62,108 bases of DNA from an uncultured Bacteroidales bacterium (GTDB taxonomy: Bacteria > Bacteroidota > Bacteroidia > Bacteroidales > Paludibacteraceae). The notes under the pieces were generated by a model. That model saw nothing but the letters and a program-made list of their open reading frames with translations, was not told where the DNA came from and searched no databases. The stretch lies in assembly GCA_900321605.1 (NCBI GenBank), contig ONWR01000008.1, positions 1-62,108 on the forward strand. Direction: 5' to 3'. Numbering within the stretch: position 1 is the stretch's first letter; every line of letters starts with the position of its first letter. A program made the position numbers and the translations under genes. This document shows positions 1 through 62,108 of the stretch, piece by piece.

Positions 1-735
1 CCTTCTCCTGCTGTTTCCAAGGTTCACGCCCGTGGAGTTCGCTATTTATATCCCATTGACGGCATCAATTACTACTGCGGAATGATGAACTCCCACAAGA
101 AAGGCCAGAAATACCGCAAACACATCATCGTTCGTCGTGTTCCGCGTTTTGGTGGCTTGCACCAACTCTATACGTACCATTTCCCCAAGACGTGGTCAGC
201 AGCCTGTGTAGCTAACCGCGAACTCATCAAAACCGCCCAAAAACTCGCTCACGCCCTCGAACACGACTACTCTCAGGAAGGCATCGAATGGAGACTTCGT
301 TTCTTCCATCATTATTTCCATGTAGTCAAAGGTGGTGCCAAACCGGAACCCGGTCTCAAACCCTATACCCGTTTCTATCAATACGTCTACGTCTGCATCT
401 TTCGCGACCTCAAATCCGCCGCCCAAGAAGCCGCTCAAGAAGCCTCCCTCGCCGCCCAAAATGCCTCCGCCGAGCAGTCTTTGTTGAGTGCTCCGTGCGT
501 CAGCGCGGAGTCTCTTACCATTGCTCATCCCCACACCGTGCTGTCCACTTCTCGGCGCTGTCTCGCCGAGCAACCTCTCCCTGAGGACGTCTCCTTCGTG
601 CCCATTAATCCCCGTCCCCTCCGTTCCCGCCGCACGTATCCCCTCAATGCCCTTTCCCTCTCATCCTCTCATCCGCTCACCCTCTCATCCTTTCCTCACC
701 CTCAAAGAGAAGAATTTTATAAAATTTTGACCTAA
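1..735 (+). CDS. Unrecognised protein, 5' end outside window
   Basis: The frame is open from base 1 through the first in-window ATG at 82, so the true start lies left of the window. The visible N-terminal part (245 codons in all) is rich in aromatic and basic residues, with the stretch NSHKKGQKYRKHIIVRRVPR and a CVANRELIKTAQKLAHALEH helix. After about codon 140 it becomes an Ala/Glu helix and then a low-complexity Ser/Pro/Leu tail. The tail is encoded by CTCATCC-type tandem words (about 658-702), so it may be a recent repeat-driven extension. I do not recognise the family and see no catalytic motif, signal peptide or membrane segment. A Bacteroidota promoter for the next gene begins directly after the stop. 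Confidence 0.6.
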   Translation, partial: PSPAVSKVHARGVRYLYPIDGINYYCGMMNSHKKGQKYRKHIIVRRVPRFGGLHQLYTYHFPKTWSAACVANRELIKTAQKLAHALEHDYSQEGIEWRLRFFHHYFHVVKGGAKPEPGLKPYTRFYQYVYVCIFRDLKSAAQEAAQEASLAAQNASAEQSLLSAPCVSAESLTIAHPHTVLSTSRRCLAEQPLPEDVSFVPINPRPLRSRRTYPLNALSLSSSHPLTLSSFPHPQREEFYKILT

Positions 736-737
736 GA

Positions 738-770
738 TTTGCATATATCAAAAATTATTTGTAATTTTGC
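738..770 (+). promoter_or_regulatory. Promoter upstream of the DUF2442 gene
   Basis: TTTG at 738-741 and TAATTTTGC at 762-770 are separated by 20 bases, the Bacteroidota -33/-7 arrangement. The stretch after the -33 box reads CATATATCAAAA, matching the extended motif seen at the other promoters in this window. Confidence 0.75.
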
Positions 771-829
771 AGCGCAAAATGAAAGGAGCAAGCAAATAGG
801 AAGAATTGAACCTCTAAAATAAAATCGTT

Positions 830-1063
830 ATGTTACGCGTAAAGGATGTTGATTATCAAGGAGACTACAAATTGGCTCTCACTTTTAGCGATGGAGCGCA
901 TAAGGTAGTGGATCTGGAGCCGCACTTAACAGGTGAGGTTTTTGGTTCTTTGCGCGACAAAGACCAATTCATTCAGTATGCGCTCACACCTGTTACAATT
1001 CAGTGGGCTAATGGAGCAGACCTCGCCCCGGAGTATTTATATGAAATAGGCACACCTATATAA
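830..1063 (+). CDS. DUF2442 domain protein
   Basis: This 77-residue protein matches the small DUF2442 family: an N-terminal strand pair (VKDVDYQGDYKLALTFSDG), a VDLEPHL segment, and a C-terminal half with VTIQWANGADLAPEYLYE. DUF2442 proteins are usually 75-100 residues and often occur with toxin-antitoxin-like or DUF4160 partners; no DUF4160 gene is visible here. The function is unknown. It has its own promoter 60 bases upstream. The 295 bases downstream hold a folded-looking element rather than a second gene. Confidence 0.75.
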   Translation: MLRVKDVDYQGDYKLALTFSDGAHKVVDLEPHLTGEVFGSLRDKDQFIQYALTPVTIQWANGADLAPEYLYEIGTPI

Positions 1064-1109
1064 ATCCGCTGAACTCCACAGCGTAAAAAGGAGAACTAAA
1101 ATAACATAT

Positions 1110-1286
1110 GACGCAAACGTGCGTCCCTAAAAGCGTAATAAGCCCAACTTGATCTTTTGAAACTTCGACAACTTCAAAAAATCTATTAGCAATTCAAGTC
1201 TTGGTTTATGCACGCTCACGTAAACGCGTGAGTTTTCTGTGTGTAAATTTGAATTGTTAAGGTAGTCGAAGACCTCAAAAGATCAA
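1110..1286. other. Intergenic structured element with nested inverted repeats
   Basis: This region between DUF2442 and the lipoprotein gene contains a small hairpin (GACGCA 1110-1115 / TGCGTC 1120-1125). It is followed by a nested set of perfect arms: TTGATCTTTTGA 1149-1160 with TCAAAAGATCAA 1275-1286; CTTCGAC 1163-1169 with GTCGAAG 1265-1271; a 14-bp arm 1186-1199 with 1247-1260 (two G-U pairs if RNA); and CTCACG 1215-1220 with CGTGAG 1227-1232. It could be a structured RNA, a small non-autonomous mobile element or a protein-binding palindrome. No coding sequence of support lies here. Confidence 0.55.
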
Positions 1287-1358
1287 ATGAAGCAAACGAA
1301 AACGCACGCTTTTTTATAACGATACATTAATAAAAGCAAAACAAAAACATCTAAAAAT

Positions 1359-2156
1359 ATGAACATTGTTAAGAAAATATCCTTCCTATTGTTCACTTTA
1401 GCGGTTCTCTTTGCGTGCAAAAAGGAATCGCCCATTGATACTGTCGCCGTCAACGGTGCTCTAAGCGGAGAGTTTTCGGTAAGCAAAACCAAAAAGGTGC
1501 ATTTTTCGCAAGGAAATTTGAAACATCCAGACAACCATACTTGGAGTTTTGCCACAAACCAATGGGAAAATGGCGATCTTTTCGAATGGAGTCACGCGAA
1601 GGATAGCTCTTTCATAGACTGGGGTTATCATCCCATTACCAATGGTGGAGACCAACATAATCAGTGGCACACACTAACCATGAATGAATGGATGTACCTT
1701 TTCCACGAAAGAGCCAATGCTGGATATTTATTCGGCTTCGGAAAAGTAAATGGAGTGAAAGGCTTAATCATTCTACCCGACAATGGGAATGGAGCATCAG
1801 ATTTTCACTCTGCGCTTAACAAAGGGTTTGAATGGAGATATAACGAATGGATAGATAGAGACAGCGTAGTTCATCGGAGATACTATTATTATACAACAAA
1901 AGATGATAAATATTCTCATAACACTTTCAAAGGGAAAAAGTGGCATGAAATGGAACTAAAAGGAGCAGTTTTCCTTCCTGTTGTAGATGATTGTGTCAGT
2001 TATTGGTCTGCAAGTAGAGATATTACATCGGGACCGACAGATAGTTATATCTTAGATTTGACAGATAGTTATATCTTAGATTTCTACGGACACTATTTGT
2101 GGCCGATGGCGAGCGGACCATGGTATTATCGTTTCAGCGTTCGTTTAGTACAGTAA
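1359..2156 (+). CDS. Surface lipoprotein of the Fibrobacter/Bacteroidales paralogous type
   Basis: The 265-residue protein has a lipoprotein signal (MNIVKKISFLLFTLAVLFAC, lipobox around Cys20), so it should be anchored in an envelope membrane. The body has the FSVSKTKKVHFSQGNLKH start and the YRFSVRLVQ ending typical of a large Bacteroidales/Fibrobacter paralogous family of secreted proteins with an SUMF/DUF1566-like fold; their role is unknown. A perfect 24-base tandem duplication (2034-2081) repeats the peptide TDSYILDL/F immediately before the conserved C-terminus, where homologues usually have only one strand. No clear promoter was found; the structured element lies just upstream. Confidence 0.6.
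   Translation: MNIVKKISFLLFTLAVLFACKKESPIDTVAVNGALSGEFSVSKTKKVHFSQGNLKHPDNHTWSFATNQWENGDLFEWSHAKDSSFIDWGYHPITNGGDQHNQWHTLTMNEWMYLFHERANAGYLFGFGKVNGVKGLIILPDNGNGASDFHSALNKGFEWRYNEWIDRDSVVHRRYYYYTTKDDKYSHNTFKGKKWHEMELKGAVFLPVVDDCVSYWSASRDITSGPTDSYILDLTDSYILDFYGHYLWPMASGPWYYRFSVRLVQ
2034..2081 (+). repeat. 24-bp perfect tandem duplication inside the lipoprotein gene
   Basis: Two abutting copies of a 24-base unit beginning GACAGATAGTTATATCTTAG duplicate eight codons (TDSYILD plus Leu or Phe) in frame. The identity of the copies indicates a recent event. Confidence 0.8.
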
Positions 2157-2291
2157 TCCTACGTCCCTACTAATTATGGCTAACCAAAGCTCAGACCGCA
2201 GACGAACAGAAGGTCGTCATCCGAGAGGTTATCGAGATTCGCAAAGCAAAATAGCACACTCTACCATGACAAATAATCAGAAATGGTCAGA

Positions 2292-2318
2292 AACGCCCTT
2301 TCGAGGACGTTTTTTTTA
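2292..2318 (+). terminator. Probable intrinsic terminator upstream of lysS
   Basis: AACGCCC (2292-2298) pairs with GGACGTT (2305-2311) with one mismatch across a TTTCGA loop and runs into eight T residues. It would end transcription of the lipoprotein gene just before the lysS promoter. The rest of 2157-2290 shows nothing I can support. Confidence 0.55.
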
Positions 2319-2334
2319 TTATTTTAATAAAAAG

Positions 2335-2367
2335 TTTGCATATGTCAAATAATTTTAGTACCTTTGC
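2335..2367 (+). promoter_or_regulatory. lysS promoter
   Basis: TTTG 2335-2338 and TACCTTTGC 2359-2367 with 20-base spacing; the spacer begins CATATGTCAAA. The upstream in-frame TTG codon at 2336 lies inside this promoter and cannot be the lysS start, which fixes the start at ATG 2405. Confidence 0.85.
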
Positions 2368-2404
2368 ACCCTCAATTGTTTTGAACGATAAAAAACAACA
2401 TTAT

Positions 2405-3997
2405 ATGGAATTAAGTGAACAAGAAATTGTACGCCGACAGAGTTTGCAGACGATGCGCGAAATGGGCATCGATCCCTACCCTGCGGCTGAGTATGAAGTA
2501 ACCGGTTATTCAACCGAAATCAAGAAGAATTTCAAAGATGAGACAACCCCACCCCAACCCTCCCCACAAGGGAGGGAGAATGAGCCCTGCGGATTGAAAG
2601 AATGGCATACAGGTGACACCGTACGTATTGCCGGACGACTGATGTCCAAACGTATCATGGGCAAAGCTTCTTTCATCGAAATCCAAGACTCCAAAGGACG
2701 TATTCAAGTGTATGTATCGAGAGATGACATACAAGCACCTGTAGCCGAAGGCGAGCAGCCGACGACTGTAGAGCAGCAGATGTATAACGTGGTATTCAAG
2801 AAACTGCTCGATATCGGCGATTTCATCGGTATCGAGGGATTTGTTTTCCGCACACAGATGGGCGAGATCTCCGTACATGCCAAGAAACTGACGGTGCTTG
2901 CCAAGAGTCTTCGTCCGCTGCCGATCGTGAAATACAAAGACGGCGTAGCTTATGACGGATTCAATGATCCGGAGCAGCGTTACCGTCAGCGTTACGTGGA
3001 CCTCGTGGTGAACGAGGGTGTCAAAGACACGTTCCTCAAACGCGCTACTATCCTGCGCACCATGCGTCAGGTGTTTGACGAGGCAGGTTATACCGAGGTA
3101 GAGACCCCGATCCTACAGCAGATAGCCGGAGGTGCTTCGGCTCGTCCGTTCATCACGCATCACAATTCGCTCGACGTAGATATGTACCTTCGTATTGCGA
3201 CAGAGCTCTATCTGAAACGACTGATCGTCGGCGGTTTTGAGGGTGTGTATGAGATCGGCCGTAACTTCCGCAACGAGGGAATGGACCGCAGCCACAACCC
3301 TGAGTTTACCTGCATGGAGCTCTATGTACAGTACAAAGACTACAACTGGATGATGAGCTTCACGGAACAGCTGTTGGAGAAAATCGCGATAGCTGTGAAC
3401 GGCACAACCAAAGTGCAGATAGGTGACCATGAGGTGGATTTCAAAGCTCCTTACCGCCGTCTGCCTATTTTGGATGCTATCAAAGAGAAGACCGGTCTGG
3501 ACTTGGCTTCGATGAGCGAGGACGAGATCCGCGTAGAGGCAAAGAAACTCGGTGTGGAAGATACCGAGCACATGGGCAAAGGTAAGCTCATTGATGAGAT
3601 CTTCGGCGAGACTTGCGAGGGATCATTCATTCAGCCGACTTTCATCACGGACTACCCTGTTGAGATGAGCCCGCTGACGAAGATGCACCGCTCCAAACCC
3701 GGTCTGACCGAGCGTTTTGAGCTGATGGTGAACGGCAAAGAGTTAGCTAACGCTTATTCGGAGCTCAACGACCCGATTGACCAATATAACCGTTTCGTAG
3801 AGCAGATGAAGCTTGCGGACAAGGGTGACGACGAAGCTATGGTTATCGATCATGACTTCATGCGCGCGTTAGAATATGGTATGCCGCCGACCTCGGGTAT
3901 CGGTATCGGTATCGACCGTCTGGCTATCCTCATGACCGGACAGCCGACCATCCAAGAGGTTCTGCTCTTCCCGACGATGAAACCGGAAGTCAATTAA
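2405..3997 (+). CDS. lysS: Lysyl-tRNA synthetase, class II
   Basis: LysRS charges tRNA-Lys in the cytoplasm. The 530-residue protein has the N-terminal helix, the OB-fold anticodon domain (about residues 65-160, VRIAGRLMSKRIMGKASFIE), and the class II core with motif 2 (GRNFRNEGMDRSHNPEFT) and motif 3 (GIGIGIDRLAILMTGQ). A downstream ATG after the promoter was chosen as start. Odd feature: residues 47-63 (TTPPQPSPQGRENEPCG) are encoded by a C-rich palindromic DNA repeat inserted in frame between the N-terminal helix and the OB fold, a place where surface extension would be tolerated. Confidence 0.95.
   Translation: MELSEQEIVRRQSLQTMREMGIDPYPAAEYEVTGYSTEIKKNFKDETTPPQPSPQGRENEPCGLKEWHTGDTVRIAGRLMSKRIMGKASFIEIQDSKGRIQVYVSRDDIQAPVAEGEQPTTVEQQMYNVVFKKLLDIGDFIGIEGFVFRTQMGEISVHAKKLTVLAKSLRPLPIVKYKDGVAYDGFNDPEQRYRQRYVDLVVNEGVKDTFLKRATILRTMRQVFDEAGYTEVETPILQQIAGGASARPFITHHNSLDVDMYLRIATELYLKRLIVGGFEGVYEIGRNFRNEGMDRSHNPEFTCMELYVQYKDYNWMMSFTEQLLEKIAIAVNGTTKVQIGDHEVDFKAPYRRLPILDAIKEKTGLDLASMSEDEIRVEAKKLGVEDTEHMGKGKLIDEIFGETCEGSFIQPTFITDYPVEMSPLTKMHRSKPGLTERFELMVNGKELANAYSELNDPIDQYNRFVEQMKLADKGDDEAMVIDHDFMRALEYGMPPTSGIGIGIDRLAILMTGQPTIQEVLLFPTMKPEVN
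2543..2593 (+). repeat. C-rich palindromic element inserted in lysS
   Basis: ACCCCACCCCAACCC runs into a perfect 7-bp hairpin, CCCTCCC (2558-2564) / GGGAGGG (2570-2576). It resembles intergenic C-rich palindromic repeats found in many bacterial genomes, but here it is read as 17 codons of lysS without a stop. Confidence 0.7.
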
Positions 3998-4121
3998 AAG
4001 ACCGCTTCGCTAAAAGAACAAAGACCGCTTCGCTAAAAGAATAAAGACTTAACACATTCGACTATCCGAGACATTTAAGTCCTTAATCCTTACTCCTTTA
4101 GTGAGCGCAGCGAACGGTCTA
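3997..4121. repeat. Direct and inverted copies of an AAAGACCGCTTCGC unit
   Basis: Two direct copies with period 23 (3997-4020 and 4020-4043; unit AAAGACCGCTTCGCTAAAAG plus AACA or AATA) follow the lysS stop. A degraded inverted copy, TTTAGTGAGCGCAGCGAACG plus GTCT, lies at 4098-4121 just before gpsA. Related sequence (GCGCAGCGGTCT) recurs near 45781. Confidence 0.7.
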
Positions 4122-4136
4122 TAATCCAAAATAAAT

Positions 4137-5126
4137 ATGTATAGAAAAGTAGCCATTTTGGGTTCGGGATCATGGGCAACAGCTTTAGCTAAGATCGTGA
4201 TGCAAAACCAAAGCGAGATCAACTGGTTTATCCGCCGTCAAGAGGTGATAGACGAGTTTATCTCAACCGGCAAGAACCCTTCCTATTTAGGAGCCGCGGA
4301 GTTTGACGTGAGCCGTATTCATTTCTCGGCGGACATCAACCAGACCGTAGCTCAGTCGGACGTACTGATCTTAGCGATCCCTTCTCCATACGTGAAGCAG
4401 TCGCTCAATAAGATCCGTCGGGACATGACGCACAAGGTGGTTATCTCCGCTGTCAAAGGTATGATTCCGGAGAAGAACATCATCATCACGGACTACCTGC
4501 ACGACCGTTTCGGCATTGCTATGGAGCAGTTGGGCGTCATAGCCGGTCCGTGTCACGCAGAGGAGATCGCGTTAGAGCGTCTGAGCTATTTGACCATCGG
4601 ATGCGAGAACCGTCAGAACGCCGAGGTGTGGGCAAAACTATTCGAGACGCAGTACGTACATACTACTATCTCAAGCGACGTAACCGGTCTGGAGTACAGC
4701 TCGGTGATGAAGAATATCTACGCGATTGCAGCCGGTATGTGTCAAGCGCTTCATTACGGCGATAATTTCCAAGCCGTTCTGCTGTCAAACGCTATTCAGG
4801 AGATTCAGCGTTTTGCGACAGCGATGAACAACGTGCCTCGTGACATCACCGCCTCTGGTTATTTGGGCGATGTGCTCGTCACCGGTTATTCGCAGTTCAG
4901 CCGTAACAGGCAGTTCGGTCAGATGCTGGGTCTGGGCTATTCAGTCAAGGCTGCGCAGATGGAGATGGAGATGATAGCAGAGGGTTATTTTGCCACCAAA
5001 GCGATCTACATGGCGAACCAACGGATGCGCGTGTCGCTGCCTATCGTAGATGCCATGTACGAGATCCTGTACAACCGTCAGAAAGCGAAACCGATAATCA
5101 AGTCATTAACAACTAAATTACAATAA
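4137..5126 (+). CDS. gpsA: Glycerol-3-phosphate dehydrogenase, NAD(P)+
   Basis: Reduces dihydroxyacetone phosphate to sn-glycerol 3-phosphate for phospholipid synthesis; cytoplasmic. The 329-residue protein has the Rossmann glycine motif at the very N-terminus ([12 protein letters not shown]), the VISAVKGM segment carrying the conserved lysine, and the C-terminal [13 protein letters not shown] region of the helical substrate domain. Length and organisation are normal for GpsA. It is followed after one base by pgi, and the two are probably co-transcribed. No Bacteroidota promoter is evident in the repeat-filled gap after lysS, so read-through from lysS is possible. Confidence 0.95.
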
Positions 5127-5127
5127 T

Positions 5128-6471
5128 ATGCAAATCTGTCTTAAAAATGCAGCCTCTTTTGTGGACGCTGCTGTTTTGAAACAACTGGAGTCGAAAACCG
5201 AAGCCGCTAACTTGCTGTTGGAAAACGGACAGGGAGCCGGTAATGATTACATCGGATGGGTCCATCTGCCCTCCTCTATCACGGATGAGTTTTTAGCAGA
5301 AGTACAGGCATCGGCAGATGAACTTCGCCGTCGTTGCGAGGTAGTGATCGTAGCCGGTATCGGTGGTTCGTATCTGGGCGCACGAGCTGTCAACGAAGCT
5401 TTGGCTTCGTCCTTCGATGCGTTTGTAGCCAAAGACCGCAAGAACCCGTACGTGGTGTACGCAGGTAACAACATCGGCGAGGATTACTTAGCTGAGTTGA
5501 TGGAGTTCCTTGCTGACAAACAGTTCGGTATCATCAATATCTCCAAGTCGGGTACGACAACCGAGACCGCTTTGGCTTTCCGTCTCTTGAAGACCATGCT
5601 GGAGAAACAAGTGGGCAAAGAGGAAGCACGCAAACGTATCGTAGCCGTTACCGACCGTGCGAAAGGTGCTCTCCGCAGCCTCGCGACCAAAGAGGGTTAC
5701 AAGACTTTCGTCATCCCTGATAATGTCGGTGGACGTTTCTCTGTTCTCACGCCGGTAGGTCTGCTGCCGATCGCAGTAGCAGGTGGCGACATCAAAGCGC
5801 TGGTGAAGGGAGCACAGGATATGGAGAAAGCCACGGACATCAAAGTACCGTACGCAGAGAACCCGGCTTGCCAGTATGCAGCTATGCGTAACGCCCTCTA
5901 TCAGAGCGGCAAGAAGATCGAGATCCTCGTGAACTTCAACCCGAAACTGCACTATTTCTCGGAGTGGTGGAAACAGCTCTACGGCGAGTCCGAGGGTAAG
6001 GACCACAAGGCTATTTTCCCGGCTTCTGTCGATTTCACGACCGACCTGCACTCGATGGGTCAATGGATCCAAGACGGTGAGCGTACAATCTTCGAGACCG
6101 TGATCTCTATTGAGAAAGCCAACAAGACCGTTCTTGTGCCGATGGACGAAGAGAACCTCGACGGACTCAACTTCCTCGCAGGTAAACGGGTCGATGAGGT
6201 CAACAAGATGGCTGAGCTAGGTACGCAACTCGCTCACGTGGACGGCGGTGTACCGAATATCCATATTACGTTCGAGAAGATTGACGAGTACAACATCGGT
6301 CAGTTCATCTATTTCTTCGAGCGTGGTTGCGGTATTTCCGGCTATGTACTGGATGTCAATCCGTTCAATCAGCCGGGCGTAGAGGCATACAAGAAGAACA
6401 TGTTCGCTCTGCTCGACAAACCCGGATACGAGGCTGAGAGCAAAGCAATCAAAGAAAGGCTTGGAAAATGA
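5128..6471 (+). CDS. pgi: Glucose-6-phosphate isomerase
   Basis: Interconverts glucose 6-phosphate and fructose 6-phosphate in glycolysis/gluconeogenesis. The 447-residue size is that of the shorter bacterial Pgi group common in Bacteroidota and Firmicutes. Visible motifs: [12 protein letters not shown] (sugar-phosphate loop), [18 protein letters not shown] (SIS-domain phosphate loop), [16 protein letters not shown] (PGI signature 1 region), and [20 protein letters not shown] with the catalytic Glu region. It lies one base after gpsA and overlaps the next gene by four bases (ATGA), indicating one operon. Confidence 0.95.
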
Positions 6472-6917
6472 AAAAGATCATTTGTGTTGCGTTAGTGAGC
6501 CTGTTCTGTCTCACCGCATTTGCACGCGGCAAACAGCCGGTATCCTTCACTAAGATGCCGGAAGTGCTGCAGACGGAGATCCTGAAGAACTTCACCGAGG
6601 ATCAGGTACAACTGATCACCAGTGAGAAAACAATGCCGAGACATCAAAAGTTCGTCTTCCATCTGGCTGACGGTACGAAGCTCGAATATATGTCTATCGG
6701 CAAAAAGAAACTCAAGATCCAGTTCCGCGAGATCACTAACCCTGCCGGTATCAAACAGGAGTTCGTGCCGGAGAACATACAGAGTTATATTCAGGAGACT
6801 TTCCCCAATGCGACCATCACGTCGTATGAAAAGGAGACCATGAATCAGACCATCGAACTGAATCAAGACATGGTTTTGGTCTTCGATAAGAGTGGAAAAT
6901 TCATCCGCATCGACTGA
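6468..6917 (+). CDS. Secreted PepSY-like protein (DUF2874 type)
   Basis: The 149-residue protein starts with a cleavable signal peptide ([19 protein letters not shown]) and should be periplasmic. The mature part shows two copies of a beta-alpha PepSY-like unit: [20 protein letters not shown]...[11 protein letters not shown] and [20 protein letters not shown]...[14 protein letters not shown]. Such proteins are related in fold to beta-lactamase inhibitor/PepSY domains and are frequent in Bacteroidales; their target is unknown. The start overlaps the pgi stop (ATGA), so it is translationally coupled to pgi. It converges with the plug gene with no gap. Confidence 0.7.
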
Positions 6918-8237
6918 TTAACGAAGGAACGAGACGCCGACTAACCGGTCATACCGCGCGCCGAAAGGACGCCAATAGACATACACGGCATATTCGTTCT
7001 CAGTCTGCCAATAACTACCATCCACACGTTGGGTGGTAGTTGTTTTATTATTGGAGATTTGGGATTTCTTATCTCCCTCCGGTCGAACGATCTGCTTCGC
7101 CGTATGCAGATTTGAGATTTCAGATTTGGGTACAAACCAATACTGATAATCGTAGCCGCCCTGCTTCACCAGCGAAGCGAGCCAGTAACATTTGGTTTCC
7201 GGGTCGTACTGCATCCTGTTTCGGAGCCCCATCTCGTTATTGAAAAGGTCTCCGCCTACATAGAGCGCGCCGTCAAACCAAGGCTGCTCCATCGGCAGCG
7301 TCCAGTGTACCCACATATACTCCGCTTCCACATCGCTGTCCTGCGTACGCTCAGCGTTGACAAGAAAACGTCCATCAGCGTCCGCACTATTGAACATATA
7401 CCCGTTTGTGCGCAGTTCGTCCGCAAAGAGCATTGCATGATAGTCGCCCATCTCATAATAGACGCGGTCAATACCCGTTCCGGCAAAATAGGTCGAGAAC
7501 GCATCGAAATGACGATACTCATTACCGCCCTCGAAGATCAGATCTTTGCATTGCTGGTATTTGAGTCGGTTGCGCTCGATATACGTAGGACGGGAGAGCC
7601 AAACCTCGTTGTCCGTACGGTTGTTCTGTTGTACCAACACGTGCATCTCATTCGGATCCTTGAGATCGATAGCTGCCGTATTGAGACTAAGATCCATCTG
7701 CTGGTAACGCCCGTTGATTTCTATATCCGTATGGCTATAGACGTTCGCCTCCACCTTGACAGCCGGTTCTACCACAGAACACCGGATCTCAGCGATTTTG
7801 TTCTCAGGATCACCGTCCTCATACACCGTCAGCAGATAATTACCGCTCTTGGTAATCACCATCTCGGGGTTCGGGAACGCGAACCGGTAATGGGTATATT
7901 CGCGGCTCGTATTGATGGAATGCTCATAGTCGGTAATGTCCTGCGTAGTGAATCCGCGCAGATACTCACCAGAGAGGATGTCGCTCTCCTTGGACCAATT
8001 GGCATTCATGTGCTTCACAGAAAACGTATAGAAATGTACGTCATGACTCATCTCGTCGAACGAAATATGGAGCACATTTTCGGGATCAGACCCGTCCAAT
8101 TCGTTCTCCATGAGCGTCAGGCACGTACGCGCGACGCGCAACGTACGCACGCGTTCATTATAGATATGCGTGTGGGTTTGCGCGCTTATCCCGAGCATAA
8201 GGGATAAAAAAATCACTATTAATGCACTTTTTTTCAC
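6918..8237 (-). CDS. Type IX secretion system plug protein (DUF5103 type)
   Basis: Homologous in appearance to the Plug protein of the T9SS outer-membrane translocon, which closes the SprA channel on its periplasmic side. The 439-residue protein has a signal peptide (KKSALIVIFLSLMLGISAQ) read from a GTG start, an Ig-like N-terminal domain (about 20-140), a middle domain (about 150-270), and a C-terminal domain ending ENEYAVYVYWRPFGARYDRL. Residues about 370-396 (SEISNLHTAKQIVRPEGDKK and flanks) are encoded by an inserted DNA repeat shared with the DUF4857 gene at 39343-39392. Two proteins in the window carry short T9SS-like C-terminal tails, consistent with an active T9SS. Confidence 0.75.
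   Translation of the reverse strand: MKKSALIVIFLSLMLGISAQTHTHIYNERVRTLRVARTCLTLMENELDGSDPENVLHISFDEMSHDVHFYTFSVKHMNANWSKESDILSGEYLRGFTTQDITDYEHSINTSREYTHYRFAFPNPEMVITKSGNYLLTVYEDGDPENKIAEIRCSVVEPAVKVEANVYSHTDIEINGRYQQMDLSLNTAAIDLKDPNEMHVLVQQNNRTDNEVWLSRPTYIERNRLKYQQCKDLIFEGGNEYRHFDAFSTYFAGTGIDRVYYEMGDYHAMLFADELRTNGYMFNSADADGRFLVNAERTQDSDVEAEYMWVHWTLPMEQPWFDGALYVGGDLFNNEMGLRNRMQYDPETKCYWLASLVKQGGYDYQYWFVPKSEISNLHTAKQIVRPEGDKKSQISNNKTTTTQRVDGSYWQTENEYAVYVYWRPFGARYDRLVGVSFLR
7053..7130. repeat. In-frame repeat insertion in the plug gene
   Basis: Positions 7063-7112 match 39343-39392 at 49 of 50 bases (only 7075 differs). The core holds an ATCTGC/GCAGAT inverted repeat (7090-7095, 7106-7111). 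It is flanked by TTTGAGA/TTTCAGA words. A third, shorter relative is at 8434-8459 (23 of 26 bases alike). Confidence 0.85.
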
Positions 8238-8243
8238 AAAATA

Positions 8244-8276
8244 TTTGCGTATGTCAAAAAAATGTAGTACCTTTGC
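8244..8276 (+). promoter_or_regulatory. Promoter of tRNA-Thr
   Basis: TTTG 8244-8247 and TACCTTTGC 8268-8276 with 20-base spacing; the spacer begins CGTATGTCAAA. It lies 26 bases before the tRNA. Confidence 0.8.
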
Positions 8277-8302
8277 AGTCGATTTTGAAATTTTTGGTGA
8301 AG

Positions 8303-8375
<73 letters not shown>

Positions 8376-8384
8376 CTGGGAAAA

Positions 8385-8407
8385 AACGTCCTTCGGGGCG
8401 TTTTTTT
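8385..8407 (+). terminator. Terminator of tRNA-Thr
   Basis: AACGTCC (8385-8391), TTCG loop, GGGCGTT, then a run of T residues to 8407: a strong rho-independent terminator. Confidence 0.85.
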
Positions 8408-8480
8408 CACTTCCAGGGCCTCGAAGCCGGGGGTTCTTATCTCGCTTCGCTCGAACGATTAATGTGACTTGGTCACATTT

Positions 8481-8502
8481 TTCGAGTCCGGGAAGTGGCT
8501 CT
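8481..8502 (+). repeat. Duplicate of the tRNA-Thr 3' end (possible att scar)
   Basis: These 22 bases are identical to 8356-8377, which are the T-loop to 3' end of the tRNA plus CT. The two copies are 125 bases apart. The spacer contains the tRNA terminator, a relative of the 7063/39343 repeat (8434-8459) and an 8-bp hairpin, AATGTGAC/GTCACATT (8461-8479). Confidence 0.8.
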
Positions 8503-8541
8503 CAAAAAAAAGAATCATCCTTGTGATGGTTCTTTTTTTTG
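8503..8541. terminator. Bidirectional terminator
   Basis: AGAATCATC (8511-8519) and GATGGTTCT (8525-8533) form a 9-bp stem with one G-U pair, flanked by an A run on the left and a T run on the right. On the minus strand it ends the signalling operon that stops at 8564. Confidence 0.8.
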
Positions 8542-8563
8542 AACCCACTTATCCGCTCATCCT

Positions 8564-9367
8564 TTATTTCAAAAAACGCTTACGCAACAACTGGATATCA
8601 TCCGGAGCGAGGAAGAGCTGCTCATGCAGATAATTGATCATTCCTCCGAACTCCTCGTCGATGAGATCAAGTGTGCGTATAAAATTCGGTGTCGAGACAC
8701 CCATGAAAGCAAGGATCACCTCTTTCTCAGCCTCTCCTCCGCCACGAGCATCAATCTCTGCGTTCAGTTTGGCTACCAGATCACGGTACGCCGCGTTGGA
8801 CAAATCAAAATCCTCAATGACCGCCTCTCTCTCCACACCTAAGGCAAAGAGCAGATAAGCGGCACCCCACCCTGTCCGGTCTTTCCCTTGGAAGCAATGC
8901 CACAAGATACCTCCTTCTTCGGGTGCCTCGATGATCAGACGCAGGAACGTAGCGTACTGCAACTGCGAGAACTCGCTTCGTATTAAAGACGGGTACATAT
9001 TTCGTGCCATTTTTTGCACTTCGGGATAAAAAGAGTAATTTACTATATGCGCTTCCAAGTCCAAAAACGCCTCTTGGGGTATCGGTTGCTCGGTCAGACG
9101 CTCTGCGCTCAAGTCAATGGTCGGCAGCAGATGATGTTCGGCGCCAACAACCTCCTGATCCGGTAAAGCTTCCGCCTCGCCTATGGACCGGAAATCAAAG
9201 ATCTTAGCAAGGTTATACTCCTCGTGCAGACGAGTCAGGTCGGCTTTAGAAGCATCGTGCAGATGCGCGGTACGAAGCAGACGGTGAGGTTTGATCTCCC
9301 GTCCTCCGGCTCCTACCAGCCCGCCTAAATCACGCGCGTTAACGATATTATCAAATAAAACTTCCAT
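8564..9367 (-). CDS. Tyrosine-protein phosphatase (Y_phosphatase3 type)
   Basis: The 267-residue cytoplasmic protein has the cysteine phosphatase loop HCFQGKDRTG (HCxxGKDRTG, as in the bacterial Y_phosphatase3/PTP family that also acts on phosphoinositides), an N-terminal FDNIVNARDLGGL motif typical of this family, and the DFRSIGEAEAL segment with the general-acid region. It likely dephosphorylates phosphotyrosine or a phosphorylated small molecule. Its ATG overlaps the stop of the upstream HD protein by one base (TAATG), so the pair is translationally coupled. It is the last gene of the operon, followed by a bidirectional terminator. Confidence 0.85.
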   Translation of the reverse strand: MEVLFDNIVNARDLGGLVGAGGREIKPHRLLRTAHLHDASKADLTRLHEEYNLAKIFDFRSIGEAEALPDQEVVGAEHHLLPTIDLSAERLTEQPIPQEAFLDLEAHIVNYSFYPEVQKMARNMYPSLIRSEFSQLQYATFLRLIIEAPEEGGILWHCFQGKDRTGWGAAYLLFALGVEREAVIEDFDLSNAAYRDLVAKLNAEIDARGGGEAEKEVILAFMGVSTPNFIRTLDLIDEEFGGMINYLHEQLFLAPDDIQLLRKRFLK

Positions 9368-9957
9368 TAGAATACTTCATCTATCAAACGTACAAACTCG
9401 CGATACGCAAAGGTATCAGACAGTTCGCTCAATGCATCTGCCAAACCGCGGTAATGCCACGCGTGCGACTCTTTGTCCTTGACGTGGAAGATAGACCATA
9501 GAGCATCTCCTTTGGTCTGATAATCACGCCATATAGCACGCATGTTACTCAGTTTGTCTCCCATCGCTACGATCTTCGCATCATGCGGAGCCGCCTTGAG
9601 ACGGTCAATCGCCGCCTGTTTGCGTGCATGCCACGTAGCCGCTTCATCGCCTTTCTCGGCATCGAAGAGCTCACCGTTGATCTGATCGCTCTCGGCATGA
9701 ACCAGATGCGCTATCCGTTCGCCGAACTCGGCTTGCAGTTGCTCCACCGTCACATCGGTATCTTCGATCGTGTCATGCAAAGCAGCAGCAGCGAGGAGTT
9801 CCTGATCCGGAGTGATGGACGCTACAATCTCCACCGCCTCCATGGGATGAACGATATACGGAAATCCCTTTCCGCGACGCTCTGTATTATGATGCGCCTT
9901 GACAGCAAAGATGATCGCGCGGTCAAGCAGATCGGTTTCTAAATATTTATTTGCCAT
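9367..9957 (-). CDS. HD-domain protein, probable alarmone/nucleotide hydrolase
   Basis: The 196-residue protein carries an HD metal-dependent phosphohydrolase domain of the SpoT/Mesh1 type: AHHNTERRGKGFPYIVHPMEAVEIV (histidines), LLAAAALHDTIEDTDVT (HD motif followed by ED), and GDKLSNMRAIWRDY near the C-terminal metal ligand. In SpoT and small alarmone hydrolases this domain removes pyrophosphate from (p)ppGpp. Because the same operon encodes a RelA/SpoT-type synthetase, alarmone hydrolysis is a reasonable inference, but other nucleotides cannot be excluded. It is one-base-coupled to the phosphatase downstream. Confidence 0.75.
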   Translation of the reverse strand: MANKYLETDLLDRAIIFAVKAHHNTERRGKGFPYIVHPMEAVEIVASITPDQELLAAAALHDTIEDTDVTVEQLQAEFGERIAHLVHAESDQINGELFDAEKGDEAATWHARKQAAIDRLKAAPHDAKIVAMGDKLSNMRAIWRDYQTKGDALWSIFHVKDKESHAWHYRGLADALSELSDTFAYREFVRLIDEVF

Positions 9958-9989
9958 TAGGCTTTTTCCTTTCCATTTTTCAGCTTATA

Positions 9990-10011
9990 AAAGTCTTTGT
10001 AAAGTCTTTGT
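9990..10011. repeat. 11-bp tandem word in intergenic gap
   Basis: AAAGTCTTTGT occurs twice in tandem (9990-10000, 10001-10011), followed by a degraded copy, in the 85-base gap between the HD gene and the kinase gene. Confidence 0.7.
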
Positions 10012-10042
10012 AAAGGCTTAGATAAGTCTTTCACCTTTCATC

Positions 10043-10909
10043 TTAATAAATCGTGCCCTCCAACATAGCTCGGAACTGCGGCATCGGGCATTGGGTATCA
10101 CGCTCTATAATCAGCGTTTTGAGACCCGCGTAGATCTTCACCTCTTTCATCACCTTCTCCATGTCGGCATCTTTGCCGAAATACTCCTGAGCAAAACCAT
10201 CCCAGAAACGGGCAGCAGTAGCATTCGTCATATGATTGACCTCCATGGTCCAACTCTCGTCGTTCAGACAGCAGCACAGATAGACCATGCCGATGTCAAA
10301 CATCGGATAGCCGTAACAGAAATCGCCGAGGTCAATGAAATAAGGCGTACGTACTCCGTCCTTCTCGGTAAAAATACCGTTACCGAACTGCAAATCGCCG
10401 TGGATAGCAGTGTCCGCATCCGGGGCTGCAGCTATGAAATCATGGATCTTCTGTTTCTGCTCGTCGGTGAAGAAGGGGTTGTCTGCCAACATCTTATAGA
10501 GACGATCCTTCACGTTCTCGAACTGCGTAGTATCCACATGCACAGAGTGCAGTTTCTTACAGAGCTGCGCAAACTCTTTTCCGTACTCTTCTGCGAGCTC
10601 CGGATGATCACCGCAAGCACGCGAGTACGATTTTTTACCCTCAATACGGCGGAAACGGATACCCACCTGTTTGCCGTCGGTCACCAGATCACCGGGTTCG
10701 GGTGTCGGGATACCCATTGCATACACTTTCTGCGCTACCTCCAACTCCAACTTAGCTGCCTCGAAATTGCGGAAGTACAACTTGAGCATGATATTGGGGT
10801 CTGTTTTATGATTATAACTCGCACCATTGGCTCCTTCGCCGGTACGTACATAGTCATTCAAATCAATGAGTTTTGGTTCCATAATTGTTTCTTTTTTAGG
10901 GTTAAGCAT
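10043..10909 (-). CDS. Aminoglycoside phosphotransferase-like kinase (TIGR02172 type)
   Basis: The 288-residue protein has a protein-kinase-like fold of the APH/choline kinase group: an N-terminal GEGANGASYNHK nucleotide loop, the catalytic loop AIHGDLQFGNGIF, and the metal-binding YFIDLGDFCYG motif. Family members phosphorylate small molecules or remain uncharacterised; drug resistance should not be assumed. The ATG at 10909 overlaps the synthetase stop by eight bases; an internal ATG at 10882 (MEPKLIDL) is an equally plausible start. It sits inside the signalling operon, so a regulatory substrate is possible. Confidence 0.7.
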   Translation of the reverse strand: MLNPKKETIMEPKLIDLNDYVRTGEGANGASYNHKTDPNIMLKLYFRNFEAAKLELEVAQKVYAMGIPTPEPGDLVTDGKQVGIRFRRIEGKKSYSRACGDHPELAEEYGKEFAQLCKKLHSVHVDTTQFENVKDRLYKMLADNPFFTDEQKQKIHDFIAAAPDADTAIHGDLQFGNGIFTEKDGVRTPYFIDLGDFCYGYPMFDIGMVYLCCCLNDESWTMEVNHMTNATAARFWDGFAQEYFGKDADMEKVMKEVKIYAGLKTLIIERDTQCPMPQFRAMLEGTIY

Positions 10910-11957
10910 TTAGTTGGCTCATGAACGGCAGGTTAGAAGCCAATTGATAGGTCAGCTCCGCCAACGCCGCGTTCTGGGTATTGTGACCGTTGATGGCATC
11001 AAACATCCGTTCGAGACCGATCTTACCACCTCCGGTAGAGAGGATGCAGACGATACAGATGTTCTGCAAGCCCACGGCAGAAGAGATGATATCCAGATCT
11101 GTGTTTCCGAGTTGGTAACGCGCCAGACGATAGGCGTCTTCTTCGTATTTGTGGATCAGACGGCTGACGTCTCCCAGCGTCTTGCAGCCCAAGGCTACCA
11201 ACACGCGCAAGTAGCGGATGAGCGGTGCATCCTGTATCTCTGCCTGATTGATAGCAGCAATACGTTTATTGAGTTGCTCAAACGGCTCTGCCTGCAGATA
11301 CGAACGGAAGGTATCGCCGTCCAAGAGGACATCGTCCAATTTGCCATTCTGCACCAACTGGTGTACCCTGCGACGGTAGTCGGTGATCTCCGAACGAATA
11401 CGGCTGAACTCATCGTCCGCCAACTCCAACAGTCCCGCCAAACGGTTCATGCGTCGCATGTACATACGTGGGATCTCGATGCCGGATTTATAACCGGTAT
11501 CGTGATTGATAGCCGCCCACGCGTGCTGCAAAGTGGTACGCAGTTGTAACTCAAAACGGAAGTGATAACCGGGCACACGGCAGATATAATGCAGCGAGTT
11601 ATAGCCGAAACTGTCAAGTTGGTGCAACATTCGTTTATCCACTGAGTTATTCCAATCCACCTCGAACAACTGCTCCGTCATGGCTGCAATACGGTCCACA
11701 TCATCGGTATAGAAAGTGATGATACGTGCGCCCACCAAATCGGTGACTTCATCCAGCGTAGCGTACTTGCCTCCCTTGAGCGCCAACTTACCCGCCAAGG
11801 ACTCCTCGGTCTTCACACGCGCCTCTACGGCGGTGACGATTAGTCCGTTGCGATCCAGCGCCTCACGAAGAGTAGCAAGCACCTGTTCTTTGAGTTTCTC
11901 CAATTCAGGACGCGACTCGCGGAACTCCTCCAATAACATTTCGGAATGCAGATCCAT
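10902..11957 (-). CDS. RelA/SpoT-type nucleotide synthetase with C-terminal extension
   Basis: The 351-residue protein contains a RelA/SpoT nucleotidyltransferase (SYNTH) domain in about residues 30-170: VEARVKTEESLAGKL, DEVTDLVGARIITFY, SFGYNSLHYICRVPG and FELQLRTTLQHAWAAINHDTGYKS, which carries the E-x-Q-x-R catalytic segment. There is no HD, TGS or ACT domain, so it belongs with small alarmone synthetases, but a helical C-terminal part of about 170 residues is unusual for RelP/RelQ. It probably transfers pyrophosphate from ATP to a guanosine nucleotide. An HD hydrolase two genes downstream could provide the reverse activity. Confidence 0.8.
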   Translation of the reverse strand: MDLHSEMLLEEFRESRPELEKLKEQVLATLREALDRNGLIVTAVEARVKTEESLAGKLALKGGKYATLDEVTDLVGARIITFYTDDVDRIAAMTEQLFEVDWNNSVDKRMLHQLDSFGYNSLHYICRVPGYHFRFELQLRTTLQHAWAAINHDTGYKSGIEIPRMYMRRMNRLAGLLELADDEFSRIRSEITDYRRRVHQLVQNGKLDDVLLDGDTFRSYLQAEPFEQLNKRIAAINQAEIQDAPLIRYLRVLVALGCKTLGDVSRLIHKYEEDAYRLARYQLGNTDLDIISSAVGLQNICIVCILSTGGGKIGLERMFDAINGHNTQNAALAELTYQLASNLPFMSQLNA

Positions 11958-11965
11958 AGGAATTA

Positions 11966-12268
11966 TTATTGGATTTCAAACAGGCTGATAAAACCGGTCA
12001 TCATGAATACCTGACGGATGTCTGCATTGATATTCCGTACGATGACTTTAGACCCGTGCGAAGCAGCCTCTTTGCGGATAGAGAGGAAGATTCGCAAGCC
12101 CGAAGAGGAGATATACTCCAATTCAGAGCAATTGAGGACGATTTCTTTTTTCTCCGCTACCATCAGCGGCTTCACTTCCTCCGCTGTAGTTACTGCTGCC
12201 GCTGTGTCCAGACGACCACTAAACGTTGCAATCAACTGATTGCCGTTTTCCTTAATTTCTGTTTTCAT
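11966..12268 (-). CDS. STAS-domain anti-sigma-factor-antagonist-like protein
   Basis: The 100-residue protein is a single STAS domain: MKTEIKENGNQLIATFSGRL strand pair, ELEYISSSGLRIFLSIRKEA with the phosphorylatable serine in the SSGLR loop, and the C-terminal VFMMTGFISLF helix. In partner switching, an anti-sigma kinase phosphorylates this serine and a SpoIIE/PP2C phosphatase removes the phosphate. Both activities are encoded as domains of the gene immediately upstream (27-base gap), which supports direct partnership. Confidence 0.85.
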   Translation of the reverse strand: MKTEIKENGNQLIATFSGRLDTAAAVTTAEEVKPLMVAEKKEIVLNCSELEYISSSGLRIFLSIRKEAASHGSKVIVRNINADIRQVFMMTGFISLFEIQ

Positions 12269-12295
12269 ATAGTTTTAATTATCAATTATCTACTT

Positions 12296-14341
12296 TCAAT
12301 TTTCACTTTTCAATTTCTTAACGAGTGTCAAGACATTCTTGTCATCTTCGCGTACATACTGCACCTCGTCCATGAGCTGACGAACGAGATGAATACCCAA
12401 ACCGCCGATAGCCCGTTCCTCTGCCGGAAGGCTCAGATCGGGTTCGGATTTCTGAGTCGGATCAAAAGGTATGCCACTATCGGAGATGGTGAACGTCAAC
12501 TGCTCTCCCTCCGGTGTGCAGCTACGGACAAACTCGACAAACACTTTGCCGTTATTGGTATCGGGGTACGCGTAGAGCATCACGTTGCTAACCGCTTCCT
12601 CCAAGGCAAGGTTAACCGGCATGTTCAACTCTTCGGGCAGCTTCAGATTATCAATCCACTCTGCCAAGGTCGGAATCTGCTGTATATCATTGCGCATGAC
12701 GAGAGCCGGAATCTGGTAACGGAGCGCCAACATGGTGATATCATCGCTCTGCTCCGCGTCTTTCACAAACGCCTGTATTTCAGCGCGCATGTTATCCACT
12801 ATCTTACGCGGGGAAAGGGTGTTCATCTTCTCCAACGCTACGAACATCCGCTCGTCTCCGAACAGATCATGATGCGCATTCTCCGCCTCCGTCAGACCGT
12901 CCGTATAGAGGAACAGCGTGTCATTATAGTGCAGCTTCGTCTTCTGCGCTACATAGTCATAATCACGTGTGACACCTAAAGGCAGGTTCGGTTTCACCGG
13001 CAACAGACGCGGAGTGACATCCGAATGAGACAAGCAAACGGGTGCATTATGCCCGGCGTTGCAGTAATCCAACTCACCGTTGCTGGTATCCAAGACGCCC
13101 AAGAACAAGGTAACAAACATATTCTGCTCGTTCTGCTCAGCCAGCGAATCGTTCATCTGTTTAACGATCTCCGCTGCCCTCTCCTCATGCGCGGTGACAT
13201 TACGGAAAAGCGAACGGATAGTTGCCATCACTAAGGAAGCCGGTACACCCTTACCGCTCACATCACCCACACAGAAGAATAGTTTATCGTGGCGCACATA
13301 GAAATCATACAGATCGCCTCCTACCTCTTTCGCCGGATGAACAATACCATATATATTAAGGTCCAAACGATCCAAGAAAGGCGGGAAGACTCTGGGCAAC
13401 ATAGCCATCTGGATAGTCTGCGCTACTTCCAACTCATCCTCCATACGCTGATTCAGAGCTTTCGATTCCAGCAGACGATGCAGATTGCGGGAAGAGTGCC
13501 AAACAATAAAGATCAGGACTCCTAAACCAAGAATCATCAGCAAACCAACGATACGACCGATGCGGTTCAGGCTTCTAAAGAGCTCATCGTCCGGAATGAT
13601 AACCTCTATATGCCAGCCTGTTGCACCTATCTCTTGGTGGAAGATATTATATTTATCCCCTGCCGTCGTATCGACATCGGAAACGATATTCTCTCCTTTG
13701 CTGGAACGGATAGAGGAATAACTATTGGGATATATCTCCAGATTAGCCGACAGGTCTTTGAGATACTCCAAGGACAGATCGACGCACACCACCGCAACAA
13801 CCTTGCCGTTCTTGTCATGCACCGGGCAGGAACAACTGACCACCATCTCTTGCGAACCCGAATCATCCAAATACGGCTCACTCCACCAACAGCTGTCAAT
13901 CACCAGACCGTTCTGAAACCACTCCATCTGAGTATAGTCATGCTCGGCGCTGCCTATATTTCGGGTAAAGATACTGTCTTCAGAAATACGACTACTGCAG
14001 ATCTCGTAATACCTACCTTTCTTCGGGAAATAGTCCGGCACGAAAGCGACAGCGAGACTCGTATTGGAACGAAGGGTGCTAACTGCCAAACGAGTAGCCG
14101 GATAGATAGCATCCGGATCGTCCAGACTCTTCTCAGCCAGCTTCGCCAAAGCCTTAGCAGCCGTCTCCAATTCGATAGTACGCAACTCTATCTCCAACTC
14201 CGCTTTGCGCAACTCAGCTCGCGCCAAGTCCTGCGCCTCCTGACGGATAGCATGACGGCTTGTAAAATACATGATGCAAGAGATAGCCTCAAGCGCCAAC
14301 GCCGCTACTACAATGATCCAAATTCCTGATTTTCCTTTCAT
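12296..14341 (-). CDS. Membrane sensor: SpoIIE-type PP2C phosphatase fused to RsbW-like ATPase
   Basis: The start is taken at ATG 14341; the longest frame begins inside the promoter. In 681 residues: TM helix 1 (about 7-27), an extracytoplasmic dCache-like sensor (about 40-270, VDTTAGDKYNIFHQEIGATG), TM helix 2 (IVGLLMILGLGVLIFIVWHS), a short coiled coil, a SpoIIE/PP2C domain (VGGDLYDFYV, FCVGDVSGKGVPASLVMA, LFLYTDGLTEA, DDITMLALRY), and a C-terminal HATPase with N box NLALEEAVSNVMLYAY, DSGIPFDP and GGLGIHLVRQL. Phosphatase and kinase for the STAS partner are thus in one polypeptide. The last codons (LKSEN) run into TTTTCAA-type tandem words. Confidence 0.9.
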   Translation of the reverse strand: MKGKSGIWIIVVAALALEAISCIMYFTSRHAIRQEAQDLARAELRKAELEIELRTIELETAAKALAKLAEKSLDDPDAIYPATRLAVSTLRSNTSLAVAFVPDYFPKKGRYYEICSSRISEDSIFTRNIGSAEHDYTQMEWFQNGLVIDSCWWSEPYLDDSGSQEMVVSCSCPVHDKNGKVVAVVCVDLSLEYLKDLSANLEIYPNSYSSIRSSKGENIVSDVDTTAGDKYNIFHQEIGATGWHIEVIIPDDELFRSLNRIGRIVGLLMILGLGVLIFIVWHSSRNLHRLLESKALNQRMEDELEVAQTIQMAMLPRVFPPFLDRLDLNIYGIVHPAKEVGGDLYDFYVRHDKLFFCVGDVSGKGVPASLVMATIRSLFRNVTAHEERAAEIVKQMNDSLAEQNEQNMFVTLFLGVLDTSNGELDYCNAGHNAPVCLSHSDVTPRLLPVKPNLPLGVTRDYDYVAQKTKLHYNDTLFLYTDGLTEAENAHHDLFGDERMFVALEKMNTLSPRKIVDNMRAEIQAFVKDAEQSDDITMLALRYQIPALVMRNDIQQIPTLAEWIDNLKLPEELNMPVNLALEEAVSNVMLYAYPDTNNGKVFVEFVRSCTPEGEQLTFTISDSGIPFDPTQKSEPDLSLPAEERAIGGLGIHLVRQLMDEVQYVREDDKNVLTLVKKLKSEN

Positions 14342-14360
14342 AATTATAACCTTTGCGTCT

Positions 14361-14393
14361 GCAAAGGTACAACAAAAATTGCACATACGCAAA
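14361..14393 (-). promoter_or_regulatory. Promoter of the signalling operon
   Basis: On the minus strand TTTG (from 14393) and TACCTTTGC (14369-14361) are 20 bases apart; the spacer begins CGTATGTGCAA. Six genes follow in the same direction down to 8564. Confidence 0.85.
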
Positions 14394-14638
14394 TTTTCGA
14401 GTGTTTTTTAACAAATAAAATGAAATTTTATATATTTTTTTTGCATAAATAGCCACTACTCTTGTAAAAGACGATATTTTTCGGCAAAACAAGGAAAGCC
14501 TATTTAATATCCTAAACAAGCCAAACCAAATCATGGCGATTAAACTAAGATTTACCATCACTTTTCAATCATTACCTTCCATTTCTTGGTCACTTAAGGC
14601 ACAAAATGAAGAAAATTTGCATTATTATTCCGAAAAAC
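14394..14638. other. AT-rich intergenic region between divergent promoters
   Basis: About 245 bases between the promoters of the signalling operon and bamD. I see A/T-rich sequence with a T8 run but no gene, clear palindrome or tandem word. Confidence 0.5.
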
Positions 14639-14670
14639 TTGCATATGTCCAATTTTTGTTGTACCTTTGC
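14639..14670 (+). promoter_or_regulatory. bamD promoter
   Basis: TTGC at 14639-14642 and TACCTTTGC at 14662-14670; the spacer begins ATATGTCCAA. A TTG codon inside this promoter opens the longest frame, so the bamD start is placed at ATG 14688. Confidence 0.85.
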
Positions 14671-14687
14671 ACGATTTTTTGATTACA

Positions 14688-15497
14688 ATGCGTAAAAACG
14701 GATTTATTATATTATTATTTGCGGTACTACTGAGCGGTTGCGGAGATTATCAGCGTTTGCTCAAGTCGCGTGACCCTGAGGAGAAATATCAGGCGGCTTT
14801 GATGTACTTCAACGACAAGCAATACGTCAAGGCACAAACGCTCTTGGACGATGTGGCTTCTTACTACAAAGGCACCGAGCGTTCGGAGGATGTGTTGGCC
14901 TATTTAGCACGCAGTTATATGGGTCAGAAATCGTACGATGCAGCGACCGATTACTATCAGGCATATGTCCGCAACTATCCCAAGGGCAAGTATGCTACCG
15001 AAGCGTATTTCCAGATAGGTCACTGTCAGTACCTCAACTCGCCGGATGCCCGTTTGGATCAGGATATCACGCAGAAAGCGATAGAAGCCTATAACCTTTT
15101 CGTAGAGTTGTATCCTGAGAGTCCCTACTCTGCGCAAGCCTATGAGGAGATGAGCGAACTGTACGATAAGTTGGCTTACAAAGAGTTAAAAAGCGCTCAG
15201 TTATACTACAATTTAGGTACGTATTTGGGCAACAACTATCTGAGCAGCGAGATCGTAGCCCGCAATGCGCTCAAGAACTATCCGAGCAACTCGTATCAAG
15301 AGGAGTTCAACTGGATTGTGATGCAAGCTAAATATCAGCAAATGGTTCATTCCTTGGAGGATAAGAAAGCCGAACGTGCTCGTGATGCACAAGATGAGTA
15401 CTATAACTTCATCACCGAATATCCGGACTCCAAGCACCGGAAAGAGGTGGAGAAAATGAAGCAGAAGATTGATAAGATATTGAGAAATCAAGGTTGA
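14688..15497 (+). CDS. bamD: Outer membrane protein assembly factor BamD
   Basis: Lipoprotein component of the BAM complex, which inserts beta-barrel proteins into the outer membrane. The 269-residue protein has a lipoprotein signal with lipobox LLSGC (MRKNGFIILLFAVLLSGCGD) followed by TPR-like helical repeats: EKYQAALMYFNDKQYVKAQT, VLAYLARSYMGQKSYDAATD, AYFQIGHCQYL and AQAYEEMSELYDKLAYKELK. Length and order fit BamD. It leads an operon-like run with rpoZ and coaBC, the arrangement usual in Bacteroidales. Confidence 0.9.
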   Translation: MRKNGFIILLFAVLLSGCGDYQRLLKSRDPEEKYQAALMYFNDKQYVKAQTLLDDVASYYKGTERSEDVLAYLARSYMGQKSYDAATDYYQAYVRNYPKGKYATEAYFQIGHCQYLNSPDARLDQDITQKAIEAYNLFVELYPESPYSAQAYEEMSELYDKLAYKELKSAQLYYNLGTYLGNNYLSSEIVARNALKNYPSNSYQEEFNWIVMQAKYQQMVHSLEDKKAERARDAQDEYYNFITEYPDSKHRKEVEKMKQKIDKILRNQG

Positions 15498-15547
15498 TGA
15501 GTCGTTCAACCGAAAGAAAATACGATAATTGAAATTGAATATATATT

Positions 15548-15880
15548 ATGGATTACAAAAATTCAAAAGCACCTAAAAACACTGTCACACGTGACATCAA
15601 CCAGCTTACCGAACCGGTAGGAAACGTGTACGAGACAGTAGCTATCATTGCCAAACGCGCAAATCAGATCAGTACCGGCATCAAGAGAGAGTTGGATGCC
15701 AAACTGCAGGACTTCTCTATTCCGCAAGACTCACTGGATGAGACGTTTGAGAACAAAGAGCAAATCGAGATCAGCCGTCAGTACGAGCGTCTGCCGAAAC
15801 CGACGCTGATGGCTACTCAGGAGTTCATCGACGGCGAGCTCATTTATCGCACCGGTAACAAGGACGAAGCGCTGAAGTAA
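15548..15880 (+). CDS. rpoZ: RNA polymerase omega subunit
   Basis: The 110-residue protein resembles Bacteroidota RpoZ/Rpb6: [20 protein letters not shown] followed by the helix [20 protein letters not shown], where omega contacts the beta-prime C-terminus, and [19 protein letters not shown]. It assists assembly of RNA polymerase. Its stop overlaps the coaBC start by one base (TAATG), indicating translational coupling. Omega contributes to a (p)ppGpp site in proteobacterial RNA polymerase; whether that holds here is unknown. Confidence 0.85.
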
Positions 15881-17091
15881 TGAGCTTACAAGGCAAACAC
15901 ATACTGGTCGGCATCAGTGGTGGCATTGCGGCGTATAAGATACCGGAACTGATTCGTTCGCTGGTCAAAGCGGGCGCAGAAGTGAGAGTAGCTACTACCC
16001 GTCACGCACTGGAGTTTGTCACCGAGTTAACCCTGCAAACCGTTTCGGGCAGCAGGGTTTATTCGGATGTGTTTGCAGCTATCAACGAACACGCTACCGA
16101 ACACATCTCCCTACCCGATTGGTGCGATGCGATGATCGTAGCTCCTGCGACCGCCAATGTGCTTTGCAAAATGGCGGCAGGCATAGCGGACGACGCGCTG
16201 ACGACCACCATCTGTTCTTGCGCAGCCCGCAAACCTATCGTAGTTGCGCCTGCGATGAACGATAAGATGTGGGAGAACCCTGCCGTGCAAAACGCCGTAA
16301 CGACTATCCGCCAATGGGAGAACGTGATGGTCGTTGAGCCTGCCGAAGGTCCCTTAGCTTGCGGTACGAGCGGCAAAGGACGCATGCGGGAGATCGATGA
16401 GTTGCAAGAGGCATTAGAGTACGCTCTGACGCCCAAGACGCTATCCGGCAAGCATGTTCTTATCACAGCCGGTGGCACGCAGGAGAAGATTGATCCTGTG
16501 CGGTTTATCAGCAATTACTCGACCGGCAAGATGGGTATCGCTCTTGCGCATGCTTGCGCGCGTAGAGGAGCGGATGTCACATTGGTTTGCGGAGCTGTGA
16601 GCGCACCCCTTATCAATCCTTTCGGCACGATCCATCGCATAGACGCACTCTCAGCACAAAGCATGTATGAGGCTTGCACGGCTGTCTGGCCTACAACCGA
16701 TATCGCTATTCTCTGCGCAGCCGTTGCGGACTTTACTCCGTCAGATACAGCGGATCAGAAAATCAAAAAACAAGAAGGTCAGACCGAACTATCACTACGT
16801 CTGACCACTACCCATGATATTGCCAAGACCTTAGGTGAGACCAAACGCGATGATCAGATCTTGGTCGGTTTTGCTTTAGAGACGGAGCATGAAAAAGAGA
16901 ATGCGCTCCGAAAATTGGAGCGCAAACATCTCGATGCGATAATACTCAATTCTTTACGGGATCAGGGAGCAGGCTTCGGCGCAGATACCAACATCGTTAC
17001 TATCATGCAATCCAACGGCACTGTAACCTCCCTTCCCCTTCAGTCTAAATCAGTTATTTCCGAAGGAATCCTAAAAGCCCTTTTTTCTTAG
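15880..17091 (+). CDS. coaBC: Phosphopantothenoylcysteine decarboxylase / phosphopantothenate-cysteine ligase
   Basis: Bifunctional flavoenzyme making 4'-phosphopantetheine precursors of coenzyme A in the cytoplasm. In 403 residues: CoaC domain (about 1-180) with [20 protein letters not shown], the [14 protein letters not shown] substrate-clamp motif and the [10 protein letters not shown] flavin segment; CoaB domain (about 185-403) with [20 protein letters not shown] and the AAVADF motif. The C-terminal 38 bases (17054-17091) overlap the convergent DUF3276 gene, so both proteins' last residues are encoded on opposite strands of the same DNA. Confidence 0.95.
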
Positions 17092-17425
17092 GCTCATCGA
17101 TTTCTGCCTCTTCTTCTTTCGAATCCTCAGGCACAAACGCCGGACGCTCTTCGATTGTACCTAACTCATTCTGTACATACGTAATAACATCCTGTAGGCT
17201 TTCTGTAAAGTGAGTAAAGTCCTCTTTGTAGAGGAAAAGCTTGTGTTTCTCGAACGACGGAGCGTCTTCGCCCTCGTTCTGACGACGCTTACTCTCTGTG
17301 ATGCAGAGGTAAAGATCATTGTTACGAGCCTTGCGTACATCTAAGTAATAGATGCGCTTTCCAGCCTTGACTGAACGGCTGTAAACGATCTCTTGATCGC
17401 GTCTTTCTTCATTAATTTTATCCAT
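17054..17425 (-). CDS. PUR-family DNA/RNA-binding protein (DUF3276)
   Basis: Starting at ATG 17425 (MDKINEERRDQEIVYSRSVK), the 123-residue protein shows the PUR-domain fold typical of Bacteroidota DUF3276: EIVYSRSVKAGKRIYYLDVR, DLYLCITESKRR and HKLFLYKEDFTHFTESLQDV. Single PUR proteins bind single-stranded nucleic acid, e.g. as in Borrelia BpuR. The C-terminus is acidic then basic ([20 protein letters not shown]). The longer frame to 17485 starts within the promoter and was rejected. It shares its promoter region divergently with nusB. Confidence 0.85.
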   Translation of the reverse strand: MDKINEERRDQEIVYSRSVKAGKRIYYLDVRKARNNDLYLCITESKRRQNEGEDAPSFEKHKLFLYKEDFTHFTESLQDVITYVQNELGTIEERPAFVPEDSKEEEAEIDEPKKKGLLGFLRK

Positions 17426-17453
17426 TTTTACAAATTTTATATAAAAATCGGCT

Positions 17454-17486
17454 GCAAAATTACAAAAAATCTTGCACATATGCAAA
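17454..17486 (-). promoter_or_regulatory. DUF3276 promoter, overlapping the nusB promoter
   Basis: Minus strand: TTTG from 17486 and TAATTTTGC at 17462-17454, 20-base spacing. Its -33 region is the same palindrome TTGCACATATGCAA (17472-17485) used by the divergent nusB promoter. Confidence 0.85.
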
Positions 17487-17503
17487 TTTTTTTGTATCTT
17501 TGC
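17472..17503 (+). promoter_or_regulatory. nusB promoter
   Basis: TTGC 17472-17475 and TATCTTTGC 17495-17503. It shares the -33 palindrome with the divergent DUF3276 promoter, so polymerase probably cannot occupy both at once. Confidence 0.85.
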
Positions 17504-17562
17504 ACAAATTTTTTTTTGCGCGCATTATGCGCGCCTACGCACGAACAATATATTTACTGTTT

Positions 17563-18516
17563 ATGATCAATAGAACGATGGTTAGAACGCGTGTTGTCCA
17601 AACGCTGTTCGCTTACTACCAAAATCCGGACAAAACTACTATTTCCGCACGCAAGGAGTTGAACAAATCCTTCGCCGACACGTATGACTTGTATTTCGTG
17701 TTGTTGGATTTTGCCAATGAGTTAACGGCATACGCTCAGCGTCAGATGGAGGAACAGAAGACTCGCGCACGCGCTACGCACTCTTCTTGGACTCCGAATC
17801 GCCGCTTTATACAAAACCGATTCGCGCAGCAGTTGTTCGACAACCGTATCTTACGCGCGCGCATCCAAGAGCAGCGTCTCGTCTGGGATAGCGGAATGAC
17901 CGCCGTTTCCGAGATCTATCGTCAGTTGACGGAGAGCGATTTTTATCGCGAATACATGGAAGCGGATAGTTGCACCTATGAGGACGACAAACGTATTTGG
18001 CGTCTTATTTACCAACATCTGCTCTTCGGCAGCGAGGCACTCCAAGAGGCACTGGATGAGATGGAGGTAGTGTTGGATAAATCCAACTGGACGGTGGATG
18101 CGGATGTCGTAATCAGCTATATCGTCAAGACCATCAAGCGTTTCAATGTAGACAGCGATCCGAGCACACCGCTTCTGGAGATGTTCGATGACGAGAGCGA
18201 ACTCCAGTTTGCCAATTCCCTGTTGGAGCAAGCTATTTCCCATCACGACGAGTACGAAGAGCTCATCAATACGCACCTGAAAGGCTGGGAAGCTGACCGT
18301 ATTGCGTATATGGATCGCATCATCATCGGAACAGCCTTGGCGGAGATCCTCAATTTTGAGGAGATACCTCTTACCGTTTCGCTCAACGAGTATATTGAGC
18401 TTGCCAAGGAGTATTCGGGAGACAAGAGCTACATGTTCATCAATGGTATCCTCTCCGAGGTGCTTCGGGACATGAAGTACAACGGCACTTTCTTCAAAGC
18501 ACTCGGAGTGAAATGA
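17563..18516 (+). CDS. nusB: Transcription antitermination factor NusB (long Bacteroidota form)
   Basis: NusB with NusE binds boxA RNA to promote antitermination at rRNA operons. At 317 residues this is the long Bacteroidota form. The N-terminal MVRTRVVQTLFAYYQN motif is typical, a lineage-specific insertion occupies the middle (about 60-190), and the canonical NusB helical fold is visible near the end (LLEQAISHHDEYEELINTHL, ADRIAYMDRIIIGTALAEIL, IPLTVSLNEYIELAKEYSGD). ATG 17563 was chosen over upstream codons lying in the promoter; ATG 17578 is an alternative. yajC and a ybbR-like gene follow, the usual order. Confidence 0.9.
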   Translation: MINRTMVRTRVVQTLFAYYQNPDKTTISARKELNKSFADTYDLYFVLLDFANELTAYAQRQMEEQKTRARATHSSWTPNRRFIQNRFAQQLFDNRILRARIQEQRLVWDSGMTAVSEIYRQLTESDFYREYMEADSCTYEDDKRIWRLIYQHLLFGSEALQEALDEMEVVLDKSNWTVDADVVISYIVKTIKRFNVDSDPSTPLLEMFDDESELQFANSLLEQAISHHDEYEELINTHLKGWEADRIAYMDRIIIGTALAEILNFEEIPLTVSLNEYIELAKEYSGDKSYMFINGILSEVLRDMKYNGTFFKALGVK

Positions 18517-18556
18517 AGTAATAATTAAAAATTAAGAATTAAAAATATTATACATT
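18517..18556 (+). repeat. AATTAAA words in the nusB-yajC gap
   Basis: AATAATTAAAAATTAAGAAT continues with AATTAAAA-type words of period 7, the same vocabulary as 45799-45824 and the glycosyltransferase insertion at 55125-55154. Confidence 0.65.
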
Positions 18557-18889
18557 ATGTTAAATTTCATTTTATTGCAGGCAGAGATGGCTGCAGAAGG
18601 ACAAGGTCAAAACCAATGGTCGTTCTGGATCATGATGATCCTCATTTTCGTAGTTTTTTATTTCTTCATGATTCGTCCTCAGACCAAGCGTCAGAAGGAG
18701 TTGCAAAAGCAACGTGAGAGCATGAAAAAAGGTGACAAAGTAGTGACCGCAGGTGGTATTTACGGTGAAATCAAGGAAGTTCAAGAGACCACTTTCATCA
18801 TCACAATCGCTAAAGATGTGACCATCAAAGTAAGTAAAGACAGTGTTTTCGCTGACGCTGCTGAAGTTGCAACCGACGAGAAAAAATGA
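18557..18889 (+). CDS. yajC: Preprotein translocase subunit YajC
   Basis: Accessory inner-membrane protein of the Sec translocon (with SecDF). The 110-residue protein has one membrane segment (SFWIMMILIFVVFYFFMI) followed by the hallmark RPQTKRQKELQKQRESMKKG and a beta-rich soluble domain (DKVVTAGGIYGEIKEVQE). It lies 40 bases after nusB, separated by AATTAAA words, and overlaps the ybbR-like gene by four bases (ATGA). Confidence 0.95.
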   Translation: MLNFILLQAEMAAEGQGQNQWSFWIMMILIFVVFYFFMIRPQTKRQKELQKQRESMKKGDKVVTAGGIYGEIKEVQETTFIITIAKDVTIKVSKDSVFADAAEVATDEKK

Positions 18890-19803
18890 AACGTGATATT
18901 CTGACATTCCTGCTATTTCTCCTACTGGCGGCTATGCTCTGGTACGGACATGCTATGCAATCGGTGCGTAACACGGTCGTACCTGTACTGATCCAGTACA
19001 CCGGAAAGCCAGGGACTATCGGTCTGGGAGAAGCAGGATTGCCGGATACCGTGATGATTGAAGTTAGAGATGCCGGATACAGGCTCAATACGTATCACAG
19101 CGATCCTTTACATCTATCGATTGATCTGAGACAATATATCCATGGCGAGAAAGGTACGATTCGTGTTCCTTCCGATGCACTGAGACGCAGTATCAGCGAT
19201 ATTTTGCAAGGCACAAGTCATCTGATTGACACCAAGCCGGAAGAGCTGGTTTGCTCGTATTACACAGAGCGCGAAAAGACAGTGAACATTGTTTTTGCCG
19301 GTTCGTTGGAGACAGCAGACGAGTATCAGCTGATCGATAAACCCCAATTGAGTCCCGCCAAAACCAAGATCTATGGTTCCGAGAAAGCGCTCAATGCGAT
19401 TGATACGCTTTATACGCAGCCTACAGAACTGTCCGGACTAAGCGACACGGCATCCTTCCGCATTGCATTAGCTATCCCCGCAGGCATGCGTGCTGAGACC
19501 GACAGCATCGATTTGCGCGTACTGACAGAGCGGTTCACAGAGAAGAAATTCACGATCCCTCTACGCGCTATCAATGCACCGGAAGGCTATATACTACGCT
19601 TGTTCCCGGAAGAGGTGGAGGTCAGTATTCGTGTCGGCATCAATCATTTTGCGAAAGTGAAACCGCAAGACATTCAAGCCAGTTGTGTGTATTCGCCAAA
19701 TCGCACCGATAAACTGGATGTAGAGTTGCATTATACCAATCCGCACATCACGGCAGCTTGGGCTTACCCCGGTGTAGTGGAGTTTTTATTAATAGAAAAA
19801 TAA
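18886..19803 (+). CDS. YbbR-like domain protein
   Basis: The 305-residue protein has an N-terminal membrane anchor (MKRDILTFLLFLLLAAMLWY) and then YbbR-like beta domains facing the periplasm: NTVVPVLIQYTGKPG with PDTVMIEVRDAGYRL, and a second region TVNIVFAGSLETADEYQLID. In Firmicutes, YbbR (CdaR) regulates the CdaA cyclase, but no cdaA gene is present here and Bacteroidales YbbR-like proteins are not characterised. It is coupled to yajC (ATGA overlap) and followed two bases later by the aminotransferase. Confidence 0.75.
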   Translation: MKRDILTFLLFLLLAAMLWYGHAMQSVRNTVVPVLIQYTGKPGTIGLGEAGLPDTVMIEVRDAGYRLNTYHSDPLHLSIDLRQYIHGEKGTIRVPSDALRRSISDILQGTSHLIDTKPEELVCSYYTEREKTVNIVFAGSLETADEYQLIDKPQLSPAKTKIYGSEKALNAIDTLYTQPTELSGLSDTASFRIALAIPAGMRAETDSIDLRVLTERFTEKKFTIPLRAINAPEGYILRLFPEEVEVSIRVGINHFAKVKPQDIQASCVYSPNRTDKLDVELHYTNPHITAAWAYPGVVEFLLIEK

Positions 19804-19805
19804 GT

Positions 19806-20933
19806 ATGAAGAAAATTCAAATGGTTGACCTGCAGTCGCAATACGCGAAAATCAAGCAGGATATAGACGCAGGTATTCAGGAGGTGATTGACACAGCCGC
19901 TTTCGTTAAAGGCAAGAAAGTCACCGAGTTCCAGCACCATCTGGAGCAGTACACCGGTTCTAAACATGTGATCAACGTCGGTAATGGTACCGATGCGTTG
20001 CAGATTGCCCTCATGGGACTTGGTCTGAAGCCCGGAGACGAAGTGATCACTCCGACTTTTACCTTCATCGCTACTGCAGAAGTGGTAGCTCTGTTAGGCT
20101 TGACGCCGGTTGTAGTGGACGTGAATTGGGACACCATGAATATGGACGTCGAGTCCGTACGCCGTGCTATCACTCCGCGTACCAAAGCGATTGTGCCGGT
20201 ACACCTCTTTGGTCAATGCGCCGACATGGAAGCGATCATGGAGCTTGCTAACGAGCACCACCTCTACGTAGTAGAAGATACCTGCCAAGCGATCGGAGCC
20301 CAATACACGTTTGCCAACGGAGAGACCAAGCAAGCCGGCACTATCGGTCACATCGGTTGTACCTCTTTCTTCCCCTCCAAGAACCTCGGTTGCTACGGTG
20401 ACGGAGGTGCTATCTTCACCAACGATGACGAACTCGCAGACCGCATGACCGCTATCGCAAACCATGGTTGCCGCGTACGCTACCATCATGACGAGATAGG
20501 TGTCAACAGCCGTCTGGATAGTATTCAGGCTGCCGTTTTGGACGCCAAACTACCCCATTTGGACGAGTATATCGCTGCGCGTCAGAAAGCCGCAGCTTAT
20601 TATGACAAGGTGTTTGCTGACTGCGAACGGCTATTAATCCCGGGTCGTCAACCGCATTCGACGCACGTATTCCACCAATATACGCTTCGCGTAGTAGGCG
20701 CAGATCGCGATAAGTTACGGGAAGGTTTGGCTGAACGCGGTATCCCTGCTATGATCTACTACCCCGTTCCTCTGCATCAGCAGAAAGCCTATCTCGACCC
20801 GCGTTACAAAGACGGCGACTTCCCTGTAGCCGAGCGTCTGGCTGCTTGCGTACTGTCACTGCCGATGCATACGGAACTGGATGAAGAGCAGTTGGAGTAC
20901 ATTACGAGTAACGTACTCGAATTGATTCGTTAA
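19806..20933 (+). CDS. DegT/DnrJ/EryC1-family aminotransferase
   Basis: PLP-dependent sugar aminotransferase or 3,4-ketoamine isomerase-like enzyme acting on nucleotide sugars for surface polysaccharides. The 375-residue protein starts at ATG 19806 (MKKIQMVDLQSQYAKIKQDI) and has NVGNGTDALQIALMGLGLKP, PVHLFGQCADMEAI, EDTCQAIGA and SFFPSKNLGCYGDGGAI, where the lysine forms the PLP Schiff base. The specific sugar cannot be told from sequence; VioA/WecE/DesI-type relatives are possible. No other polysaccharide genes lie adjacent. Confidence 0.85.
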   Translation: MKKIQMVDLQSQYAKIKQDIDAGIQEVIDTAAFVKGKKVTEFQHHLEQYTGSKHVINVGNGTDALQIALMGLGLKPGDEVITPTFTFIATAEVVALLGLTPVVVDVNWDTMNMDVESVRRAITPRTKAIVPVHLFGQCADMEAIMELANEHHLYVVEDTCQAIGAQYTFANGETKQAGTIGHIGCTSFFPSKNLGCYGDGGAIFTNDDELADRMTAIANHGCRVRYHHDEIGVNSRLDSIQAAVLDAKLPHLDEYIAARQKAAAYYDKVFADCERLLIPGRQPHSTHVFHQYTLRVVGADRDKLREGLAERGIPAMIYYPVPLHQQKAYLDPRYKDGDFPVAERLAACVLSLPMHTELDEEQLEYITSNVLELIR

Positions 20934-20980
20934 ACTGTTAAATCGTTAAACTGTTAAATCGTTAAACTGTTAAATCGTTA
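20933..20980 (+). repeat. 16-bp unit repeated three times at the rpoN start
   Basis: AACTGTTAAATCGTTA is repeated perfectly three times. It starts in the stop codon of the aminotransferase, and its final A is the first base of the rpoN ATG, so the whole intergenic leader is repeat. Confidence 0.85.
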
Positions 20981-22473
20981 TGCAATCCATTGGACTAAAT
21001 CAAACACTGACGCAAACGACTAAGTTGTCTCCTGCGCAGATTCAGGTGATTCGTATGCTCGAATTGCCGTCCATCGAATTGGGTCAACGTATCAATGAGG
21101 AGTTGCAGGAAAACCCCGCACTCGAAGAAGGACACGAAGAAAAGGAGGAGTGGACCAATGATATGACGATGGATGAGGAGGGATACATGCCGGACGACGG
21201 ATTAGATGACGGTCGTCAGCGTGACCCGCTGCAGAACGAAGATTTCAACTATGAGCAATACGTCTCGGATGATGAGACACCTTCTTATATGTTGCGTCAG
21301 CAGTACAATCCTGCGGACGAAGACCGACGTGAGGTGCCTATCATCGGCGGAAGTAGCTTGATAGAGGAACTCAAAGCGCAGATCTACCTCACCAAGATGA
21401 CCAAACCACAGCGCCATATAGCCAAATGGGTGCTCGGTAACATTGACGATGACGGTTATCTGCGTCGTACAACGGAACAATTAGTGGATGATCTGATGTT
21501 CCAAGAACAGCTGACCGTAACGGATGCTGAGATGGAAGATATAGTTCGCCAAATCAAGCAGTTTGACCCTCCCGGCATCGCAAGCGCTAACCTGCAAGAG
21601 TGTCTGCTGACTCAACTGAGCCGCAAGCCTCAGACAGAGACTGTCCAATTGGCACAGACCATCTTGAGCGAGTATTTTGAGGCGTTCTCCAAGCATCATT
21701 TCGATAAGATCATCCAGAAGATCGGTTGCACGGATGAGCAGTTCCAAACAGCTGTACAGGAGATCGTGCATCTCAACCAGAAACCCGCTAACGCCTTTAC
21801 CGGCTCGGTCTATGAGACCCAGCGTCAGACCGTTATTCCGGATTTCACGATTGAGGAACGCGATGAGGAGCTATACGTGGTGCTCAATACCGGAGACATT
21901 CCGGAGCTGCACGTGAGCCGCGAGTACAGCGAAATGTTAGAGAACTACTCCGCTATGCCGCAGACCGCCGAGAATAAGCAGGCAGCACAGTTCATCAAAC
22001 AGAAACTGGATTCCGCCCGATGGTTCATTGACGCCATCAAACAGCGTAACGAGACGCTCATGAAAACGATGACTGCGATCCTCAAGGCGCAATACGACTT
22101 CTTCCTCGACGGCGAGGAGACGAGCCTCAAGCCGATGGTACTGCAAGACATAGCAGACCGTACCGGTTACGATGTTTCCACCATCTCTCGCGTGAGCAAC
22201 AGTAAGTATGTAGAGACGCGGTTTGGTATCTATCCGCTCAAGTATTTCTTCTCGGAGGCAATGACCAATGCCGAAGGAGACGAGATCTCCACACGTGAGA
22301 TCAAGAAGATCCTACAGGAACTGGTGGACGCAGAGGATAAACATGCTCCGCTGACCGACGAACAATTAGTGGAGGCGTTGGGCAACAACGGTTACCCCAT
22401 TGCCCGACGTACCGTAGCCAAATACCGCGATGTATTAGGTATCCCCGTAGCGCGGCTACGTAAGACCCTATGA
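20980..22473 (+). CDS. rpoN: RNA polymerase sigma-54 factor
   Basis: Alternative sigma factor requiring AAA+ activators. The 497-residue protein has region I (MQSIGLNQTLTQTTKLSPAQ, IQVIRMLELPSIELGQRINE), an acidic region II, the core-binding region III, a helix-turn-helix (IADRTGYDVSTISRVSNSKY), and the C-terminal RpoN box (ARRTVAKYRD). All diagnostic parts are present. No sigma-54 activator is encoded in this window. The leader is made entirely of the 16-bp repeat, and the stop overlaps the next start (ATGA). Confidence 0.95.
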   Translation: MQSIGLNQTLTQTTKLSPAQIQVIRMLELPSIELGQRINEELQENPALEEGHEEKEEWTNDMTMDEEGYMPDDGLDDGRQRDPLQNEDFNYEQYVSDDETPSYMLRQQYNPADEDRREVPIIGGSSLIEELKAQIYLTKMTKPQRHIAKWVLGNIDDDGYLRRTTEQLVDDLMFQEQLTVTDAEMEDIVRQIKQFDPPGIASANLQECLLTQLSRKPQTETVQLAQTILSEYFEAFSKHHFDKIIQKIGCTDEQFQTAVQEIVHLNQKPANAFTGSVYETQRQTVIPDFTIEERDEELYVVLNTGDIPELHVSREYSEMLENYSAMPQTAENKQAAQFIKQKLDSARWFIDAIKQRNETLMKTMTAILKAQYDFFLDGEETSLKPMVLQDIADRTGYDVSTISRVSNSKYVETRFGIYPLKYFFSEAMTNAEGDEISTREIKKILQELVDAEDKHAPLTDEQLVEALGNNGYPIARRTVAKYRDVLGIPVARLRKTL

Positions 22474-23108
22474 ATAGACTGACAGAAATAGTATCCAAAG
22501 CGCTGAGTGTGCTGCTCTACCCGCTTTTCGTACCTACGTACGGCGTAGCGCTGTTCTGCTATGCTATTTCGATTCATGTGTGTCCCCTTCCTCCCGTCTG
22601 GTACGGGGTAGCTATTATCGGCACGCTGGTACTGACCTGCCTGCTGCCTATGTCCGCTATCTGGATACTCATTCGCAAAGGAGAAGTGAGCGATATACAG
22701 ATAGCCGACGCCCAACAGCGTACCGTTCCCTATCTGTATACGATCTTCGGCTTTGGATGTTGGAGTTATCTGATGATTTCAGTCCTACGCGCACCGATGT
22801 TCCTGAGTCTGGTAGCAGTCGGAGCTACGGTAGCAATCGGCTTGGTCGCACTCATCAACCGATACTGGAAAATAAGCGCACACCTCACCGGTATGGGCGG
22901 ACTCTTTGGCGGACTGATGAGTTACTGTCTTGGTTTAGGAGCGATTCCTACATGGGGTACTATTTGCCTATGGGGCGCTGTGTCCTTAGCTCTTATGTAC
23001 GCGCGGGTACGCCTGAACGCACATACGCCTACGCAGGTATGCGCAGGGTGGTTGCTCGGTATCGTTTGTACGTTTTTTCCCTTTTATATCTATTCGTATG
23101 TGGCATAA
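22470..23108 (+). CDS. PAP2-like membrane protein
   Basis: The 212-residue integral membrane protein has about six hydrophobic helices. The C-terminal part HLTGMGGLFGGLMSYCLGLG and ARVRLNAHTPTQVCAGWLLG resembles the end of PAP2 (type 2 phosphatidic acid phosphatase) proteins of Bacteroidales, with candidate catalytic histidines in HLTGMGG and AHTP. The classical KxxxxxxRP motif is not obvious, so enzymatic activity is uncertain. It is coupled to rpoN by ATGA and overlaps lnb by 11 bases, placing it in the envelope-lipid cluster. Confidence 0.6.
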   Translation: MNRLTEIVSKALSVLLYPLFVPTYGVALFCYAISIHVCPLPPVWYGVAIIGTLVLTCLLPMSAIWILIRKGEVSDIQIADAQQRTVPYLYTIFGFGCWSYLMISVLRAPMFLSLVAVGATVAIGLVALINRYWKISAHLTGMGGLFGGLMSYCLGLGAIPTWGTICLWGAVSLALMYARVRLNAHTPTQVCAGWLLGIVCTFFPFYIYSYVA

Positions 23109-24090
23109 ACTTCGTATTCATATCACCCTTCTCTGTCTGGCAGTAACGACCTGCCTTCAGGCGCAGCGCTTGAGCGATCAAGCTTATATCTCGCTGCTTA
23201 CCTGTACGCCGGGCGAAGAGCTCTATGAGCGGTACGGACACACGGGTCTGCGTATATGCGATCCGGCAAACGATATAGATATCACTTTCAACTATGGTAT
23301 CTTTGATTTCAATGTGGATCATTTCTATTGGAAGTTCGTCAAAGGGGAGACTTGGTATGAATTAGGGGCAAGCGATACCTATTGGTTCCAATATAGCTAT
23401 GCGGCAGAGCAACGTCCTGTCTATGAGCAGGTTCTGAACCTCACGCCACAACAACGGGAAGCCATTTGGCAGGCTCTGCTGACGAACTATCAGCCCCAGA
23501 ACCGCTCGTATCTCTATAATTTCGTATTCGATAACTGTGCTACCCGTCCTTATGTCCTGATTGCCAAGACTCTGGGTGACAGTATTATCTCCGACTATAC
23601 CGGCTATACCGGCGTCTCTTACCGTCGTTTCCTGCGTCATTACACCGGTGGACTATCGTGGGCGAACGCGGGTATCAATCTGCTCTTCGGTCCCAAAGCG
23701 GACGAGCCCATGACTTCCGATCAACGGCTCTTCCTGCCTGAAGAACTGATGTTCTTCCTGCAAAGCGCTCATCTCGCAGACGGTACACCCTTAGTTAGTA
23801 ACGGTTCCATCGCTCCGTTCGTCATAGCAGGCACACCTTGGTACGCCTCTTGGCCGGTCGGATTAGCGGCTTATTTCATCATCGTACTGCTGTTCAGCAT
23901 CTACGACCGTCGTCGCGGACGATGGTCATGGGGAGTAGAATTGGTAGCAGCTATCCCTTACTTTCTGCTGCTCGCGGTAGTGACGTTCCTTACCTTTTTT
24001 TCCTGTCACCCTCTCGTTGGGTTCGGGTATCGTTTACTCATTATTCCTTTGACACACTTATGCGCAAGAATTATTTATATAGTACGTTAA
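23098..24090 (+). CDS. lnb: Lipoprotein N-acyltransferase Lnb (formerly DUF4105)
   Basis: In Bacteroides, Lnb replaces Lnt and adds the third acyl chain to lipoproteins. The 330-residue protein has a signal/anchor (ITLLCLAVTTCLQAQ), the periplasmic catalytic domain with ELYERYGHTGLRI (conserved His) and NFVFDNCATRPYVLIAK (conserved Cys), and C-terminal membrane helices (AAYFIIVLLFSIYDRRRGRW, FLLLAVVTFLTFFSC). Many lipoproteins are predicted in this window. It overlaps both neighbours, which suggests a tightly co-translated envelope operon. Confidence 0.8.
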   Translation: MWHKLRIHITLLCLAVTTCLQAQRLSDQAYISLLTCTPGEELYERYGHTGLRICDPANDIDITFNYGIFDFNVDHFYWKFVKGETWYELGASDTYWFQYSYAAEQRPVYEQVLNLTPQQREAIWQALLTNYQPQNRSYLYNFVFDNCATRPYVLIAKTLGDSIISDYTGYTGVSYRRFLRHYTGGLSWANAGINLLFGPKADEPMTSDQRLFLPEELMFFLQSAHLADGTPLVSNGSIAPFVIAGTPWYASWPVGLAAYFIIVLLFSIYDRRRGRWSWGVELVAAIPYFLLLAVVTFLTFFSCHPLVGFGYRLLIIPLTHLCARIIYIVR

Positions 24091-25520
24091 TCGCCTGTCT
24101 CTTCCTCTCTGCGATCTCCGCTATGCCGCGTCTGACGGTAGTAGCGGTAGTAGATGGTTTGACAGCAGAGAACCTCGCCACGCTGCGTCCTTATTGGCAG
24201 CAGGGAGGACTGCGTACGCTGAGCGAAGAGGCTTTTCAGACCATAGTCACTTATCCGCACCTCGTCTATGGAGGCAACGAAACGACCGCAACCCTCATCA
24301 CCGGTGTAACACCCGACAGGCATGGTTATTCGATGGATGCTTACTATGAGCGTCGTGACCGTAAGCAACATACGATGTTGGAGGACGCCAATGTACATGG
24401 TATCGGTACTGACCGACAACTCTCTCCGCACTCGTTGCTCTCCATCACGATGACCGACAAACTACGTCTGCTCTATCCCGCAGCGAAGATCTATGCTATA
24501 GGTATTCAGCCGGAGACAACCGTCCTGCTGGCAGGTCATGCGGCTAACGCTGCCTGCTGGTTAGATCCCGCTTCGCAACAATGGACAGCGACTGCTGCCT
24601 ATACCGAAGGACTGCCTACCGCTGCCTTTGAGCAGAACCAAAGCGGACGTATAGCTACCTTAGCTGCTCATACTTGGACACCGCGTATGGACATCCTCAC
24701 GTACACTTGTCCTACGCAGCAGGAACGTAAGAAAGGGTTCTCGTACGAAGCCAAAGAGGTGTTGCTGCATGCACCGGAAGCGAACACGCTCGTCATTGAG
24801 TTGGCGTTAGCGATGCAGCAGACCGAGTCCTTAGGTACGGACGCTACGCCGGATCTAATCATGCTCCATCTCAACACCCTTAGTCCGCAGGCGATCTCGG
24901 ATCGTATAGCGACGGCTGAACAAGAAGATATGTACCTGCGTATGAATCAAGACCTCGGTTTCCTGATGGAGCAACTCGACCGACGCATTGGACGAACGAA
25001 CTATCAGATTCTCGTGGTCGGAAGACCTGTCTTAGGTATCGCACCGGAGACGCTGAGTACTATCCATATGCCGGTCAAACAGTTCAATGTCGATCGTGCG
25101 GCAGCTCTTACGGGCACGTATCTCATGGCACTGTATGGTCACGAGCGATGGGTCGATGGAGGTCACGGACAGTCGATCTATCTCAACCGAACGCTCATTG
25201 AGCAGAAACGACTCAGTCTGGAGACCTTGCAACGTCAGGTAGCCAACTTCCTCATGGAGTTCGAAGGTGTCCAGATAGCGATGCCGGGATACGAGGCGAT
25301 GCGCTACCCGATGCTCAGTACTACGCTTTGCAAAAAACATACCGGCGACGTCGTCTTCATGCTTCAACCGGGTTGGCAACTGATGCAGAACGACACGCAG
25401 GTTACCGATCATGTCATTGATGACAATCCTGCCTCGCCGGTGATGCTATGGAGCGGTACAATTCGTCCTATGCCGCAAACCACCCTCACAGCAACAGACG
25501 TAGCAAATCTGATTTTTTAA
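24060..25520 (+). CDS. Alkaline phosphatase-superfamily protein, probably degenerate
   Basis: Start taken at ATG 24060, giving a signal peptide (MRKNYLYSTLIACLFLSAIS) and 486 residues. The first metal-site/nucleophile half is recognisable: LTVVAVVDGL and NETTATLITGVTPDRHGY with the nucleophile-position Thr. The second half of the superfamily active site is not found: LILHLNT-like sequence (MLHLNTLSP) stands where D-x-x-x-H is expected, and LVVGRPVLG where the (S/A)DHG motif is expected. It is probably secreted and catalytically inactive or altered. It overlaps lnb by 31 bases. Confidence 0.65.
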   Translation: MRKNYLYSTLIACLFLSAISAMPRLTVVAVVDGLTAENLATLRPYWQQGGLRTLSEEAFQTIVTYPHLVYGGNETTATLITGVTPDRHGYSMDAYYERRDRKQHTMLEDANVHGIGTDRQLSPHSLLSITMTDKLRLLYPAAKIYAIGIQPETTVLLAGHAANAACWLDPASQQWTATAAYTEGLPTAAFEQNQSGRIATLAAHTWTPRMDILTYTCPTQQERKKGFSYEAKEVLLHAPEANTLVIELALAMQQTESLGTDATPDLIMLHLNTLSPQAISDRIATAEQEDMYLRMNQDLGFLMEQLDRRIGRTNYQILVVGRPVLGIAPETLSTIHMPVKQFNVDRAAALTGTYLMALYGHERWVDGGHGQSIYLNRTLIEQKRLSLETLQRQVANFLMEFEGVQIAMPGYEAMRYPMLSTTLCKKHTGDVVFMLQPGWQLMQNDTQVTDHVIDDNPASPVMLWSGTIRPMPQTTLTATDVANLIF

Positions 25521-25561
25521 TAAAAATCTCAAATGTCAACTATAAAATCTAAAATACTATT

Positions 25562-25975
25562 ATGTTATTGTACGAAATCAAAGTTAATTATGAACGCCAG
25601 ACGGGAGAAGACAACCCTGGTAAAGTAAAAGAGACCTATCTGGTAGAAGGCGTTAACTGCGCTGATGTAGAGAACCATCTGATGGAAGAGATCAAACCTT
25701 TCATCTTCGGTGATTGCGAAGTAGCGAGCTGCAAGAAAGTGCAGTATTTTGACATCTTCCCGAACGAAGGAGGCGAATTTTGGTACAAAGGCCGTGTGGA
25801 ACTGATCACGGTAGATGGAGACAAAGAGACACGCAAGGCGGTTTCCGTTCTCGTGCAGGCTACCCTGTTGGACGATGCGGTACATGCGCTCAAGCAGTTC
25901 CTCAGTTCGCTTGACTGCGAGATCATCTCCATCGCGAAAACACCGATTATGGACATCTTACGTGCTGTGAACTGA
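25562..25975 (+). CDS. DUF4494 domain protein
   Basis: The 137-residue protein matches the Bacteroidota-specific DUF4494 family, with a conserved start (LLYEIKVNYERQTGEDNPGK), VKETYLVEGVNCADVENHL and a C-terminal EIISIAKTPIMDIL. No signal peptide; probably cytoplasmic; function unknown. Its stop TGA overlaps the glsA ATG by one base, and in Bacteroidales this family is often near glsA/glsB-like genes. Confidence 0.8.
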   Translation: MLLYEIKVNYERQTGEDNPGKVKETYLVEGVNCADVENHLMEEIKPFIFGDCEVASCKKVQYFDIFPNEGGEFWYKGRVELITVDGDKETRKAVSVLVQATLLDDAVHALKQFLSSLDCEIISIAKTPIMDILRAVN

Positions 25976-26820
25976 TGCCACTTCAATTTGACATACGGGC
26001 TATCCTCAAGAGCAAAGCCCCCAAAGCTCGGATACCGGATTTCCTCATCCGATATCTGGAGCGCATTGCGCATATCAAGCAGATGAACGCGTTCCTGCGC
26101 AAGCATACGACTGAACGCAACTACGACTTCATCCGTCTGGTGATAGACGAAGAGCTCGGATGCTCGGCTTCCATCGAAGGAACGGAGAATATTCCTACGG
26201 ACGGACGGCCAGTCATCTTTGTATCTAATCATCCGCTCGGAGGTCTGGACGGTATGATCATTGCTCAGATGATTCATGAGGCACGGTCAACCGGTGCGAA
26301 ACGCGAACTGAAAGTGATTGTCAACGAGTTGCTGATGTACATGGAGCCTATTAACGAACTATGGGCACCGGTCAATAAGGTCGGCAGACTGACACGCGAG
26401 CAAGCCGCAGAGCAGCAACGGATGTGGGAGTCCGAAACGGATGTGCTCACCTTCCCTGCCGGAGCTTGCAGCCGTCTGCAGCGCATTGATGGCAAATGGC
26501 AGATTCAAGATCTGGTGTGGCAGAAGAACTTTGTACAGCGCGCGCGGGAATATAAACGCGACATTGTGCCCATCTATTTCGAGGGACATAACAGCCGTTT
26601 CTTCTACACGTTGGCTTACATCCGCAAACTGCTACATATCAAACTCAATATCGAGATGTTGTACCTCGTGGACGAGATGTACGGCGCACACGGCAAGCAT
26701 TTCCGAGTGCATGTCTTACCGCCTATTCCCTACTCCACTTTTGACAACAGTCGAACCCCCATACAATGGGCTCAATACGTAAAATCAATTGTTTATGCAA
26801 CCAATAATACCACCTGTTGA
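25975..26820 (+). CDS. glsA: Glycine-lipid O-acyltransferase GlsA-like (PlsC family)
   Basis: The 281-residue membrane-associated acyltransferase has the PlsC motif I as FVSNHPLGGLDGMI (H-x4-D), followed by ELKVIVNELLMYMEPINELW and the motif III-like TFPAGACSRL. In Bacteroides, GlsA and GlsB together make glycine lipids, GlsB N-acylating glycine and GlsA adding the second chain. The adjacent, 26-base-overlapping glsB gene supports this assignment over a general lysophosphatidic acid acyltransferase. Confidence 0.8.
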   Translation: MPLQFDIRAILKSKAPKARIPDFLIRYLERIAHIKQMNAFLRKHTTERNYDFIRLVIDEELGCSASIEGTENIPTDGRPVIFVSNHPLGGLDGMIIAQMIHEARSTGAKRELKVIVNELLMYMEPINELWAPVNKVGRLTREQAAEQQRMWESETDVLTFPAGACSRLQRIDGKWQIQDLVWQKNFVQRAREYKRDIVPIYFEGHNSRFFYTLAYIRKLLHIKLNIEMLYLVDEMYGAHGKHFRVHVLPPIPYSTFDNSRTPIQWAQYVKSIVYATNNTTC

Positions 26821-27724
26821 AACAGCTCTGTTAATGAGCGAATTGGAAGGACACCTGCTTCGCCCGTCCAATAAGGCGGACAACTTGATCTACGACATTA
26901 CGGCACATGAGTGCCCCAATGTGATGCGTGAGATTGCACGTTTGCGTGAGATCAGTTACCGTGAAGGAGGAGGTTCTACCGGAAAAGAGATGGACATGGA
27001 CGACATGGATACCATGGATCGTCCGTACCATCAGTTGATCGTTTGGGATCCCGAGAACCGGCAGATCGTGGGAGGTTACCGTTACCTGCTCGGCTCGGAA
27101 GCCGAGATACGAGACGGTCAGCCGTACATCACCTCGGCGCATCTCTTCCACTATTCGGAGCGCTTCATGCGTGAGTTCCTGCCGTACTCCGTTGAGTTCG
27201 GTAGAGCTTTCGTGCAGCCTATGTATCAGAATCGGGAAATGGGTGTGAAAGCGCTCTTTGCCTTGGATAATATATGGGACGGAATAGGCGCGCTCCTCTA
27301 CAATCATCCGGAGATACGTTATCTATTCGGTAAGGTGACGATCTATCCCGACTACAACTCTACGGCACGAGAGTTGATCTACAACTATCTCGATCGGTTC
27401 CATCGGGGTGACCGAACACTCTTTGCACCGTACCACGAGGAGAAAGTGCAAGCTATTCCTACGCCCTTTGAGGGAGATGATCTCCTTGAGAACTACCATC
27501 TGCTGCAACATGCCGTACGGGAGCAGGGTACGGTCATTCCGCCGATGTTCACCGCCTATCTCAACATCACTGACCATCTGATGTTCATGGGCAACGCCAT
27601 CAATGATGAGCTCTCTAATGTATATGAGACCGGAATCATGGTGAGTATGGACACCGTCTTTGCAGAGAAAAAAGAACGTTACATGGCTCCTTACGAACAA
27701 TGGATTCAATCGCAGAACAAATAA
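26795..27724 (+). CDS. glsB: Glycine N-acyltransferase GlsB-like (GNAT, hemolysin/OlsB family)
   Basis: The 309-residue protein (start ATG 26795, MQPIIPPVETALLMSELEGH) belongs to the Acetyltransf_5/OlsB-like GNAT family: YDITAHECPNVMREIARLRE, SYREGGGSTGKEMDMDDMDT and YSVEFGRAFVQPMYQ. GlsB forms N-acyl-glycine, the first step of glycine and related flavolipin-type lipids in Bacteroides. The upstream in-frame TTG 26789 is less likely. It overlaps glsA by 26 bases and yggS by 25 bases. Confidence 0.8.
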   Translation: MQPIIPPVETALLMSELEGHLLRPSNKADNLIYDITAHECPNVMREIARLREISYREGGGSTGKEMDMDDMDTMDRPYHQLIVWDPENRQIVGGYRYLLGSEAEIRDGQPYITSAHLFHYSERFMREFLPYSVEFGRAFVQPMYQNREMGVKALFALDNIWDGIGALLYNHPEIRYLFGKVTIYPDYNSTARELIYNYLDRFHRGDRTLFAPYHEEKVQAIPTPFEGDDLLENYHLLQHAVREQGTVIPPMFTAYLNITDHLMFMGNAINDELSNVYETGIMVSMDTVFAEKKERYMAPYEQWIQSQNK

Positions 27725-28350
27725 ATTCCGTACGCGCGCATATACCTGCTGACGTAACACTCGTTTGCGTCAGCAAGTTTCAACCCATAGAGGCTATACG
27801 TCAGGCTTACGAAGCCGGAGAACGTCATTTCGGGGAAAGCCGCGTGCAGGAACTCAAAATGAAGAGTACGCAACTACCCTCCGATATCTATTGGCATTTT
27901 ATCGGACATCTGCAGACCAATAAAGTACGTGACTTGCTCAAACTGCGTCCATACCTCATTCAGTCGGTGGACTCCGAACATCTGCTTTGTGCTATCAACG
28001 AAGAAGCAGCCAAACTCGGTATCGTGCAAGATGTGCTTTTGGAAGTACATGTAGCCCGCGAAGAGACCAAGACAGGCTTTTCACCGGAAGAGATAACCAA
28101 CATCTTCCCTTCTCTTAACCGTTACTCCCACATCCGTTGCCGCGGTCTGATGACGATGGCAACCAATACGGATGACGAGACCGAGATCCGTCGGTGCTTC
28201 ATGGAAGCGAAAGCAATCCTTTCAACTTTCAACTTTCAACTTTCAACTTTAAGTATGGGCATGTCCGATGACTACCGTATCGCCATCGACTGCGGGTCTA
28301 ACATGGTTCGTATCGGTTCTGCCATCTTTGGCGCGCGCAACTATAACTAA
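27700..28350 (+). CDS. YggS-family pyridoxal-phosphate homeostasis protein
   Basis: PLP-binding alanine-racemase-like barrel protein involved in vitamin B6 balance. The 216-residue protein has LVCVSKFQPIEAIRQAYEAG with the PLP lysine, FGESRVQEL, WHFIGHLQTNKVRDLL, the phosphate-binding LSMGMSDDYRIAI and SNMVRIGSAIFGAR. Residues 174-183, just before LSMGMSDD, are encoded by four perfect CTTTCAA heptamers (28219-28246). Because the unit is not a multiple of three, gain or loss of one copy would frameshift the last quarter of the protein. Confidence 0.9.
   Translation: MDSIAEQINSVRAHIPADVTLVCVSKFQPIEAIRQAYEAGERHFGESRVQELKMKSTQLPSDIYWHFIGHLQTNKVRDLLKLRPYLIQSVDSEHLLCAINEEAAKLGIVQDVLLEVHVAREETKTGFSPEEITNIFPSLNRYSHIRCRGLMTMATNTDDETEIRRCFMEAKAILSTFNFQLSTLSMGMSDDYRIAIDCGSNMVRIGSAIFGARNYN
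28219..28246 (+). repeat. CTTTCAA x4 inside yggS
   Basis: Four perfect tandem heptamers plus a partial CTTTA. The reverse complement, TTGAAAG, is tandemly repeated three times before the DUF4876 lipoprotein start at 44536-44556. Confidence 0.9.
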
Positions 28351-28358
28351 ATGAGCAA

Positions 28359-29039
28359 ATGAATACATGCGACAATAAGAAAATAAAAGCAGTCTTCTTC
28401 GACCAAGACGGCGTTCTGTTCAACTCCATGCCTTACCATGCTCAATCATGGGAATGGTCAATGAACAAACACGGTCTGCCCTTCACTGCCGAACAGACCT
28501 ACCGCAACGAAGGTAGAACCGGCGCATCGGTCATCAACGAGGCTTATCATCTGATTCACGGCGTAGAAGCACCGCAAGAACTGATCGAAGCAATATATGC
28601 GGATAAATCCGCTCGGTTCAACGAACTGACGGGAGGTCAGTTGCCCGAACTGATCCCGGGTATCCGTGAGGTACTGCAATACCTGCATGAGAACGGCGTA
28701 CAGTGCTGGGTAGTAACCGGTTCGGGGCAACGCTCACTGCTGAGCAAACTGCACGACACGTTCCCCGGTATCTTCTCCGGCATCATCACCGCTTTTGATG
28801 TCACCCACGGCAAACCTGATCCGGAGCCTTACCTGAAAGCTTGGGAACGTTCCGGCTTTGCCAAAGAGGAATGCGCCGTGGTGGAGAATGCACCGCTCGG
28901 CGTACGGGCAGGTAAAGCCGCAGGATTGCTCACCTTAGCAGTGAACACCGGTATTCTGCCCGATGAGGCACTCTGGGCGGAAAAAGCCGACCGCGTATTT
29001 CCGAACATGACTGAATTACTACACTTTTTTCAACAATGA
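28359..29039 (+). CDS. HAD-family hydrolase, phosphoglucomutase/phosphatase type
   Basis: The 226-residue cytoplasmic HAD protein has motif I FFDQDGVLFNSM (D-x-D), a helical cap (HAQSWEWSMNKHGLPFTAEQ), motif II WVVTGSGQRS, motif III lysine in THGKPDPEPYLKA and motif IV ECAVVENAPLGV. The organisation matches beta-phosphoglucomutase-like and sugar-phosphatase enzymes; substrate unknown. It lies eight bases after yggS and is coupled to the SDR gene (ATGA). Confidence 0.85.
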   Translation: MNTCDNKKIKAVFFDQDGVLFNSMPYHAQSWEWSMNKHGLPFTAEQTYRNEGRTGASVINEAYHLIHGVEAPQELIEAIYADKSARFNELTGGQLPELIPGIREVLQYLHENGVQCWVVTGSGQRSLLSKLHDTFPGIFSGIITAFDVTHGKPDPEPYLKAWERSGFAKEECAVVENAPLGVRAGKAAGLLTLAVNTGILPDEALWAEKADRVFPNMTELLHFFQQ

Positions 29040-29833
29040 GCACACCCAAACCCTATGCTCTCGTCACCGGTGCTTCGTCCGGCTTAGGACTTGAGTTCGC
29101 CAAACAGTTAGCCGAACGCGGGTATAACCTGCTAATCGTCAGCAACGAAGAGGCCATACATGACCGCGCCAAAGAACTGAAATCTCAATTCTCAAATCTC
29201 CAATACCAGACCGAGGTAGTCAGTTTGGTTCTTGATCTTGGGCAGCAGTCCTCCGCGCGCGAACTATATAATTACGCGCACACGCACGATATAGAGGTGG
29301 AGGTATTGGTCAACAATGCCGGTGTTTATCATGACCGCGACATCCTCGATGACAGCGAAGAGTTCACTTCGCTCATCATGAATCTGCATATGTACACTCC
29401 GGCGATGCTCTGTTACCTCTTCGGTCAAGATATGCGTTCCCGCCGCAAGGGATATATCCTCAACGTGTGCTCGGTGACCTCGAAAATGGCAGCGCAGCGT
29501 CTCGGCACTTACGGTAGTACCAAGGCTTTCCTCTCCCATTTCACCCGCGCGCTGCATATTGAGCTGCGCCAATACGGTGTACACGTGACCGATGTCAGCC
29601 CGGGAGCGGTGGATACAGGGCTCTACTCTATCCCGCCGGTATTTACCAAGATTGGTAAATGCTTAGGCATCATCGTTAGTCCTCAGACATTAGTTCGCCG
29701 TGCATTACGTGCGTTATTCTGGGGTTGGAGTAAAACGACTGTTCCAAGACTCTTCTGGACCTTCCTTTGCTTCATCATTCTGCTTATCCCGACCTGCGTA
29801 CTACGCCTCATCCGACGACTCGGATGGTTCTGA
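29036..29833 (+). CDS. Short-chain dehydrogenase/reductase
   Basis: The 265-residue SDR has the nucleotide motif ALVTGASSGLGLEFAKQLAE, NNAGVY, a catalytic Tyr-Lys in LGTYGSTKAFLSHF, and a C-terminal hydrophobic helix (FWTFLCFIILLIPTCVLRLI), as in membrane-associated SDRs related to 3-ketoacyl or sphingoid reductases. Substrate unknown; proximity to lipid genes makes a lipid substrate possible. The segment KELKSQFSNLQYQTEV is encoded by AATCTCA-type heptamers (29179-29206). Confidence 0.85.
   Translation: MSTPKPYALVTGASSGLGLEFAKQLAERGYNLLIVSNEEAIHDRAKELKSQFSNLQYQTEVVSLVLDLGQQSSARELYNYAHTHDIEVEVLVNNAGVYHDRDILDDSEEFTSLIMNLHMYTPAMLCYLFGQDMRSRRKGYILNVCSVTSKMAAQRLGTYGSTKAFLSHFTRALHIELRQYGVHVTDVSPGAVDTGLYSIPPVFTKIGKCLGIIVSPQTLVRRALRALFWGWSKTTVPRLFWTFLCFIILLIPTCVLRLIRRLGWF
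29179..29206 (+). repeat. AATCTCA heptamer tract inside the SDR gene
   Basis: AATCTCA, ATTCTCA, AATCTCC and AATACC follow each other with period 7, in frame with the SDR. The words match those flanking the insertions in the plug and DUF4857 genes. Confidence 0.65.
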
Positions 29834-30537
29834 TGATTCCAACGGTCGAATATATCCAGAAGCGTTTTGACGAATTCAATGTCCGCTATTTCGGCGGACA
29901 GTTACCTCCTGTGCCTGTCAAACTGAGTCACGCGAAAGGGTTCTTGGGTAAGATGTGCTATACCCGCCGCAAGCAAGGACTCTTCCGCGGTTATAAGAAC
30001 GAAGATTTTCAGCTGCGCATCAATGTGCGTATCGACCTGCCGGAGACGGTGGTGGAGGACACTATACTGCATGAGATGATCCATTATTTCATCGCCTACA
30101 ACAATTATCATGACACCTCCACACACGGTCAGCTCTTCCGTCGTGAGATGGATCGTATCAATGCCGAAGGCGCGCATCATATTACGATCTCACACCGCCT
30201 CAATGAAACCGAGCAAGCTCAAGCTCATCTTCATAAAGGGCGCATCGTAGCCCTCGTGCATTTTGAGGACGGTCAAACGGGTGTCAAGGTCGTCCCGAAA
30301 CAGATCAAGCATATTCTCTATTGGCACAAGGCAGCGCTGCGTCATTTTCCCATCGATGCCATCAACTGGTATTATACGGACGACGGGTACTTCGCCAAGT
30401 ACCCGTCCTCTATCGCTCTGAGAGTCTTTCTGATCTCAGATCCGGCTGAACTGCCTCTTACGAACGCCCATCGGCTGATAGTCACCGACCGACAGGTGCG
30501 TCTTCAAGTTAATCCAAGAAATAATCTACGGTGGTAA
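29833..30537 (+). CDS. SprT-like zinc metalloprotease-domain protein
   Basis: ATG 29833 overlaps the SDR stop by one base. The 234-residue protein has an SprT-like domain: YIQKRFDEFNVRYFGGQLPP, the zinc motif HEMIHYFIAYN (HExxH) and THGQLFRREM with the third histidine. SprT/Spartan-type domains act on DNA-protein crosslinks in eukaryotes; the bacterial role is unclear. The C-terminal half (about 130-234) carries a beta-rich extension without a recognised zinc ribbon. It overlaps the convergent SIMPL gene by 29 bases. Confidence 0.8.
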   Translation: MIPTVEYIQKRFDEFNVRYFGGQLPPVPVKLSHAKGFLGKMCYTRRKQGLFRGYKNEDFQLRINVRIDLPETVVEDTILHEMIHYFIAYNNYHDTSTHGQLFRREMDRINAEGAHHITISHRLNETEQAQAHLHKGRIVALVHFEDGQTGVKVVPKQIKHILYWHKAALRHFPIDAINWYYTDDGYFAKYPSSIALRVFLISDPAELPLTNAHRLIVTDRQVRLQVNPRNNLRW

Positions 30538-31198
30538 CCACGCGTACGTGTTTGATCCACGGCTGATACTGGTCGTTCTCCACCGAGAACTGACCTTGGC
30601 TTGCTCTGCGGATCGAACCCAACGAGCACTGCGCATCATCAGCGAACTTCTGAGCCACGGCACGAGCATTCTGCGTAGCCTCTTCAATCATCGAAGGCTT
30701 GAGTTCCGGCAGACCGTTGTACTGATAGTCGAGATTCCATTGCTCGGTCTTCACGATAATACCCTCTTTGAGTAACTCTGCCTCTTTGCCTTGACTCGCT
30801 ACTACCAGCTGCACTTTGTTTGTTGAAACGATAAGCGAGGTATTGAGGGTATATTTATACTCCGGACGATGGTTGCCGTAGTAGTCCGACCAGTTGTCAT
30901 GTACATTGATAGACCCCTGACGGATGTCCGCTTCCTCAAAACCGAGTGCCAACAGATGTTTCTTCACTCGCGCGGTCACTTGCTCCAAACGCTCATAGAG
31001 CGCAGGTAGATCATTACCGCTCCATGCGTACGACAGCGGCCAAACGGCATAGTCAGCTTCCACCTCACGCGTACTCAGACCTTTGACCGTTACCGCACGG
31101 TCTTTGTTAGCAAAACGGGTAATACCACAATAAATGAACAGTCCTCCGAAGAAGAGTCCCAAGGCAATCAAGCCTCCTGCAAAAACATTGTTTTTCAT
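30509..31198 (-). CDS. SIMPL-domain (DUF541) envelope protein
   Basis: The 229-residue protein starts at ATG 31198 (MKNNVFAGGLIALGLFFGGL, a membrane anchor) and continues with the SIMPL fold: RAVTVKGLSTREVEADYAVW, KHLLALGFEEADIRQGSINV and MIEEATQNARAVAQKFADDA. SIMPL proteins face the periplasm or cell surface; their function is mostly unknown. It lies five bases after the lipoate ligase gene in the same operon. Confidence 0.8.
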   Translation of the reverse strand: MKNNVFAGGLIALGLFFGGLFIYCGITRFANKDRAVTVKGLSTREVEADYAVWPLSYAWSGNDLPALYERLEQVTARVKKHLLALGFEEADIRQGSINVHDNWSDYYGNHRPEYKYTLNTSLIVSTNKVQLVVASQGKEAELLKEGIIVKTEQWNLDYQYNGLPELKPSMIEEATQNARAVAQKFADDAQCSLGSIRRASQGQFSVENDQYQPWIKHVRVVTTVDYFLD

Positions 31199-31202
31199 AA
31201 TT

Positions 31203-31871
31203 TTATATCCTTTCACATTGCGCCAAAGAGCGCTCTATTTGTTCTTCTATTCGTTGCCGGAACACCGCTATCGGTCCGAGATCTTTGATGTCGCGAAGGT
31301 TGCGAACGCGCTGCCGAACGGACGCTACACCATGCTTCGCCATCTTTTCTACGGAAGGAGTGATCGCTTGTTGCAGATGATCCAAGTTCACGTCGTATAG
31401 GATACAGGCGTGTACCACGGTGCCGGTGGAGGTGGTATAACAAGCGGTGCCTGCTACTTTCCGATCGGCTACCAACACATCATTGTGCGCTGTCGTCACC
31501 GCCTCGTACCCCATCGTCCGCAACGCGCATGAGAGTTTCTCCAAAAACCAATCAAAGACCTCTTGGCTATGTACGTTCGGCGAGATGACAGAGAGCATCA
31601 GATTGCCTTCATCGGCATAGACACAGCCTCCTCCGCTCTTTCGCTGCACAACAGCTATTCCGTGCTCACGGCAATACGCTTCGTTCACCTCCGTCTCGAC
31701 GCATTGATGCTTGCCATAGATCACCGTCGGAGCCACTATCCATGTGAACCCCGTCGGCTCGCTGATGGTCTTCACCATCTCTGCCTCCATGGCCAAGTAC
31801 TCAGCGAGAGAGAGCCCCTCGGGACGATGCACAATCATTGTCTTTTGACCTTTTGTAAAGCATTTTAACAT
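31203..31871 (-). CDS. Lipoate-protein ligase A-family protein
   Basis: The 222-residue BPL/LplA/LipB-fold protein has RKSGGGCVYADEGNLMLSVI (the RRxSGGGAVYHD-type motif) and VLVADRKVAGTACYTTSTGT with the catalytic-position lysine. It probably attaches lipoate to lipoyl domains. The C-terminal accessory domain of LplA is short (about 30 residues). The start ATG 31871 overlaps the guanine deaminase stop by seven bases; ATG 31838 (MIVHRPEG) is an alternative. Confidence 0.8.
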   Translation of the reverse strand: MLKCFTKGQKTMIVHRPEGLSLAEYLAMEAEMVKTISEPTGFTWIVAPTVIYGKHQCVETEVNEAYCREHGIAVVQRKSGGGCVYADEGNLMLSVISPNVHSQEVFDWFLEKLSCALRTMGYEAVTTAHNDVLVADRKVAGTACYTTSTGTVVHACILYDVNLDHLQQAITPSVEKMAKHGVASVRQRVRNLRDIKDLGPIAVFRQRIEEQIERSLAQCERI

Positions 31872-33142
31872 ACCGGTTCCGTCAGTTCGACACCGCGACA
31901 GAAACGACGTTTGATGTCACGGTCGTCACCTAAATAAATATACCGTTCCAAACGCTGCTCCAAGGTGTAGTTGTCATAATTGAGGTATTTGTCATCCACG
32001 AGCAGCGCATCGAACTCGTACCCGGGTTCAAACGAACCGACCTTACCGAAGAACGAACCGCCACCTTTGGTAGCTAAATAGAACACCTCGCTCAGACTCA
32101 GGAACGACATCTCGCCTTTCGTCTGCGCATAATTGAGTTTCGACACCTGAATAGCGTATTGCATCACACGCAGCATCGACAGATGATGTCCTGCCGACAC
32201 ATCCGTTCCGAGTGCTACGTTAATACCTGCGTTGAGGAACTTACGGATCGGAGCCATTCCGGACGAGAGGTTGCTATTCGACATCGGGCAGTGTACCACA
32301 TACACGCCGTTCTTGCGCATCAGTTCCATCTCTTCGCCGTCCGTGTAGCAGCAATGCGCCATCAGCGTCGGCGTCTGACCGAACAGACCGTATTTATTGT
32401 ACGCATCGCCGTAACAAGTGGAATCGGGCTCCAACTCCTTCACCCAGTCTATCTCAGAGCGGTTCTCGGAGAGGTGTGATTGAACCGGCAGACCGGTCTC
32501 AGCCGCATATTCGCCTAAGGCACGCAGCATCTTATCCGAGCAGGACGGTACAAATCGCGGAGTAATGATCGGCTGCACTCGTCCGTCTCCATGCTCGTCC
32601 AGATGCGCTTTCAACATACGCATACCATCCAACAGCTCGGCAGTAGTGTTCTGCAGCGTCTCGGGGCTGTTACGGTTCATTCCCACTAATCCCACATACG
32701 CACCCATACCGGCTTGGATGAACAGATCCGCCAAGATACGCGTTGCCTCCGGATGAATCGTGCCGAAGACTGCGGAACGCATCGTACCTTGCATCCAAAG
32801 CTCATGTACGAAACGACGGTATAAACGCCGCGCGTAGTCCGGATCCGCATATTTGGTCTCCTCGGGGAAGGTATAAGTATTGAGCCACGGGAGTAACTCC
32901 AGATCAAGAGCCAGACCCATATTCCGGTATTGAGGCGCATGGACATGCAGGTCGTTGAAAGCCGGGATCAGGAGTTTGTCTCCGAAATCCATCACCTGCC
33001 TTCTCCAATCGAGGTTCTCCGGCAGCTCCTTGTAGATACCCTCTATCAAACCGTTCGAGCGCACGACAATATAGCCGTGCGGAATGATCTCCAGTTTCTT
33101 CGGCGAAGGAGTATATAAGATATTTGCTCTGTATATTTTCAT
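31865..33142 (-). CDS. guaD: Guanine deaminase
   Basis: Zinc-dependent amidohydrolase converting guanine to xanthine. The 425-residue TIM-barrel enzyme has the metal motif NDLHVHAPQY (guanine-deaminase form of HxH plus PQY), VPSCSDKMLRALGEYA, LPVQSHLSENRSEIDWV, HCPMSNSNLSSGMAPIRKFL and GTDVSAGHHLSML with the metal Asp. These match GuaD rather than adenosine or cytosine deaminases. It heads a minus-strand run with the lipoate ligase and SIMPL genes. Confidence 0.9.
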   Translation of the reverse strand: MKIYRANILYTPSPKKLEIIPHGYIVVRSNGLIEGIYKELPENLDWRRQVMDFGDKLLIPAFNDLHVHAPQYRNMGLALDLELLPWLNTYTFPEETKYADPDYARRLYRRFVHELWMQGTMRSAVFGTIHPEATRILADLFIQAGMGAYVGLVGMNRNSPETLQNTTAELLDGMRMLKAHLDEHGDGRVQPIITPRFVPSCSDKMLRALGEYAAETGLPVQSHLSENRSEIDWVKELEPDSTCYGDAYNKYGLFGQTPTLMAHCCYTDGEEMELMRKNGVYVVHCPMSNSNLSSGMAPIRKFLNAGINVALGTDVSAGHHLSMLRVMQYAIQVSKLNYAQTKGEMSFLSLSEVFYLATKGGGSFFGKVGSFEPGYEFDALLVDDKYLNYDNYTLEQRLERYIYLGDDRDIKRRFCRGVELTEPVC

Positions 33143-33154
33143 GGTTTTAATTAT

Positions 33155-33571
33155 TTATTTCTTAAAAAAGATCAGACATACGAGGTAGTTGATACATCCT
33201 GCAATGAAGATGACCAACATACTCAGGAAATCATCCTGCCACGTGGGCAGCAGATAAACGAGAAGCGGCAGAAGGGAAAACTGGATGACCAGATTGATAG
33301 CTCGCGCCAAGAGGAAACCTCCTGCGTTCTTCAGCGTCGGTCGGGTGCCGAACGTGTACCAGTTGGTGAACACATAATTGGGTACCATCTCCAAGAGAAA
33401 ACCTATAGCGAACGCCACGTAATACAGCACCATTCCTTTTTCGGGATTTCCCATTAGCTTGATCGCTAACAGGAAGAATCCCGTCTGGACTAATGATCCC
33501 GAAAATCCGATGACCATGAATCGGAATGCACTACGGATGGTAGTCGGTAGATATGAACTTGGTAATCGCAT
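33155..33571 (-). CDS. GtrA-family membrane protein
   Basis: The 138-residue protein has four hydrophobic helices and the GtrA signature (FRFMVIGFSGSLVQTGFFLL, NYVFTNWYTFG). GtrA-like proteins are proposed to flip undecaprenyl-linked sugars or assist glycosyltransferases in cell-surface modification. No cognate glycosyltransferase lies beside it. Its leader is filled with TACGATTTA words. Confidence 0.85.
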   Translation of the reverse strand: MRLPSSYLPTTIRSAFRFMVIGFSGSLVQTGFFLLAIKLMGNPEKGMVLYYVAFAIGFLLEMVPNYVFTNWYTFGTRPTLKNAGGFLLARAINLVIQFSLLPLLVYLLPTWQDDFLSMLVIFIAGCINYLVCLIFFKK

Positions 33572-33573
33572 AT

Positions 33574-33636
33574 TTATGTACGATTTAAAGATGTACGATG
33601 TACGATTTATGTACGATTTAAAGATGTACGATTTAC
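33574..33636. repeat. GTACGATTTA word cluster
   Basis: Words such as TATGTACGATTTAAAGATG are repeated across the 79-base gap between alaS and gtrA. The same word family fills 40913-40980 between the ABC ATPase and its permease. Confidence 0.8.
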
Positions 33637-33650
33637 GCGGTAGACAATCG

Positions 33651-36287
33651 TCAATTTTCTAATTCCTTCATCAGTTCTTCCATCGCAGCCTCTAAGCCGT
33701 TAACGTCACGTCCTCCGGCTGTAGCGAACCAAGGTTGTCCGCCTCCACCACCTTGGATATGTTTCGCAGCGGATTTGATCATCAGACCGGCATTCTTACC
33801 TGCCTCAACGAGCGGTTGAGAGAGGAAGACTGCGATCATCGGTTTGTTGTCACACTGCGTAGCGCTGACAACAGCGAACTTCACATCTGTGAACTTACCG
33901 CGCAACATCGGCATCACACCACGGATCAGCTCCGGATTGCGTTCTCCGGTCAGACGCACGATCTTGGTATCTCCGAAATCTTCCGCCGAAGCAATGATCT
34001 GGTCGCGGAAATGCTCAATCTTCTCCGTCATGAACTGCTCGATCTGTTTCTTGAGCTCGGCGTTCTCATCAATAGACCTATGCACGGCAGCTGACAGATC
34101 CGGTGCGTTGTTCAGCATTGCTTTCAGACCATTGATCATATCTTGTCCGGCATAGTAGAGTTCATCCGCGCGAGCAGCGGTAACCGCCTCTATACGACGC
34201 ACTCCGGCAGCTACGCTGGTCTCCATGATAATACGAACCGAACCGATTCGACCGGTGGAGGAAACGTGGCAACCACCACAGAGCTCAACCGACGGACCGT
34301 ACTTGATCACACGCACGTCATCGCCGTATTTCTCGCCGAACAGAGCCATAGCTCCCATTGCTTTCGCTTCAGCGATCGGTGTATGACGACTCTCCTCGAG
34401 GTGCAAATCCTGACGGATGATCGCATTGGCCAAACGCTCTACCTGACGCAGCTCTTCAGGGCTCACTTTCTGGAAGTGAGAGAAGTCAAAACGCAGGCTC
34501 TCCGGCGTAACCAAACTACCCTTTTGCTCCACGTGCTTGCCGAGTACCTCACGCAGCGCGTAGTGGATAATATGCGTAGCCGAGTGATTGCACATGATCG
34601 CCTGACGACGCTCTGCGTCCACCTCAGCGATGAGCACCTCGCCAAGATTGGCGGGTAGTTCCGTCATAATATGTACCGGCAAGTTATTCTCACGCTTGGT
34701 GTCAATAATTTTGAATTCCTTTGTACATTGTACATTGTCCCCTTGTACCTTCAGGCATCCGGTATCTCCGACCTCGCCTCCCATTTCAGCGTAGAACGGC
34801 GTCTTGTCGAGAACGACCTGATAGAAGGTCTTGCCTTTTTGGCTCACTTGGCGGTAACGAAGGATGTGGGTCTCGCAGCTCAGCTCGTCGTAACCCACGA
34901 ACTCGGTCTCACCTTCACGCAGCACGGTCCAGTCTCCCAAGTCCTGTTTGTTGGCCTCACGACCCATCGATTTCTGATGCTCCAGAGCCTTGTTATACTC
35001 CTCCTCGTTGGTGGTAAAGCCGTTCTCGCGGAGGATCAGCTCGGTCAGGTCAAGCGGGAATCCGTATGTATCTTTGAGTGTGAACACATCCACACCGCTG
35101 ATCTCGGTCTTACCGGCTTTCTTAGCTTCGTCCATGAGCTTGTCGAGCAGACCGATACCTTTATCCAAGGTACGCAGGAATGCCTCTTCCTCGCTCTTGA
35201 TCACCGGAGTGATCTGTGCCTCTTGGATCTTGAGTTCCGGATAAGCCTCTCCCATATCCTCGATGAGCTGCGGAACCAACTGATAGAGGAACGCACTACG
35301 CATGTTCAGGAACGTGTAGCCGTAACGAACGGCACGACGGAGAATACGACGGATCACATAGCCGGCTTTCTCGTTACTCGGCAACTGACCATCGGTGATA
35401 GCGAAAGCGATCGTTCGGATATGATCCGCAATCACGCGCATAGCCACGTCGGTCTTCTCGTCCTTGCCGTACTGACAGCCGCAGATAGCGCCGATCTTCT
35501 TGAGCATCGGTTGAAAGACATCGGTGTCGTAGTTCGAGGTCTTGCCTTGGATCGTACGAACCAGACGCTCAAAGCCCATACCGGTATCGATCACTTTCTT
35601 TGCCAGCGGCTCCAACGAACCGTCCGCTTTGCGGTTATATTGCATGAAGACGATGTTCCAGATCTCGATGACCTGCGGGTGATCTTTGTTCACCAACTCA
35701 CGTCCCGGCACTTTCGCACGCTCCTCTGCCGGACGGCTGTCCACGTGGATCTCACTACACGGACCGCAAGGACCGGTATCGCCCATTTCCCAGAAGTTAT
35801 CATGCTTGTTACCGTTCAGAATATGGTCGGCAGGCAGATGTTTTGCCCAGATAGAAGCTGCCTCGTCATCGCGGGAAAGTCCCTCTTCCGGCGAGCCCTC
35901 AAAGACCGTTGCATAGAGGTTTGCGGGATCGATCTTGAGCACATCCACGATGTATTCCCAAGCGAAGTCAATCGCCTCTTTCTTGAAATAGTCGCCAAAC
36001 GACCAGTTGCCCAACATCTCGAACATCGTGTGGTGATACGTGTCGTGTCCCACTTCCTCCAAGTCATTATGCTTACCGCTCACACGCAGACATTTCTGAC
36101 TGTCCGCTACACGCGGGTATTTAATAGGGTCATTGCCTAAGATGATTCCTTTCCACGGGTTCATACCTGCGTTGGTAAACATCAACGTGGGGTCATCTTT
36201 GATAACCATCGGCGCCGAGGGTACGACTTGGTGTCCCTTCGATGCCATAAAATCCAAAAACGATTTTCTAATCTCTTGTGCTGTCAT
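33651..36287 (-). CDS. alaS: Alanyl-tRNA synthetase
   Basis: Charges tRNA-Ala. The 878-residue protein has the class II core ([40 protein letters not shown]), the editing domain with HSATHII and [10 protein letters not shown] zinc-type residues, and the C-terminal DHH-associated C-Ala domain ending [13 protein letters not shown]. In the linker before the editing domain, [13 protein letters not shown] is encoded by GTACAAW heptamers (34718-34751), where homologues run directly into the IDTKRENN segment. The protein otherwise appears intact. Confidence 0.95.
34718..34751. repeat. GTACAAW word insertion in alaS
   Basis: On the coding strand the words are GTACAAG, GGGACAAT, GTACAAT, GTACAAA. The same GTACAAA word is tandem in the last part of the 55569-57527 gene (57423-57452). 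Confidence 0.8.
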
Positions 36288-36301
36288 ATAGTTGTGTTGT
36301 T

Positions 36302-37453
36302 TTATTCGTTGTTGTCCATTGTCCTTTGTCCATTGTCCTTTGTCTCAAACCAGTTTCCTCCGGTGGTGGTCTTGAAATCAATGAACTCTCTACGCGGCTT
36401 GCCTTCTATGTCCGTTCGCTCGATGAACGGCAACGGGTTTGCACGTAACTCATCGTACTCTTTGCGTTGACGGAGCACATCCAGCGCCATGAAGATCGCG
36501 TGACGCATACTACTCTCGTCCGCTGCGTTCTTGCCTGCTATGTCATAACCTGTGCCATGATCCGGCGAGGTACGTACGATCGACAGACCCGCGGTATAGT
36601 TCACGCCGCTCATATCCAAGGTCTTGAACGGAATCAATCCTTGGTCATGGTACATGGCGAGTACCGCATCGAAATGCGTGAAATGCCCCGTTCCGAAGAA
36701 CCCGTCGGCGGCATACGGACCGAACACCCACAGACCCTGCTCTTTGGCTTTCGTCAAAGCCGGGATGATGATCTCCTGCTCCTCCTTGCCCAACAGACCT
36801 GCGTCTCCGGCATGAGGATTGAGTGCCAAGACCGCAATACGCGGTTTCTCTAATCCGAAATCGCGCTTGAGGCTTTCGTTCAGCGTCGTCAGCTTGCTCA
36901 AAATCCGCTCCTCCGTGATCTGCGAAGGAATCTCCGCTATCGACACATGATTGCACACCAACGCCACACGCAGTCCTTCCGTACAAAGCATCATCAAACT
37001 CTCTTTGGTGCGCTCATCGCCTCCTTGCACGGCAAACTGCTTCTCTAACCACTCCGTGTGCCCTCCTCCGAGAGCCTCTTTATTAATCGGAGCAGTCACC
37101 AAAGCGTCCAAAAGACCTGCTTTCAGATCCCTGCACGCACGTTCCAACGACGCTTTCGCTGCTTTGTTGGCATCCTCCGTGGGCGTACCTAACTGCACAG
37201 GTAAGTTATCCGTGTAACACGTGATCATGTTGAGCCGACCGTCTTTGGCTTGCTCAGGGCTATCGATCATGTTCCATGTGATGTTACGGAACTCTTCGTC
37301 TAAGGTGTGAAAATGCTGTTTTGCAACTGCTGCATTGCCGTAAATAACCGGACGCATTACGTCAAACACGTATGCGTTCAGCAATGCTTTGATAATCACC
37401 TCATATCCAACGCCGTTTGTATCTCCGGCGGTTATTCCTATTATTGGCTTCAC
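36302..37453 (-). CDS. pdxA: 4-hydroxythreonine-4-phosphate dehydrogenase
   Basis: Oxidises 4-phosphohydroxy-L-threonine in vitamin B6 (PLP) synthesis. The 383-residue protein has [29 protein letters not shown], the zinc/substrate motif [33 protein letters not shown] and [15 protein letters not shown]. The last residues ([14 protein letters not shown]) are encoded by GGACAAW heptamers (36313-36345), so the native C-terminus was extended or replaced by repeat. It lies 14 bases downstream of the alaS start region on the same strand and likely precedes alaS in one transcript. Confidence 0.95.
36313..36345. repeat. GGACAAW heptamers forming the pdxA C-terminus
   Basis: On the coding strand GACAAAG, GACAATG, GACAAAG, GACAATG, GACAACA follow with period 7. 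The same words lie inside the acyloxyacyl hydrolase gene at 52433-52470. Confidence 0.85.
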
Positions 37454-37460
37454 GATTTCA

Positions 37461-37491
37461 ATGAATAATGAATAATTAACAATTAATATTT
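37461..37491. repeat. AATGAAT / AATTAAC words between pdxA and nitroreductase genes
   Basis: AATGAATAATGAATAATTAA continues as CAATTAATATTT. The ATTAACA word is tandem again at 46972-46995. Confidence 0.65.
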
Positions 37492-37995
37492 CTCTACGTG
37501 AATTTTCTCGTACTTGAGTTTCTCAAGGTCATAGTCCTTACGTTCCTCGTCTTTGTATCCCAGCGAGATGACGCAAAGCACGGTCTTATCTTCCGGTATC
37601 CCGCACAGCCTCTTAATCAAGTCCTCCGATGCCTCACGGCAGTACACGTGGCACCAACAAGCGCCTAAACCCTGCTCTTCTGCTGCCAAGAGTATATGCT
37701 CCGCAGTTATCGCTCCGTCGCACATCCATGCATCGCTCAGCGTAGTGTCCAACGCAATCACTATTCCCGCCGTCGCTGTCTCGAACATCTGACTGCCGTA
37801 CGTACGACAACCCGACATAGCTCTCAGCTTCGCTTCGTCGCGTACCACGATAAACTCCCACGGGTTCGTCCGTTTTGAACTCGGAGCCATCAGCGCGCAT
37901 TGCAACAAATAATCTATTTTCTCCTGCTCCACAGGCTGATTCGTGTACTTGCGTATCGACCGCCTATGTCGGCACAATTCCAAAAAACTCTCCAT
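37483..37995 (-). CDS. Nitroreductase-family flavoprotein
   Basis: The 170-residue protein has the FMN-binding N-terminus (LCRHRRSIRKYTNQPVEQEK, LQCALMAPSSKRTNPWEFIV) and GLGACWCHVYCREASEDLIK near the C-terminus. Family members use NAD(P)H to reduce nitro compounds, quinones or flavins; the substrate is unknown. It has its own promoter (38047-38079). Confidence 0.85.
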   Translation of the reverse strand: MESFLELCRHRRSIRKYTNQPVEQEKIDYLLQCALMAPSSKRTNPWEFIVVRDEAKLRAMSGCRTYGSQMFETATAGIVIALDTTLSDAWMCDGAITAEHILLAAEEQGLGACWCHVYCREASEDLIKRLCGIPEDKTVLCVISLGYKDEERKDYDLEKLKYEKIHVEKY

Positions 37996-38046
37996 TTCCT
38001 TATTATATATAGATTACCCTTTGTGGCACAAACCCACAAATCGGCT

Positions 38047-38079
38047 ACAAAGGTACTGCTTTTTTTGCATATATGCAAG
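38047..38079 (-). promoter_or_regulatory. Nitroreductase gene promoter
   Basis: Minus strand: CTTGC from 38079, spacer beginning ATATATGCAAAAAAAG, and TACCTTTGT at 38055-38047. A terminator hairpin (38090-38114) abuts it on the upstream side. Confidence 0.75.
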
Positions 38080-38089
38080 AAAAAAGAGA

Positions 38090-38114
38090 AAAATCGCTCT
38101 TTTCTGGCGATTTT
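38090..38114 (-). terminator. Terminator-like hairpin after queH
   Basis: AAAATCGC (38090-38097) pairs with GCGATTTT (38107-38114) around a 9-base loop. On the minus strand a T-rich run follows. It would end queH transcription just before the nitroreductase promoter. Confidence 0.6.
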
Positions 38115-38280
38115 CCGTTTTTTCAATTCACAAATCACAAATTACAAATCACAAAGCGTCCTATAGGGTTTTGTACAAACTGATAAGTCCGTACGTATTC
38201 TTTTAGTCCGTACCAAACTCCGTAAGCCCTTTGATAATTGTGAATTGTGAATTGTGAATTCGGCTTTTAGCCGTTGTACA
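38115..38280. repeat. queH downstream region with two heptamer clusters
   Basis: TCACAAA, TCACAAA, TTACAAA, TCACAAA (about 38129-38156) and ATTGTGA x3 (about 38238-38259) are tandem heptamers. A CGGCT-TTT-AGCCG hairpin (38261-38273) follows the queH stop. The remainder shows no gene. Confidence 0.7.
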
Positions 38281-38871
38281 TTATCTTATACTGAACTCGC
38301 ATCCGCAGTACTGCTGGTTATAGAAACCGTATTGCTTGAGCAAGGTGTTTCGGCGTTCCTGCAAGCCGTCTTTTCGCCAATTCTGCGCCCAAAAACGCAC
38401 TTTCCTCTCTCCGTCCGAGGCAGAGGAGAGGGCGTTTTCCGCCGCTTCTCCGGCGGCATTGATCTGCTCCAAGTTCTTCCATCGCGAGGAAGCAAGGGTA
38501 GTAGCAAACCATGGGATACCAAGCTCTTGTGCTTTTCTTGCCGCGGCATCGAGGCGCATACGGAAACACCGTTCGCATCGTCTGCCCCGTTCCGGTTCGT
38601 TCTCCAAACCGCACACGGATTCCCGCCATATGTCATGACGGTAGTCATCATCGATCCATCGGATGCCGAGTCCCTCTGCGTGCCTTTTGCTTTCGTTTTT
38701 GCGGATCTCGTATTCCTCCTGCGGGTAGATATTGGGATTGAAATAGTATATCACCGGCTCTATCTGATGCGCCAATAACCATTCCACGATGGCACTGGAG
38801 CAAGGCGCACAGCACGCATGAAGCAACACGCGTGTACAGCCCTCCGGCACTATGATAGCAGCTTGTTTCAT
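38281..38871 (-). CDS. queH: Epoxyqueuosine reductase QueH
   Basis: Last step of queuosine tRNA modification, reducing epoxyqueuosine; QueH is the non-orthologous replacement of QueG. The 196-residue protein has the cysteine pairs HACCAPCSS and RCERCFRM, plus the C-terminal QYCGCEFS, which ligate an iron-sulfur cluster and a second metal. The VIYYFNPNIYPQEEYEIRKN segment is also typical. Own promoter at 38893-38925. Confidence 0.9.
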   Translation of the reverse strand: MKQAAIIVPEGCTRVLLHACCAPCSSAIVEWLLAHQIEPVIYYFNPNIYPQEEYEIRKNESKRHAEGLGIRWIDDDYRHDIWRESVCGLENEPERGRRCERCFRMRLDAAARKAQELGIPWFATTLASSRWKNLEQINAAGEAAENALSSASDGERKVRFWAQNWRKDGLQERRNTLLKQYGFYNQQYCGCEFSIR

Positions 38872-38892
38872 TGTATTAACTCATTTCGCGGT

Positions 38893-38925
38893 GCAAAGGT
38901 ACTGCTTTTTTTGCATATATGCAAG
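38893..38925 (-). promoter_or_regulatory. queH promoter
   Basis: Minus strand: CTTGC from 38925, spacer beginning ATATATGCAAAAAAAG, TACCTTTGC at 38901-38893. It is nearly identical over its whole length to the nitroreductase promoter. Confidence 0.8.
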
Positions 38926-38952
38926 AAAAATCGCCCGAAAAGAGCGATTTTT
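38926..38952 (-). terminator. Terminator of the DUF4857/ABC operon
   Basis: AAAAATCGC (38926-38934) pairs perfectly with GCGATTTTT (38944-38952). On the minus strand the T run directly precedes the queH promoter. Confidence 0.75.
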
Positions 38953-38976
38953 CTTCCCTCCATTGGGCTTTCGAGT

Positions 38977-39030
38977 CAACATCGGTCCAACATCGGTCCA
39001 ATATCGGTCCAACATCGGTCCAATATCGGA
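38977..39030. repeat. 11-bp unit repeated five times
   Basis: CAACATCGGTC or CAATATCGGTC units follow one another five times downstream of the DUF4857 gene. No spacer or cas context, so not CRISPR. Confidence 0.85.
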
Positions 39031-39053
39031 AGATAATCCACTAACCCACTAAA

Positions 39054-40247
39054 TCAGTACTCATTGAGATAGGGGGCGAGGAGTTGAGTGCGCCACGAGG
39101 AGAAACGGAGACGGAGAGGGAAGAAGTAACGCTCGAGACGCTGAGAGAGAGGCTGCTCGGGATCAGGGATGATAGCACAAGCTACCGGTTCGAACGTACG
39201 CGCATCCACCGCGTAATACCGCGTGTCCGTAGCTGTATAAAGGGTGATGGTCCAATGGAAGAGATCACCGGTGATGGTGATTTGCATCTCGGAAGGGTTG
39301 TAGAGGAGATTGGAGATTTCAGAATTCAGATTTGAGATTTCAGATTTCTTATCTTCCTCCGGTCGAACGATCTGCTTCGCCGTATGCAGATTGGACATTT
39401 CGCCTATAGGAGCGGTGTGACCATCGGAACGGACGGCAAAGAGACGGTTGTCCTGCGAGACGGCAAGACCGATGAGGGCACGGTTGTCGGGTTCGAGGGT
39501 GAAGAGTTGTTTCCAGCTGCAGGTATTGGTGGTCATGATCTCCCGTACCCAAGGTGTGCCCTTGACCATCTTGAGTTGGAAAAGACGGTCGTTGCTATCG
39601 GTAAGGAGGAAACCGTTATCGTACGACTTGCGCGTAGTGGAGTTGCCCCAGATGAGTTGTACGGGGAATACAAATCCGTGTTTCGTGAGTTCGCGTGAGA
39701 AAGAGAGCGATTTGGCTCGGTTGACAGTATTGGTCTCGCAATCCACGAACTCCAAGCCTTCGTCGGTAAGGCGGAAGACATCCGGCGGAAGGACGAGATC
39801 TACCCTACCCGATGCCGATTCCAAGAGGGTATAGAGTCCCACGGCAGGTTTATTGAGTTGCTTAGGCGAGGTCTTGAAATGGAAGTTGTTCTGCTGGATC
39901 AGTTTGGGAGTGAGTGCGACGCCGAAGAGGCTGTCCGGCAGACGTTCCTCGGCTACCAACTGACGGAACGCGAAAAGCGGAAGGAGACTATCTGCCTCGG
40001 ATTTGGTGAACTCACGTCCCCGGAAATCGATATAATGCACCTGTTTATCACGCACCTCCATCTTGATGAAGGTGCTATCCAAACATGAATAGACCACAAA
40101 AGGTGTCTTGTCCGTTCGAGGCAGTACGAGTTCATAGAAAGCCGGAAGAAGCCAAGCGACCATCATCATCGCCAAGACGATGATGAGGTATTTGAGATAT
40201 GAGATTTCAGAATTCAGATTTGAGATTTGAGATTTGAGATTTATCAT
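39054..40247 (-). CDS. DUF4857-type membrane-anchored protein of an ABC transporter operon
   Basis: The 397-residue protein has one N-terminal membrane helix (LIIVLAMMMVAWLLPAFYEL) and a large extracytoplasmic domain (VYSCLDSTFIKMEVRDKQVH, FRGREFTKSEADSLLPLFAF). It is the third gene of an ATPase-permease-DUF4857 set known from Bacteroidales; substrate unknown. Residues 1-17 (INLKSQISNLNSEIS) are encoded by GATTTGA heptamers. A second internal block (about residues 283-314, SNLHTAKQIVRPEEDKKSEI) is the 50-bp element shared with the plug gene plus heptamers. The native N-terminus may therefore have been lost or extended. Its start overlaps the permease stop by four bases. Confidence 0.65.
   Translation of the reverse strand: MINLKSQISNLNSEISYLKYLIIVLAMMMVAWLLPAFYELVLPRTDKTPFVVYSCLDSTFIKMEVRDKQVHYIDFRGREFTKSEADSLLPLFAFRQLVAEERLPDSLFGVALTPKLIQQNNFHFKTSPKQLNKPAVGLYTLLESASGRVDLVLPPDVFRLTDEGLEFVDCETNTVNRAKSLSFSRELTKHGFVFPVQLIWGNSTTRKSYDNGFLLTDSNDRLFQLKMVKGTPWVREIMTTNTCSWKQLFTLEPDNRALIGLAVSQDNRLFAVRSDGHTAPIGEMSNLHTAKQIVRPEEDKKSEISNLNSEISNLLYNPSEMQITITGDLFHWTITLYTATDTRYYAVDARTFEPVACAIIPDPEQPLSQRLERYFFPLRLRFSSWRTQLLAPYLNEY
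39306..39392. repeat. In-frame repeat insertion in the DUF4857 gene
   Basis: Positions 39343-39392 equal 7063-7112 at 49 of 50 bases. The left flank carries GATTTCAGAATTCAGATTTG words. Confidence 0.85.
40199..40247. repeat. GATTTGA heptamers at the DUF4857 start
   Basis: GATTTGA is repeated three times (about 40217-40238) with GATTTCA variants upstream. On the coding strand these form the first 17 codons, with no stop. Confidence 0.8.
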
Positions 40248-40912
40248 TGTTTGCCGAGTTTAAAACGATAGACGGAATAGAAAGGAAAACAGAGGGTTAG
40301 CACCAAGACGAGTATCAACCACCTCCACATGATGAGGTAGCTGGCAGGTTGCGAGGAGAGGAAACAGAGCGCCACCAACGATGCTCCGATCAAGAGATTA
40401 CAGCAACGGATCGACCATTGGGGTTCGAGCAAGCACCACGAGACGACGTTATAGCCTATCAAACCGCCTAAGAACCACGGCAGGCAGGTGAGGAGCGTAC
40501 GCCCGACCAGTTCGCGCGGCAACCAGATCTGCTCCACGAGCGCGAGCACTGCTGCATCGAGCGTGAAGAGCAGTGTCAAGCCGAGAAGCGAACTGAAGAG
40601 CATCGCGCCGATAGAGGACGTATAAGGAAGCGGCAGATGAAGCGTCAGACGGATGCGTTTGACCTGCATCTCCGGCAACCATTGGCACAGGGCAACACCC
40701 ACACCGGTGATAAGCGGCAGGTACATCAACGGATTGATCATCAGCACATCCCTGCCGATCATCGTAGCCCACATCTCCACTACCCCGGACGCCAAGAGCG
40801 TGGAGCGAAGAGACAACAGCAGATACACGATCATGCCTACATGCACGATCAACGCAAGCCCCCAAATGAGGCGGAGCTTGAGAAATTCCTTATAAAAAAG
40901 TGCTTTCAGCAT
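40244..40912 (-). CDS. ABC transporter permease-like membrane protein
   Basis: The 222-residue protein begins MLKALFYKEFLKLRLIWGLA, the start typical of ABC-2-type permeases, and has six hydrophobic helices (ALIVHVGMIVYLLLSL, YLPLITGVGVALCQWL, SLLGLTLLFTLDAAVLALV, WFLGGLIGYNVVSW and two near the end). With the ATPase upstream it should form an exporter or lipid/peptide transporter; substrate unknown. Confidence 0.7.
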   Translation of the reverse strand: MLKALFYKEFLKLRLIWGLALIVHVGMIVYLLLSLRSTLLASGVVEMWATMIGRDVLMINPLMYLPLITGVGVALCQWLPEMQVKRIRLTLHLPLPYTSSIGAMLFSSLLGLTLLFTLDAAVLALVEQIWLPRELVGRTLLTCLPWFLGGLIGYNVVSWCLLEPQWSIRCCNLLIGASLVALCFLSSQPASYLIMWRWLILVLVLTLCFPFYSVYRFKLGKQ

Positions 40913-40980
40913 TTTAATTGACGATTTAACGATTTACGATGTACGATTTATTGACGATTTATTTTAATTGACGATTTAAG
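40913..40980. repeat. GACGATTTA word cluster between ATPase and permease
   Basis: TTTTAATTGACGATTTAACG and repeated TTGACGATTTA/GTACGATTTA words fill the 73-base gap. Same family as 33574-33636. Confidence 0.8.
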
Positions 40981-40985
40981 GTGGT

Positions 40986-41687
40986 CTAATATTTACCTGT
41001 TAAGTCGATGAAGGTATCTTCCAAGGTTTTGTCGGGTGTGATGAGTTCGGAGACGGGACACTGCTTGAGGATCCGCCCGTAATCCATGATGATACAGTCA
41101 TCGACCAGACGCTCGAGATCCTGAATAATATGCGAGGTAAGGAAGACCGTTTTCTCGCCTTTCTTGCAAAAGTCACGGAGGTACTCCACGAAGAGCCGTC
41201 GATAACCCGGATCCAAGCCCAAGGAGAAATCATCGAGGATGAGCAGTTCGGGATCTTGCGCCATGAGCAGCCCCAACGCCACTTGTGAACGTTGCCCGTT
41301 GGACATCTGGCTGAGGAGCTGATAATCTTTGACCTTCAAGAGCCGCATGAGTTCGTAATAGGCTTCTTTGTTCCACCGAGGATAGAAAGGCGCATAGAAC
41401 CGCTCGATCTGCTCGATGGTCATAAAGGGGTACTGCACGTGTCCCTCCAAGAGCAGTCCTATACGTGCGCGTTCCTTATCAGGCATCGTGCGCGTGTCGT
41501 AGCCCAAGAGGCGACACGAACCGGCATAGGGCTGTATGAACCCCGAGAGGATATTGATGGTCGTGGTCTTTCCGGTGCCGTTCTTACCCAACAGCCCCAA
41601 GATCCGACCCCTCGGCACCGAGAACGAGAGGTCTTCGTATATCAGGCGTTTCCCATAATAATGGGTGACGTGGTCGAAAGAGATCAT
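40986..41687 (-). CDS. ABC transporter ATP-binding protein
   Basis: The 233-residue ATPase has Walker A GLLGKNGTGKTTTINILSG, a Q loop, an unusual signature MSNGQRSQVALGLL in place of LSGGQ, Walker B ELLILDDFSLGLDPGY and the H loop TSHIIQDL. It powers the permease downstream. Start at ATG 41687 (MISFDHVTHYYGKRL); the longer frame to 41711 begins in the tandem repeat. The leader between promoter and start is a 156-base minisatellite. Confidence 0.85.
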   Translation of the reverse strand: MISFDHVTHYYGKRLIYEDLSFSVPRGRILGLLGKNGTGKTTTINILSGFIQPYAGSCRLLGYDTRTMPDKERARIGLLLEGHVQYPFMTIEQIERFYAPFYPRWNKEAYYELMRLLKVKDYQLLSQMSNGQRSQVALGLLMAQDPELLILDDFSLGLDPGYRRLFVEYLRDFCKKGEKTVFLTSHIIQDLERLVDDCIIMDYGRILKQCPVSELITPDKTLEDTFIDLTGKY

Positions 41688-41692
41688 ATTAT

Positions 41693-41848
41693 CATTTACA
41701 CATTTTTTCATTTACACATTTTTTCATTTACACATTTTTTCATTTACACATTTTTTCATTTACACATTTTTTCATTTACACATTTTTTCATTTACCATTT
41801 TATCATTTACCATTTTATCATTTACCATTTTATCATTTAGCATTTTAT
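41693..41848. repeat. Minisatellite in the ABC operon leader
   Basis: Six perfect 16-bp units CATTTACACATTTTTT (41693-41788) followed by four 15-bp units CATTTACCATTTTAT (the last with AGC) to 41848. On the transcribed minus strand every unit carries AAAATG and AAATG sequences, giving about twenty upstream ATG codons in the leader. Confidence 0.95.
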
Positions 41849-41859
41849 CATTTTCGGGT

Positions 41860-41892
41860 GCAAAGATACTGCTTTTTTTTGACACATGCAAG
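41860..41892 (-). promoter_or_regulatory. ABC operon promoter
   Basis: Minus strand: CTTGC from 41892, spacer beginning ATGTGTCAAAAAAAAG, TATCTTTGC at 41868-41860. The minisatellite lies between this promoter and the first gene. Confidence 0.8.
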
Positions 41893-41903
41893 AGGAAAAA
41901 GAG

Positions 41904-41925
41904 AAATCCCCATTTTTAGGGATTT
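41904..41925. promoter_or_regulatory. Palindrome between divergent promoters
   Basis: AAATCCC (41904-41910) and GGGATTT (41919-41925) are a perfect inverted repeat with an 8-base AT loop. It lies upstream of both the ABC and the TonB receptor promoters. A near copy in the opposite orientation is at 51703-51723 and a half copy at 49249-49260. Candidate operator. Confidence 0.45.
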
Positions 41926-41937
41926 TGCTTCCGACTA

Positions 41938-41969
41938 TTGCTCATGTGAGATTTTTTGTGTAATTTTGC
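41938..41969 (+). promoter_or_regulatory. Promoter of the TonB receptor operon
   Basis: TTG 41938-41940 and TAATTTTGC 41961-41969, 20 bases apart; the spacer begins CTCATGTGAG, a weaker match to the extended motif than elsewhere. Confidence 0.7.
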
Positions 41970-41980
41970 AGCGTTTTTCG

Positions 41981-44533
41981 ATGAAAAAGGTACGAGACAT
42001 AGTATTTGTGGTATTGTTGCAATTAGCGTTTTGTACACCTGTTGAGGGTGCGCAGAATGACTCGTTGGCGTTGGACAGCGCCCAGATAGCGATGATCGAC
42101 AGTTTGGAAAGGATGTTCACGCTGGAAGAGGTGGTGGTGACCGCCGAAGAGCGTACCGACCGCAGTAGTGCCTCGATCATCAACAAAGAGGCGATGCAGC
42201 ATATTCAGCCATCCTCGTTCACGGACATCCTTCAGACCCTGCCGGGCGGAACGACCAAAGATCCGAACCTGACGAGTGCCAATACGATTCGTCTTCGCGA
42301 GGCTACGAACGGTGCTTCCGGCAGCGAGTACGATGCCTCTTCGTTGGGTACCTCTTTCGTCATTGACGGCGCACCGGTCAACACCGATGCGAACATGCAG
42401 TACGTGCAGTCCGATGCCAGCGGAGCCGACTCCAAACGAAACAGCGTAGGAGCCGGTGTGGACATGCGCACGATCTCGACCGACGACATCGAGAAAGTGG
42501 AGATCATCCGAGGCATAGCCGGTGCTGAATACGGCGATGTCACCTCGGGCGTGGTGAAGATCGAACGAACGAGCAAACCGACCCCTTGGCGGGCACGATT
42601 CAAAGCCGACGGGTTCAGCAAGCTGCTTTTCTTCGGCAAAGGATTTGAAGTGAAGCCTCGTGAGACCGACGCTAAGAGGAAGGAGACGATACTCAATTTT
42701 AGTGTGGATTATCTGAACGCCAAAGCCGATCCGACCAACACCTTGGAGAACTACCAACGTATCACCGGTTCCGTTAGGTTGCAACAGAAATGGGAGGTAC
42801 AGTCCTTCCGGTTGCAACTCCAGAGCCATTTGGACTACACGGGTAGCATCGATCGCGAAAAGATAGATCTGGATATTCATCGAAACCGCGAAGACAGCTA
42901 TTCCAGCGAGTACCATAAGATCAGTTGGAACAACACCTTCCGTCTGAGGCAGAACGATGTGCCTTGGTGGAAAATAAGCATGCAAGCGAATATATCCGGC
43001 GAGATAGACCGTATTCGTCAGACTCGTTTCATTCAACTGACAACCCCGAAGAACCCTGCTATCGACAACATGCAGGAAGGGGAAGCGACGGTCGGTTTGC
43101 TGCCCTACAAATACGTAGCCAAACACGAGGTAGAGGGTCTGCCGCTGAATGTGTTCATTCGTCCGAAAGCAGAGTTTTTCTTTTCTACTTGGCGGTTAGA
43201 GCACAAAGCCAGTTGCGGTATCGAATGGCGATACGCCAAGAACTTCGGCAGGGGGCAGATCTATGATCTGAGCCGACCGCTTAACTACTCGTCGAGCCTG
43301 CGTCCCCGTGCGTATTCCGATATTCCGGCTACGAATCAGTTAGCATGGTATATCCAAGACGACATCACTTTTCCGGTACACGAGCATGTGAGTATCGATC
43401 TGAATATCGGTTTGCGCGGCACTTCGCTTTTAGGTCTCAACAGGGACTATGCCATCAGCGGTAAGTGTTACTTAGACCCGAGAGCGAATATCGGTATTAA
43501 CTTTCCGTTCTCGAAAGGCAAGGTGTATATAGCCGCCTCTATCGGTCAGCACACGAAGATGCCTACTCTCTTGCAGCTGTCTCCGAACAAGCTCTATATG
43601 GATCTGCAGGCTACCGATGTCCCCATTGCGCCGACCGACACCACGATGCAGATCTACACGCGTATCATCAATCCCACCAACTACGACCTGCGTCCGGCAA
43701 GGAACTTGAAATGGGAAGTGAGAGCTGGATTAGACATCCAAAAACATAAGCTGAGTATCACCTATTTCGAGGAGGACATGAAAGATGCGTTTAGGGGTCT
43801 GATGCAGGTAGAGGCACTCCACTACTCGATAGGCACCAAGGCCTACGATCGGCTGCTGACCTACTCCATGACGACGAACGGCAGCAGGGTCTATAAGCAA
43901 GGGGTCGAATGGCAGTACCAAAGCCCGCGTATCAAAGCCATCTGCACGCGGTTCACGATCAACGGAGCATGGTTAAGGACGGTATATAGTAACAGCGAAC
44001 GGATGTACTCCACGGAGAAGAGTCCGGGAGTAGTGAACGGCGTCAACGTGCAGGATCATTATATCGGTCTGTACAACTGGACGGAGGGATATATCCGTGA
44101 GAGTCTGAACAGCAACCTCGTAGCAGACGTACATATAGCCAAGATCGGTCTGACGGTCAGCGCCACGTTCGAGATGACATTCTTCACCGCTTCGAAGACC
44201 TTGGAGAAGAACGGTCGTCCGGAAGCCTATATCGCTTCCTCCGACGGAGTGTTGCATCCTTATACCGCCGCTTCAGAACAAGACGCGATCCTCAAGACCT
44301 TGGTTTTTGACTATAACTCGGGACTTTTTGAGAGGCGGACGGTGCCTTTCGAGGGCTATCTGAACCTGCGCGTACAAAAGACGATCACTAAATATGCGAC
44401 GATAGCGCTGTACGTCAATAAGCTCTTGGACGTACTGCCGGACTATCAGGTGAGCGGACCCGACGGCGGCACCGTCACTATCCACCGCACCGCAAGTCCC
44501 TATTTCGGCATGGAGGTGAATTTAAATATTTAA
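41981..44533 (+). CDS. TonB-dependent outer-membrane receptor
   Basis: Start at ATG 41981, giving a signal peptide (MKKVRDIVFVVLLQLAFCTP) and 850 residues. The TonB-box-like EEVVVTAEERTD precedes a plug domain (IINKEAMQHIQPSSFTDILQ, VDMRTISTDDIEKVEIIRGI, AGAEYGDVTSGVV) and a long 22-strand-type barrel ending YFGMEVNLNI. It lacks the N-terminal carboxypeptidase-like domain of SusC proteins. DUF4876 lipoprotein and DUF6850 barrel genes follow, a conserved Bacteroidales grouping thought to import an as yet undefined nutrient; a Cys/His-rich lipoprotein at the end hints at a metal. Confidence 0.9.
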   Translation: MKKVRDIVFVVLLQLAFCTPVEGAQNDSLALDSAQIAMIDSLERMFTLEEVVVTAEERTDRSSASIINKEAMQHIQPSSFTDILQTLPGGTTKDPNLTSANTIRLREATNGASGSEYDASSLGTSFVIDGAPVNTDANMQYVQSDASGADSKRNSVGAGVDMRTISTDDIEKVEIIRGIAGAEYGDVTSGVVKIERTSKPTPWRARFKADGFSKLLFFGKGFEVKPRETDAKRKETILNFSVDYLNAKADPTNTLENYQRITGSVRLQQKWEVQSFRLQLQSHLDYTGSIDREKIDLDIHRNREDSYSSEYHKISWNNTFRLRQNDVPWWKISMQANISGEIDRIRQTRFIQLTTPKNPAIDNMQEGEATVGLLPYKYVAKHEVEGLPLNVFIRPKAEFFFSTWRLEHKASCGIEWRYAKNFGRGQIYDLSRPLNYSSSLRPRAYSDIPATNQLAWYIQDDITFPVHEHVSIDLNIGLRGTSLLGLNRDYAISGKCYLDPRANIGINFPFSKGKVYIAASIGQHTKMPTLLQLSPNKLYMDLQATDVPIAPTDTTMQIYTRIINPTNYDLRPARNLKWEVRAGLDIQKHKLSITYFEEDMKDAFRGLMQVEALHYSIGTKAYDRLLTYSMTTNGSRVYKQGVEWQYQSPRIKAICTRFTINGAWLRTVYSNSERMYSTEKSPGVVNGVNVQDHYIGLYNWTEGYIRESLNSNLVADVHIAKIGLTVSATFEMTFFTASKTLEKNGRPEAYIASSDGVLHPYTAASEQDAILKTLVFDYNSGLFERRTVPFEGYLNLRVQKTITKYATIALYVNKLLDVLPDYQVSGPDGGTVTIHRTASPYFGMEVNLNI

Positions 44534-44535
44534 AG

Positions 44536-44556
44536 TTGAAAGTTGAAAGTTGAAAG
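44536..44556 (+). repeat. TTGAAAG x3 before the DUF4876 gene
   Basis: Three perfect heptamers between the receptor stop and the lipoprotein ATG at 44564; the reverse complement is the word inside yggS. Confidence 0.85.
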
Positions 44557-44563
44557 TTTAGAG

Positions 44564-45751
44564 ATGAAAAAGATATTGTACATAGTGCTTTGCAGCTGTT
44601 TGGTTTGGACGGGCTGCGAGAAGAAAGATCCGGTGCAGACGGCTGAGTTGAGCGTGGTGCTGCAGATGGAAGGGGTCACGAAGATAAGCGACGTGGTCAT
44701 TTCCGCCCATGACGTCAACATGAACCGAGATTACAGCGAGTCATCCACCACGATCTCACTGCCGTTGGGGTACTACGACCTGACGGTAAACGCTTTGGGT
44801 GACGGTCAGCCTATACGTGCCTATAAACGCGGCGTGAAGGTAGAGCGAGACTGTACGGTGGAGATGACGGCGGATTGGGTAGCAGACAGAACGGATGATT
44901 TTGTGTTGGCGGAGATCTTCTTTGCCGGCACAGAGACACCGGAAGGCAAACGGTATATCGGCGATAAGTACTTCGTGGTCTTCAACAACAGCACCGACGC
45001 CCTCTATGCCGACGGACTGATCCTCGTGGAAGCCGACCTCAACTCGGTGCAGAAATACGATTTGGGAGACCATGATTTTCGGGATCGGTATTTTGCCGTG
45101 GATGCCATGTACCGTATTCCGGGTAAAGGCGATGAGCATCCGGTGGCTCCCGGGAAAGCCTTGCTGATAGCGGATAACGGCATGGATCATACGGCAGCCA
45201 ACAGCAACTCGTTCGACCTGAGCGATGCGGATTACGAATGGTATGACGTCTCGTCCAGCGCCGGTGCTACCGATGTGGACAACCCTGCGGTGCCGAATAT
45301 GGACAAGCTCTACTGCTATACCTACACCATCTGGGTGCCGCACAATCAAGGACACAAGTCCTTCGGTCTGGCGAGGTTTCCGGAAGGAGTTACCGCAGAG
45401 CAGTATTTCGCGACCGACTCGCTCTATCTCAGTTACAACTATGAGTTAGTGACCTCAGCCGGTACGTTCTCGCAATCGAAGAAATCGTACGTCCTGCCCA
45501 ACGAATGGATTGTGGATGCGGTGAATATGGCACCGTCCGAGACTTTCCAGTGGCTCACATTCAGCGACAAACTCGATGCCGGTTACGCCTATGTAGCTCC
45601 TACGGGCAGCGATGTGACCCGTTTCGGCAAAGCCGTGCGACGCAAGACCAAAGAGATAACCAACGGTCGTCGGGTACTGCAAGACACCAATAACTCCTCC
45701 GACGACTTCGAAATGGGAGTACCCGCGAATCCGAGGTACTTTAGTCGTTAG
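44564..45751 (+). CDS. DUF4876 surface lipoprotein
   Basis: The 395-residue protein begins with a lipoprotein signal (MKKILYIVLCSCLVWTGCEK, lipobox WTGC). An Ig-like N-terminal domain (VVLQMEGVTKISDVVISAHD) is followed by a lamin-tail-like region (LAEIFFAGTETPEGKRYIGD, YFVVFNNSTDALYADGLIL) and ends ADDFEMG-like (SSDDFEMGVPANPRYF). DUF4876 proteins accompany TonB receptors in Bacteroidales. The TTG at 44543 lies in the repeat tract and is rejected as start. Confidence 0.8.
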   Translation: MKKILYIVLCSCLVWTGCEKKDPVQTAELSVVLQMEGVTKISDVVISAHDVNMNRDYSESSTTISLPLGYYDLTVNALGDGQPIRAYKRGVKVERDCTVEMTADWVADRTDDFVLAEIFFAGTETPEGKRYIGDKYFVVFNNSTDALYADGLILVEADLNSVQKYDLGDHDFRDRYFAVDAMYRIPGKGDEHPVAPGKALLIADNGMDHTAANSNSFDLSDADYEWYDVSSSAGATDVDNPAVPNMDKLYCYTYTIWVPHNQGHKSFGLARFPEGVTAEQYFATDSLYLSYNYELVTSAGTFSQSKKSYVLPNEWIVDAVNMAPSETFQWLTFSDKLDAGYAYVAPTGSDVTRFGKAVRRKTKEITNGRRVLQDTNNSSDDFEMGVPANPRYFSR

Positions 45752-45822
45752 TCGTTAGTCTTTAGTCGTTGGTCTAACAGCGCAGCGGTCTAACAAGGAA
45801 ATTAAAAATTAAAAATTAAAAA
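45745..45822 (+). repeat. TAGTCGT and AATTAAA heptamers between DUF4876 and DUF6850 genes
   Basis: TTAGTCG, TTAGTCG, TTAGTCT, TTAGTCG with period 7, then AGCGCAGCGGTCTAAC, then AATTAAA x3. The reading frame of the next gene opens at the last repeat. Confidence 0.85.
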
Positions 45823-46971
45823 TTGAATTTATTAACGATACTCATAGTAATTACTTCGCTGGTGACGGATACGGCACAGACGGATCTGAGTATTTCGGGT
45901 TCGTTCGGGCAAGGCACGCAGGTCATTGAGGGCAGACAGAACGGAGGGTTCGAAGTGAACGCCCGTTCGGTATATGACATCAATGCCGTGAGTCGCGTTT
46001 TCGGAGAAGCCTCGTACACATGGCAGGACTGCCAAGAGACCCGTTGGGTCGATAACGCCGACTACCGTCAGACAGCACCCTATTGGACTGTGGACACCAT
46101 CGGCGGAAATGCACGAAGGGAGATATACTATTTCCGAGGAGGATACAGAATGCTCAAGAACCATGTGCTATGGAGTGCTGCGTTACAGTTCCGCGCCGAG
46201 CAGAGTTATCGTATGCGTGACCCGCGTGCGAAAAACAAGGTCTCTGACCTGCGCATCGAAGCGACCATCGGCTATCAGTGGAAGCGGTACGCACTGTCGC
46301 TCATGGCGTACGGAGGACGGTACAAACAGAATAACGAGATTCGTTTCTACTCCGAGTTAGGCGAGACCACGATCTACCACATGGCAAACGACGAGGAGCC
46401 GTATGCACGGTTCTCGAACAATAACAAGATCAGTTATTACAGCGGTTACCGTGCCGGTGTAGGCGTACAGCTCATCCCTACCACGGGTTTCATAGCCGGA
46501 GTGCAGTACGACTGGTTCTCGTTCACCAAAGAGCTGAGCATCAACACGCAAGTACCGATTACGGCACTGAAGACTCACACGCTCTCGGCGCAGTTCGGCT
46601 ATATAGCGACCCGTTGGCGCGTACTCGGAACGGCAGGCATAGAACTCAAACGAGGTCAGCAGTACCTCTACGGCGAAAACGCCAATAACTACTACCACCT
46701 GCTGCTCATTGCCGATAACTACAGCCGTAACTCGGTTTTGGCGAACCTCTACGGCGACTACCGTCTGTTCTTGCCCATCGGCGACCTGCTGTTTGCCGGA
46801 ACGGTGGACTACGATCAGTTCATGCAACACGTGAGGGAGAGTGTGCAAGTACGATATACCTTCCCGATCAAGAACCGCTACTCGTGGTTCGTAGCTCCCA
46901 AAGCCAGCCTGCATCAGTACGATCATGCACATAGTTGGCAGGTCGTTCTCCAAACGGGAGTAACGTTTTAA
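45823..46971 (+). CDS. DUF6850-type outer-membrane beta-barrel protein
   Basis: The 382-residue protein has a short signal peptide (LLTILIVITSLVTDTAQT) and alternating beta strands throughout (YRAGVGVQLIPTTGFIAGVQ, YSWFVAPKASLHQ, SWQVVLQTGVTF), ending in a C-terminal aromatic residue as outer-membrane barrels do. No ATG precedes the signal peptide: an in-frame stop lies at 45817 and the only start codon is TTG 45823, at the edge of the AATTAAA repeat. The native start may have been eroded by repeat expansion. Confidence 0.7.
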   Translation: MNLLTILIVITSLVTDTAQTDLSISGSFGQGTQVIEGRQNGGFEVNARSVYDINAVSRVFGEASYTWQDCQETRWVDNADYRQTAPYWTVDTIGGNARREIYYFRGGYRMLKNHVLWSAALQFRAEQSYRMRDPRAKNKVSDLRIEATIGYQWKRYALSLMAYGGRYKQNNEIRFYSELGETTIYHMANDEEPYARFSNNNKISYYSGYRAGVGVQLIPTTGFIAGVQYDWFSFTKELSINTQVPITALKTHTLSAQFGYIATRWRVLGTAGIELKRGQQYLYGENANNYYHLLLIADNYSRNSVLANLYGDYRLFLPIGDLLFAGTVDYDQFMQHVRESVQVRYTFPIKNRYSWFVAPKASLHQYDHAHSWQVVLQTGVTF

Positions 46972-46998
46972 TTAACAATTAACAATTAACAATTAATA
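46971..46998 (+). repeat. ATTAACA x3
   Basis: Perfect ATTAACA heptamers followed by ATTAATATT fill the gap between the DUF6850 barrel and the small lipoprotein. Confidence 0.8.
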
Positions 46999-47008
46999 TT
47001 TTTATTTT

Positions 47009-47452
47009 ATGAAAAAGATTTTATTTGTATTGGCAGCAGGGCTGATGGCTCTGACTGCATGCCAGAAAAAGGCAGAAGTAGCGCCTACCGTTTATTCGGT
47101 GGACGAAGTGTATGTACAAGGTGATTCGCTGGTCGGCGACACGATCTACGTAGAAGGTAACTGTTTGCACCTCTGCAAACATGGCGGTAAGAAAGCGTTC
47201 CTTCGTTCGAGCGAAGAGGGCGAGTTCATCCGTGCCAACGCAGTAGAGTTCGAGTCCTTTGCCGGAGAGTGCGTTAACAACAACGTACGCGTGTACGGTA
47301 TCCTTCGCGCAATGGAGATCCCCGTGGAGCAGCCGAAAGCCGAAGAGGCTACCGAGGAGCATCATCACGAAGGCGAAGAGGCTTGCGGTGTTTGTTCAAC
47401 CGTCAAGAAATTCTACCTCGATGCTGTTTCGTACGAAATTCTTGCAGAATGA
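47009..47452 (+). CDS. Small Cys/His-rich lipoprotein
   Basis: The 147-residue protein has a lipoprotein signal (MKKILFVLAAGLMALTACQK). The body resembles an OB-fold-like domain (GDTIYVEGNCLHLCKHGGKK) carrying a C-x3-C with adjacent His, and a C-terminal EEHHHEGEEACGVCSTVKKF with three His and a C-x2-C. Metal binding is a fair inference; the metal is not. It closes the receptor operon and is followed by heptamers and a terminator. Confidence 0.65.
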   Translation: MKKILFVLAAGLMALTACQKKAEVAPTVYSVDEVYVQGDSLVGDTIYVEGNCLHLCKHGGKKAFLRSSEEGEFIRANAVEFESFAGECVNNNVRVYGILRAMEIPVEQPKAEEATEEHHHEGEEACGVCSTVKKFYLDAVSYEILAE

Positions 47453-47506
47453 TTTGAAGATTTGAAGATTTGAAAATTTGAAAATTTGAAGATTTGAGAA
47501 TTGAAA
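47453..47506 (+). repeat. TTGAAGAT / TTGAAAAT words
   Basis: Six words of period 8 (TTGAAGAT, TTGAAGAT, TTGAAAAT, TTGAAAAT, TTGAAGAT, TTGAGAAT) follow the lipoprotein stop. Related words are inside the second TonB receptor at 50306-50345. Confidence 0.8.
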
Positions 47507-47536
47507 AACGACCCGCCTCCCGGCGAGTCGTTTTCG
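47507..47536. terminator. Terminator between convergent genes
   Basis: AACGACCCGCC (47507-47517) pairs with GGCGAGTCGTT (47522-47532) with one mismatch; T residues follow on the right and A residues precede on the left, so it can serve both strands. Confidence 0.85.
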
Positions 47537-47570
47537 ATATAATCTTATAGTTTAACAAATTATTAATTTT

Positions 47571-49181
47571 TCAATTCTCAATGCTTCCTCCAAGGGCGTT
47601 ATACAGCGTTCCGTTATGACGGATCAACAACTGTCCGTTACGGAGGATTTTCTCTGCCTTGGTGGTGTTAGCAGGGGTAGCTTCGATGCCGGTGGTAGTC
47701 TGGTCGGTCGTATCAAGTTCGACAATGAGGGAGTACCAATTGGTGGTAGTAAACTGCATTGCGTCTTCGTTCAAGAGATAATACGGAGCTTTGGATTGAG
47801 CACGAACACCGACCATGGTCTTCGTTCCGTCTGCATTACGACCTACAACCGATACCGTGGACGAACCACCTCCATGACCGATGGTATCAACCGAAACGAG
47901 CGTCATGTCCTCGTCATAATGGAGAGCCATCTGAAGACCGTTCAGCGTCTCGTGGTTATAAGCCACATAGCCGTCCACCGTCGGATAAGCAGCTACGGTG
48001 ATGTTCAGCGCATTATTAGCAGCTGGGTGTACATCGAAATCAAGGGCAGTTCCGTCCTCCTGATTGAGGATATAGACGAGACCGTGATTGAAGTTACCGG
48101 AGGTAGCAATCGTCTTATCGCCCATCGTGATAGAGCCTTTGGAGAGACCGCCGCATACGAAGATCTTACCGTCCACGAACTTAGTCTGCTGGAACTGCAG
48201 GGAACCATTAACAGCGTGATACCGGATATACTCGCGCTCCAAATTGGTGTTATAACGCGCAGCATAGATACCCGTCTCGGTACCATTACTATACGTTCCG
48301 GCTACATACAGTTTGCCGTTCTCGTAATGCAGCCCCAAAGGACGATCGTACACCAACTCATCGCTGTTGATCGCATAGCCGATATAGTCCAAGTCTTTGA
48401 ACTGATTGTTGGCAATCTGGTATTTGAGGATCACTGTATTGCAGTTACTGCTCAGAGAACCTTTCGTATTCCATGCACTACGCGGCGCGATTGAGTCGTT
48501 CCACTTAGGCAGAAGCGTATCACCCTGCAGACCGGCGATATAGATATATCCGTCTTCGTCCTGCGCAGCTCCTGCCCATGAGAAGGCTTCCTTGCGGAAC
48601 ACTTTCTTGCCATCTACCTCAATCGAGTCAAAGTTGGTAAAGGACATATTATTCGATGCCACCAACTCTCCGCTCGGACTATATACATTAAAGAAACTCA
48701 TGTACACGCCCTTACGCGTGCGGAACTTATCGGCGTAGATCAGACCTCCGTCATTCGTCACCGAAATAGCAGTATTCGACAGGTCATAGTCACCGGTGGT
48801 GTCTGCTTTAGCCCAAAGGAGATTGCCTTCGGCATCGAGTTTGGCAAGGAAGGAGTTACGCATATTGCTGTACTTCATATCACCGGTTCTGCTACCCCAC
48901 TTGGAAGCTGTAGCACCTTGATAAGCATTGCCGTCAAAGAGCAGACCGGTCTCTTCGGAAGAAGCGGTCTGGTACGAACTCAGCAGATAGAGACTACCGT
49001 CCGGTGCATAGTCCAAACTGTACAACTGAGTAGTACCCTTGGTAGCATCCGCCTGCTCATCGACCAAGGACTTGTAATAATTTAACTCGGCTCCGTGAGC
49101 CATCATGCTCAGCCCCAAGGCTGCCATCAAAAACACATTCTTCGTTGCCCCATGGGCAGTGTTGATTGTAAATTTTTTCAT
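47571..49181 (-). CDS. Secreted protein with short T9SS-like C-terminal tail
   Basis: Start at ATG 49181 (signal peptide KNVFLMAALGLSMMAHGAE after a short basic stretch). The 536-residue protein has repeated propeller-like segments (LDAEGNLLWAKADTTGDYDL, YLYIAG-like DGYIYIAGLQGDT, LHYENGKLYVAGTYSNGTE, VDGKIFVCGGLSKGS). The C-terminus KAEKILRNGQLLIRHNGTLY plus NALGGSIEN matches the tail of the 55569-57527 protein and resembles a compact type A sorting signal. A surface role is likely; function unknown. Confidence 0.65.
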   Translation of the reverse strand: MKKFTINTAHGATKNVFLMAALGLSMMAHGAELNYYKSLVDEQADATKGTTQLYSLDYAPDGSLYLLSSYQTASSEETGLLFDGNAYQGATASKWGSRTGDMKYSNMRNSFLAKLDAEGNLLWAKADTTGDYDLSNTAISVTNDGGLIYADKFRTRKGVYMSFFNVYSPSGELVASNNMSFTNFDSIEVDGKKVFRKEAFSWAGAAQDEDGYIYIAGLQGDTLLPKWNDSIAPRSAWNTKGSLSSNCNTVILKYQIANNQFKDLDYIGYAINSDELVYDRPLGLHYENGKLYVAGTYSNGTETGIYAARYNTNLEREYIRYHAVNGSLQFQQTKFVDGKIFVCGGLSKGSITMGDKTIATSGNFNHGLVYILNQEDGTALDFDVHPAANNALNITVAAYPTVDGYVAYNHETLNGLQMALHYDEDMTLVSVDTIGHGGGSSTVSVVGRNADGTKTMVGVRAQSKAPYYLLNEDAMQFTTTNWYSLIVELDTTDQTTTGIEATPANTTKAEKILRNGQLLIRHNGTLYNALGGSIEN

Positions 49182-49218
49182 ACGCAAAAAAGTTAATAGA
49201 GTTAAACTTAAAAACGAT

Positions 49219-49250
49219 GCAAAGGTACTGCTTTTTTACGACCTGCACAA
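49219..49250 (-). promoter_or_regulatory. Promoter of the T9SS-tail protein gene
   Basis: Minus strand: TTG from 49250 and TACCTTTGC at 49227-49219; the spacer (TGCAGGTCGTAAAAAAGCAG) departs from the usual ATATGTCAA but keeps GCAG before the -7 box. Confidence 0.7.
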
Positions 49251-49265
49251 TCCCCAAAAATAGTG

Positions 49266-49289
49266 AAAAAGCGCCCGAGAGCGCTTTTT
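49266..49289 (-). terminator. Terminator of the second TonB receptor gene
   Basis: AAAAAGCGC (49266-49274) and GCGCTTTTT (49281-49289) form a perfect 9-bp stem with a 6-base loop, 28 bases after the receptor stop. Confidence 0.85.
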
Positions 49290-49316
49290 CATGTTGGGAT
49301 GAATACCAAGAGGAGG

Positions 49317-51650
49317 TTATTCTTTCTTCTCTAAATCATAACGGAAACCGAGATAGATCTTCCATCCTGTTGTAGGCGCACAGACCATGGAAGCATCGAA
49401 ATCTGCGCCGTACGGATGAAAACTGTCGATAATAGGATTCGCTTGTTTAAAATTCGTCATATTCTCTGCGCCGAGGTAGAGACTGCAAGAACGGAAATAC
49501 TTGGTGATCTGCGCCATGAGTTGCGGATACCACGAGATCTCTTTAGGCGTACCGTACCCACCGCGATAATCGCCCATCGCCGTAAAACCATCGGGCATTC
49601 GGCTGATTCCGTTGAACTGCGCGGTGACATCAAATTGCCATTTTTTGAGAGGCGTCTGGTAAGAGGTAGTGATGACGCCTTTGAAACGGTTCGTGAGGGC
49701 TTTGGTTCGCAAGCGGGCTTGTCCTTCGGCATTGATCGTGGTCTGCTTGACATCCGTCCAACGGAAAGCAGCGGTCCAAGTCCAACCTCGCAGTACTTCG
49801 ATACTTGCCTCTACCTGCGCACAATGGGCAAAAGACTTCGCTCCCGAGAGGTCTTTTTGGTTGTAGATATGTACCGCGTGTTTGTCTTGGTCAAGATCCA
49901 CAATAAGCGAATTGAGGAAATGGGTGTAGTAATACTCCGCCGAGAGTTGTAACTGCTTGTTTCCAAGGGGAATATAGAACGTAGTAGAGACACCCGTGTT
50001 CACAGCTCTCTCCTGCTTGATCTCGTCCGCAAGCGAAAGGACACGACTTGAAGGAAGGATAAACGAGTTATCCGCAATCGTGTTCGGCGAACGATACCCC
50101 ATACCTGCACTTCCGCGTAGCGTCCACCACGAGAAAGGCGAATAACGGACATTCATTCGCGGTGTGAAGAAGAAACCATGTTTGGTAGAATAATCCGCAC
50201 GAATACCTGCTACCAAAGAGAGCTTATCCGCGTATTTATAGCTATACTCGGCAAAGATACCCGGCGTCAACTCCTGACGATCCAACTGAAAGTTTGTAGG
50301 TTCAGAAGTTTGAAGGTTTGAAGATTTCAAGATCTCAAGATCTTCGTTGTATTTATCGTAGTTGATGGAGAGACCGGCAGAGAGACGATGGTCATTGTCA
50401 ATCAGCCCTGCGCCTTCCCAGTTACCCTGATAGATGGCATTGAGATAGGCGTTGAGTTGGTTCGCTTTCCACGTGCGCGTACCATATGTATTATCCAGAT
50501 TATGATAGCTGACGGCGGTGATGAGGGCGATAGAAGAACCGGACTCTTCATCGAAGACATAGCCGTTCTTGAGGAATCCCTCTACGCGCCAAGTGTTGAG
50601 GTCTATATGGTAAGGATTGACAATAGAGTCCGCCCTTTGACCACCTCTTCGACGATCGTACAGACCGCGCACGAAAGCCTGAAAGGTATAGTCGCCATGC
50701 TTGAAGAACCAACGGTTAGCGAGGTTAGCGTTCTGCACTTTCGGCATATCGAGGAAAGAGTCTTTGTTCTCATCCATTCCATGAAAACTACCACCGTAAT
50801 GGGCAAGAATTCCCGTGTACAACGACTCATGGTGGCAATGCTCATCGTGGCGATGATGCTTTTCCTGATCGTGTTCCTTGAGAGGAATCTTCCAACCTCC
50901 CATGATATTCGCTTCCGTCATGGTCTCACTATTGACCATGAGGTTGACAGAGAGCGGGTTTTGCGTTTGGGGTTTGAGCAGCTCCACATTGATCTGACCC
51001 GAGGTAGCCTCGTAGCCGTTGATGACCGAAGAGGTACCTTTGCTGACTTGGATAGAACTCATCCACGAACCCGGGATATATTCCAAACCGAAATTCTGCG
51101 CCAAACCTCGTACGGCAGGGGTGTTCTCCTGAATGAGCTGCACGTACGTACCGCTCAGACCGAGCAGACGGATCTGTTTAGCTCCCGTAGCCGCATCGGA
51201 ATAAGCAACATCCACCGAGGCGTTGGTCTCAAAGGCTTCGCTGAGGTTACAACAAGCTGCACGGCAGAGTTCTTCTGTACCGATGGTCTGTGTATCGAAT
51301 GCCGACGTACGGCTCTTGAGGACTCCCATTTTCCGTTCGGTAATGGTCACCTCGTCCAAGACCGCTTCGTCAATAAGGACGATGGTGAGGGGTTGACGGT
51401 TGAGAACGGTGATGGTATCGTTATGACAACCGACGAAAGATGCCACAAGGCGGTTCGTGGATTTAGTAGGCATGAGGGTGAAGGAGCCGTCCAAGTCCGC
51501 AGCAACACCTATACCGGTTCCCGACCAATAGACATTCGCACCCACCAAAGGCTCGCCGTGTTCATCCAACACGACACCCGTTACCTGTGCTTGCAAACAG
51601 GCATACGCTCCTACCCCAATGATTATCAGGAATATTATAAATCTTCTCAT
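49317..51650 (-). CDS. TonB-dependent receptor with His-rich loop, probably metal-related
   Basis: The 777-residue protein has a signal peptide (RRFIIFLIIIGVGAYACLQA), an N-terminal carboxypeptidase-like beta domain (VTGVVLDEHGEPLVGANVYW), a plug (LDEVTITERKMGVLKSRTSA, AVRGLAQNFGLEYIPGSWMS) and a barrel ending KIYLGFRYDLEKKE. A loop at about residues 254-271 reads KEHDQEKHHRHDEHCHHES. Such His-rich TonB receptors in Bacteroidales tend to occur with copper or zinc genes, so metal transport is inferred. A GTTTGAAG word insertion encodes SSNLQTSEPTNFQ at about residues 440-456. Confidence 0.85.
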   Translation of the reverse strand: MRRFIIFLIIIGVGAYACLQAQVTGVVLDEHGEPLVGANVYWSGTGIGVAADLDGSFTLMPTKSTNRLVASFVGCHNDTITVLNRQPLTIVLIDEAVLDEVTITERKMGVLKSRTSAFDTQTIGTEELCRAACCNLSEAFETNASVDVAYSDAATGAKQIRLLGLSGTYVQLIQENTPAVRGLAQNFGLEYIPGSWMSSIQVSKGTSSVINGYEATSGQINVELLKPQTQNPLSVNLMVNSETMTEANIMGGWKIPLKEHDQEKHHRHDEHCHHESLYTGILAHYGGSFHGMDENKDSFLDMPKVQNANLANRWFFKHGDYTFQAFVRGLYDRRRGGQRADSIVNPYHIDLNTWRVEGFLKNGYVFDEESGSSIALITAVSYHNLDNTYGTRTWKANQLNAYLNAIYQGNWEGAGLIDNDHRLSAGLSINYDKYNEDLEILKSSNLQTSEPTNFQLDRQELTPGIFAEYSYKYADKLSLVAGIRADYSTKHGFFFTPRMNVRYSPFSWWTLRGSAGMGYRSPNTIADNSFILPSSRVLSLADEIKQERAVNTGVSTTFYIPLGNKQLQLSAEYYYTHFLNSLIVDLDQDKHAVHIYNQKDLSGAKSFAHCAQVEASIEVLRGWTWTAAFRWTDVKQTTINAEGQARLRTKALTNRFKGVITTSYQTPLKKWQFDVTAQFNGISRMPDGFTAMGDYRGGYGTPKEISWYPQLMAQITKYFRSCSLYLGAENMTNFKQANPIIDSFHPYGADFDASMVCAPTTGWKIYLGFRYDLEKKE
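50306..50345. repeat. AAGTTTGA / AAGATCTC words inside the TonB receptor
   Basis: Period-8 words (AAGTTTGA, AGGTTTGA, AGATTTCA, AGATCTCA, AGATC) in frame between two barrel strands. Confidence 0.7.
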
Positions 51651-51672
51651 ACAATCTATTCAAAAAACGGGT

Positions 51673-51704
51673 GCAAAATTACTGCTTTTCAGTGACATAC
51701 GCAA
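51673..51704 (-). promoter_or_regulatory. Promoter of the second TonB receptor gene
   Basis: Minus strand: TTGC from 51704, spacer beginning GTATGTCACTG, TAATTTTGC at 51681-51673. The AATCCC palindrome (51703-51723) abuts the -33 box. Confidence 0.75.
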
Positions 51705-51748
51705 TCCCTAAAAATGGGGAATTAGCATAAATTTGCAGAATTTTGCGT

Positions 51749-51781
51749 GCAAAGATACAAAAAAATTTGCAGGTATGCAAA
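51749..51781 (-). promoter_or_regulatory. Second minus-strand promoter, overlapping a plus-strand one
   Basis: Minus strand: TTTG from 51781 and TATCTTTGC at 51757-51749, 20-base spacing. It shares TTTGCAGGTATGCAAA (51766-51781) with the divergent promoter of the acyloxyacyl hydrolase gene and would transcribe toward the TonB receptor. Confidence 0.7.
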
Positions 51782-51798
51782 AAAAAGTGTAATTTTGC
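51766..51798 (+). promoter_or_regulatory. Acyloxyacyl hydrolase gene promoter
   Basis: TTTG 51766-51769 and TAATTTTGC 51790-51798 with 20-base spacing. It sets the gene start at ATG 51806. Confidence 0.8.
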
Positions 51799-51805
51799 AG
51801 CCAAT

Positions 51806-53119
51806 ATGAAGAAAATCGTTGTTTTTATAGCTTTATTGTTCGGCAGTTTGGCTCTTTTTGCGCTGCCCCATTACCAGTTGGCGTACCGTTTGAGCGGTAC
51901 CGGAGGAATGATGATGAAGGACGGAAAAGTAGATCCGTTCATCCAAAGGCCTGTATTAGGCGGTAGTTTTGCCGTGGAGTTTCTGCCGACGGGCAGATGG
52001 CACTGTTTGCAGCAATGGAACAATGCGTCCATCGGTGTGGGCGTCAGTTATCTGAATCTGGGCAACGAAGCCAAACTCGGTTCCGCTTTTACGGCGTACG
52101 GGTACATGAATCAGCCTTTCTATAACGGGAAGCATTTCCGCATCGGTCTTCGTCCGACGGTCGGTTTGGCGGCTGTTACCAAACGCTATTCAAACACGTA
52201 CGAGGGTACCCATAAATACCAAGACCACGAGGGAGCCAACTGGTCTATCGGTTCTATTCTGAATGCCTATTTGGCGCTTGACCTGTATATGGATTTCCCG
52301 ATTAAAGATGGTTTTGAGATCACACTTTCGGGAGGTTGGCATCACATCTCCAACGGCTCGATGATGCACCCGAACGCAGGGTATAATATCTTCGGTGGAG
52401 AAATCGGGTTGAGATACAAGCCGAAGGACGAAGGAACAATGGACAATGGACAAAGGACAAAGGACGAGGAGCCGAAACCGGATGTGCCGAGGAAGTTATA
52501 CGACGGTGTGGATAAGAAATGGGCTGTGGAGATCAGTGCTACAGGAGGCGCAAAGCAGAACTACTACGGCGATAACCGCAACGGACAGAAGTTCTTCGGC
52601 GTAGCGAGTCTCAAAGCCGCAGCTTATTGGGTGCCGCTATCTATCTTCCGCATCGGAGGCGGTGTAGATGCTTTCTACGATGGTTATTATGCCTGCGTGA
52701 GTGAAGATTATGCCAAATTGCCCGGGAATGAAGGTGCGACCGTGACGTATTTTGGGAAGACGTATTTGAAGGAAAGCAATGTGAAGAACTGCTTCCGAGT
52801 AGGTATCAGTATTCAGCCTGAGTTTATCATCGGCAATCTGACGGCAGGTATTCATGTGGGATTCTATGTCTTTGACCCCGTGAAGAACTTAGAGCCGTAT
52901 AAAAAAGCCGAAGCGGCTGACCAAAATGGCAAGCCGCTCAAGAGAGGAGTCTTCTATGGCTATGATTTCTCGAAAGCCAGCAATTATCAGGACGGATGGT
53001 GTTATATGCAGTTCGTGCTGAAATACCACGTGCTTGACCATCTGTTTGTACAGTTAGGATTGAAGACACATGGCGTGCGGGCTGAGTTCATCGATGCCGG
53101 AATAGGAGTCGCGTTTTAA
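51806..53119 (+). CDS. Acyloxyacyl hydrolase / PagL-like outer-membrane barrel
   Basis: The 437-residue protein has a signal peptide (MKKIVVFIALLFGSLALFAL) and a first barrel-like half with the lipid A deacylase motif GWHHISNGSMMHPNAGYNIF (His, Ser-Asn-Gly as in PagL). A second half (about 225-437) repeats barrel strands (WAVEISATGGAKQNYYGDNR, FRVGISIQPEFIIGNLTAGI) and ends GLKTHGVRAEFIDAGIGVAF. PagL-type enzymes remove the 3-O acyl chain of lipid A. GGACAAW heptamers (52433-52470) encode GTMDNGQRTKDEE between the halves. Confidence 0.8.
   Translation: MKKIVVFIALLFGSLALFALPHYQLAYRLSGTGGMMMKDGKVDPFIQRPVLGGSFAVEFLPTGRWHCLQQWNNASIGVGVSYLNLGNEAKLGSAFTAYGYMNQPFYNGKHFRIGLRPTVGLAAVTKRYSNTYEGTHKYQDHEGANWSIGSILNAYLALDLYMDFPIKDGFEITLSGGWHHISNGSMMHPNAGYNIFGGEIGLRYKPKDEGTMDNGQRTKDEEPKPDVPRKLYDGVDKKWAVEISATGGAKQNYYGDNRNGQKFFGVASLKAAAYWVPLSIFRIGGGVDAFYDGYYACVSEDYAKLPGNEGATVTYFGKTYLKESNVKNCFRVGISIQPEFIIGNLTAGIHVGFYVFDPVKNLEPYKKAEAADQNGKPLKRGVFYGYDFSKASNYQDGWCYMQFVLKYHVLDHLFVQLGLKTHGVRAEFIDAGIGVAF
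52433..52470 (+). repeat. GGACAAW heptamers in the acyloxyacyl hydrolase gene
   Basis: GGAACAAT, GGACAAT, GGACAAA, GGACAAA, GGACGAG with period 7 at the junction of the two halves; shares words with the pdxA 3' end. Confidence 0.85.
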
Positions 53120-54345
53120 TTAACGCTCAGCAGTTTATCTTCGATGAGATAGACGATCTCGACGGGGATACCATGATCCACGAGGGCTCGTCTGTCCGGA
53201 CGGAAGAGCGCGAAGAACTCCTTGGAGTTTTTGCACAGCGTGCGCGCCTGACGGTAGGTCTCGTACGCCATCATCCGGTCGCCTTTTAATAGGAGGCAGT
53301 GACCGTAGTTGATATAATCCTTAGGCGAATTACTACCCTTTCGCAAGTGGCGAACGAGCCAAGACGATGCCTCTTCTATATGCTCCCAAAGGAGATCCAT
53401 GCGTCCGATGGAGAGGTACGCAAAAGCGATCGCACGAACACGATCTTGGTCATCGCCAACCAATTCGCTATATACCCACGTATCGGGAAGGATTTCTATC
53501 AGACCCTGCATATATTCCTGTTCCGAAGCAGGCACCCATGAGACGACACCCTCCATACTATCGTCCGAGCCGGTGAGCTCGAGTAAGTTACGCAGTTCCT
53601 CTGGCAGATCATCGATAGTCATCTCGCCGGAGGAGATTCGTTCCTGCCAACTGGTTTTGCAGGAACTGATCATAGCTCCCAAGATCCGGAATGCTTCTTC
53701 TGCATCATCGTCGTGCTCATGAATAGCTTCGAGAAAAGCGTTTTGTATTTCCGGGAAATAATCTATGCGAACATCGTAGTGCGCCAACAAGATGATAACA
53801 TTCGCCAGACACTGCTCAGCGACCACTTCATTCGCGCCGTTGATACCTTCGATGAGGGCAAAGAGGGCTTGTTCGTTGAACGCCTCACGTATATTTTTCG
53901 CCAAAGAAGCGACGGCCAACAAAGCGACTGCTGAGTAGTTCGAGTCGTTATTGACCTCCCGAAACCATTTCCAGTCCTCCTCCGTGAAACGCGGACAATA
54001 GGAGAAATACTGCAAGATAGACTGATGACTCTGTTTGTTAAAACCATGCATCTCGGGCGCAATGCCCCGTTTGAGACGTATATCGAGATAAACAGCATCG
54101 GTCAAGCGATACGTGTCGCCGGTGAGACCGTCCAAGATCTCATCGCCTTTGGGATCATCGGAGGTCAACCATTCGGCAAAGAGCTTGTTATACTGCTCCT
54201 CGATATCGCTATACGCCTGTTCGTAAGGGTTATTCTCCCCTAACTCATTCATCCATGCACGTATGATGACGAGCGCATGATCAATCATACGCTCACCCAA
54301 AGCACGCTCAATCGTTATTATTTGATCCGTTAAAGTTTGCGCCAT
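53116..54345 (-). CDS. Unrecognised helical-repeat protein
   Basis: The 409-residue protein has no signal peptide or membrane segment and is almost wholly alpha-helical, acidic and TPR/HEAT-like: FNEQALFALIEGINGANEVV, ANVIILLAHYDVRIDYFPEI and KDYINYGHCLLLKGDRMMAY with a TPR-like ETYRQARTLC. I do not recognise a characterised family. It follows the glycosyltransferase gene with a one-base overlap, so the two are probably translated together. The stop overlaps the convergent hydrolase stop by four bases. Confidence 0.6.
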   Translation of the reverse strand: MAQTLTDQIITIERALGERMIDHALVIIRAWMNELGENNPYEQAYSDIEEQYNKLFAEWLTSDDPKGDEILDGLTGDTYRLTDAVYLDIRLKRGIAPEMHGFNKQSHQSILQYFSYCPRFTEEDWKWFREVNNDSNYSAVALLAVASLAKNIREAFNEQALFALIEGINGANEVVAEQCLANVIILLAHYDVRIDYFPEIQNAFLEAIHEHDDDAEEAFRILGAMISSCKTSWQERISSGEMTIDDLPEELRNLLELTGSDDSMEGVVSWVPASEQEYMQGLIEILPDTWVYSELVGDDQDRVRAIAFAYLSIGRMDLLWEHIEEASSWLVRHLRKGSNSPKDYINYGHCLLLKGDRMMAYETYRQARTLCKNSKEFFALFRPDRRALVDHGIPVEIVYLIEDKLLSVN

Positions 54346-55310
54346 TAGATCTCTTCTTTGATCAAGTAGTCGTTACGTGAAGGCGAATTGCGGATAACTA
54401 ACTCTGCCAAGAATCCAGCGAGGAAGAGCATGCAACCGAGGATCATCATCAGTATAGCTATGTGGAAATACGGATTAACACCTACCAACATGGCGGGTAC
54501 ACCGTTAGAGAGGGCATAGAGCTTCATGCTGCCCACTATGAGGACTGCCACAAAACCGATGAAGAACATCAGACTGCCCACCAAACCGAAGAAATGCATC
54601 GGTTGTTTGCCGAACTTATTGAGGAACCACAAGGTCATCAGATCCAGATAGCCGTTGACGAAGCGGTTGAGACCGAACTTACTGGTACCGAACTCACGTT
54701 TGCGATGCTGTACCACTTTCTCGCCGATTTTGGTAAAACCGGCGTTCTTCGCCAAGTACGGGATATACCGGTGCATCTCTGAGAAGACCTCAATATTCTT
54801 CACCACCTCCTTGCGGTACGCTTTCAAGCCGCAGTTCATATCGTGCAAGGGAATACCGGTAACACGACGCGCTGTAGCGTTGAAGAGTTTGGAAGGCAGG
54901 TTCTTGGTCAGTTTGTTATCAAAACGTTTTTGCTTCCAACCGCTCACAAGATCAAAACCGTCTTCTGTGATCATCCGATAGAGCTCGGGGATCTCATCTG
55001 GACTATCCTGCAGGTCAGCATCCATGGTGATAACCACATCGCCCTGCGCTGCCTTGAAACCGCAGTACAGCGCCGCACTCTTACCATAGTTGCGACGGAA
55101 ACAGATACCTCGCACAATGCCTTCTTTTAATTTTTCATTTTTAATTTTTAATTCCTCTATGACATCCCATGAATCGTCGGTAGAACCGTCGTTCACAAAA
55201 ATAACCTCGTAGGAAAACTTATTTTCCTTCATCACGCGTGCAATCCACTCATAGAGTTTCGGCAGCGATTCCGCCTCATTAAAAAGAGGCACTATAATTG
55301 AAATATCCAT
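54345..55310 (-). CDS. Family 2 glycosyltransferase, DPM1/GtrB-like
   Basis: Start at ATG 55310 (MDISIIVPLFNEAESLPKLY). The 321-residue protein has the GT-A domain with FVNDGSTDDSW, VVITMDADLQDSPDEIPELY (D-x-D) and LVSGWKQKR, and two C-terminal membrane helices (FGLVGSLMFFIGFVAVLIVG, FHIAILMMILGCMLFLAGFL). Relatives transfer a sugar to polyprenyl phosphate. Residues about 64-73 (KIKNEKLKEG) are encoded by TTTTTAA words (55125-55154) inserted between helix and strand. Confidence 0.9.
   Translation of the reverse strand: MDISIIVPLFNEAESLPKLYEWIARVMKENKFSYEVIFVNDGSTDDSWDVIEELKIKNEKLKEGIVRGICFRRNYGKSAALYCGFKAAQGDVVITMDADLQDSPDEIPELYRMITEDGFDLVSGWKQKRFDNKLTKNLPSKLFNATARRVTGIPLHDMNCGLKAYRKEVVKNIEVFSEMHRYIPYLAKNAGFTKIGEKVVQHRKREFGTSKFGLNRFVNGYLDLMTLWFLNKFGKQPMHFFGLVGSLMFFIGFVAVLIVGSMKLYALSNGVPAMLVGVNPYFHIAILMMILGCMLFLAGFLAELVIRNSPSRNDYLIKEEI
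55125..55154. repeat. TTTTTAA words inside the glycosyltransferase gene
   Basis: TTTTAATTTTTCATTTTTAA continues with TTTTTAATTC. The reverse complement is the AATTAAA vocabulary of 18517-18556 and 45799-45824. Confidence 0.75.
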
Positions 55311-55353
55311 ATTCTTAACCAAGGTACGATTGTTTCTAAAAACCTTTGCGGCT

Positions 55354-55385
55354 GCAAAGGTACTACAAAAATTGCACATATGCAA
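55354..55385 (-). promoter_or_regulatory. Glycosyltransferase gene promoter
   Basis: Minus strand: TTTGCATATGTGCAA from about 55386 and TACCTTTGC at 55362-55354. The longest frame (to 55385) begins here and was shortened. Confidence 0.85.
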
Positions 55386-55463
55386 ATAAAAATGGATTTT
55401 TTTGAGAAAAATACGACGCTTTTTATAAGATGCAATTTTTATTGGACGCTTTTTTGATATTTA

Positions 55464-55496
55464 TTTGCATATTTCAAAAAAAAGCAGTATCTTTGC
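55464..55496 (+). promoter_or_regulatory. Promoter of the five-repeat protein gene
   Basis: TTTG 55464-55467 and TATCTTTGC 55488-55496; the spacer begins CATATTTCAAAAAAAAGCAG, followed by a 72-base leader. Confidence 0.8.
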
Positions 55497-55568
55497 ACCG
55501 CAAATTGCTTGAACCGATAGCTTTTGCACAACGAATTATCAAAAACCTTTAATAATTGAAGATTATTT

Positions 55569-57527
55569 ATGAGGAAAATTTTATTTCTTTTATGCGCTGT
55601 GACGATGGTTTTCAGCGTCAATGCCAGACCGCTCAAGGGAGCGAAGACCTTATTCCCTGAGAAAGCGACTTTAACCAAAACGTGGAAAGCCAAACAACAC
55701 CTTGCCGCTTCGGACACTACCCTCACGATGGCAAACATGGTCTCGAAGTTCTATTCGCAGAGCAACGACATGTATGTCCGCTTAGAGGATGAATCAGGTG
55801 ATTTAGCTTTTGTCTTTGATATAGTCTTGGATCCGGGACAGACTCAACTCGTTTCCGGCAAGACCTACACGCTGGCTGACATGCTACCGGCCTATACGAG
55901 AATCGAGGATTACGTGAATATCAAATATATATCCTTCCAGACGGCGGAGTTCACCTATACGCTGGCTCCCGATTCGTCGTTCACTGTTGTTGCTACGGTA
56001 TTGGATGAGAACGACAAGACTTGGCATATATCGTACGCTCAAGGTGCACCGGTGATCTCCTATGCTACGCTCGATCTCAACGGAACGGTCGAGACCATCG
56101 ACGAAGTACAAATGATCACTGCCGCCAATAGTGACTCCACCAGCATGGTTCGTTTGGTTATTGAAACAGACCAGATCCTTGGTTCGTTCACAATGGAGAA
56201 TATATATGATATGTTCAGTGGTATCCTCTATCAAGACGCTGAGTACCGTATTATAGACGCAGCCTTCACGGTGACATACAATGCCAACGATAAAACCTAT
56301 GAGGTTTCCGGCACTCTCAAAGGCGTGAACACTGCAAATCAGACGGATGTAGTCATCTTCACGATCCATTTCCTTTGCCAAGCATCTACTGATCCTTTCC
56401 CGACAGAAGCAAAGGACACCGTGGCGCTCGAATTTAATGAGATCTATGGATTGCAGTACTATGCCGGTTCTGGTGACTATTACATCGTTGCCAAGCGTCC
56501 GGATTACATCCTTACGCTCGATATCCAGACCGACTCGCTGCCGGGCACTTATGAGAAGAAAGATTTTGACAAGGACTACACGCGTCTCATGATGATCAAC
56601 GGCACAGACACCGTCATCCCGGGTACAATCAAGGATGCCAAAGCTACGATTGTTGATATGGAGACCTTCTATAATATCAATGCGGAACTCTACCTTTCGG
56701 ATACCGTCCTCTATCTGTTGCATATGATTTACGCCAAACCGGTAGCTTCGGATACTATCCGTTACACCTTTACCGAGCCGATCATCATCGATGAATATGT
56801 GAACGAATACTATTTCGCAGCCACAGACTCGAACTATCTTCTCCAAATGAACTACAGGAGTTCCTCTATCACCGGTACGTTCACGCAATCAGATATGATC
56901 ATGCGGTATTGCGGTCTGTACAATGCAGCAGACACATCGTTTGTCCCCTATGTAGATTTGGGTCTTGTGGTGACCGAAGATGAAACAGGCTACGACATCA
57001 CAGTCGATTATTTCGCTACGGACTCGCACTACTATATCTTCACCATCCGCAGCAATAAGACGGTAGTGGAAGACACCGTGGATATCTACTTGGAGAATGC
57101 ATTCTTGGAAGACCTTGACATCTATGCGTCTATGTATGGTTTCCAATACTATGTGGAAGCAGCTCCGACGGATTCAAGCTATAAGTTTATGCTGGCTCTG
57201 AAACCGAGTACCCTCGAAGGTTCGTACACCATAGATGACCTCTACCCGATTTATTCTCGCATCAAAATCGGCAAGGACTACTATCAGTTTGTGGACGCCT
57301 CGTTCGAGGTCACCGCAGGTGAAAAAGGCAGTTATACCCTGTCCGGCTATGCTATTGCGAAGAACAACACATGGTATAATTTCGTGATCAAAACCGCCGA
57401 ATCCGCTCAGGGCATTGACGAAGTACAAAGGGACAAAGTACAAAGTACAAAGATCCTCCGCAACGGTCTCCTCCTCATCGAGCGTAACGGCATTCTCTAC
57501 ACCCCCTCCGGTCAGATCGTGAAATAA
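55569..57527 (+). CDS. Secreted five-repeat protein with T9SS-like tail
   Basis: The 652-residue protein has a signal peptide (RKILFLLCAVTMVFSVNA) and five degenerate repeats of about 110-130 residues. Each has a strand pair, a (G)S/TYT-x-x-D-(M/I/L) turn and a Y/F-rich strand set: KTYTLADMLPAYTRI, GSFTMENIYDMFSGI, GTYEKKDFDKDYTRL, GTFTQSDMIMRYCGL, GSYTIDDLYPIYSRI. The C-terminus ILRNGLLLIERNGILYTPSG matches the tail of the 47571-49181 protein, so export by T9SS is likely. The peptide before it (DEVQRDKVQSTK) is encoded by GTACAAA words. Function unknown. Confidence 0.7.
   Translation: MRKILFLLCAVTMVFSVNARPLKGAKTLFPEKATLTKTWKAKQHLAASDTTLTMANMVSKFYSQSNDMYVRLEDESGDLAFVFDIVLDPGQTQLVSGKTYTLADMLPAYTRIEDYVNIKYISFQTAEFTYTLAPDSSFTVVATVLDENDKTWHISYAQGAPVISYATLDLNGTVETIDEVQMITAANSDSTSMVRLVIETDQILGSFTMENIYDMFSGILYQDAEYRIIDAAFTVTYNANDKTYEVSGTLKGVNTANQTDVVIFTIHFLCQASTDPFPTEAKDTVALEFNEIYGLQYYAGSGDYYIVAKRPDYILTLDIQTDSLPGTYEKKDFDKDYTRLMMINGTDTVIPGTIKDAKATIVDMETFYNINAELYLSDTVLYLLHMIYAKPVASDTIRYTFTEPIIIDEYVNEYYFAATDSNYLLQMNYRSSSITGTFTQSDMIMRYCGLYNAADTSFVPYVDLGLVVTEDETGYDITVDYFATDSHYYIFTIRSNKTVVEDTVDIYLENAFLEDLDIYASMYGFQYYVEAAPTDSSYKFMLALKPSTLEGSYTIDDLYPIYSRIKIGKDYYQFVDASFEVTAGEKGSYTLSGYAIAKNNTWYNFVIKTAESAQGIDEVQRDKVQSTKILRNGLLLIERNGILYTPSGQIVK
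57423..57452 (+). repeat. GTACAAA words just before the T9SS-like tail
   Basis: GTACAAA, GGGACAAA, GTACAAA, GTACAAA in frame between the last repeat and the sorting tail; shares words with the alaS insertion. Confidence 0.8.
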
Positions 57528-57546
57528 TTCAAGATCTACGGCATAC

Positions 57547-57578
57547 AAAAAGCACTTCACATCCGTGAGGTGCTTTTT
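57547..57578 (+). terminator. Terminator of the five-repeat protein gene
   Basis: AAAAAGCACTTCAC (57547-57560) pairs with GTGAGGTGCTTTTT (57565-57578) around ATCC with one G-U pair. Confidence 0.9.
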
Positions 57579-57643
57579 GTAGCTCTATATAATTCCCTAC
57601 TCTCTCCCTATTTATGGGAGTTCCTTTTTCACTTCCTCTTTTA

Positions 57644-58807
57644 TTACTTATTTCCTTTTGCTCTATTGTGTGTCTGGCAGAGCATCTGGCAGTTGGAGAT
57701 GTCTGTTGCGCCGCCTTTTGACCACGCGGTCACATGGTCGGCGTCCATCTCCGTCAGTTTCCAGATACGCGCACGATTAGCGTCATGACCGATGGCACAA
57801 AGCGGACAATTGGAAACTTCTTTTTGTTTGGCTTCCTCCGTCTGACGCGCATAGACGCTTTTCTTGGTTGGCTCATCAAAACAACGCACCTCCAACAGTT
57901 TGGTATCCTGACAGCCGCCAAGGATATATTCGTAAATGCCTTTTTTGTTCTTTACGTAGTAATCTTCGTATAGCTCACGTTGTTTGGCAGCCACTTGTGC
58001 CGGGTCGTATGGCGTCTTGTGGTATTTCTCATAGAGTTCGCCCCACGGCAGACCGCACATCTCTTTCTCTATATGGATAAACACACCGTTTGCCCAGTCG
58101 ATGACGCTATTGAAATAGGTCTCCATCTCTTTGATCGATTCATCGTTGCGGTGGAGCGACATATAAGCGCTTATATTTCCTTTGCTGACCCATTCCAAGG
58201 CGGTATGCAGGTACGCTTGCCTTTTCACGTTTCCACGTAAGAATGCCGCCCATTTATTGATATTGGCGTTTTGCGAATTGGAGAACACCTCTTTGGCGCG
58301 TGTCACAAACGGTCCGCAATAAACAGCATTCAAAATTTCCTGTTCTTCCAGAGGAAGACCAACGATATTGATGGTTTTGAACCATTCTTTGATCTCGCTT
58401 TCCGTTCCCTCGCACTCATAGACCAGCAGTTCGGTTTTCAAAATCTTCTCCTTTAGATCTTCCGCCATGTAATCGAAATACTGCTCCATTCCGTTGATAC
58501 GAATAGCGAACTTGCGGGTAATAAAGCGTCCCAATGAGGTGATACGTTGTTGTCCGTCGAGCACTTCCAAATGGTTCTCGTCCACGCGGTTAAAATATAA
58601 TAGGCCAATCGGATAGCCTTTGAGCACGGACTCAATAACGGCAATCTCTCGTGCGCCGTTTTGCTCGGCGTAGAGATAGTTACGCTGGTACTCCGGTTGA
58701 ATGGTCAGTTTGCCGGAAAGACCAAACAAACCTTTGCCTTCTGCCTCGTTGTAAGTAAACCCTTTGCAGATTTCCTCAACGGTGTATATCTTACGTTCTG
58801 CTTTCAT
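57644..58807 (-). CDS. DUF262 and HNH nuclease protein (GmrSD/SspE-like)
   Basis: The 387-residue protein has an N-terminal DUF262 domain (LTIQPEYQRNYLYAEQ, HLEVLDGQQRITSLGRFITR with the DGQQR nucleotide-binding motif) and a C-terminal HNH domain (CPLCAIGHDANRARIW, MDADHVTAWSKGGATDISNC, MLCQTHNRAKGNK; C-x2-C zinc pair and D-H-V). GmrSD and SspE share this layout and cut modified or foreign DNA using NTP. It lies five bases after the EcoRI-family methyltransferase gene, so the two probably form a restriction or modification-sensing system. Confidence 0.85.
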   Translation of the reverse strand: MKAERKIYTVEEICKGFTYNEAEGKGLFGLSGKLTIQPEYQRNYLYAEQNGAREIAVIESVLKGYPIGLLYFNRVDENHLEVLDGQQRITSLGRFITRKFAIRINGMEQYFDYMAEDLKEKILKTELLVYECEGTESEIKEWFKTINIVGLPLEEQEILNAVYCGPFVTRAKEVFSNSQNANINKWAAFLRGNVKRQAYLHTALEWVSKGNISAYMSLHRNDESIKEMETYFNSVIDWANGVFIHIEKEMCGLPWGELYEKYHKTPYDPAQVAAKQRELYEDYYVKNKKGIYEYILGGCQDTKLLEVRCFDEPTKKSVYARQTEEAKQKEVSNCPLCAIGHDANRARIWKLTEMDADHVTAWSKGGATDISNCQMLCQTHNRAKGNK

Positions 58808-58812
58808 AGTAT

Positions 58813-59955
58813 TTATTGTTTTTTGCGGATGAATATTCTACCATAAGTAGATTGTATTTGTCTTCCTTCTATATTCTCAAAATAGTTATGCACACCATCA
58901 TTCTTTAAAAGATTCCCGTTTTCATTTGTTTTTCCGCCTGAAGAACCTGTCTTTTCACCATTAGGTTTACATTCCCAATAATCATCATATTTCCTTGTGT
59001 CAGGAACCAAGTCATGGCAACCTCTTTGAGTAGAACCTAATATCTCAAATTGCTCTGGGCAATATTTATCCATAAAAGAGATAGGTACTCCCATTACTCC
59101 ACTATAGTCATTAGGAATAACTTCTGTATAAGGAACTTCGATGGCATCATAATTATCATAGTGCTGATATTCAGTTTGTCCTTTTAACTTTTTGTTGAAT
59201 TTCAAATTATCTGCCATGCTCATAAGTTGTAGTGGCTTGTGACGTGCTCCGTGGTCAATATTTGTAAACCAACGTGAATGAGCAGCTTCATAAAGAGGGC
59301 TATTCGTACTTTCCTGATAGAACCAACGAACATCTGTTGTGCCGAGCCACAATTTGTTATCTTTTAAAAGAGGGAAAACTTCTTTGTAGGTAATCGCATT
59401 CATATTTCCGATTACAAGACATTGTTTCTTCCCTTCCATGATCCATGCAAGGAATTCCCGAAACAGGCTAAAAGGCGGATTTGTGATAATGATATCCGCT
59501 TCGTCGCGCAGAGCGGTTACTTCGGCACTACGGAAATCGCCGTCACCTTCCAAATAACTCCACTGCAAATCGTCAATATCGATGCGACCGTTTGCGTTGG
59601 TATCATGCGTAAGGGTGAAGATTTTGCCTTTAATACGGCTCTTCTCTACATTGTACATCGGATTCTCCGTCTCAAAGAGCGTCGGTTGCCAATCGGTCTT
59701 GTACTTCTTGCTTTCGATAGCATAGGACGTGGAAATAAGTTTCTTCAGGCCGAAGAACTCAAAGTTTTGTGCAAAGAACTTGGTGAAATTGCTCCATTCG
59801 GGATCGTCGCAAGGCAGCAGAATCGTCTTGCCCCGAAACACATCGGGGTTGTATTCAATATATGCGTTTACTTCTTTTTGTATGTCCGCATACTGAGTGT
59901 AGAACTCATCGTTTTTCGCATTCTTCGCGGCTCCTAAATTTGCGTTTTTTGCCAT
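58813..59955 (-). CDS. EcoRI-family adenine-specific DNA methyltransferase
   Basis: The 380-residue protein resembles the EcoRI methylase family: KNDEFYTQYADIQKEVNAYI near the N-terminus, TILLPCDDPEWSNFTKFFAQ, and the catalytic N6-adenine motif ADIIITNPPFSLFREFLAWI (NPPF) followed by CLVIGNMNAITYKEVFPLL. It should methylate adenine in a short recognition site; the site cannot be read from sequence and need not be GAATTC. It heads a two-gene operon with the DUF262-HNH nuclease. A 366-base non-coding stretch with strong secondary structure lies upstream. Confidence 0.9.
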   Translation of the reverse strand: MAKNANLGAAKNAKNDEFYTQYADIQKEVNAYIEYNPDVFRGKTILLPCDDPEWSNFTKFFAQNFEFFGLKKLISTSYAIESKKYKTDWQPTLFETENPMYNVEKSRIKGKIFTLTHDTNANGRIDIDDLQWSYLEGDGDFRSAEVTALRDEADIIITNPPFSLFREFLAWIMEGKKQCLVIGNMNAITYKEVFPLLKDNKLWLGTTDVRWFYQESTNSPLYEAAHSRWFTNIDHGARHKPLQLMSMADNLKFNKKLKGQTEYQHYDNYDAIEVPYTEVIPNDYSGVMGVPISFMDKYCPEQFEILGSTQRGCHDLVPDTRKYDDYWECKPNGEKTGSSGGKTNENGNLLKNDGVHNYFENIEGRQIQSTYGRIFIRKKQ

Positions 59956-60020
59956 AGACTGATAGAATATTTACACATACTATCAATCCGCAACGCAAAA
60001 AGAAAAGGGTGCTTTCCTTA

Positions 60021-60193
60021 TTGCGTTAACTAAGGCTGCCAACCACGGAACCTCTCACCGATAATAAGTACTCACACCCATACGGGATGTGCATAACTTA
60101 TTATTTATCAGTGAGAGGCATCCATAGGGACACCTAACTACTTATTTCTGTCGTTGTTATTCCTGAAAAATTGGTTGGCTTCAGTTAACGCGA
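60021..60193. other. Large nested inverted-repeat element (candidate structured RNA)
   Basis: Arms nest in order: GCGTTAACT 60023-60031 with AGTTAACGC 60183-60191; GCCAACCA 60038-60045 with TGGTTGGC 60172-60179; CCTCTCAC 60051-60058 with GTGAGAGG 60111-60118; ATAATAAGT 60061-60069 with ACTTATTAT 60096-60104; CACACCC 60073-60079 with GGGATGTG 60084-60091 (one bulged A, ATAC loop). All but the last are perfect. Two more hairpins flank it: GCGCAA/TTGCGC (60229-60244) and GTGCAG/CTGCAC (60300-60318). There is no coding frame of support. It sits between the AlbA_2 ATPase and the methyltransferase. Confidence 0.7.
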
Positions 60194-60321
60194 AATAATA
60201 GTAATGCTTATTGTTTTATTATGTTATTGCGCAACGCTTTGCGCGGTTTTATGTCTTATTGTGATCGGTTTAACATCATGGCGGACAATATGTGTATTTG
60301 TGCAGACGGTAACTGCACGAT

Positions 60322-61839
60322 TTAATTTTCAATTATCTCCCAATGTCCGCCGTTTTTAGGTCCGACACGTTTAATGATAACATCGGACATCTCTGCTATA
60401 CGATTTTCTATAGTAGTGGAGCTGACAGATAATGCTTCCGCAAGTTCAGAATATGTAATATTGGGATTGCTTACAATCAACTCGATTATTCGGATTCTGT
60501 TTTTACCCAACTTTTTACCCAACTTTTTACCCAACTTTTCACCCAACTTCTCAACGATGTTTTTTTCTCCGAACTTTTTCTCCGAACTTTTCTCCGAACT
60601 TTCCGTAGTTCTATCCGTAGCCGATATGGTCAGTTCAGCACGCTTGGATTCTGCGATGTTCAAGCGGATACGGAACATGTCATCGTCTGTAATAGTAGGT
60701 TCGGCTCCGAGATATATTGGTGCGTAATGGTATAAGTTACGCACACCTGTACCAAGGTGCTCTGCACGTCCCATCTGCACAAAGAAGTTCGCCAAGTGCG
60801 GATTCTTGGGATGCGGTGTGTAATTGTCCGGAGTGATAACACCGGCACGCAAAGGACGATTCGCATTTTGTATTAGAACATGGTCTTGGCGAATGTCAAT
60901 CAATGAAATGGAAGGATTGAGATACTCGCGATGAATGAGCAGGTTGGATACTACTTCACGGAAAACCTTATTGCGTAGCGAAACGCGTTGGTCTCCCTCC
61001 ATATAGAATGTATCCGGGAAATAGCGTTCAAAGAAACTCATCAACTCCGAATAGCCATCAATAATATTGCCAAACGAAGTAAAACGGTCGTCATAACGAT
61101 CTGTATTCACACGGCGAAGCACGCAATCAATCTTGTAGTATGGTAGTGCGCTTTGGATAACCTCATCCTTACCAAACAACATCAACGCGGCGAGTGTAAA
61201 CCCTTCTTCTCCTGTACGGACATCGCGTCTGTACAAGTTGGCTTGTCTGAAGAGTTCCATATCATCCAGTTCCAGCCAAGGGTGGTTCTCGCGCATGCTA
61301 TGAATGAGGTTTCGAGCTTTATTAACAATACCATCTTTGAAGTCTTCAATACGTAGATACGGATAGATAGTATTTTCCGTGTATAGCGTGCTTTTGCGCA
61401 AATACAATGCACTTATCTCGGCATCTGTTCGCAGTTCGAAATCGCCATCAACACTACGATCAAAGAATTTGTTTTTAAATCGATGTGCTTGACTACTTGC
61501 CGGCACTTGAATAACAATCACTTGTGTCTTGTCTTTTGGAGACAATGGTTCTTGGATATCCACTATCTCCGGTTGTAGCAAGAAGGATGGCTTGAGTTGT
61601 TCGACGTTATTACTGATATTGGCGATATTCTTGCACATCTGGTCAATGGCACGAGGATTAACACCCTCCGTAATCGTACCATCATTGTGCGCGCCCAACA
61701 CAATGACACCTCCATCTCGATTAAGAAAAGCACAAACCGTTTCGAACAAGTTGCTTGGCAACTCGCTCCACGCTTCTTTATACTCAATCGTACGCCTTTC
61801 GCTTTGGCTTGTAATCTGTTTCAGTTCTTCTTGTGTCAT
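60322..61839 (-). CDS. AlbA_2 (Schlafen-type) ATP-binding protein with wHTH
   Basis: The 505-residue protein has an N-terminal AlbA_2/Schlafen domain (ERRTIEYKEAWSELPSNLFE, CAFLNRDGGVIVLGAHNDGT), a middle region, a RecG-like HATPase_c_4 region (FREVVSNLLIHREYLNPSIS, EHLGTGVRNLYHY) and a C-terminal winged helix (NITYSELAEALSVSSTTIEN). The linker SEKKFGEKN to EKLGEKLGKKLGKKLGKN is encoded by 12-bp tandem repeats (60505-60552). Such proteins act as regulators or defence-associated factors; the role is not established. Confidence 0.8.
   Translation of the reverse strand: MTQEELKQITSQSERRTIEYKEAWSELPSNLFETVCAFLNRDGGVIVLGAHNDGTITEGVNPRAIDQMCKNIANISNNVEQLKPSFLLQPEIVDIQEPLSPKDKTQVIVIQVPASSQAHRFKNKFFDRSVDGDFELRTDAEISALYLRKSTLYTENTIYPYLRIEDFKDGIVNKARNLIHSMRENHPWLELDDMELFRQANLYRRDVRTGEEGFTLAALMLFGKDEVIQSALPYYKIDCVLRRVNTDRYDDRFTSFGNIIDGYSELMSFFERYFPDTFYMEGDQRVSLRNKVFREVVSNLLIHREYLNPSISLIDIRQDHVLIQNANRPLRAGVITPDNYTPHPKNPHLANFFVQMGRAEHLGTGVRNLYHYAPIYLGAEPTITDDDMFRIRLNIAESKRAELTISATDRTTESSEKSSEKKFGEKNIVEKLGEKLGKKLGKKLGKNRIRIIELIVSNPNITYSELAEALSVSSTTIENRIAEMSDVIIKRVGPKNGGHWEIIEN
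60505..60600. repeat. 12-bp ACCCAACTTTTT tandem repeat in the AlbA_2 gene
   Basis: Four units at 60505-60516, 60517-60528, 60529-60540 and 60541-60552 encode (E/K)KLG four times. About three related CTCCGAACTTTT units follow to 60600. Confidence 0.9.
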
Positions 61840-61875
61840 TTCTTATTAATTTGTGTCATGCACCCAAATCGGCTA

Positions 61876-61906
61876 CAAAATTACAAAAATATTTTGACAT
61901 ATACAA
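61876..61906 (-). promoter_or_regulatory. AlbA_2 gene promoter
   Basis: Minus strand: TTG from 61906, spacer beginning TATATGTCAAAAT, TAATTTTG at 61883-61876. Confidence 0.7.
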
Positions 61907-62015
61907 GTTTTTAGAGAAAGAAAGTGCTGATAAAATGAAAATTGAAAAAGAAATCACCCAAAACTCATACTTTGATCGTTGCGAGGTGAAGTTTTAACCT
62001 ATAAAAATTTGTCTT

Positions 62016-62107
62016 TTCCTAAATTTAGTAGACAGTTTTTTGATTATTTTCCTAAGTTAGTAGACACTCTTCCTAACTTTGTTGACACTTTCCTAAAAAA
62101 GTAGACA
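62016..62107. repeat. Four direct copies of TTCCTAA-N4-GTAGACA
   Basis: Copies at 62016-62034, 62049-62066, 62070-62087 (GTTGACA) and 62090-62107, spaced 33, 21 and 20 bases. The cluster is cut by the window end. On the minus strand a frame open from the edge (62044-62106) would end STKLGRVSTNLGK, so the right part could be the 3' end of a gene with a repetitive tail. Confidence 0.7.
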
Positions 62108-62108
62108 A

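What the first reader, a model, noticed from the sequence alone, without database searches (positions are those of the whole stretch)
645..57452. A genome vocabulary of tandem heptamers in leaders, gene junctions and inside conserved genes
At least fifteen loci carry short tandem words, mostly of period exactly 7 and each with different sequence: CTCATCC, AATTAAA, ATTAACA, CTTTCAA, AATCTCA, GGACAAW, GTACAAW, TCACAAA, ATTGTGA, GATTTGA, TAGTCGT. The same word occurs in unrelated places: TTGAAAG in yggS and before DUF4876; GGACAAW in pdxA and the acyloxyacyl hydrolase; GTACAAW in alaS and the five-repeat protein; AATTAAA in a glycosyltransferase and two gaps. In coding regions the insertions stay in frame and lie in surface loops. 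Heptameric STRR repeats are known from cyanobacteria, but this combination of many words plus in-frame entry into housekeeping genes is unusual. A templated or untemplated process that writes words of fixed length is one explanation; slippage from a dispersed seed is another.
Basis: partly seen in the sequence, partly recalled or inferred. Interest (0 to 1): 0.85.

Follow-up and report, generated by a model that had tools for sequence, protein, structure and literature searches.

The report
Swappable heptamer words in rumen Bacteroidales
In a group of uncultured gut bacteria of ruminants, many gaps between genes, and some loops inside essential genes, hold short repeated DNA words drawn from a genome-wide dictionary, and closely related species can carry different words at the same place, which suggests that small repeat patches are copied around the genome and swapped as units.

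Summary
In detail: 23 period-7 loci by TRF; 8 exact arrays against 0 in 20 shuffles; a 25% sample of the genome is as rich. Against a sister 96.1% identical over 53 kb there are 36 indel blocks, 28 of 7 nt or more; in 22 both sisters hold at least 14 nt, mostly unlike, and in 8 one tandem word faces another. Nine of 10 coding blocks change length by multiples of three, against 5 of 18 intergenic. One alaS turn carries 11 word classes in congeners; in two congeners 98.8% identical in alaS, 48 nt there are replaced by 48 others. yggS, a second alaS turn and RNase P RNA loops behave alike. Words are genome-specific: one has 151 matches here, 14 in the sister, none in 15 of 28 genomes. Slippage by sevens fits 4 of 28 blocks. 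Best reading: a dispersed repeat vocabulary copied as patches into permissive sites, perhaps by short-patch recombination; the mechanism is inferred. Closest known: cyanobacterial heptameric STRRs and Rickettsia palindromic elements.

The parts
28219..28250 (+). CTTTCAA x4.6 inside yggS (27700-28350), residues 174-184
   Evidence: same loop carries other words in congeners; kept in sister G128 with 2 substitutions
34721..34738 (-). GTACAAT words inside alaS (33651-36287), residues about 517-523, in a beta-hairpin turn
   Evidence: 11 word classes at this turn in congeners
34620..34655 (-). second word-accepting turn of alaS (residues about 545-556); no word in this genome, words in L031, L249, L293, L298, L302, L305
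36312..36344 (-). GGACAAW array in the C-terminal tail of pdxA (36302-37453)
   Evidence: changed in sister
36995..37046 (-). site inside pdxA where sister G128 has a period-9 array (CATTTGCAC) and the window has none; net 21 nt
33573..33672 (.). alaS 3' junction: ATGTACGATTTAAAG composite; sister has TTGACTAG words
45741..45824 (+). junction: TTAGTCG array, AACAGCGCAGCGGTCT word and AATTAAA array; sister lacks most of the first two and shares the third
47440..47505 (+). GATTTGAA (period 8) junction array; sister has AATTAAT words
40912..40985 (.). junction composite TTGACGATTTACGATTTATTGACGATT type; sister has AATTAATAATGAATATCTC words
38097..38283 (.). intergenic block with CAAATCA and AATTGTG arrays; 128 of 175 13-mers recur elsewhere in the genome sample; sister has different words
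41692..41853 (.). 16-nt unit TCATTTACACATTTTT x10; sister has AGATTTC words and a hairpin element
52424..52465 (+). GGACAAW array in the PagL-like gene 51743-53119, after the domain; site 12 nt longer than in sister
2522..2596 (+). coding site with a CCCTCCCCACAAGGGAGGG hairpin; sister has GTACAAW words, net 21 nt
7063..7122 (-). 60-nt in-frame insert absent from sister; its core recurs at 39348-39384 and, varied, in G128 (opposite L021:6930)
39348..39384 (-). DUF4857 gene site: hairpin-element core here, GACATTGGACAATGGACAT in sister (net 18 nt)
47623..47703 (-). coding site that differs from sister, where TTTGTAC-like words stand (net 27 nt); weak repeat (11 of 14)
18519..18546 (+). AATTAAA junction array; one of the four sites with 7-nt steps
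44532..44569 (+). AAAGTTG array before the DUF4876 gene; 7-nt difference from sister
46970..46996 (+). AATTAAC junction array starting at a stop codon; kept in sister with 6 substitutions
57417..57452 (+). GTACAAW words near the 3' end of gene 55569-57527
   Evidence: outside the part aligned with the sister

Best explanation
The arrays are visible members of a genome-wide, lineage-specific vocabulary of short repeats (units mostly of 7 nt, also 8, 9, 11 and 16, plus small hairpins). Patches of about 20-150 nt that hold several words are copied as units into sites that tolerate them: intergenic spacers, turns of proteins (in frame), and loops of RNase P RNA. There they replace what stood before, sometimes with no change of length. 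Shown: the vocabulary, its genome-specific spread, unlike content at fixed sites between sisters, reading-frame keeping. Inferred: the copying route. Most likely is short-patch recombination in which short single strands from another place in the genome, or from a relative's DNA, anneal by short matches and are incorporated (the kind of event described as SPDIR or short-length transfer); slippage at lag 7 makes and trims arrays; purifying selection removes all but tolerated patches. No benefit to the cell needs to be assumed.
For: Unlike content at fixed sites between sisters: 22 of 28 blocks of 7 nt or more hold at least 14 nt on both sides; both sides hold a tandem repeat (12 of 14 or better) in 10 of the 22, against 29 and 16 of 880 control segments; in 8 of the 10 the words differ. 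alaS of G132 and G187: 98.82% identical outside the loop, 48 nt replaced by 48 nt in it; the G132 loop differs from that of G121 (L290) at 2 of 72 nt (codons 501-530) though the genes are 80.9% identical elsewhere. L298 and L029 loops differ at 4 of 60 nt against 77.7% identity elsewhere. One 34-nt composite stands in both alaS turns of L302 (with one difference) and in turn 2 of L293, 26 nt of it in L199; a similar composite stands in different RNase P RNA loops of G128 and of G138 and G074. 480 of 1268 13-mers of 20 window blocks recur elsewhere in 580 kb of the genome, control 5.1% of 24270; at equal pool size 18.6% own, 0.4-4.1% in seven other pools. Sister-side blocks: 312 of 821 against 5.1%. 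Word sharing within genomes 196 of 3870 pairs, between genomes 149 of 7305; 0 of 2000 label permutations reach 196. GACYAAC: 151 matches against 14 in the sister.
Against: Microhomology was not demonstrated: in 7 of 15 blocks with hits, the hits shown stop within 0-8 nt of the block edges; in 8 of 15 at least one runs 11-80 nt into a flank, so flanks too can be dispersed sequence or array. G000 has no ComEC (PF03772) match though 7 of 8 genomes do; the assembly is 95% complete. Twelve of the 22 two-sided blocks lack a clear tandem repeat on one or both sides. Low-complexity AT-rich words can arise repeatedly. Seven of 21 arrays are kept in the sister apart from substitutions, so not all sites turn over fast. 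In the alaS turn protein selection limits what survives and could make unrelated words look alike. The genomes appear to be metagenome assemblies.
Confidence: 0.5

Rival explanations
1. Replication slippage alone: any heptamer can be duplicated in register (7 nt being favoured by the polymerase footprint), arrays are born and die quickly, and selection keeps those in spacers and tolerant loops. Different words at one site are independent births.
For: Strong period-7 preference in much of this genus and a weaker one in other Bacteroidales; heptamers are the commonest long-unit class in most genomes surveyed and a polymerase-footprint cause has been proposed (told in passages of PMC4692102 and PMC4679880); four sister blocks show 7-nt steps (8286, 10041, 18516, 44546).
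Against: Single steps of 7 would shift the frame of alaS, yggS and others; length changes in coding blocks are 21, 60, 0, -12, -21, 18, 27, 12 and -6, and once -7 at a doubtful ORF start. Eight word-for-word differences against four blocks with unit-sized steps. Composites recur in the same order at unrelated sites. Words are genome-specific.
Confidence: 0.2
2. Mobile elements: the words are arms or fragments of REP-, MITE- or RPE-like elements moved by a transposase acting in trans.
For: A composite of about 140 nt with hits in both orientations recurs, whole or in part, at 17 sites in 642 kb and at more than 20 places in G128; the core of a 60-nt hairpin element stands in two genes of the window; in-frame entry recalls Rickettsia RPEs.
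Against: No PF01797 (Y1 transposase, the REP-type enzyme) match in G000 at E 0.001; 7 of 14 genomes have weak ones, 5 over the cut-off. Other transposase families were not searched. No RVT_1 match in G000 or G128. Unlike content on both sides of a site is commoner than one-sided insertion (22 against 6 blocks). Terminal repeats and target duplications were not shown.
Confidence: 0.15
3. Ordinary homologous recombination among strains and species shuffles old, word-bearing alleles of each site; new words arise rarely.
For: alaS loops of the same kind are shared by distant species against the gene tree; G132 and G187 also differ by another recombination-like patch (L350:5775-6170).
Against: Exchanged alaS tracts end near the loop (under about 100 nt) with 80%-identical flanks unchanged; the same composite appears at non-homologous sites; genome-specific words need dispersal within a genome.
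Confidence: 0.13
4. Assembly or binning artefact: repeats are misjoined in metagenome assemblies.
For: The genomes appear to be metagenome assemblies; words are repeats.
Against: Flanks continue on both sides, frames are kept, separate genomes share a word at the site (L035 and L067; L039 and L250; L029 and L282), and 7 of 21 arrays agree between sisters. No reads were seen.
Confidence: 0.02

Closest known systems
STRR heptameric repeats of heterocyst-forming cyanobacteria (Vioque 1997 seen only as a reference-list title; GGGGA(T/C)T repeats of Nostoc in passages of PMC4692102)
   Same: Heptamer units, mostly intergenic, also inside an RNase P RNA gene. In the related Xanthomonas case, repeats between the same genes vary in length and sequence between close relatives (passage of PMC4692102). 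From memory, unread: variable but structured spacers between close cyanobacteria (Jackman and Mulligan 1995)
   Different: Here one genome has dozens of words, sisters 96% identical hold different words at one site, and conserved protein genes carry them in frame; different phylum
TAACTGA direct repeats of Beggiatoaceae, cyanobacteria and five Bacteroidetes (PMC4679880, abstract and passages)
   Same: Tandem heptamers in spacers just before start codons; scattered distribution across lineages
   Different: A single word dominates there; here the dictionary is large and lineage-specific
Rickettsia palindromic elements (RPE; told in passages of PMC10969869)
   Same: Short dispersed DNA that enters many protein genes in frame
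   Different: RPEs are about 150-bp palindromes with a conserved peptide; here mostly tandem words of 20-50 nt, with unlike words at one site in relatives
Short-patch double illegitimate recombination (Harms 2016, recalled; named in a passage of PMC7192050) and short transfers under 100 bp in transformation (PMC13344027, abstract and passages)
   Same: Patches under 100 nt replaced, below usual homology needs
   Different: PMC7192050 says such events are supposed to be insignificantly rare in nature; here the donors would be a spreading repeat vocabulary, and microhomology was not shown
Contingency-locus simple sequence repeats (phase variation; recalled)
   Same: Tandem repeats near or in genes
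   Different: Coding changes here keep the frame and fall in housekeeping genes; no on/off frameshift was seen

Membership tests
Cyanobacterial STRR | tandem heptamer unit | tested here: met
Cyanobacterial STRR | one or a few fixed word families per genome | tested here: not met
   34 canonical words among 70 arrays
Cyanobacterial STRR | occurs inside the RNase P RNA gene | tested here: met
   by eye in G128, G090, G138 and G074 of 28 genomes, not in G000 itself
Rickettsia palindromic elements | in-frame presence in many protein genes | tested here: met
   38 of 81 period-7 clusters lie in greedy ORFs, which cover 90.6% of the sample; 9 of 10 coding blocks are multiples of 3
Rickettsia palindromic elements | long palindrome with conserved encoded peptide | tested here: not met
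   the heptamer arrays are tandem words, different at each site; a 60-nt hairpin element is closer
REP elements with RAYT | Y1 transposase (PF01797) in the genome | tested here: not met
   0 matches in G000 (95% complete); 7 of 14 genomes at E 0.001, 5 over the cut-off
MITE | terminal inverted repeats and target duplications | tested here: inconclusive
   a composite with hits in both orientations; duplications not examined systematically
Slippage microsatellite | length changes by whole units | tested here: not met
   7-nt steps in 4 of 28 blocks
SPDIR-type short-patch replacement | patch under about 100 nt replaced by ectopic or foreign sequence, flanks unchanged | tested here: met
   alaS loop; several sister blocks are of this size, others are longer
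SPDIR-type short-patch replacement | microhomology at both patch edges | tested here: inconclusive
   0-8 nt in 7 of 15 blocks with hits, longer in 8 of 15; no chance level computed
SPDIR-type short-patch replacement | RecA-independent | not testable with these tools
   needs genetics
Diversity-generating retroelement | reverse transcriptase in the genome | tested here: not met
   no RVT_1 in G000 or G128; 2 of 8 genomes have one

The most novel reading that the evidence does not exclude
The words are a minimal kind of selfish DNA: tandem patches of 20-50 nt, without genes or transposase, that spread through a genome by being copied ectopically and displace one another at a fixed set of acceptor sites. 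Essential proteins and the RNase P RNA thereby carry interchangeable cassettes taken from a genome-wide dictionary, and successive words sweep through lineages (as GACYAAC seems to have done in this genome).
Probability: 0.35. Interest if true: 0.92.

Novelty: new variant of a known kind. Interest (0 to 1): 0.8.

Why it matters
If right, it links three things usually treated apart: heptameric repeats in spacers, in-frame selfish insertions, and short-patch recombination. It gives a natural system in which a genome-wide dictionary can be tracked word by word, so that the rate and route of sub-100-nt replacement becomes measurable. It also warns that loops and spacers of such genomes are not ordinary sequence: alignments, promoter searches and loop evolution in enzymes such as AlaRS could be misread.

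Tried and rejected
Chance: rejected. Pure slippage: kept as a contributor, not as the whole. Reverse transcription and REP transposase: no RVT_1 or Y1_Tnp match in G000; other transposases not searched. Homologous import of long segments: rejected for the alaS loop, since flanks stay put. Microhomology at edges: looked for, not decisive. Period preference differs within the genus: G011 has no exact period-7 array in 120 kb but has period-8 and period-11 arrays, unexplained. ComEC as a mark of DNA uptake: missing in G000, a result against uptake there.

None listed a paper on word swapping of this kind in Bacteroidales, but the library holds only open-licence papers and the wordings were few. 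Seen: passages of PMC4692102, PMC4679880 (with abstract), PMC10969869, PMC7192050 and PMC13344027 (with abstract); of PMC8116780 and PMC2858038 only reference-list entries. Vioque 1997 is not held. Harms 2016 and Jackman and Mulligan 1995 are recalled, unread.


Full report
WHAT WAS CHECKED. The window is contig C41 of a 2.32-Mb draft genome in 64 contigs. Its nearest named relatives by AlaRS are metagenome assemblies called uncultured Bacteroidales and Paludibacteraceae; several titles name ruminants (yak, roe deer, sheep, reindeer, water buffalo) (that RUG names mean rumen genomes is my own knowledge). The genus has 178 genomes held, own included. TRF finds 23 period-7 rows in the window. 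Exact period-7 arrays number 8 against none in 20 shuffles. In 580 kb of other stretches there are 62 (10.7 per 100 kb); six congeners range from 0 (G011) and 2.1 (G002) to 15.8 (G015). In 66 loci of other Bacteroidales period 7 reaches 1.7 per 100 kb, period 22 2.2, period 21 1.3, period 14 1.1 and every other period at most 0.4. Heptamer preference is thus real, strong in part of this genus, and weakly present elsewhere.

WHERE THE ARRAYS LIE. Of 81 period-7 clusters in 642 kb, 38 lie in predicted ORFs, 32 outside and 11 at edges, while ORFs (a greedy call that includes spurious ones) cover 90.6%. Noncoding sequence is strongly favoured, but nearly half of the clusters are in ORFs. In the window many arrays start at or cross stop codons, or end just before starts.

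THE SISTER GENOME. G128 is 96.1% identical and collinear with window 2304-55455. I merged gaps into 36 blocks, 28 of them with 7 nt or more on one side. In 22 of the 28 both genomes hold at least 14 nt; in 6 one side is short or empty. With a window of 14 nt and lags 5 to 24, 12 window sides and 13 sister sides of the 22 reach 12 matches, 10 on both sides, against 29 and 16 of 880 control segments. In two of the 10 a word is shared (18516; the AATTAAA part of 45751); in the other eight the words differ: 4003, 33573, 36267, 38097, 40912, 41698, 47440 and 55113. Examples: gene 54345-55385, AATTAAA words here and AGATTTG words there; 47440, GATTTGAA against AATTAAT; 33573, ATGTACG against TTGACTAG. 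A second region (L021 against G128:C50) shows the same: GACTAAC words (118 nt) against ATGTGTA words (52 nt) between neighbours 95-96% identical, and TTAGTCG words against a 154-nt GATGTACGATTTAAAG composite right before a start codon whose reading MFDTHCHIDE recalls TatD (my reading). Of ten coding blocks nine change length by a multiple of three (21, 60, 0, -12, -21, 18, 27, 12, -6); the tenth (44546, -7) lies 3 nt into an ORF with a doubtful TTG start. Of 18 intergenic or junction blocks 5 are multiples of three. Of 21 period-7 arrays that could be aligned, 7 are kept without a gap and 14 are changed, some of these by only one gap column.

SAME TURN, MANY WORDS. I extracted the alaS turn from 87 loci. 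Of 59 loci with at least about 70% identity (two duplicate others), 23 have at least 11 of 14 lag-7 matches with 7 as the best period; with three weaker ones (L031, L059, L299) I sort them by eye into 11 word classes. None of 28 loops from outside the genus exceeds 9 of 14. Those outgroup loops are mostly 22 residues from the Glu/Gln before VGD to the residue after DTK; 24 or so of the 59 have 18 residues without repeat; word-bearing ones have 22 to 30. A tree of the gene without its loops (57 rows) scatters several of the words. The sharpest case is G187 against G132: 98.82% identical outside the loop, no difference over most of several hundred nt on either side, but AAAGTTG against AAGATTT words in the loop. 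In the 20 kb around it (98.3% identity) this is a 48-nt for 48-nt replacement; the G187 loop is the only exact period-7, 8, 9 or 11 array found in either stretch, so these two genomes are word-poor and offer a single case. The G132 loop matches that of the distant G121 far better than the flanks do. yggS shows the same at residues 174-184 in 30 loci: CTTTCAA-type words in nine, CTCAATT in three, period-9 words in four, a period-8 word, AATAGCC-type words in two, an AATGGTC word, and in L231 a dispersed 16-mer twice; about seven have no clear repeat. A second alaS turn holds words in six loci, by eye. An AlphaFold model of the window's AlaRS (mean pLDDT 75, pTM 0.46) puts the first site in a turn between strands 510-514 and 523-533 and the second between 536-541 and 552-556. 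RNase P RNA was found in 28 of 28 genomes; G128 has about 40 nt of words in a stem-loop where G000 has a short loop, G090 has GGACTAA/GGACCAA words in the same place, and G138 and G074 have a similar composite in another loop; the other 24, G000 included, show no such words by eye.

THE DICTIONARY IS GENOME-SPECIFIC AND DISPERSED. In nine genomes (one without clusters), pairs of clusters within a genome share a word in 196 of 3870 cases, between genomes in 149 of 7305; no label permutation of 2000 reaches 196 (mean 119.8, highest 186); without AT-only words 106 against a mean of 54, again none. G007 alone shows no excess (1 of 45 within, 26 of 1400 to others). GACYAAC words stand at 21 sites in 642 kb; flanks look unrelated by eye, except for a shared AGCCCTTGCATGG spacer in L022 and L154 and similar flanks at the two L027 sites. 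The 18-nt pattern has 151 overlapping matches in G000, 14 in its sister, 38 in G074, 34 in G090 and none in 15 of 28 genomes; the backwards control gives none in G000 and 0-7 per genome in the others. Of 1268 13-mers in 20 window blocks, 480 recur elsewhere in the genome sample, against 5.1% for window sequence outside blocks; with equal pools of 120 kb the own genome gives 18.6% and seven other pools 0.4-4.1%. The sister's block sequences also recur in G000 (312 of 821, against 5.1%). Sisters thus draw on one dictionary and differ in which word sits where.

MECHANISM. Stepwise slippage would put essential genes out of frame and predicts changes by units; four blocks look like that. The recurrence of composites with several words in the same order at non-homologous sites (alaS turns 1 and 2 of L302; RNase P loops; junctions and spacers) speaks for copying of patches. 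Ordinary recombination would carry flanks along. No Y1 transposase or reverse transcriptase match was found in G000. What remains is a short-patch process; known examples are SPDIR (named in a passage of PMC7192050; the primary paper was not read) and the under-100-bp transfers reported for Bacillus transformation (PMC13344027, abstract and passages). The expected microhomology is unproven: in 7 of 15 blocks with hits the hits shown end within 0-8 nt of the block edges, in 8 of 15 at least one runs 11-80 nt into a flank. ComEC, needed for uptake, has a match in 7 of 8 genomes but not in G000, a mark against uptake in this lineage unless the gene fell into an assembly gap.

AGAINST PRIOR WORK. 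Heptamer over-abundance in bacteria, and a polymerase-footprint cause, were proposed before (told in passages of PMC4692102 and PMC4679880). Heptamers in an RNase P RNA gene are known from cyanobacteria (title of Vioque 1997 in a reference list). In-frame dispersed elements are known from Rickettsia (passages of PMC10969869). What I did not find in nine searches (listed under tried and rejected) is exchange of words at fixed sites between near-identical genomes, in spacers, proteins and a structural RNA alike. I rate this a new variant of a known kind, with an unproven but open possibility of something more novel.

CAVEATS. The sequences appear to be metagenome assemblies, and no reads were seen. 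Depth is uneven: only the window and parts of a dozen or so congeners were read at length. Word classes in alaS, yggS and RNase P RNA were assigned by eye. The alaS turn is also shaped by protein selection.

Noticed in passing
own stretches, e.g. L013, L023, L148: Frequent dispersed 15-mers TTGCATATATGCAAA, ACTGCTTTTTTTTGA and CAAAGGTACTGCTTT (13-15 bins each in 642 kb), which look like shared promoter or leader sequence of this lineage.
   Followed up: no
G011 (L179-L184): No exact period-7 array in 120 kb, but period-8 and period-11 arrays: the preferred unit length differs within the genus.
   Followed up: no
window 3997-4048 and 45741-45795; yggS loop of L231: Dispersed GC-rich words AACAGCGNAGCGGTCT / AAAGACCGCTTCGCT, seen in spacers and in frame in yggS of one congener.
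   Followed up: partly
L276 (another genus of the family), alaS turn: An in-frame hairpin CCCTCTCCTGTGGAGAGGG lies in the same AlaRS turn, so the turn accepts hairpin elements too.
   Followed up: no
L021:10125-10265 and 16 further sites: A composite of about 140 nt with partial inverted symmetry, built of TTGACGATT and ATCGTACAT words, with more than 20 places in G128; possibly a MITE-like element.
   Followed up: partly
G001, G038, G182, G113, G069, G009, G104, G034, G087 (yggS); G125, G158 (alaS): Single in-frame stops inside otherwise good matches: assembly errors, damaged genes or word-caused frameshifts.
   Followed up: no
L350:5775-6170 against L351: A gene start region far more diverged than its surroundings between G132 and G187, like imported DNA.
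   Followed up: no
window 60500-60602: Two adjacent 12-13-nt arrays (TTTTTACCCAAC, TTTTTCTCCGAAC) in the gene 60322-61839, outside the part aligned with the sister.
   Followed up: no
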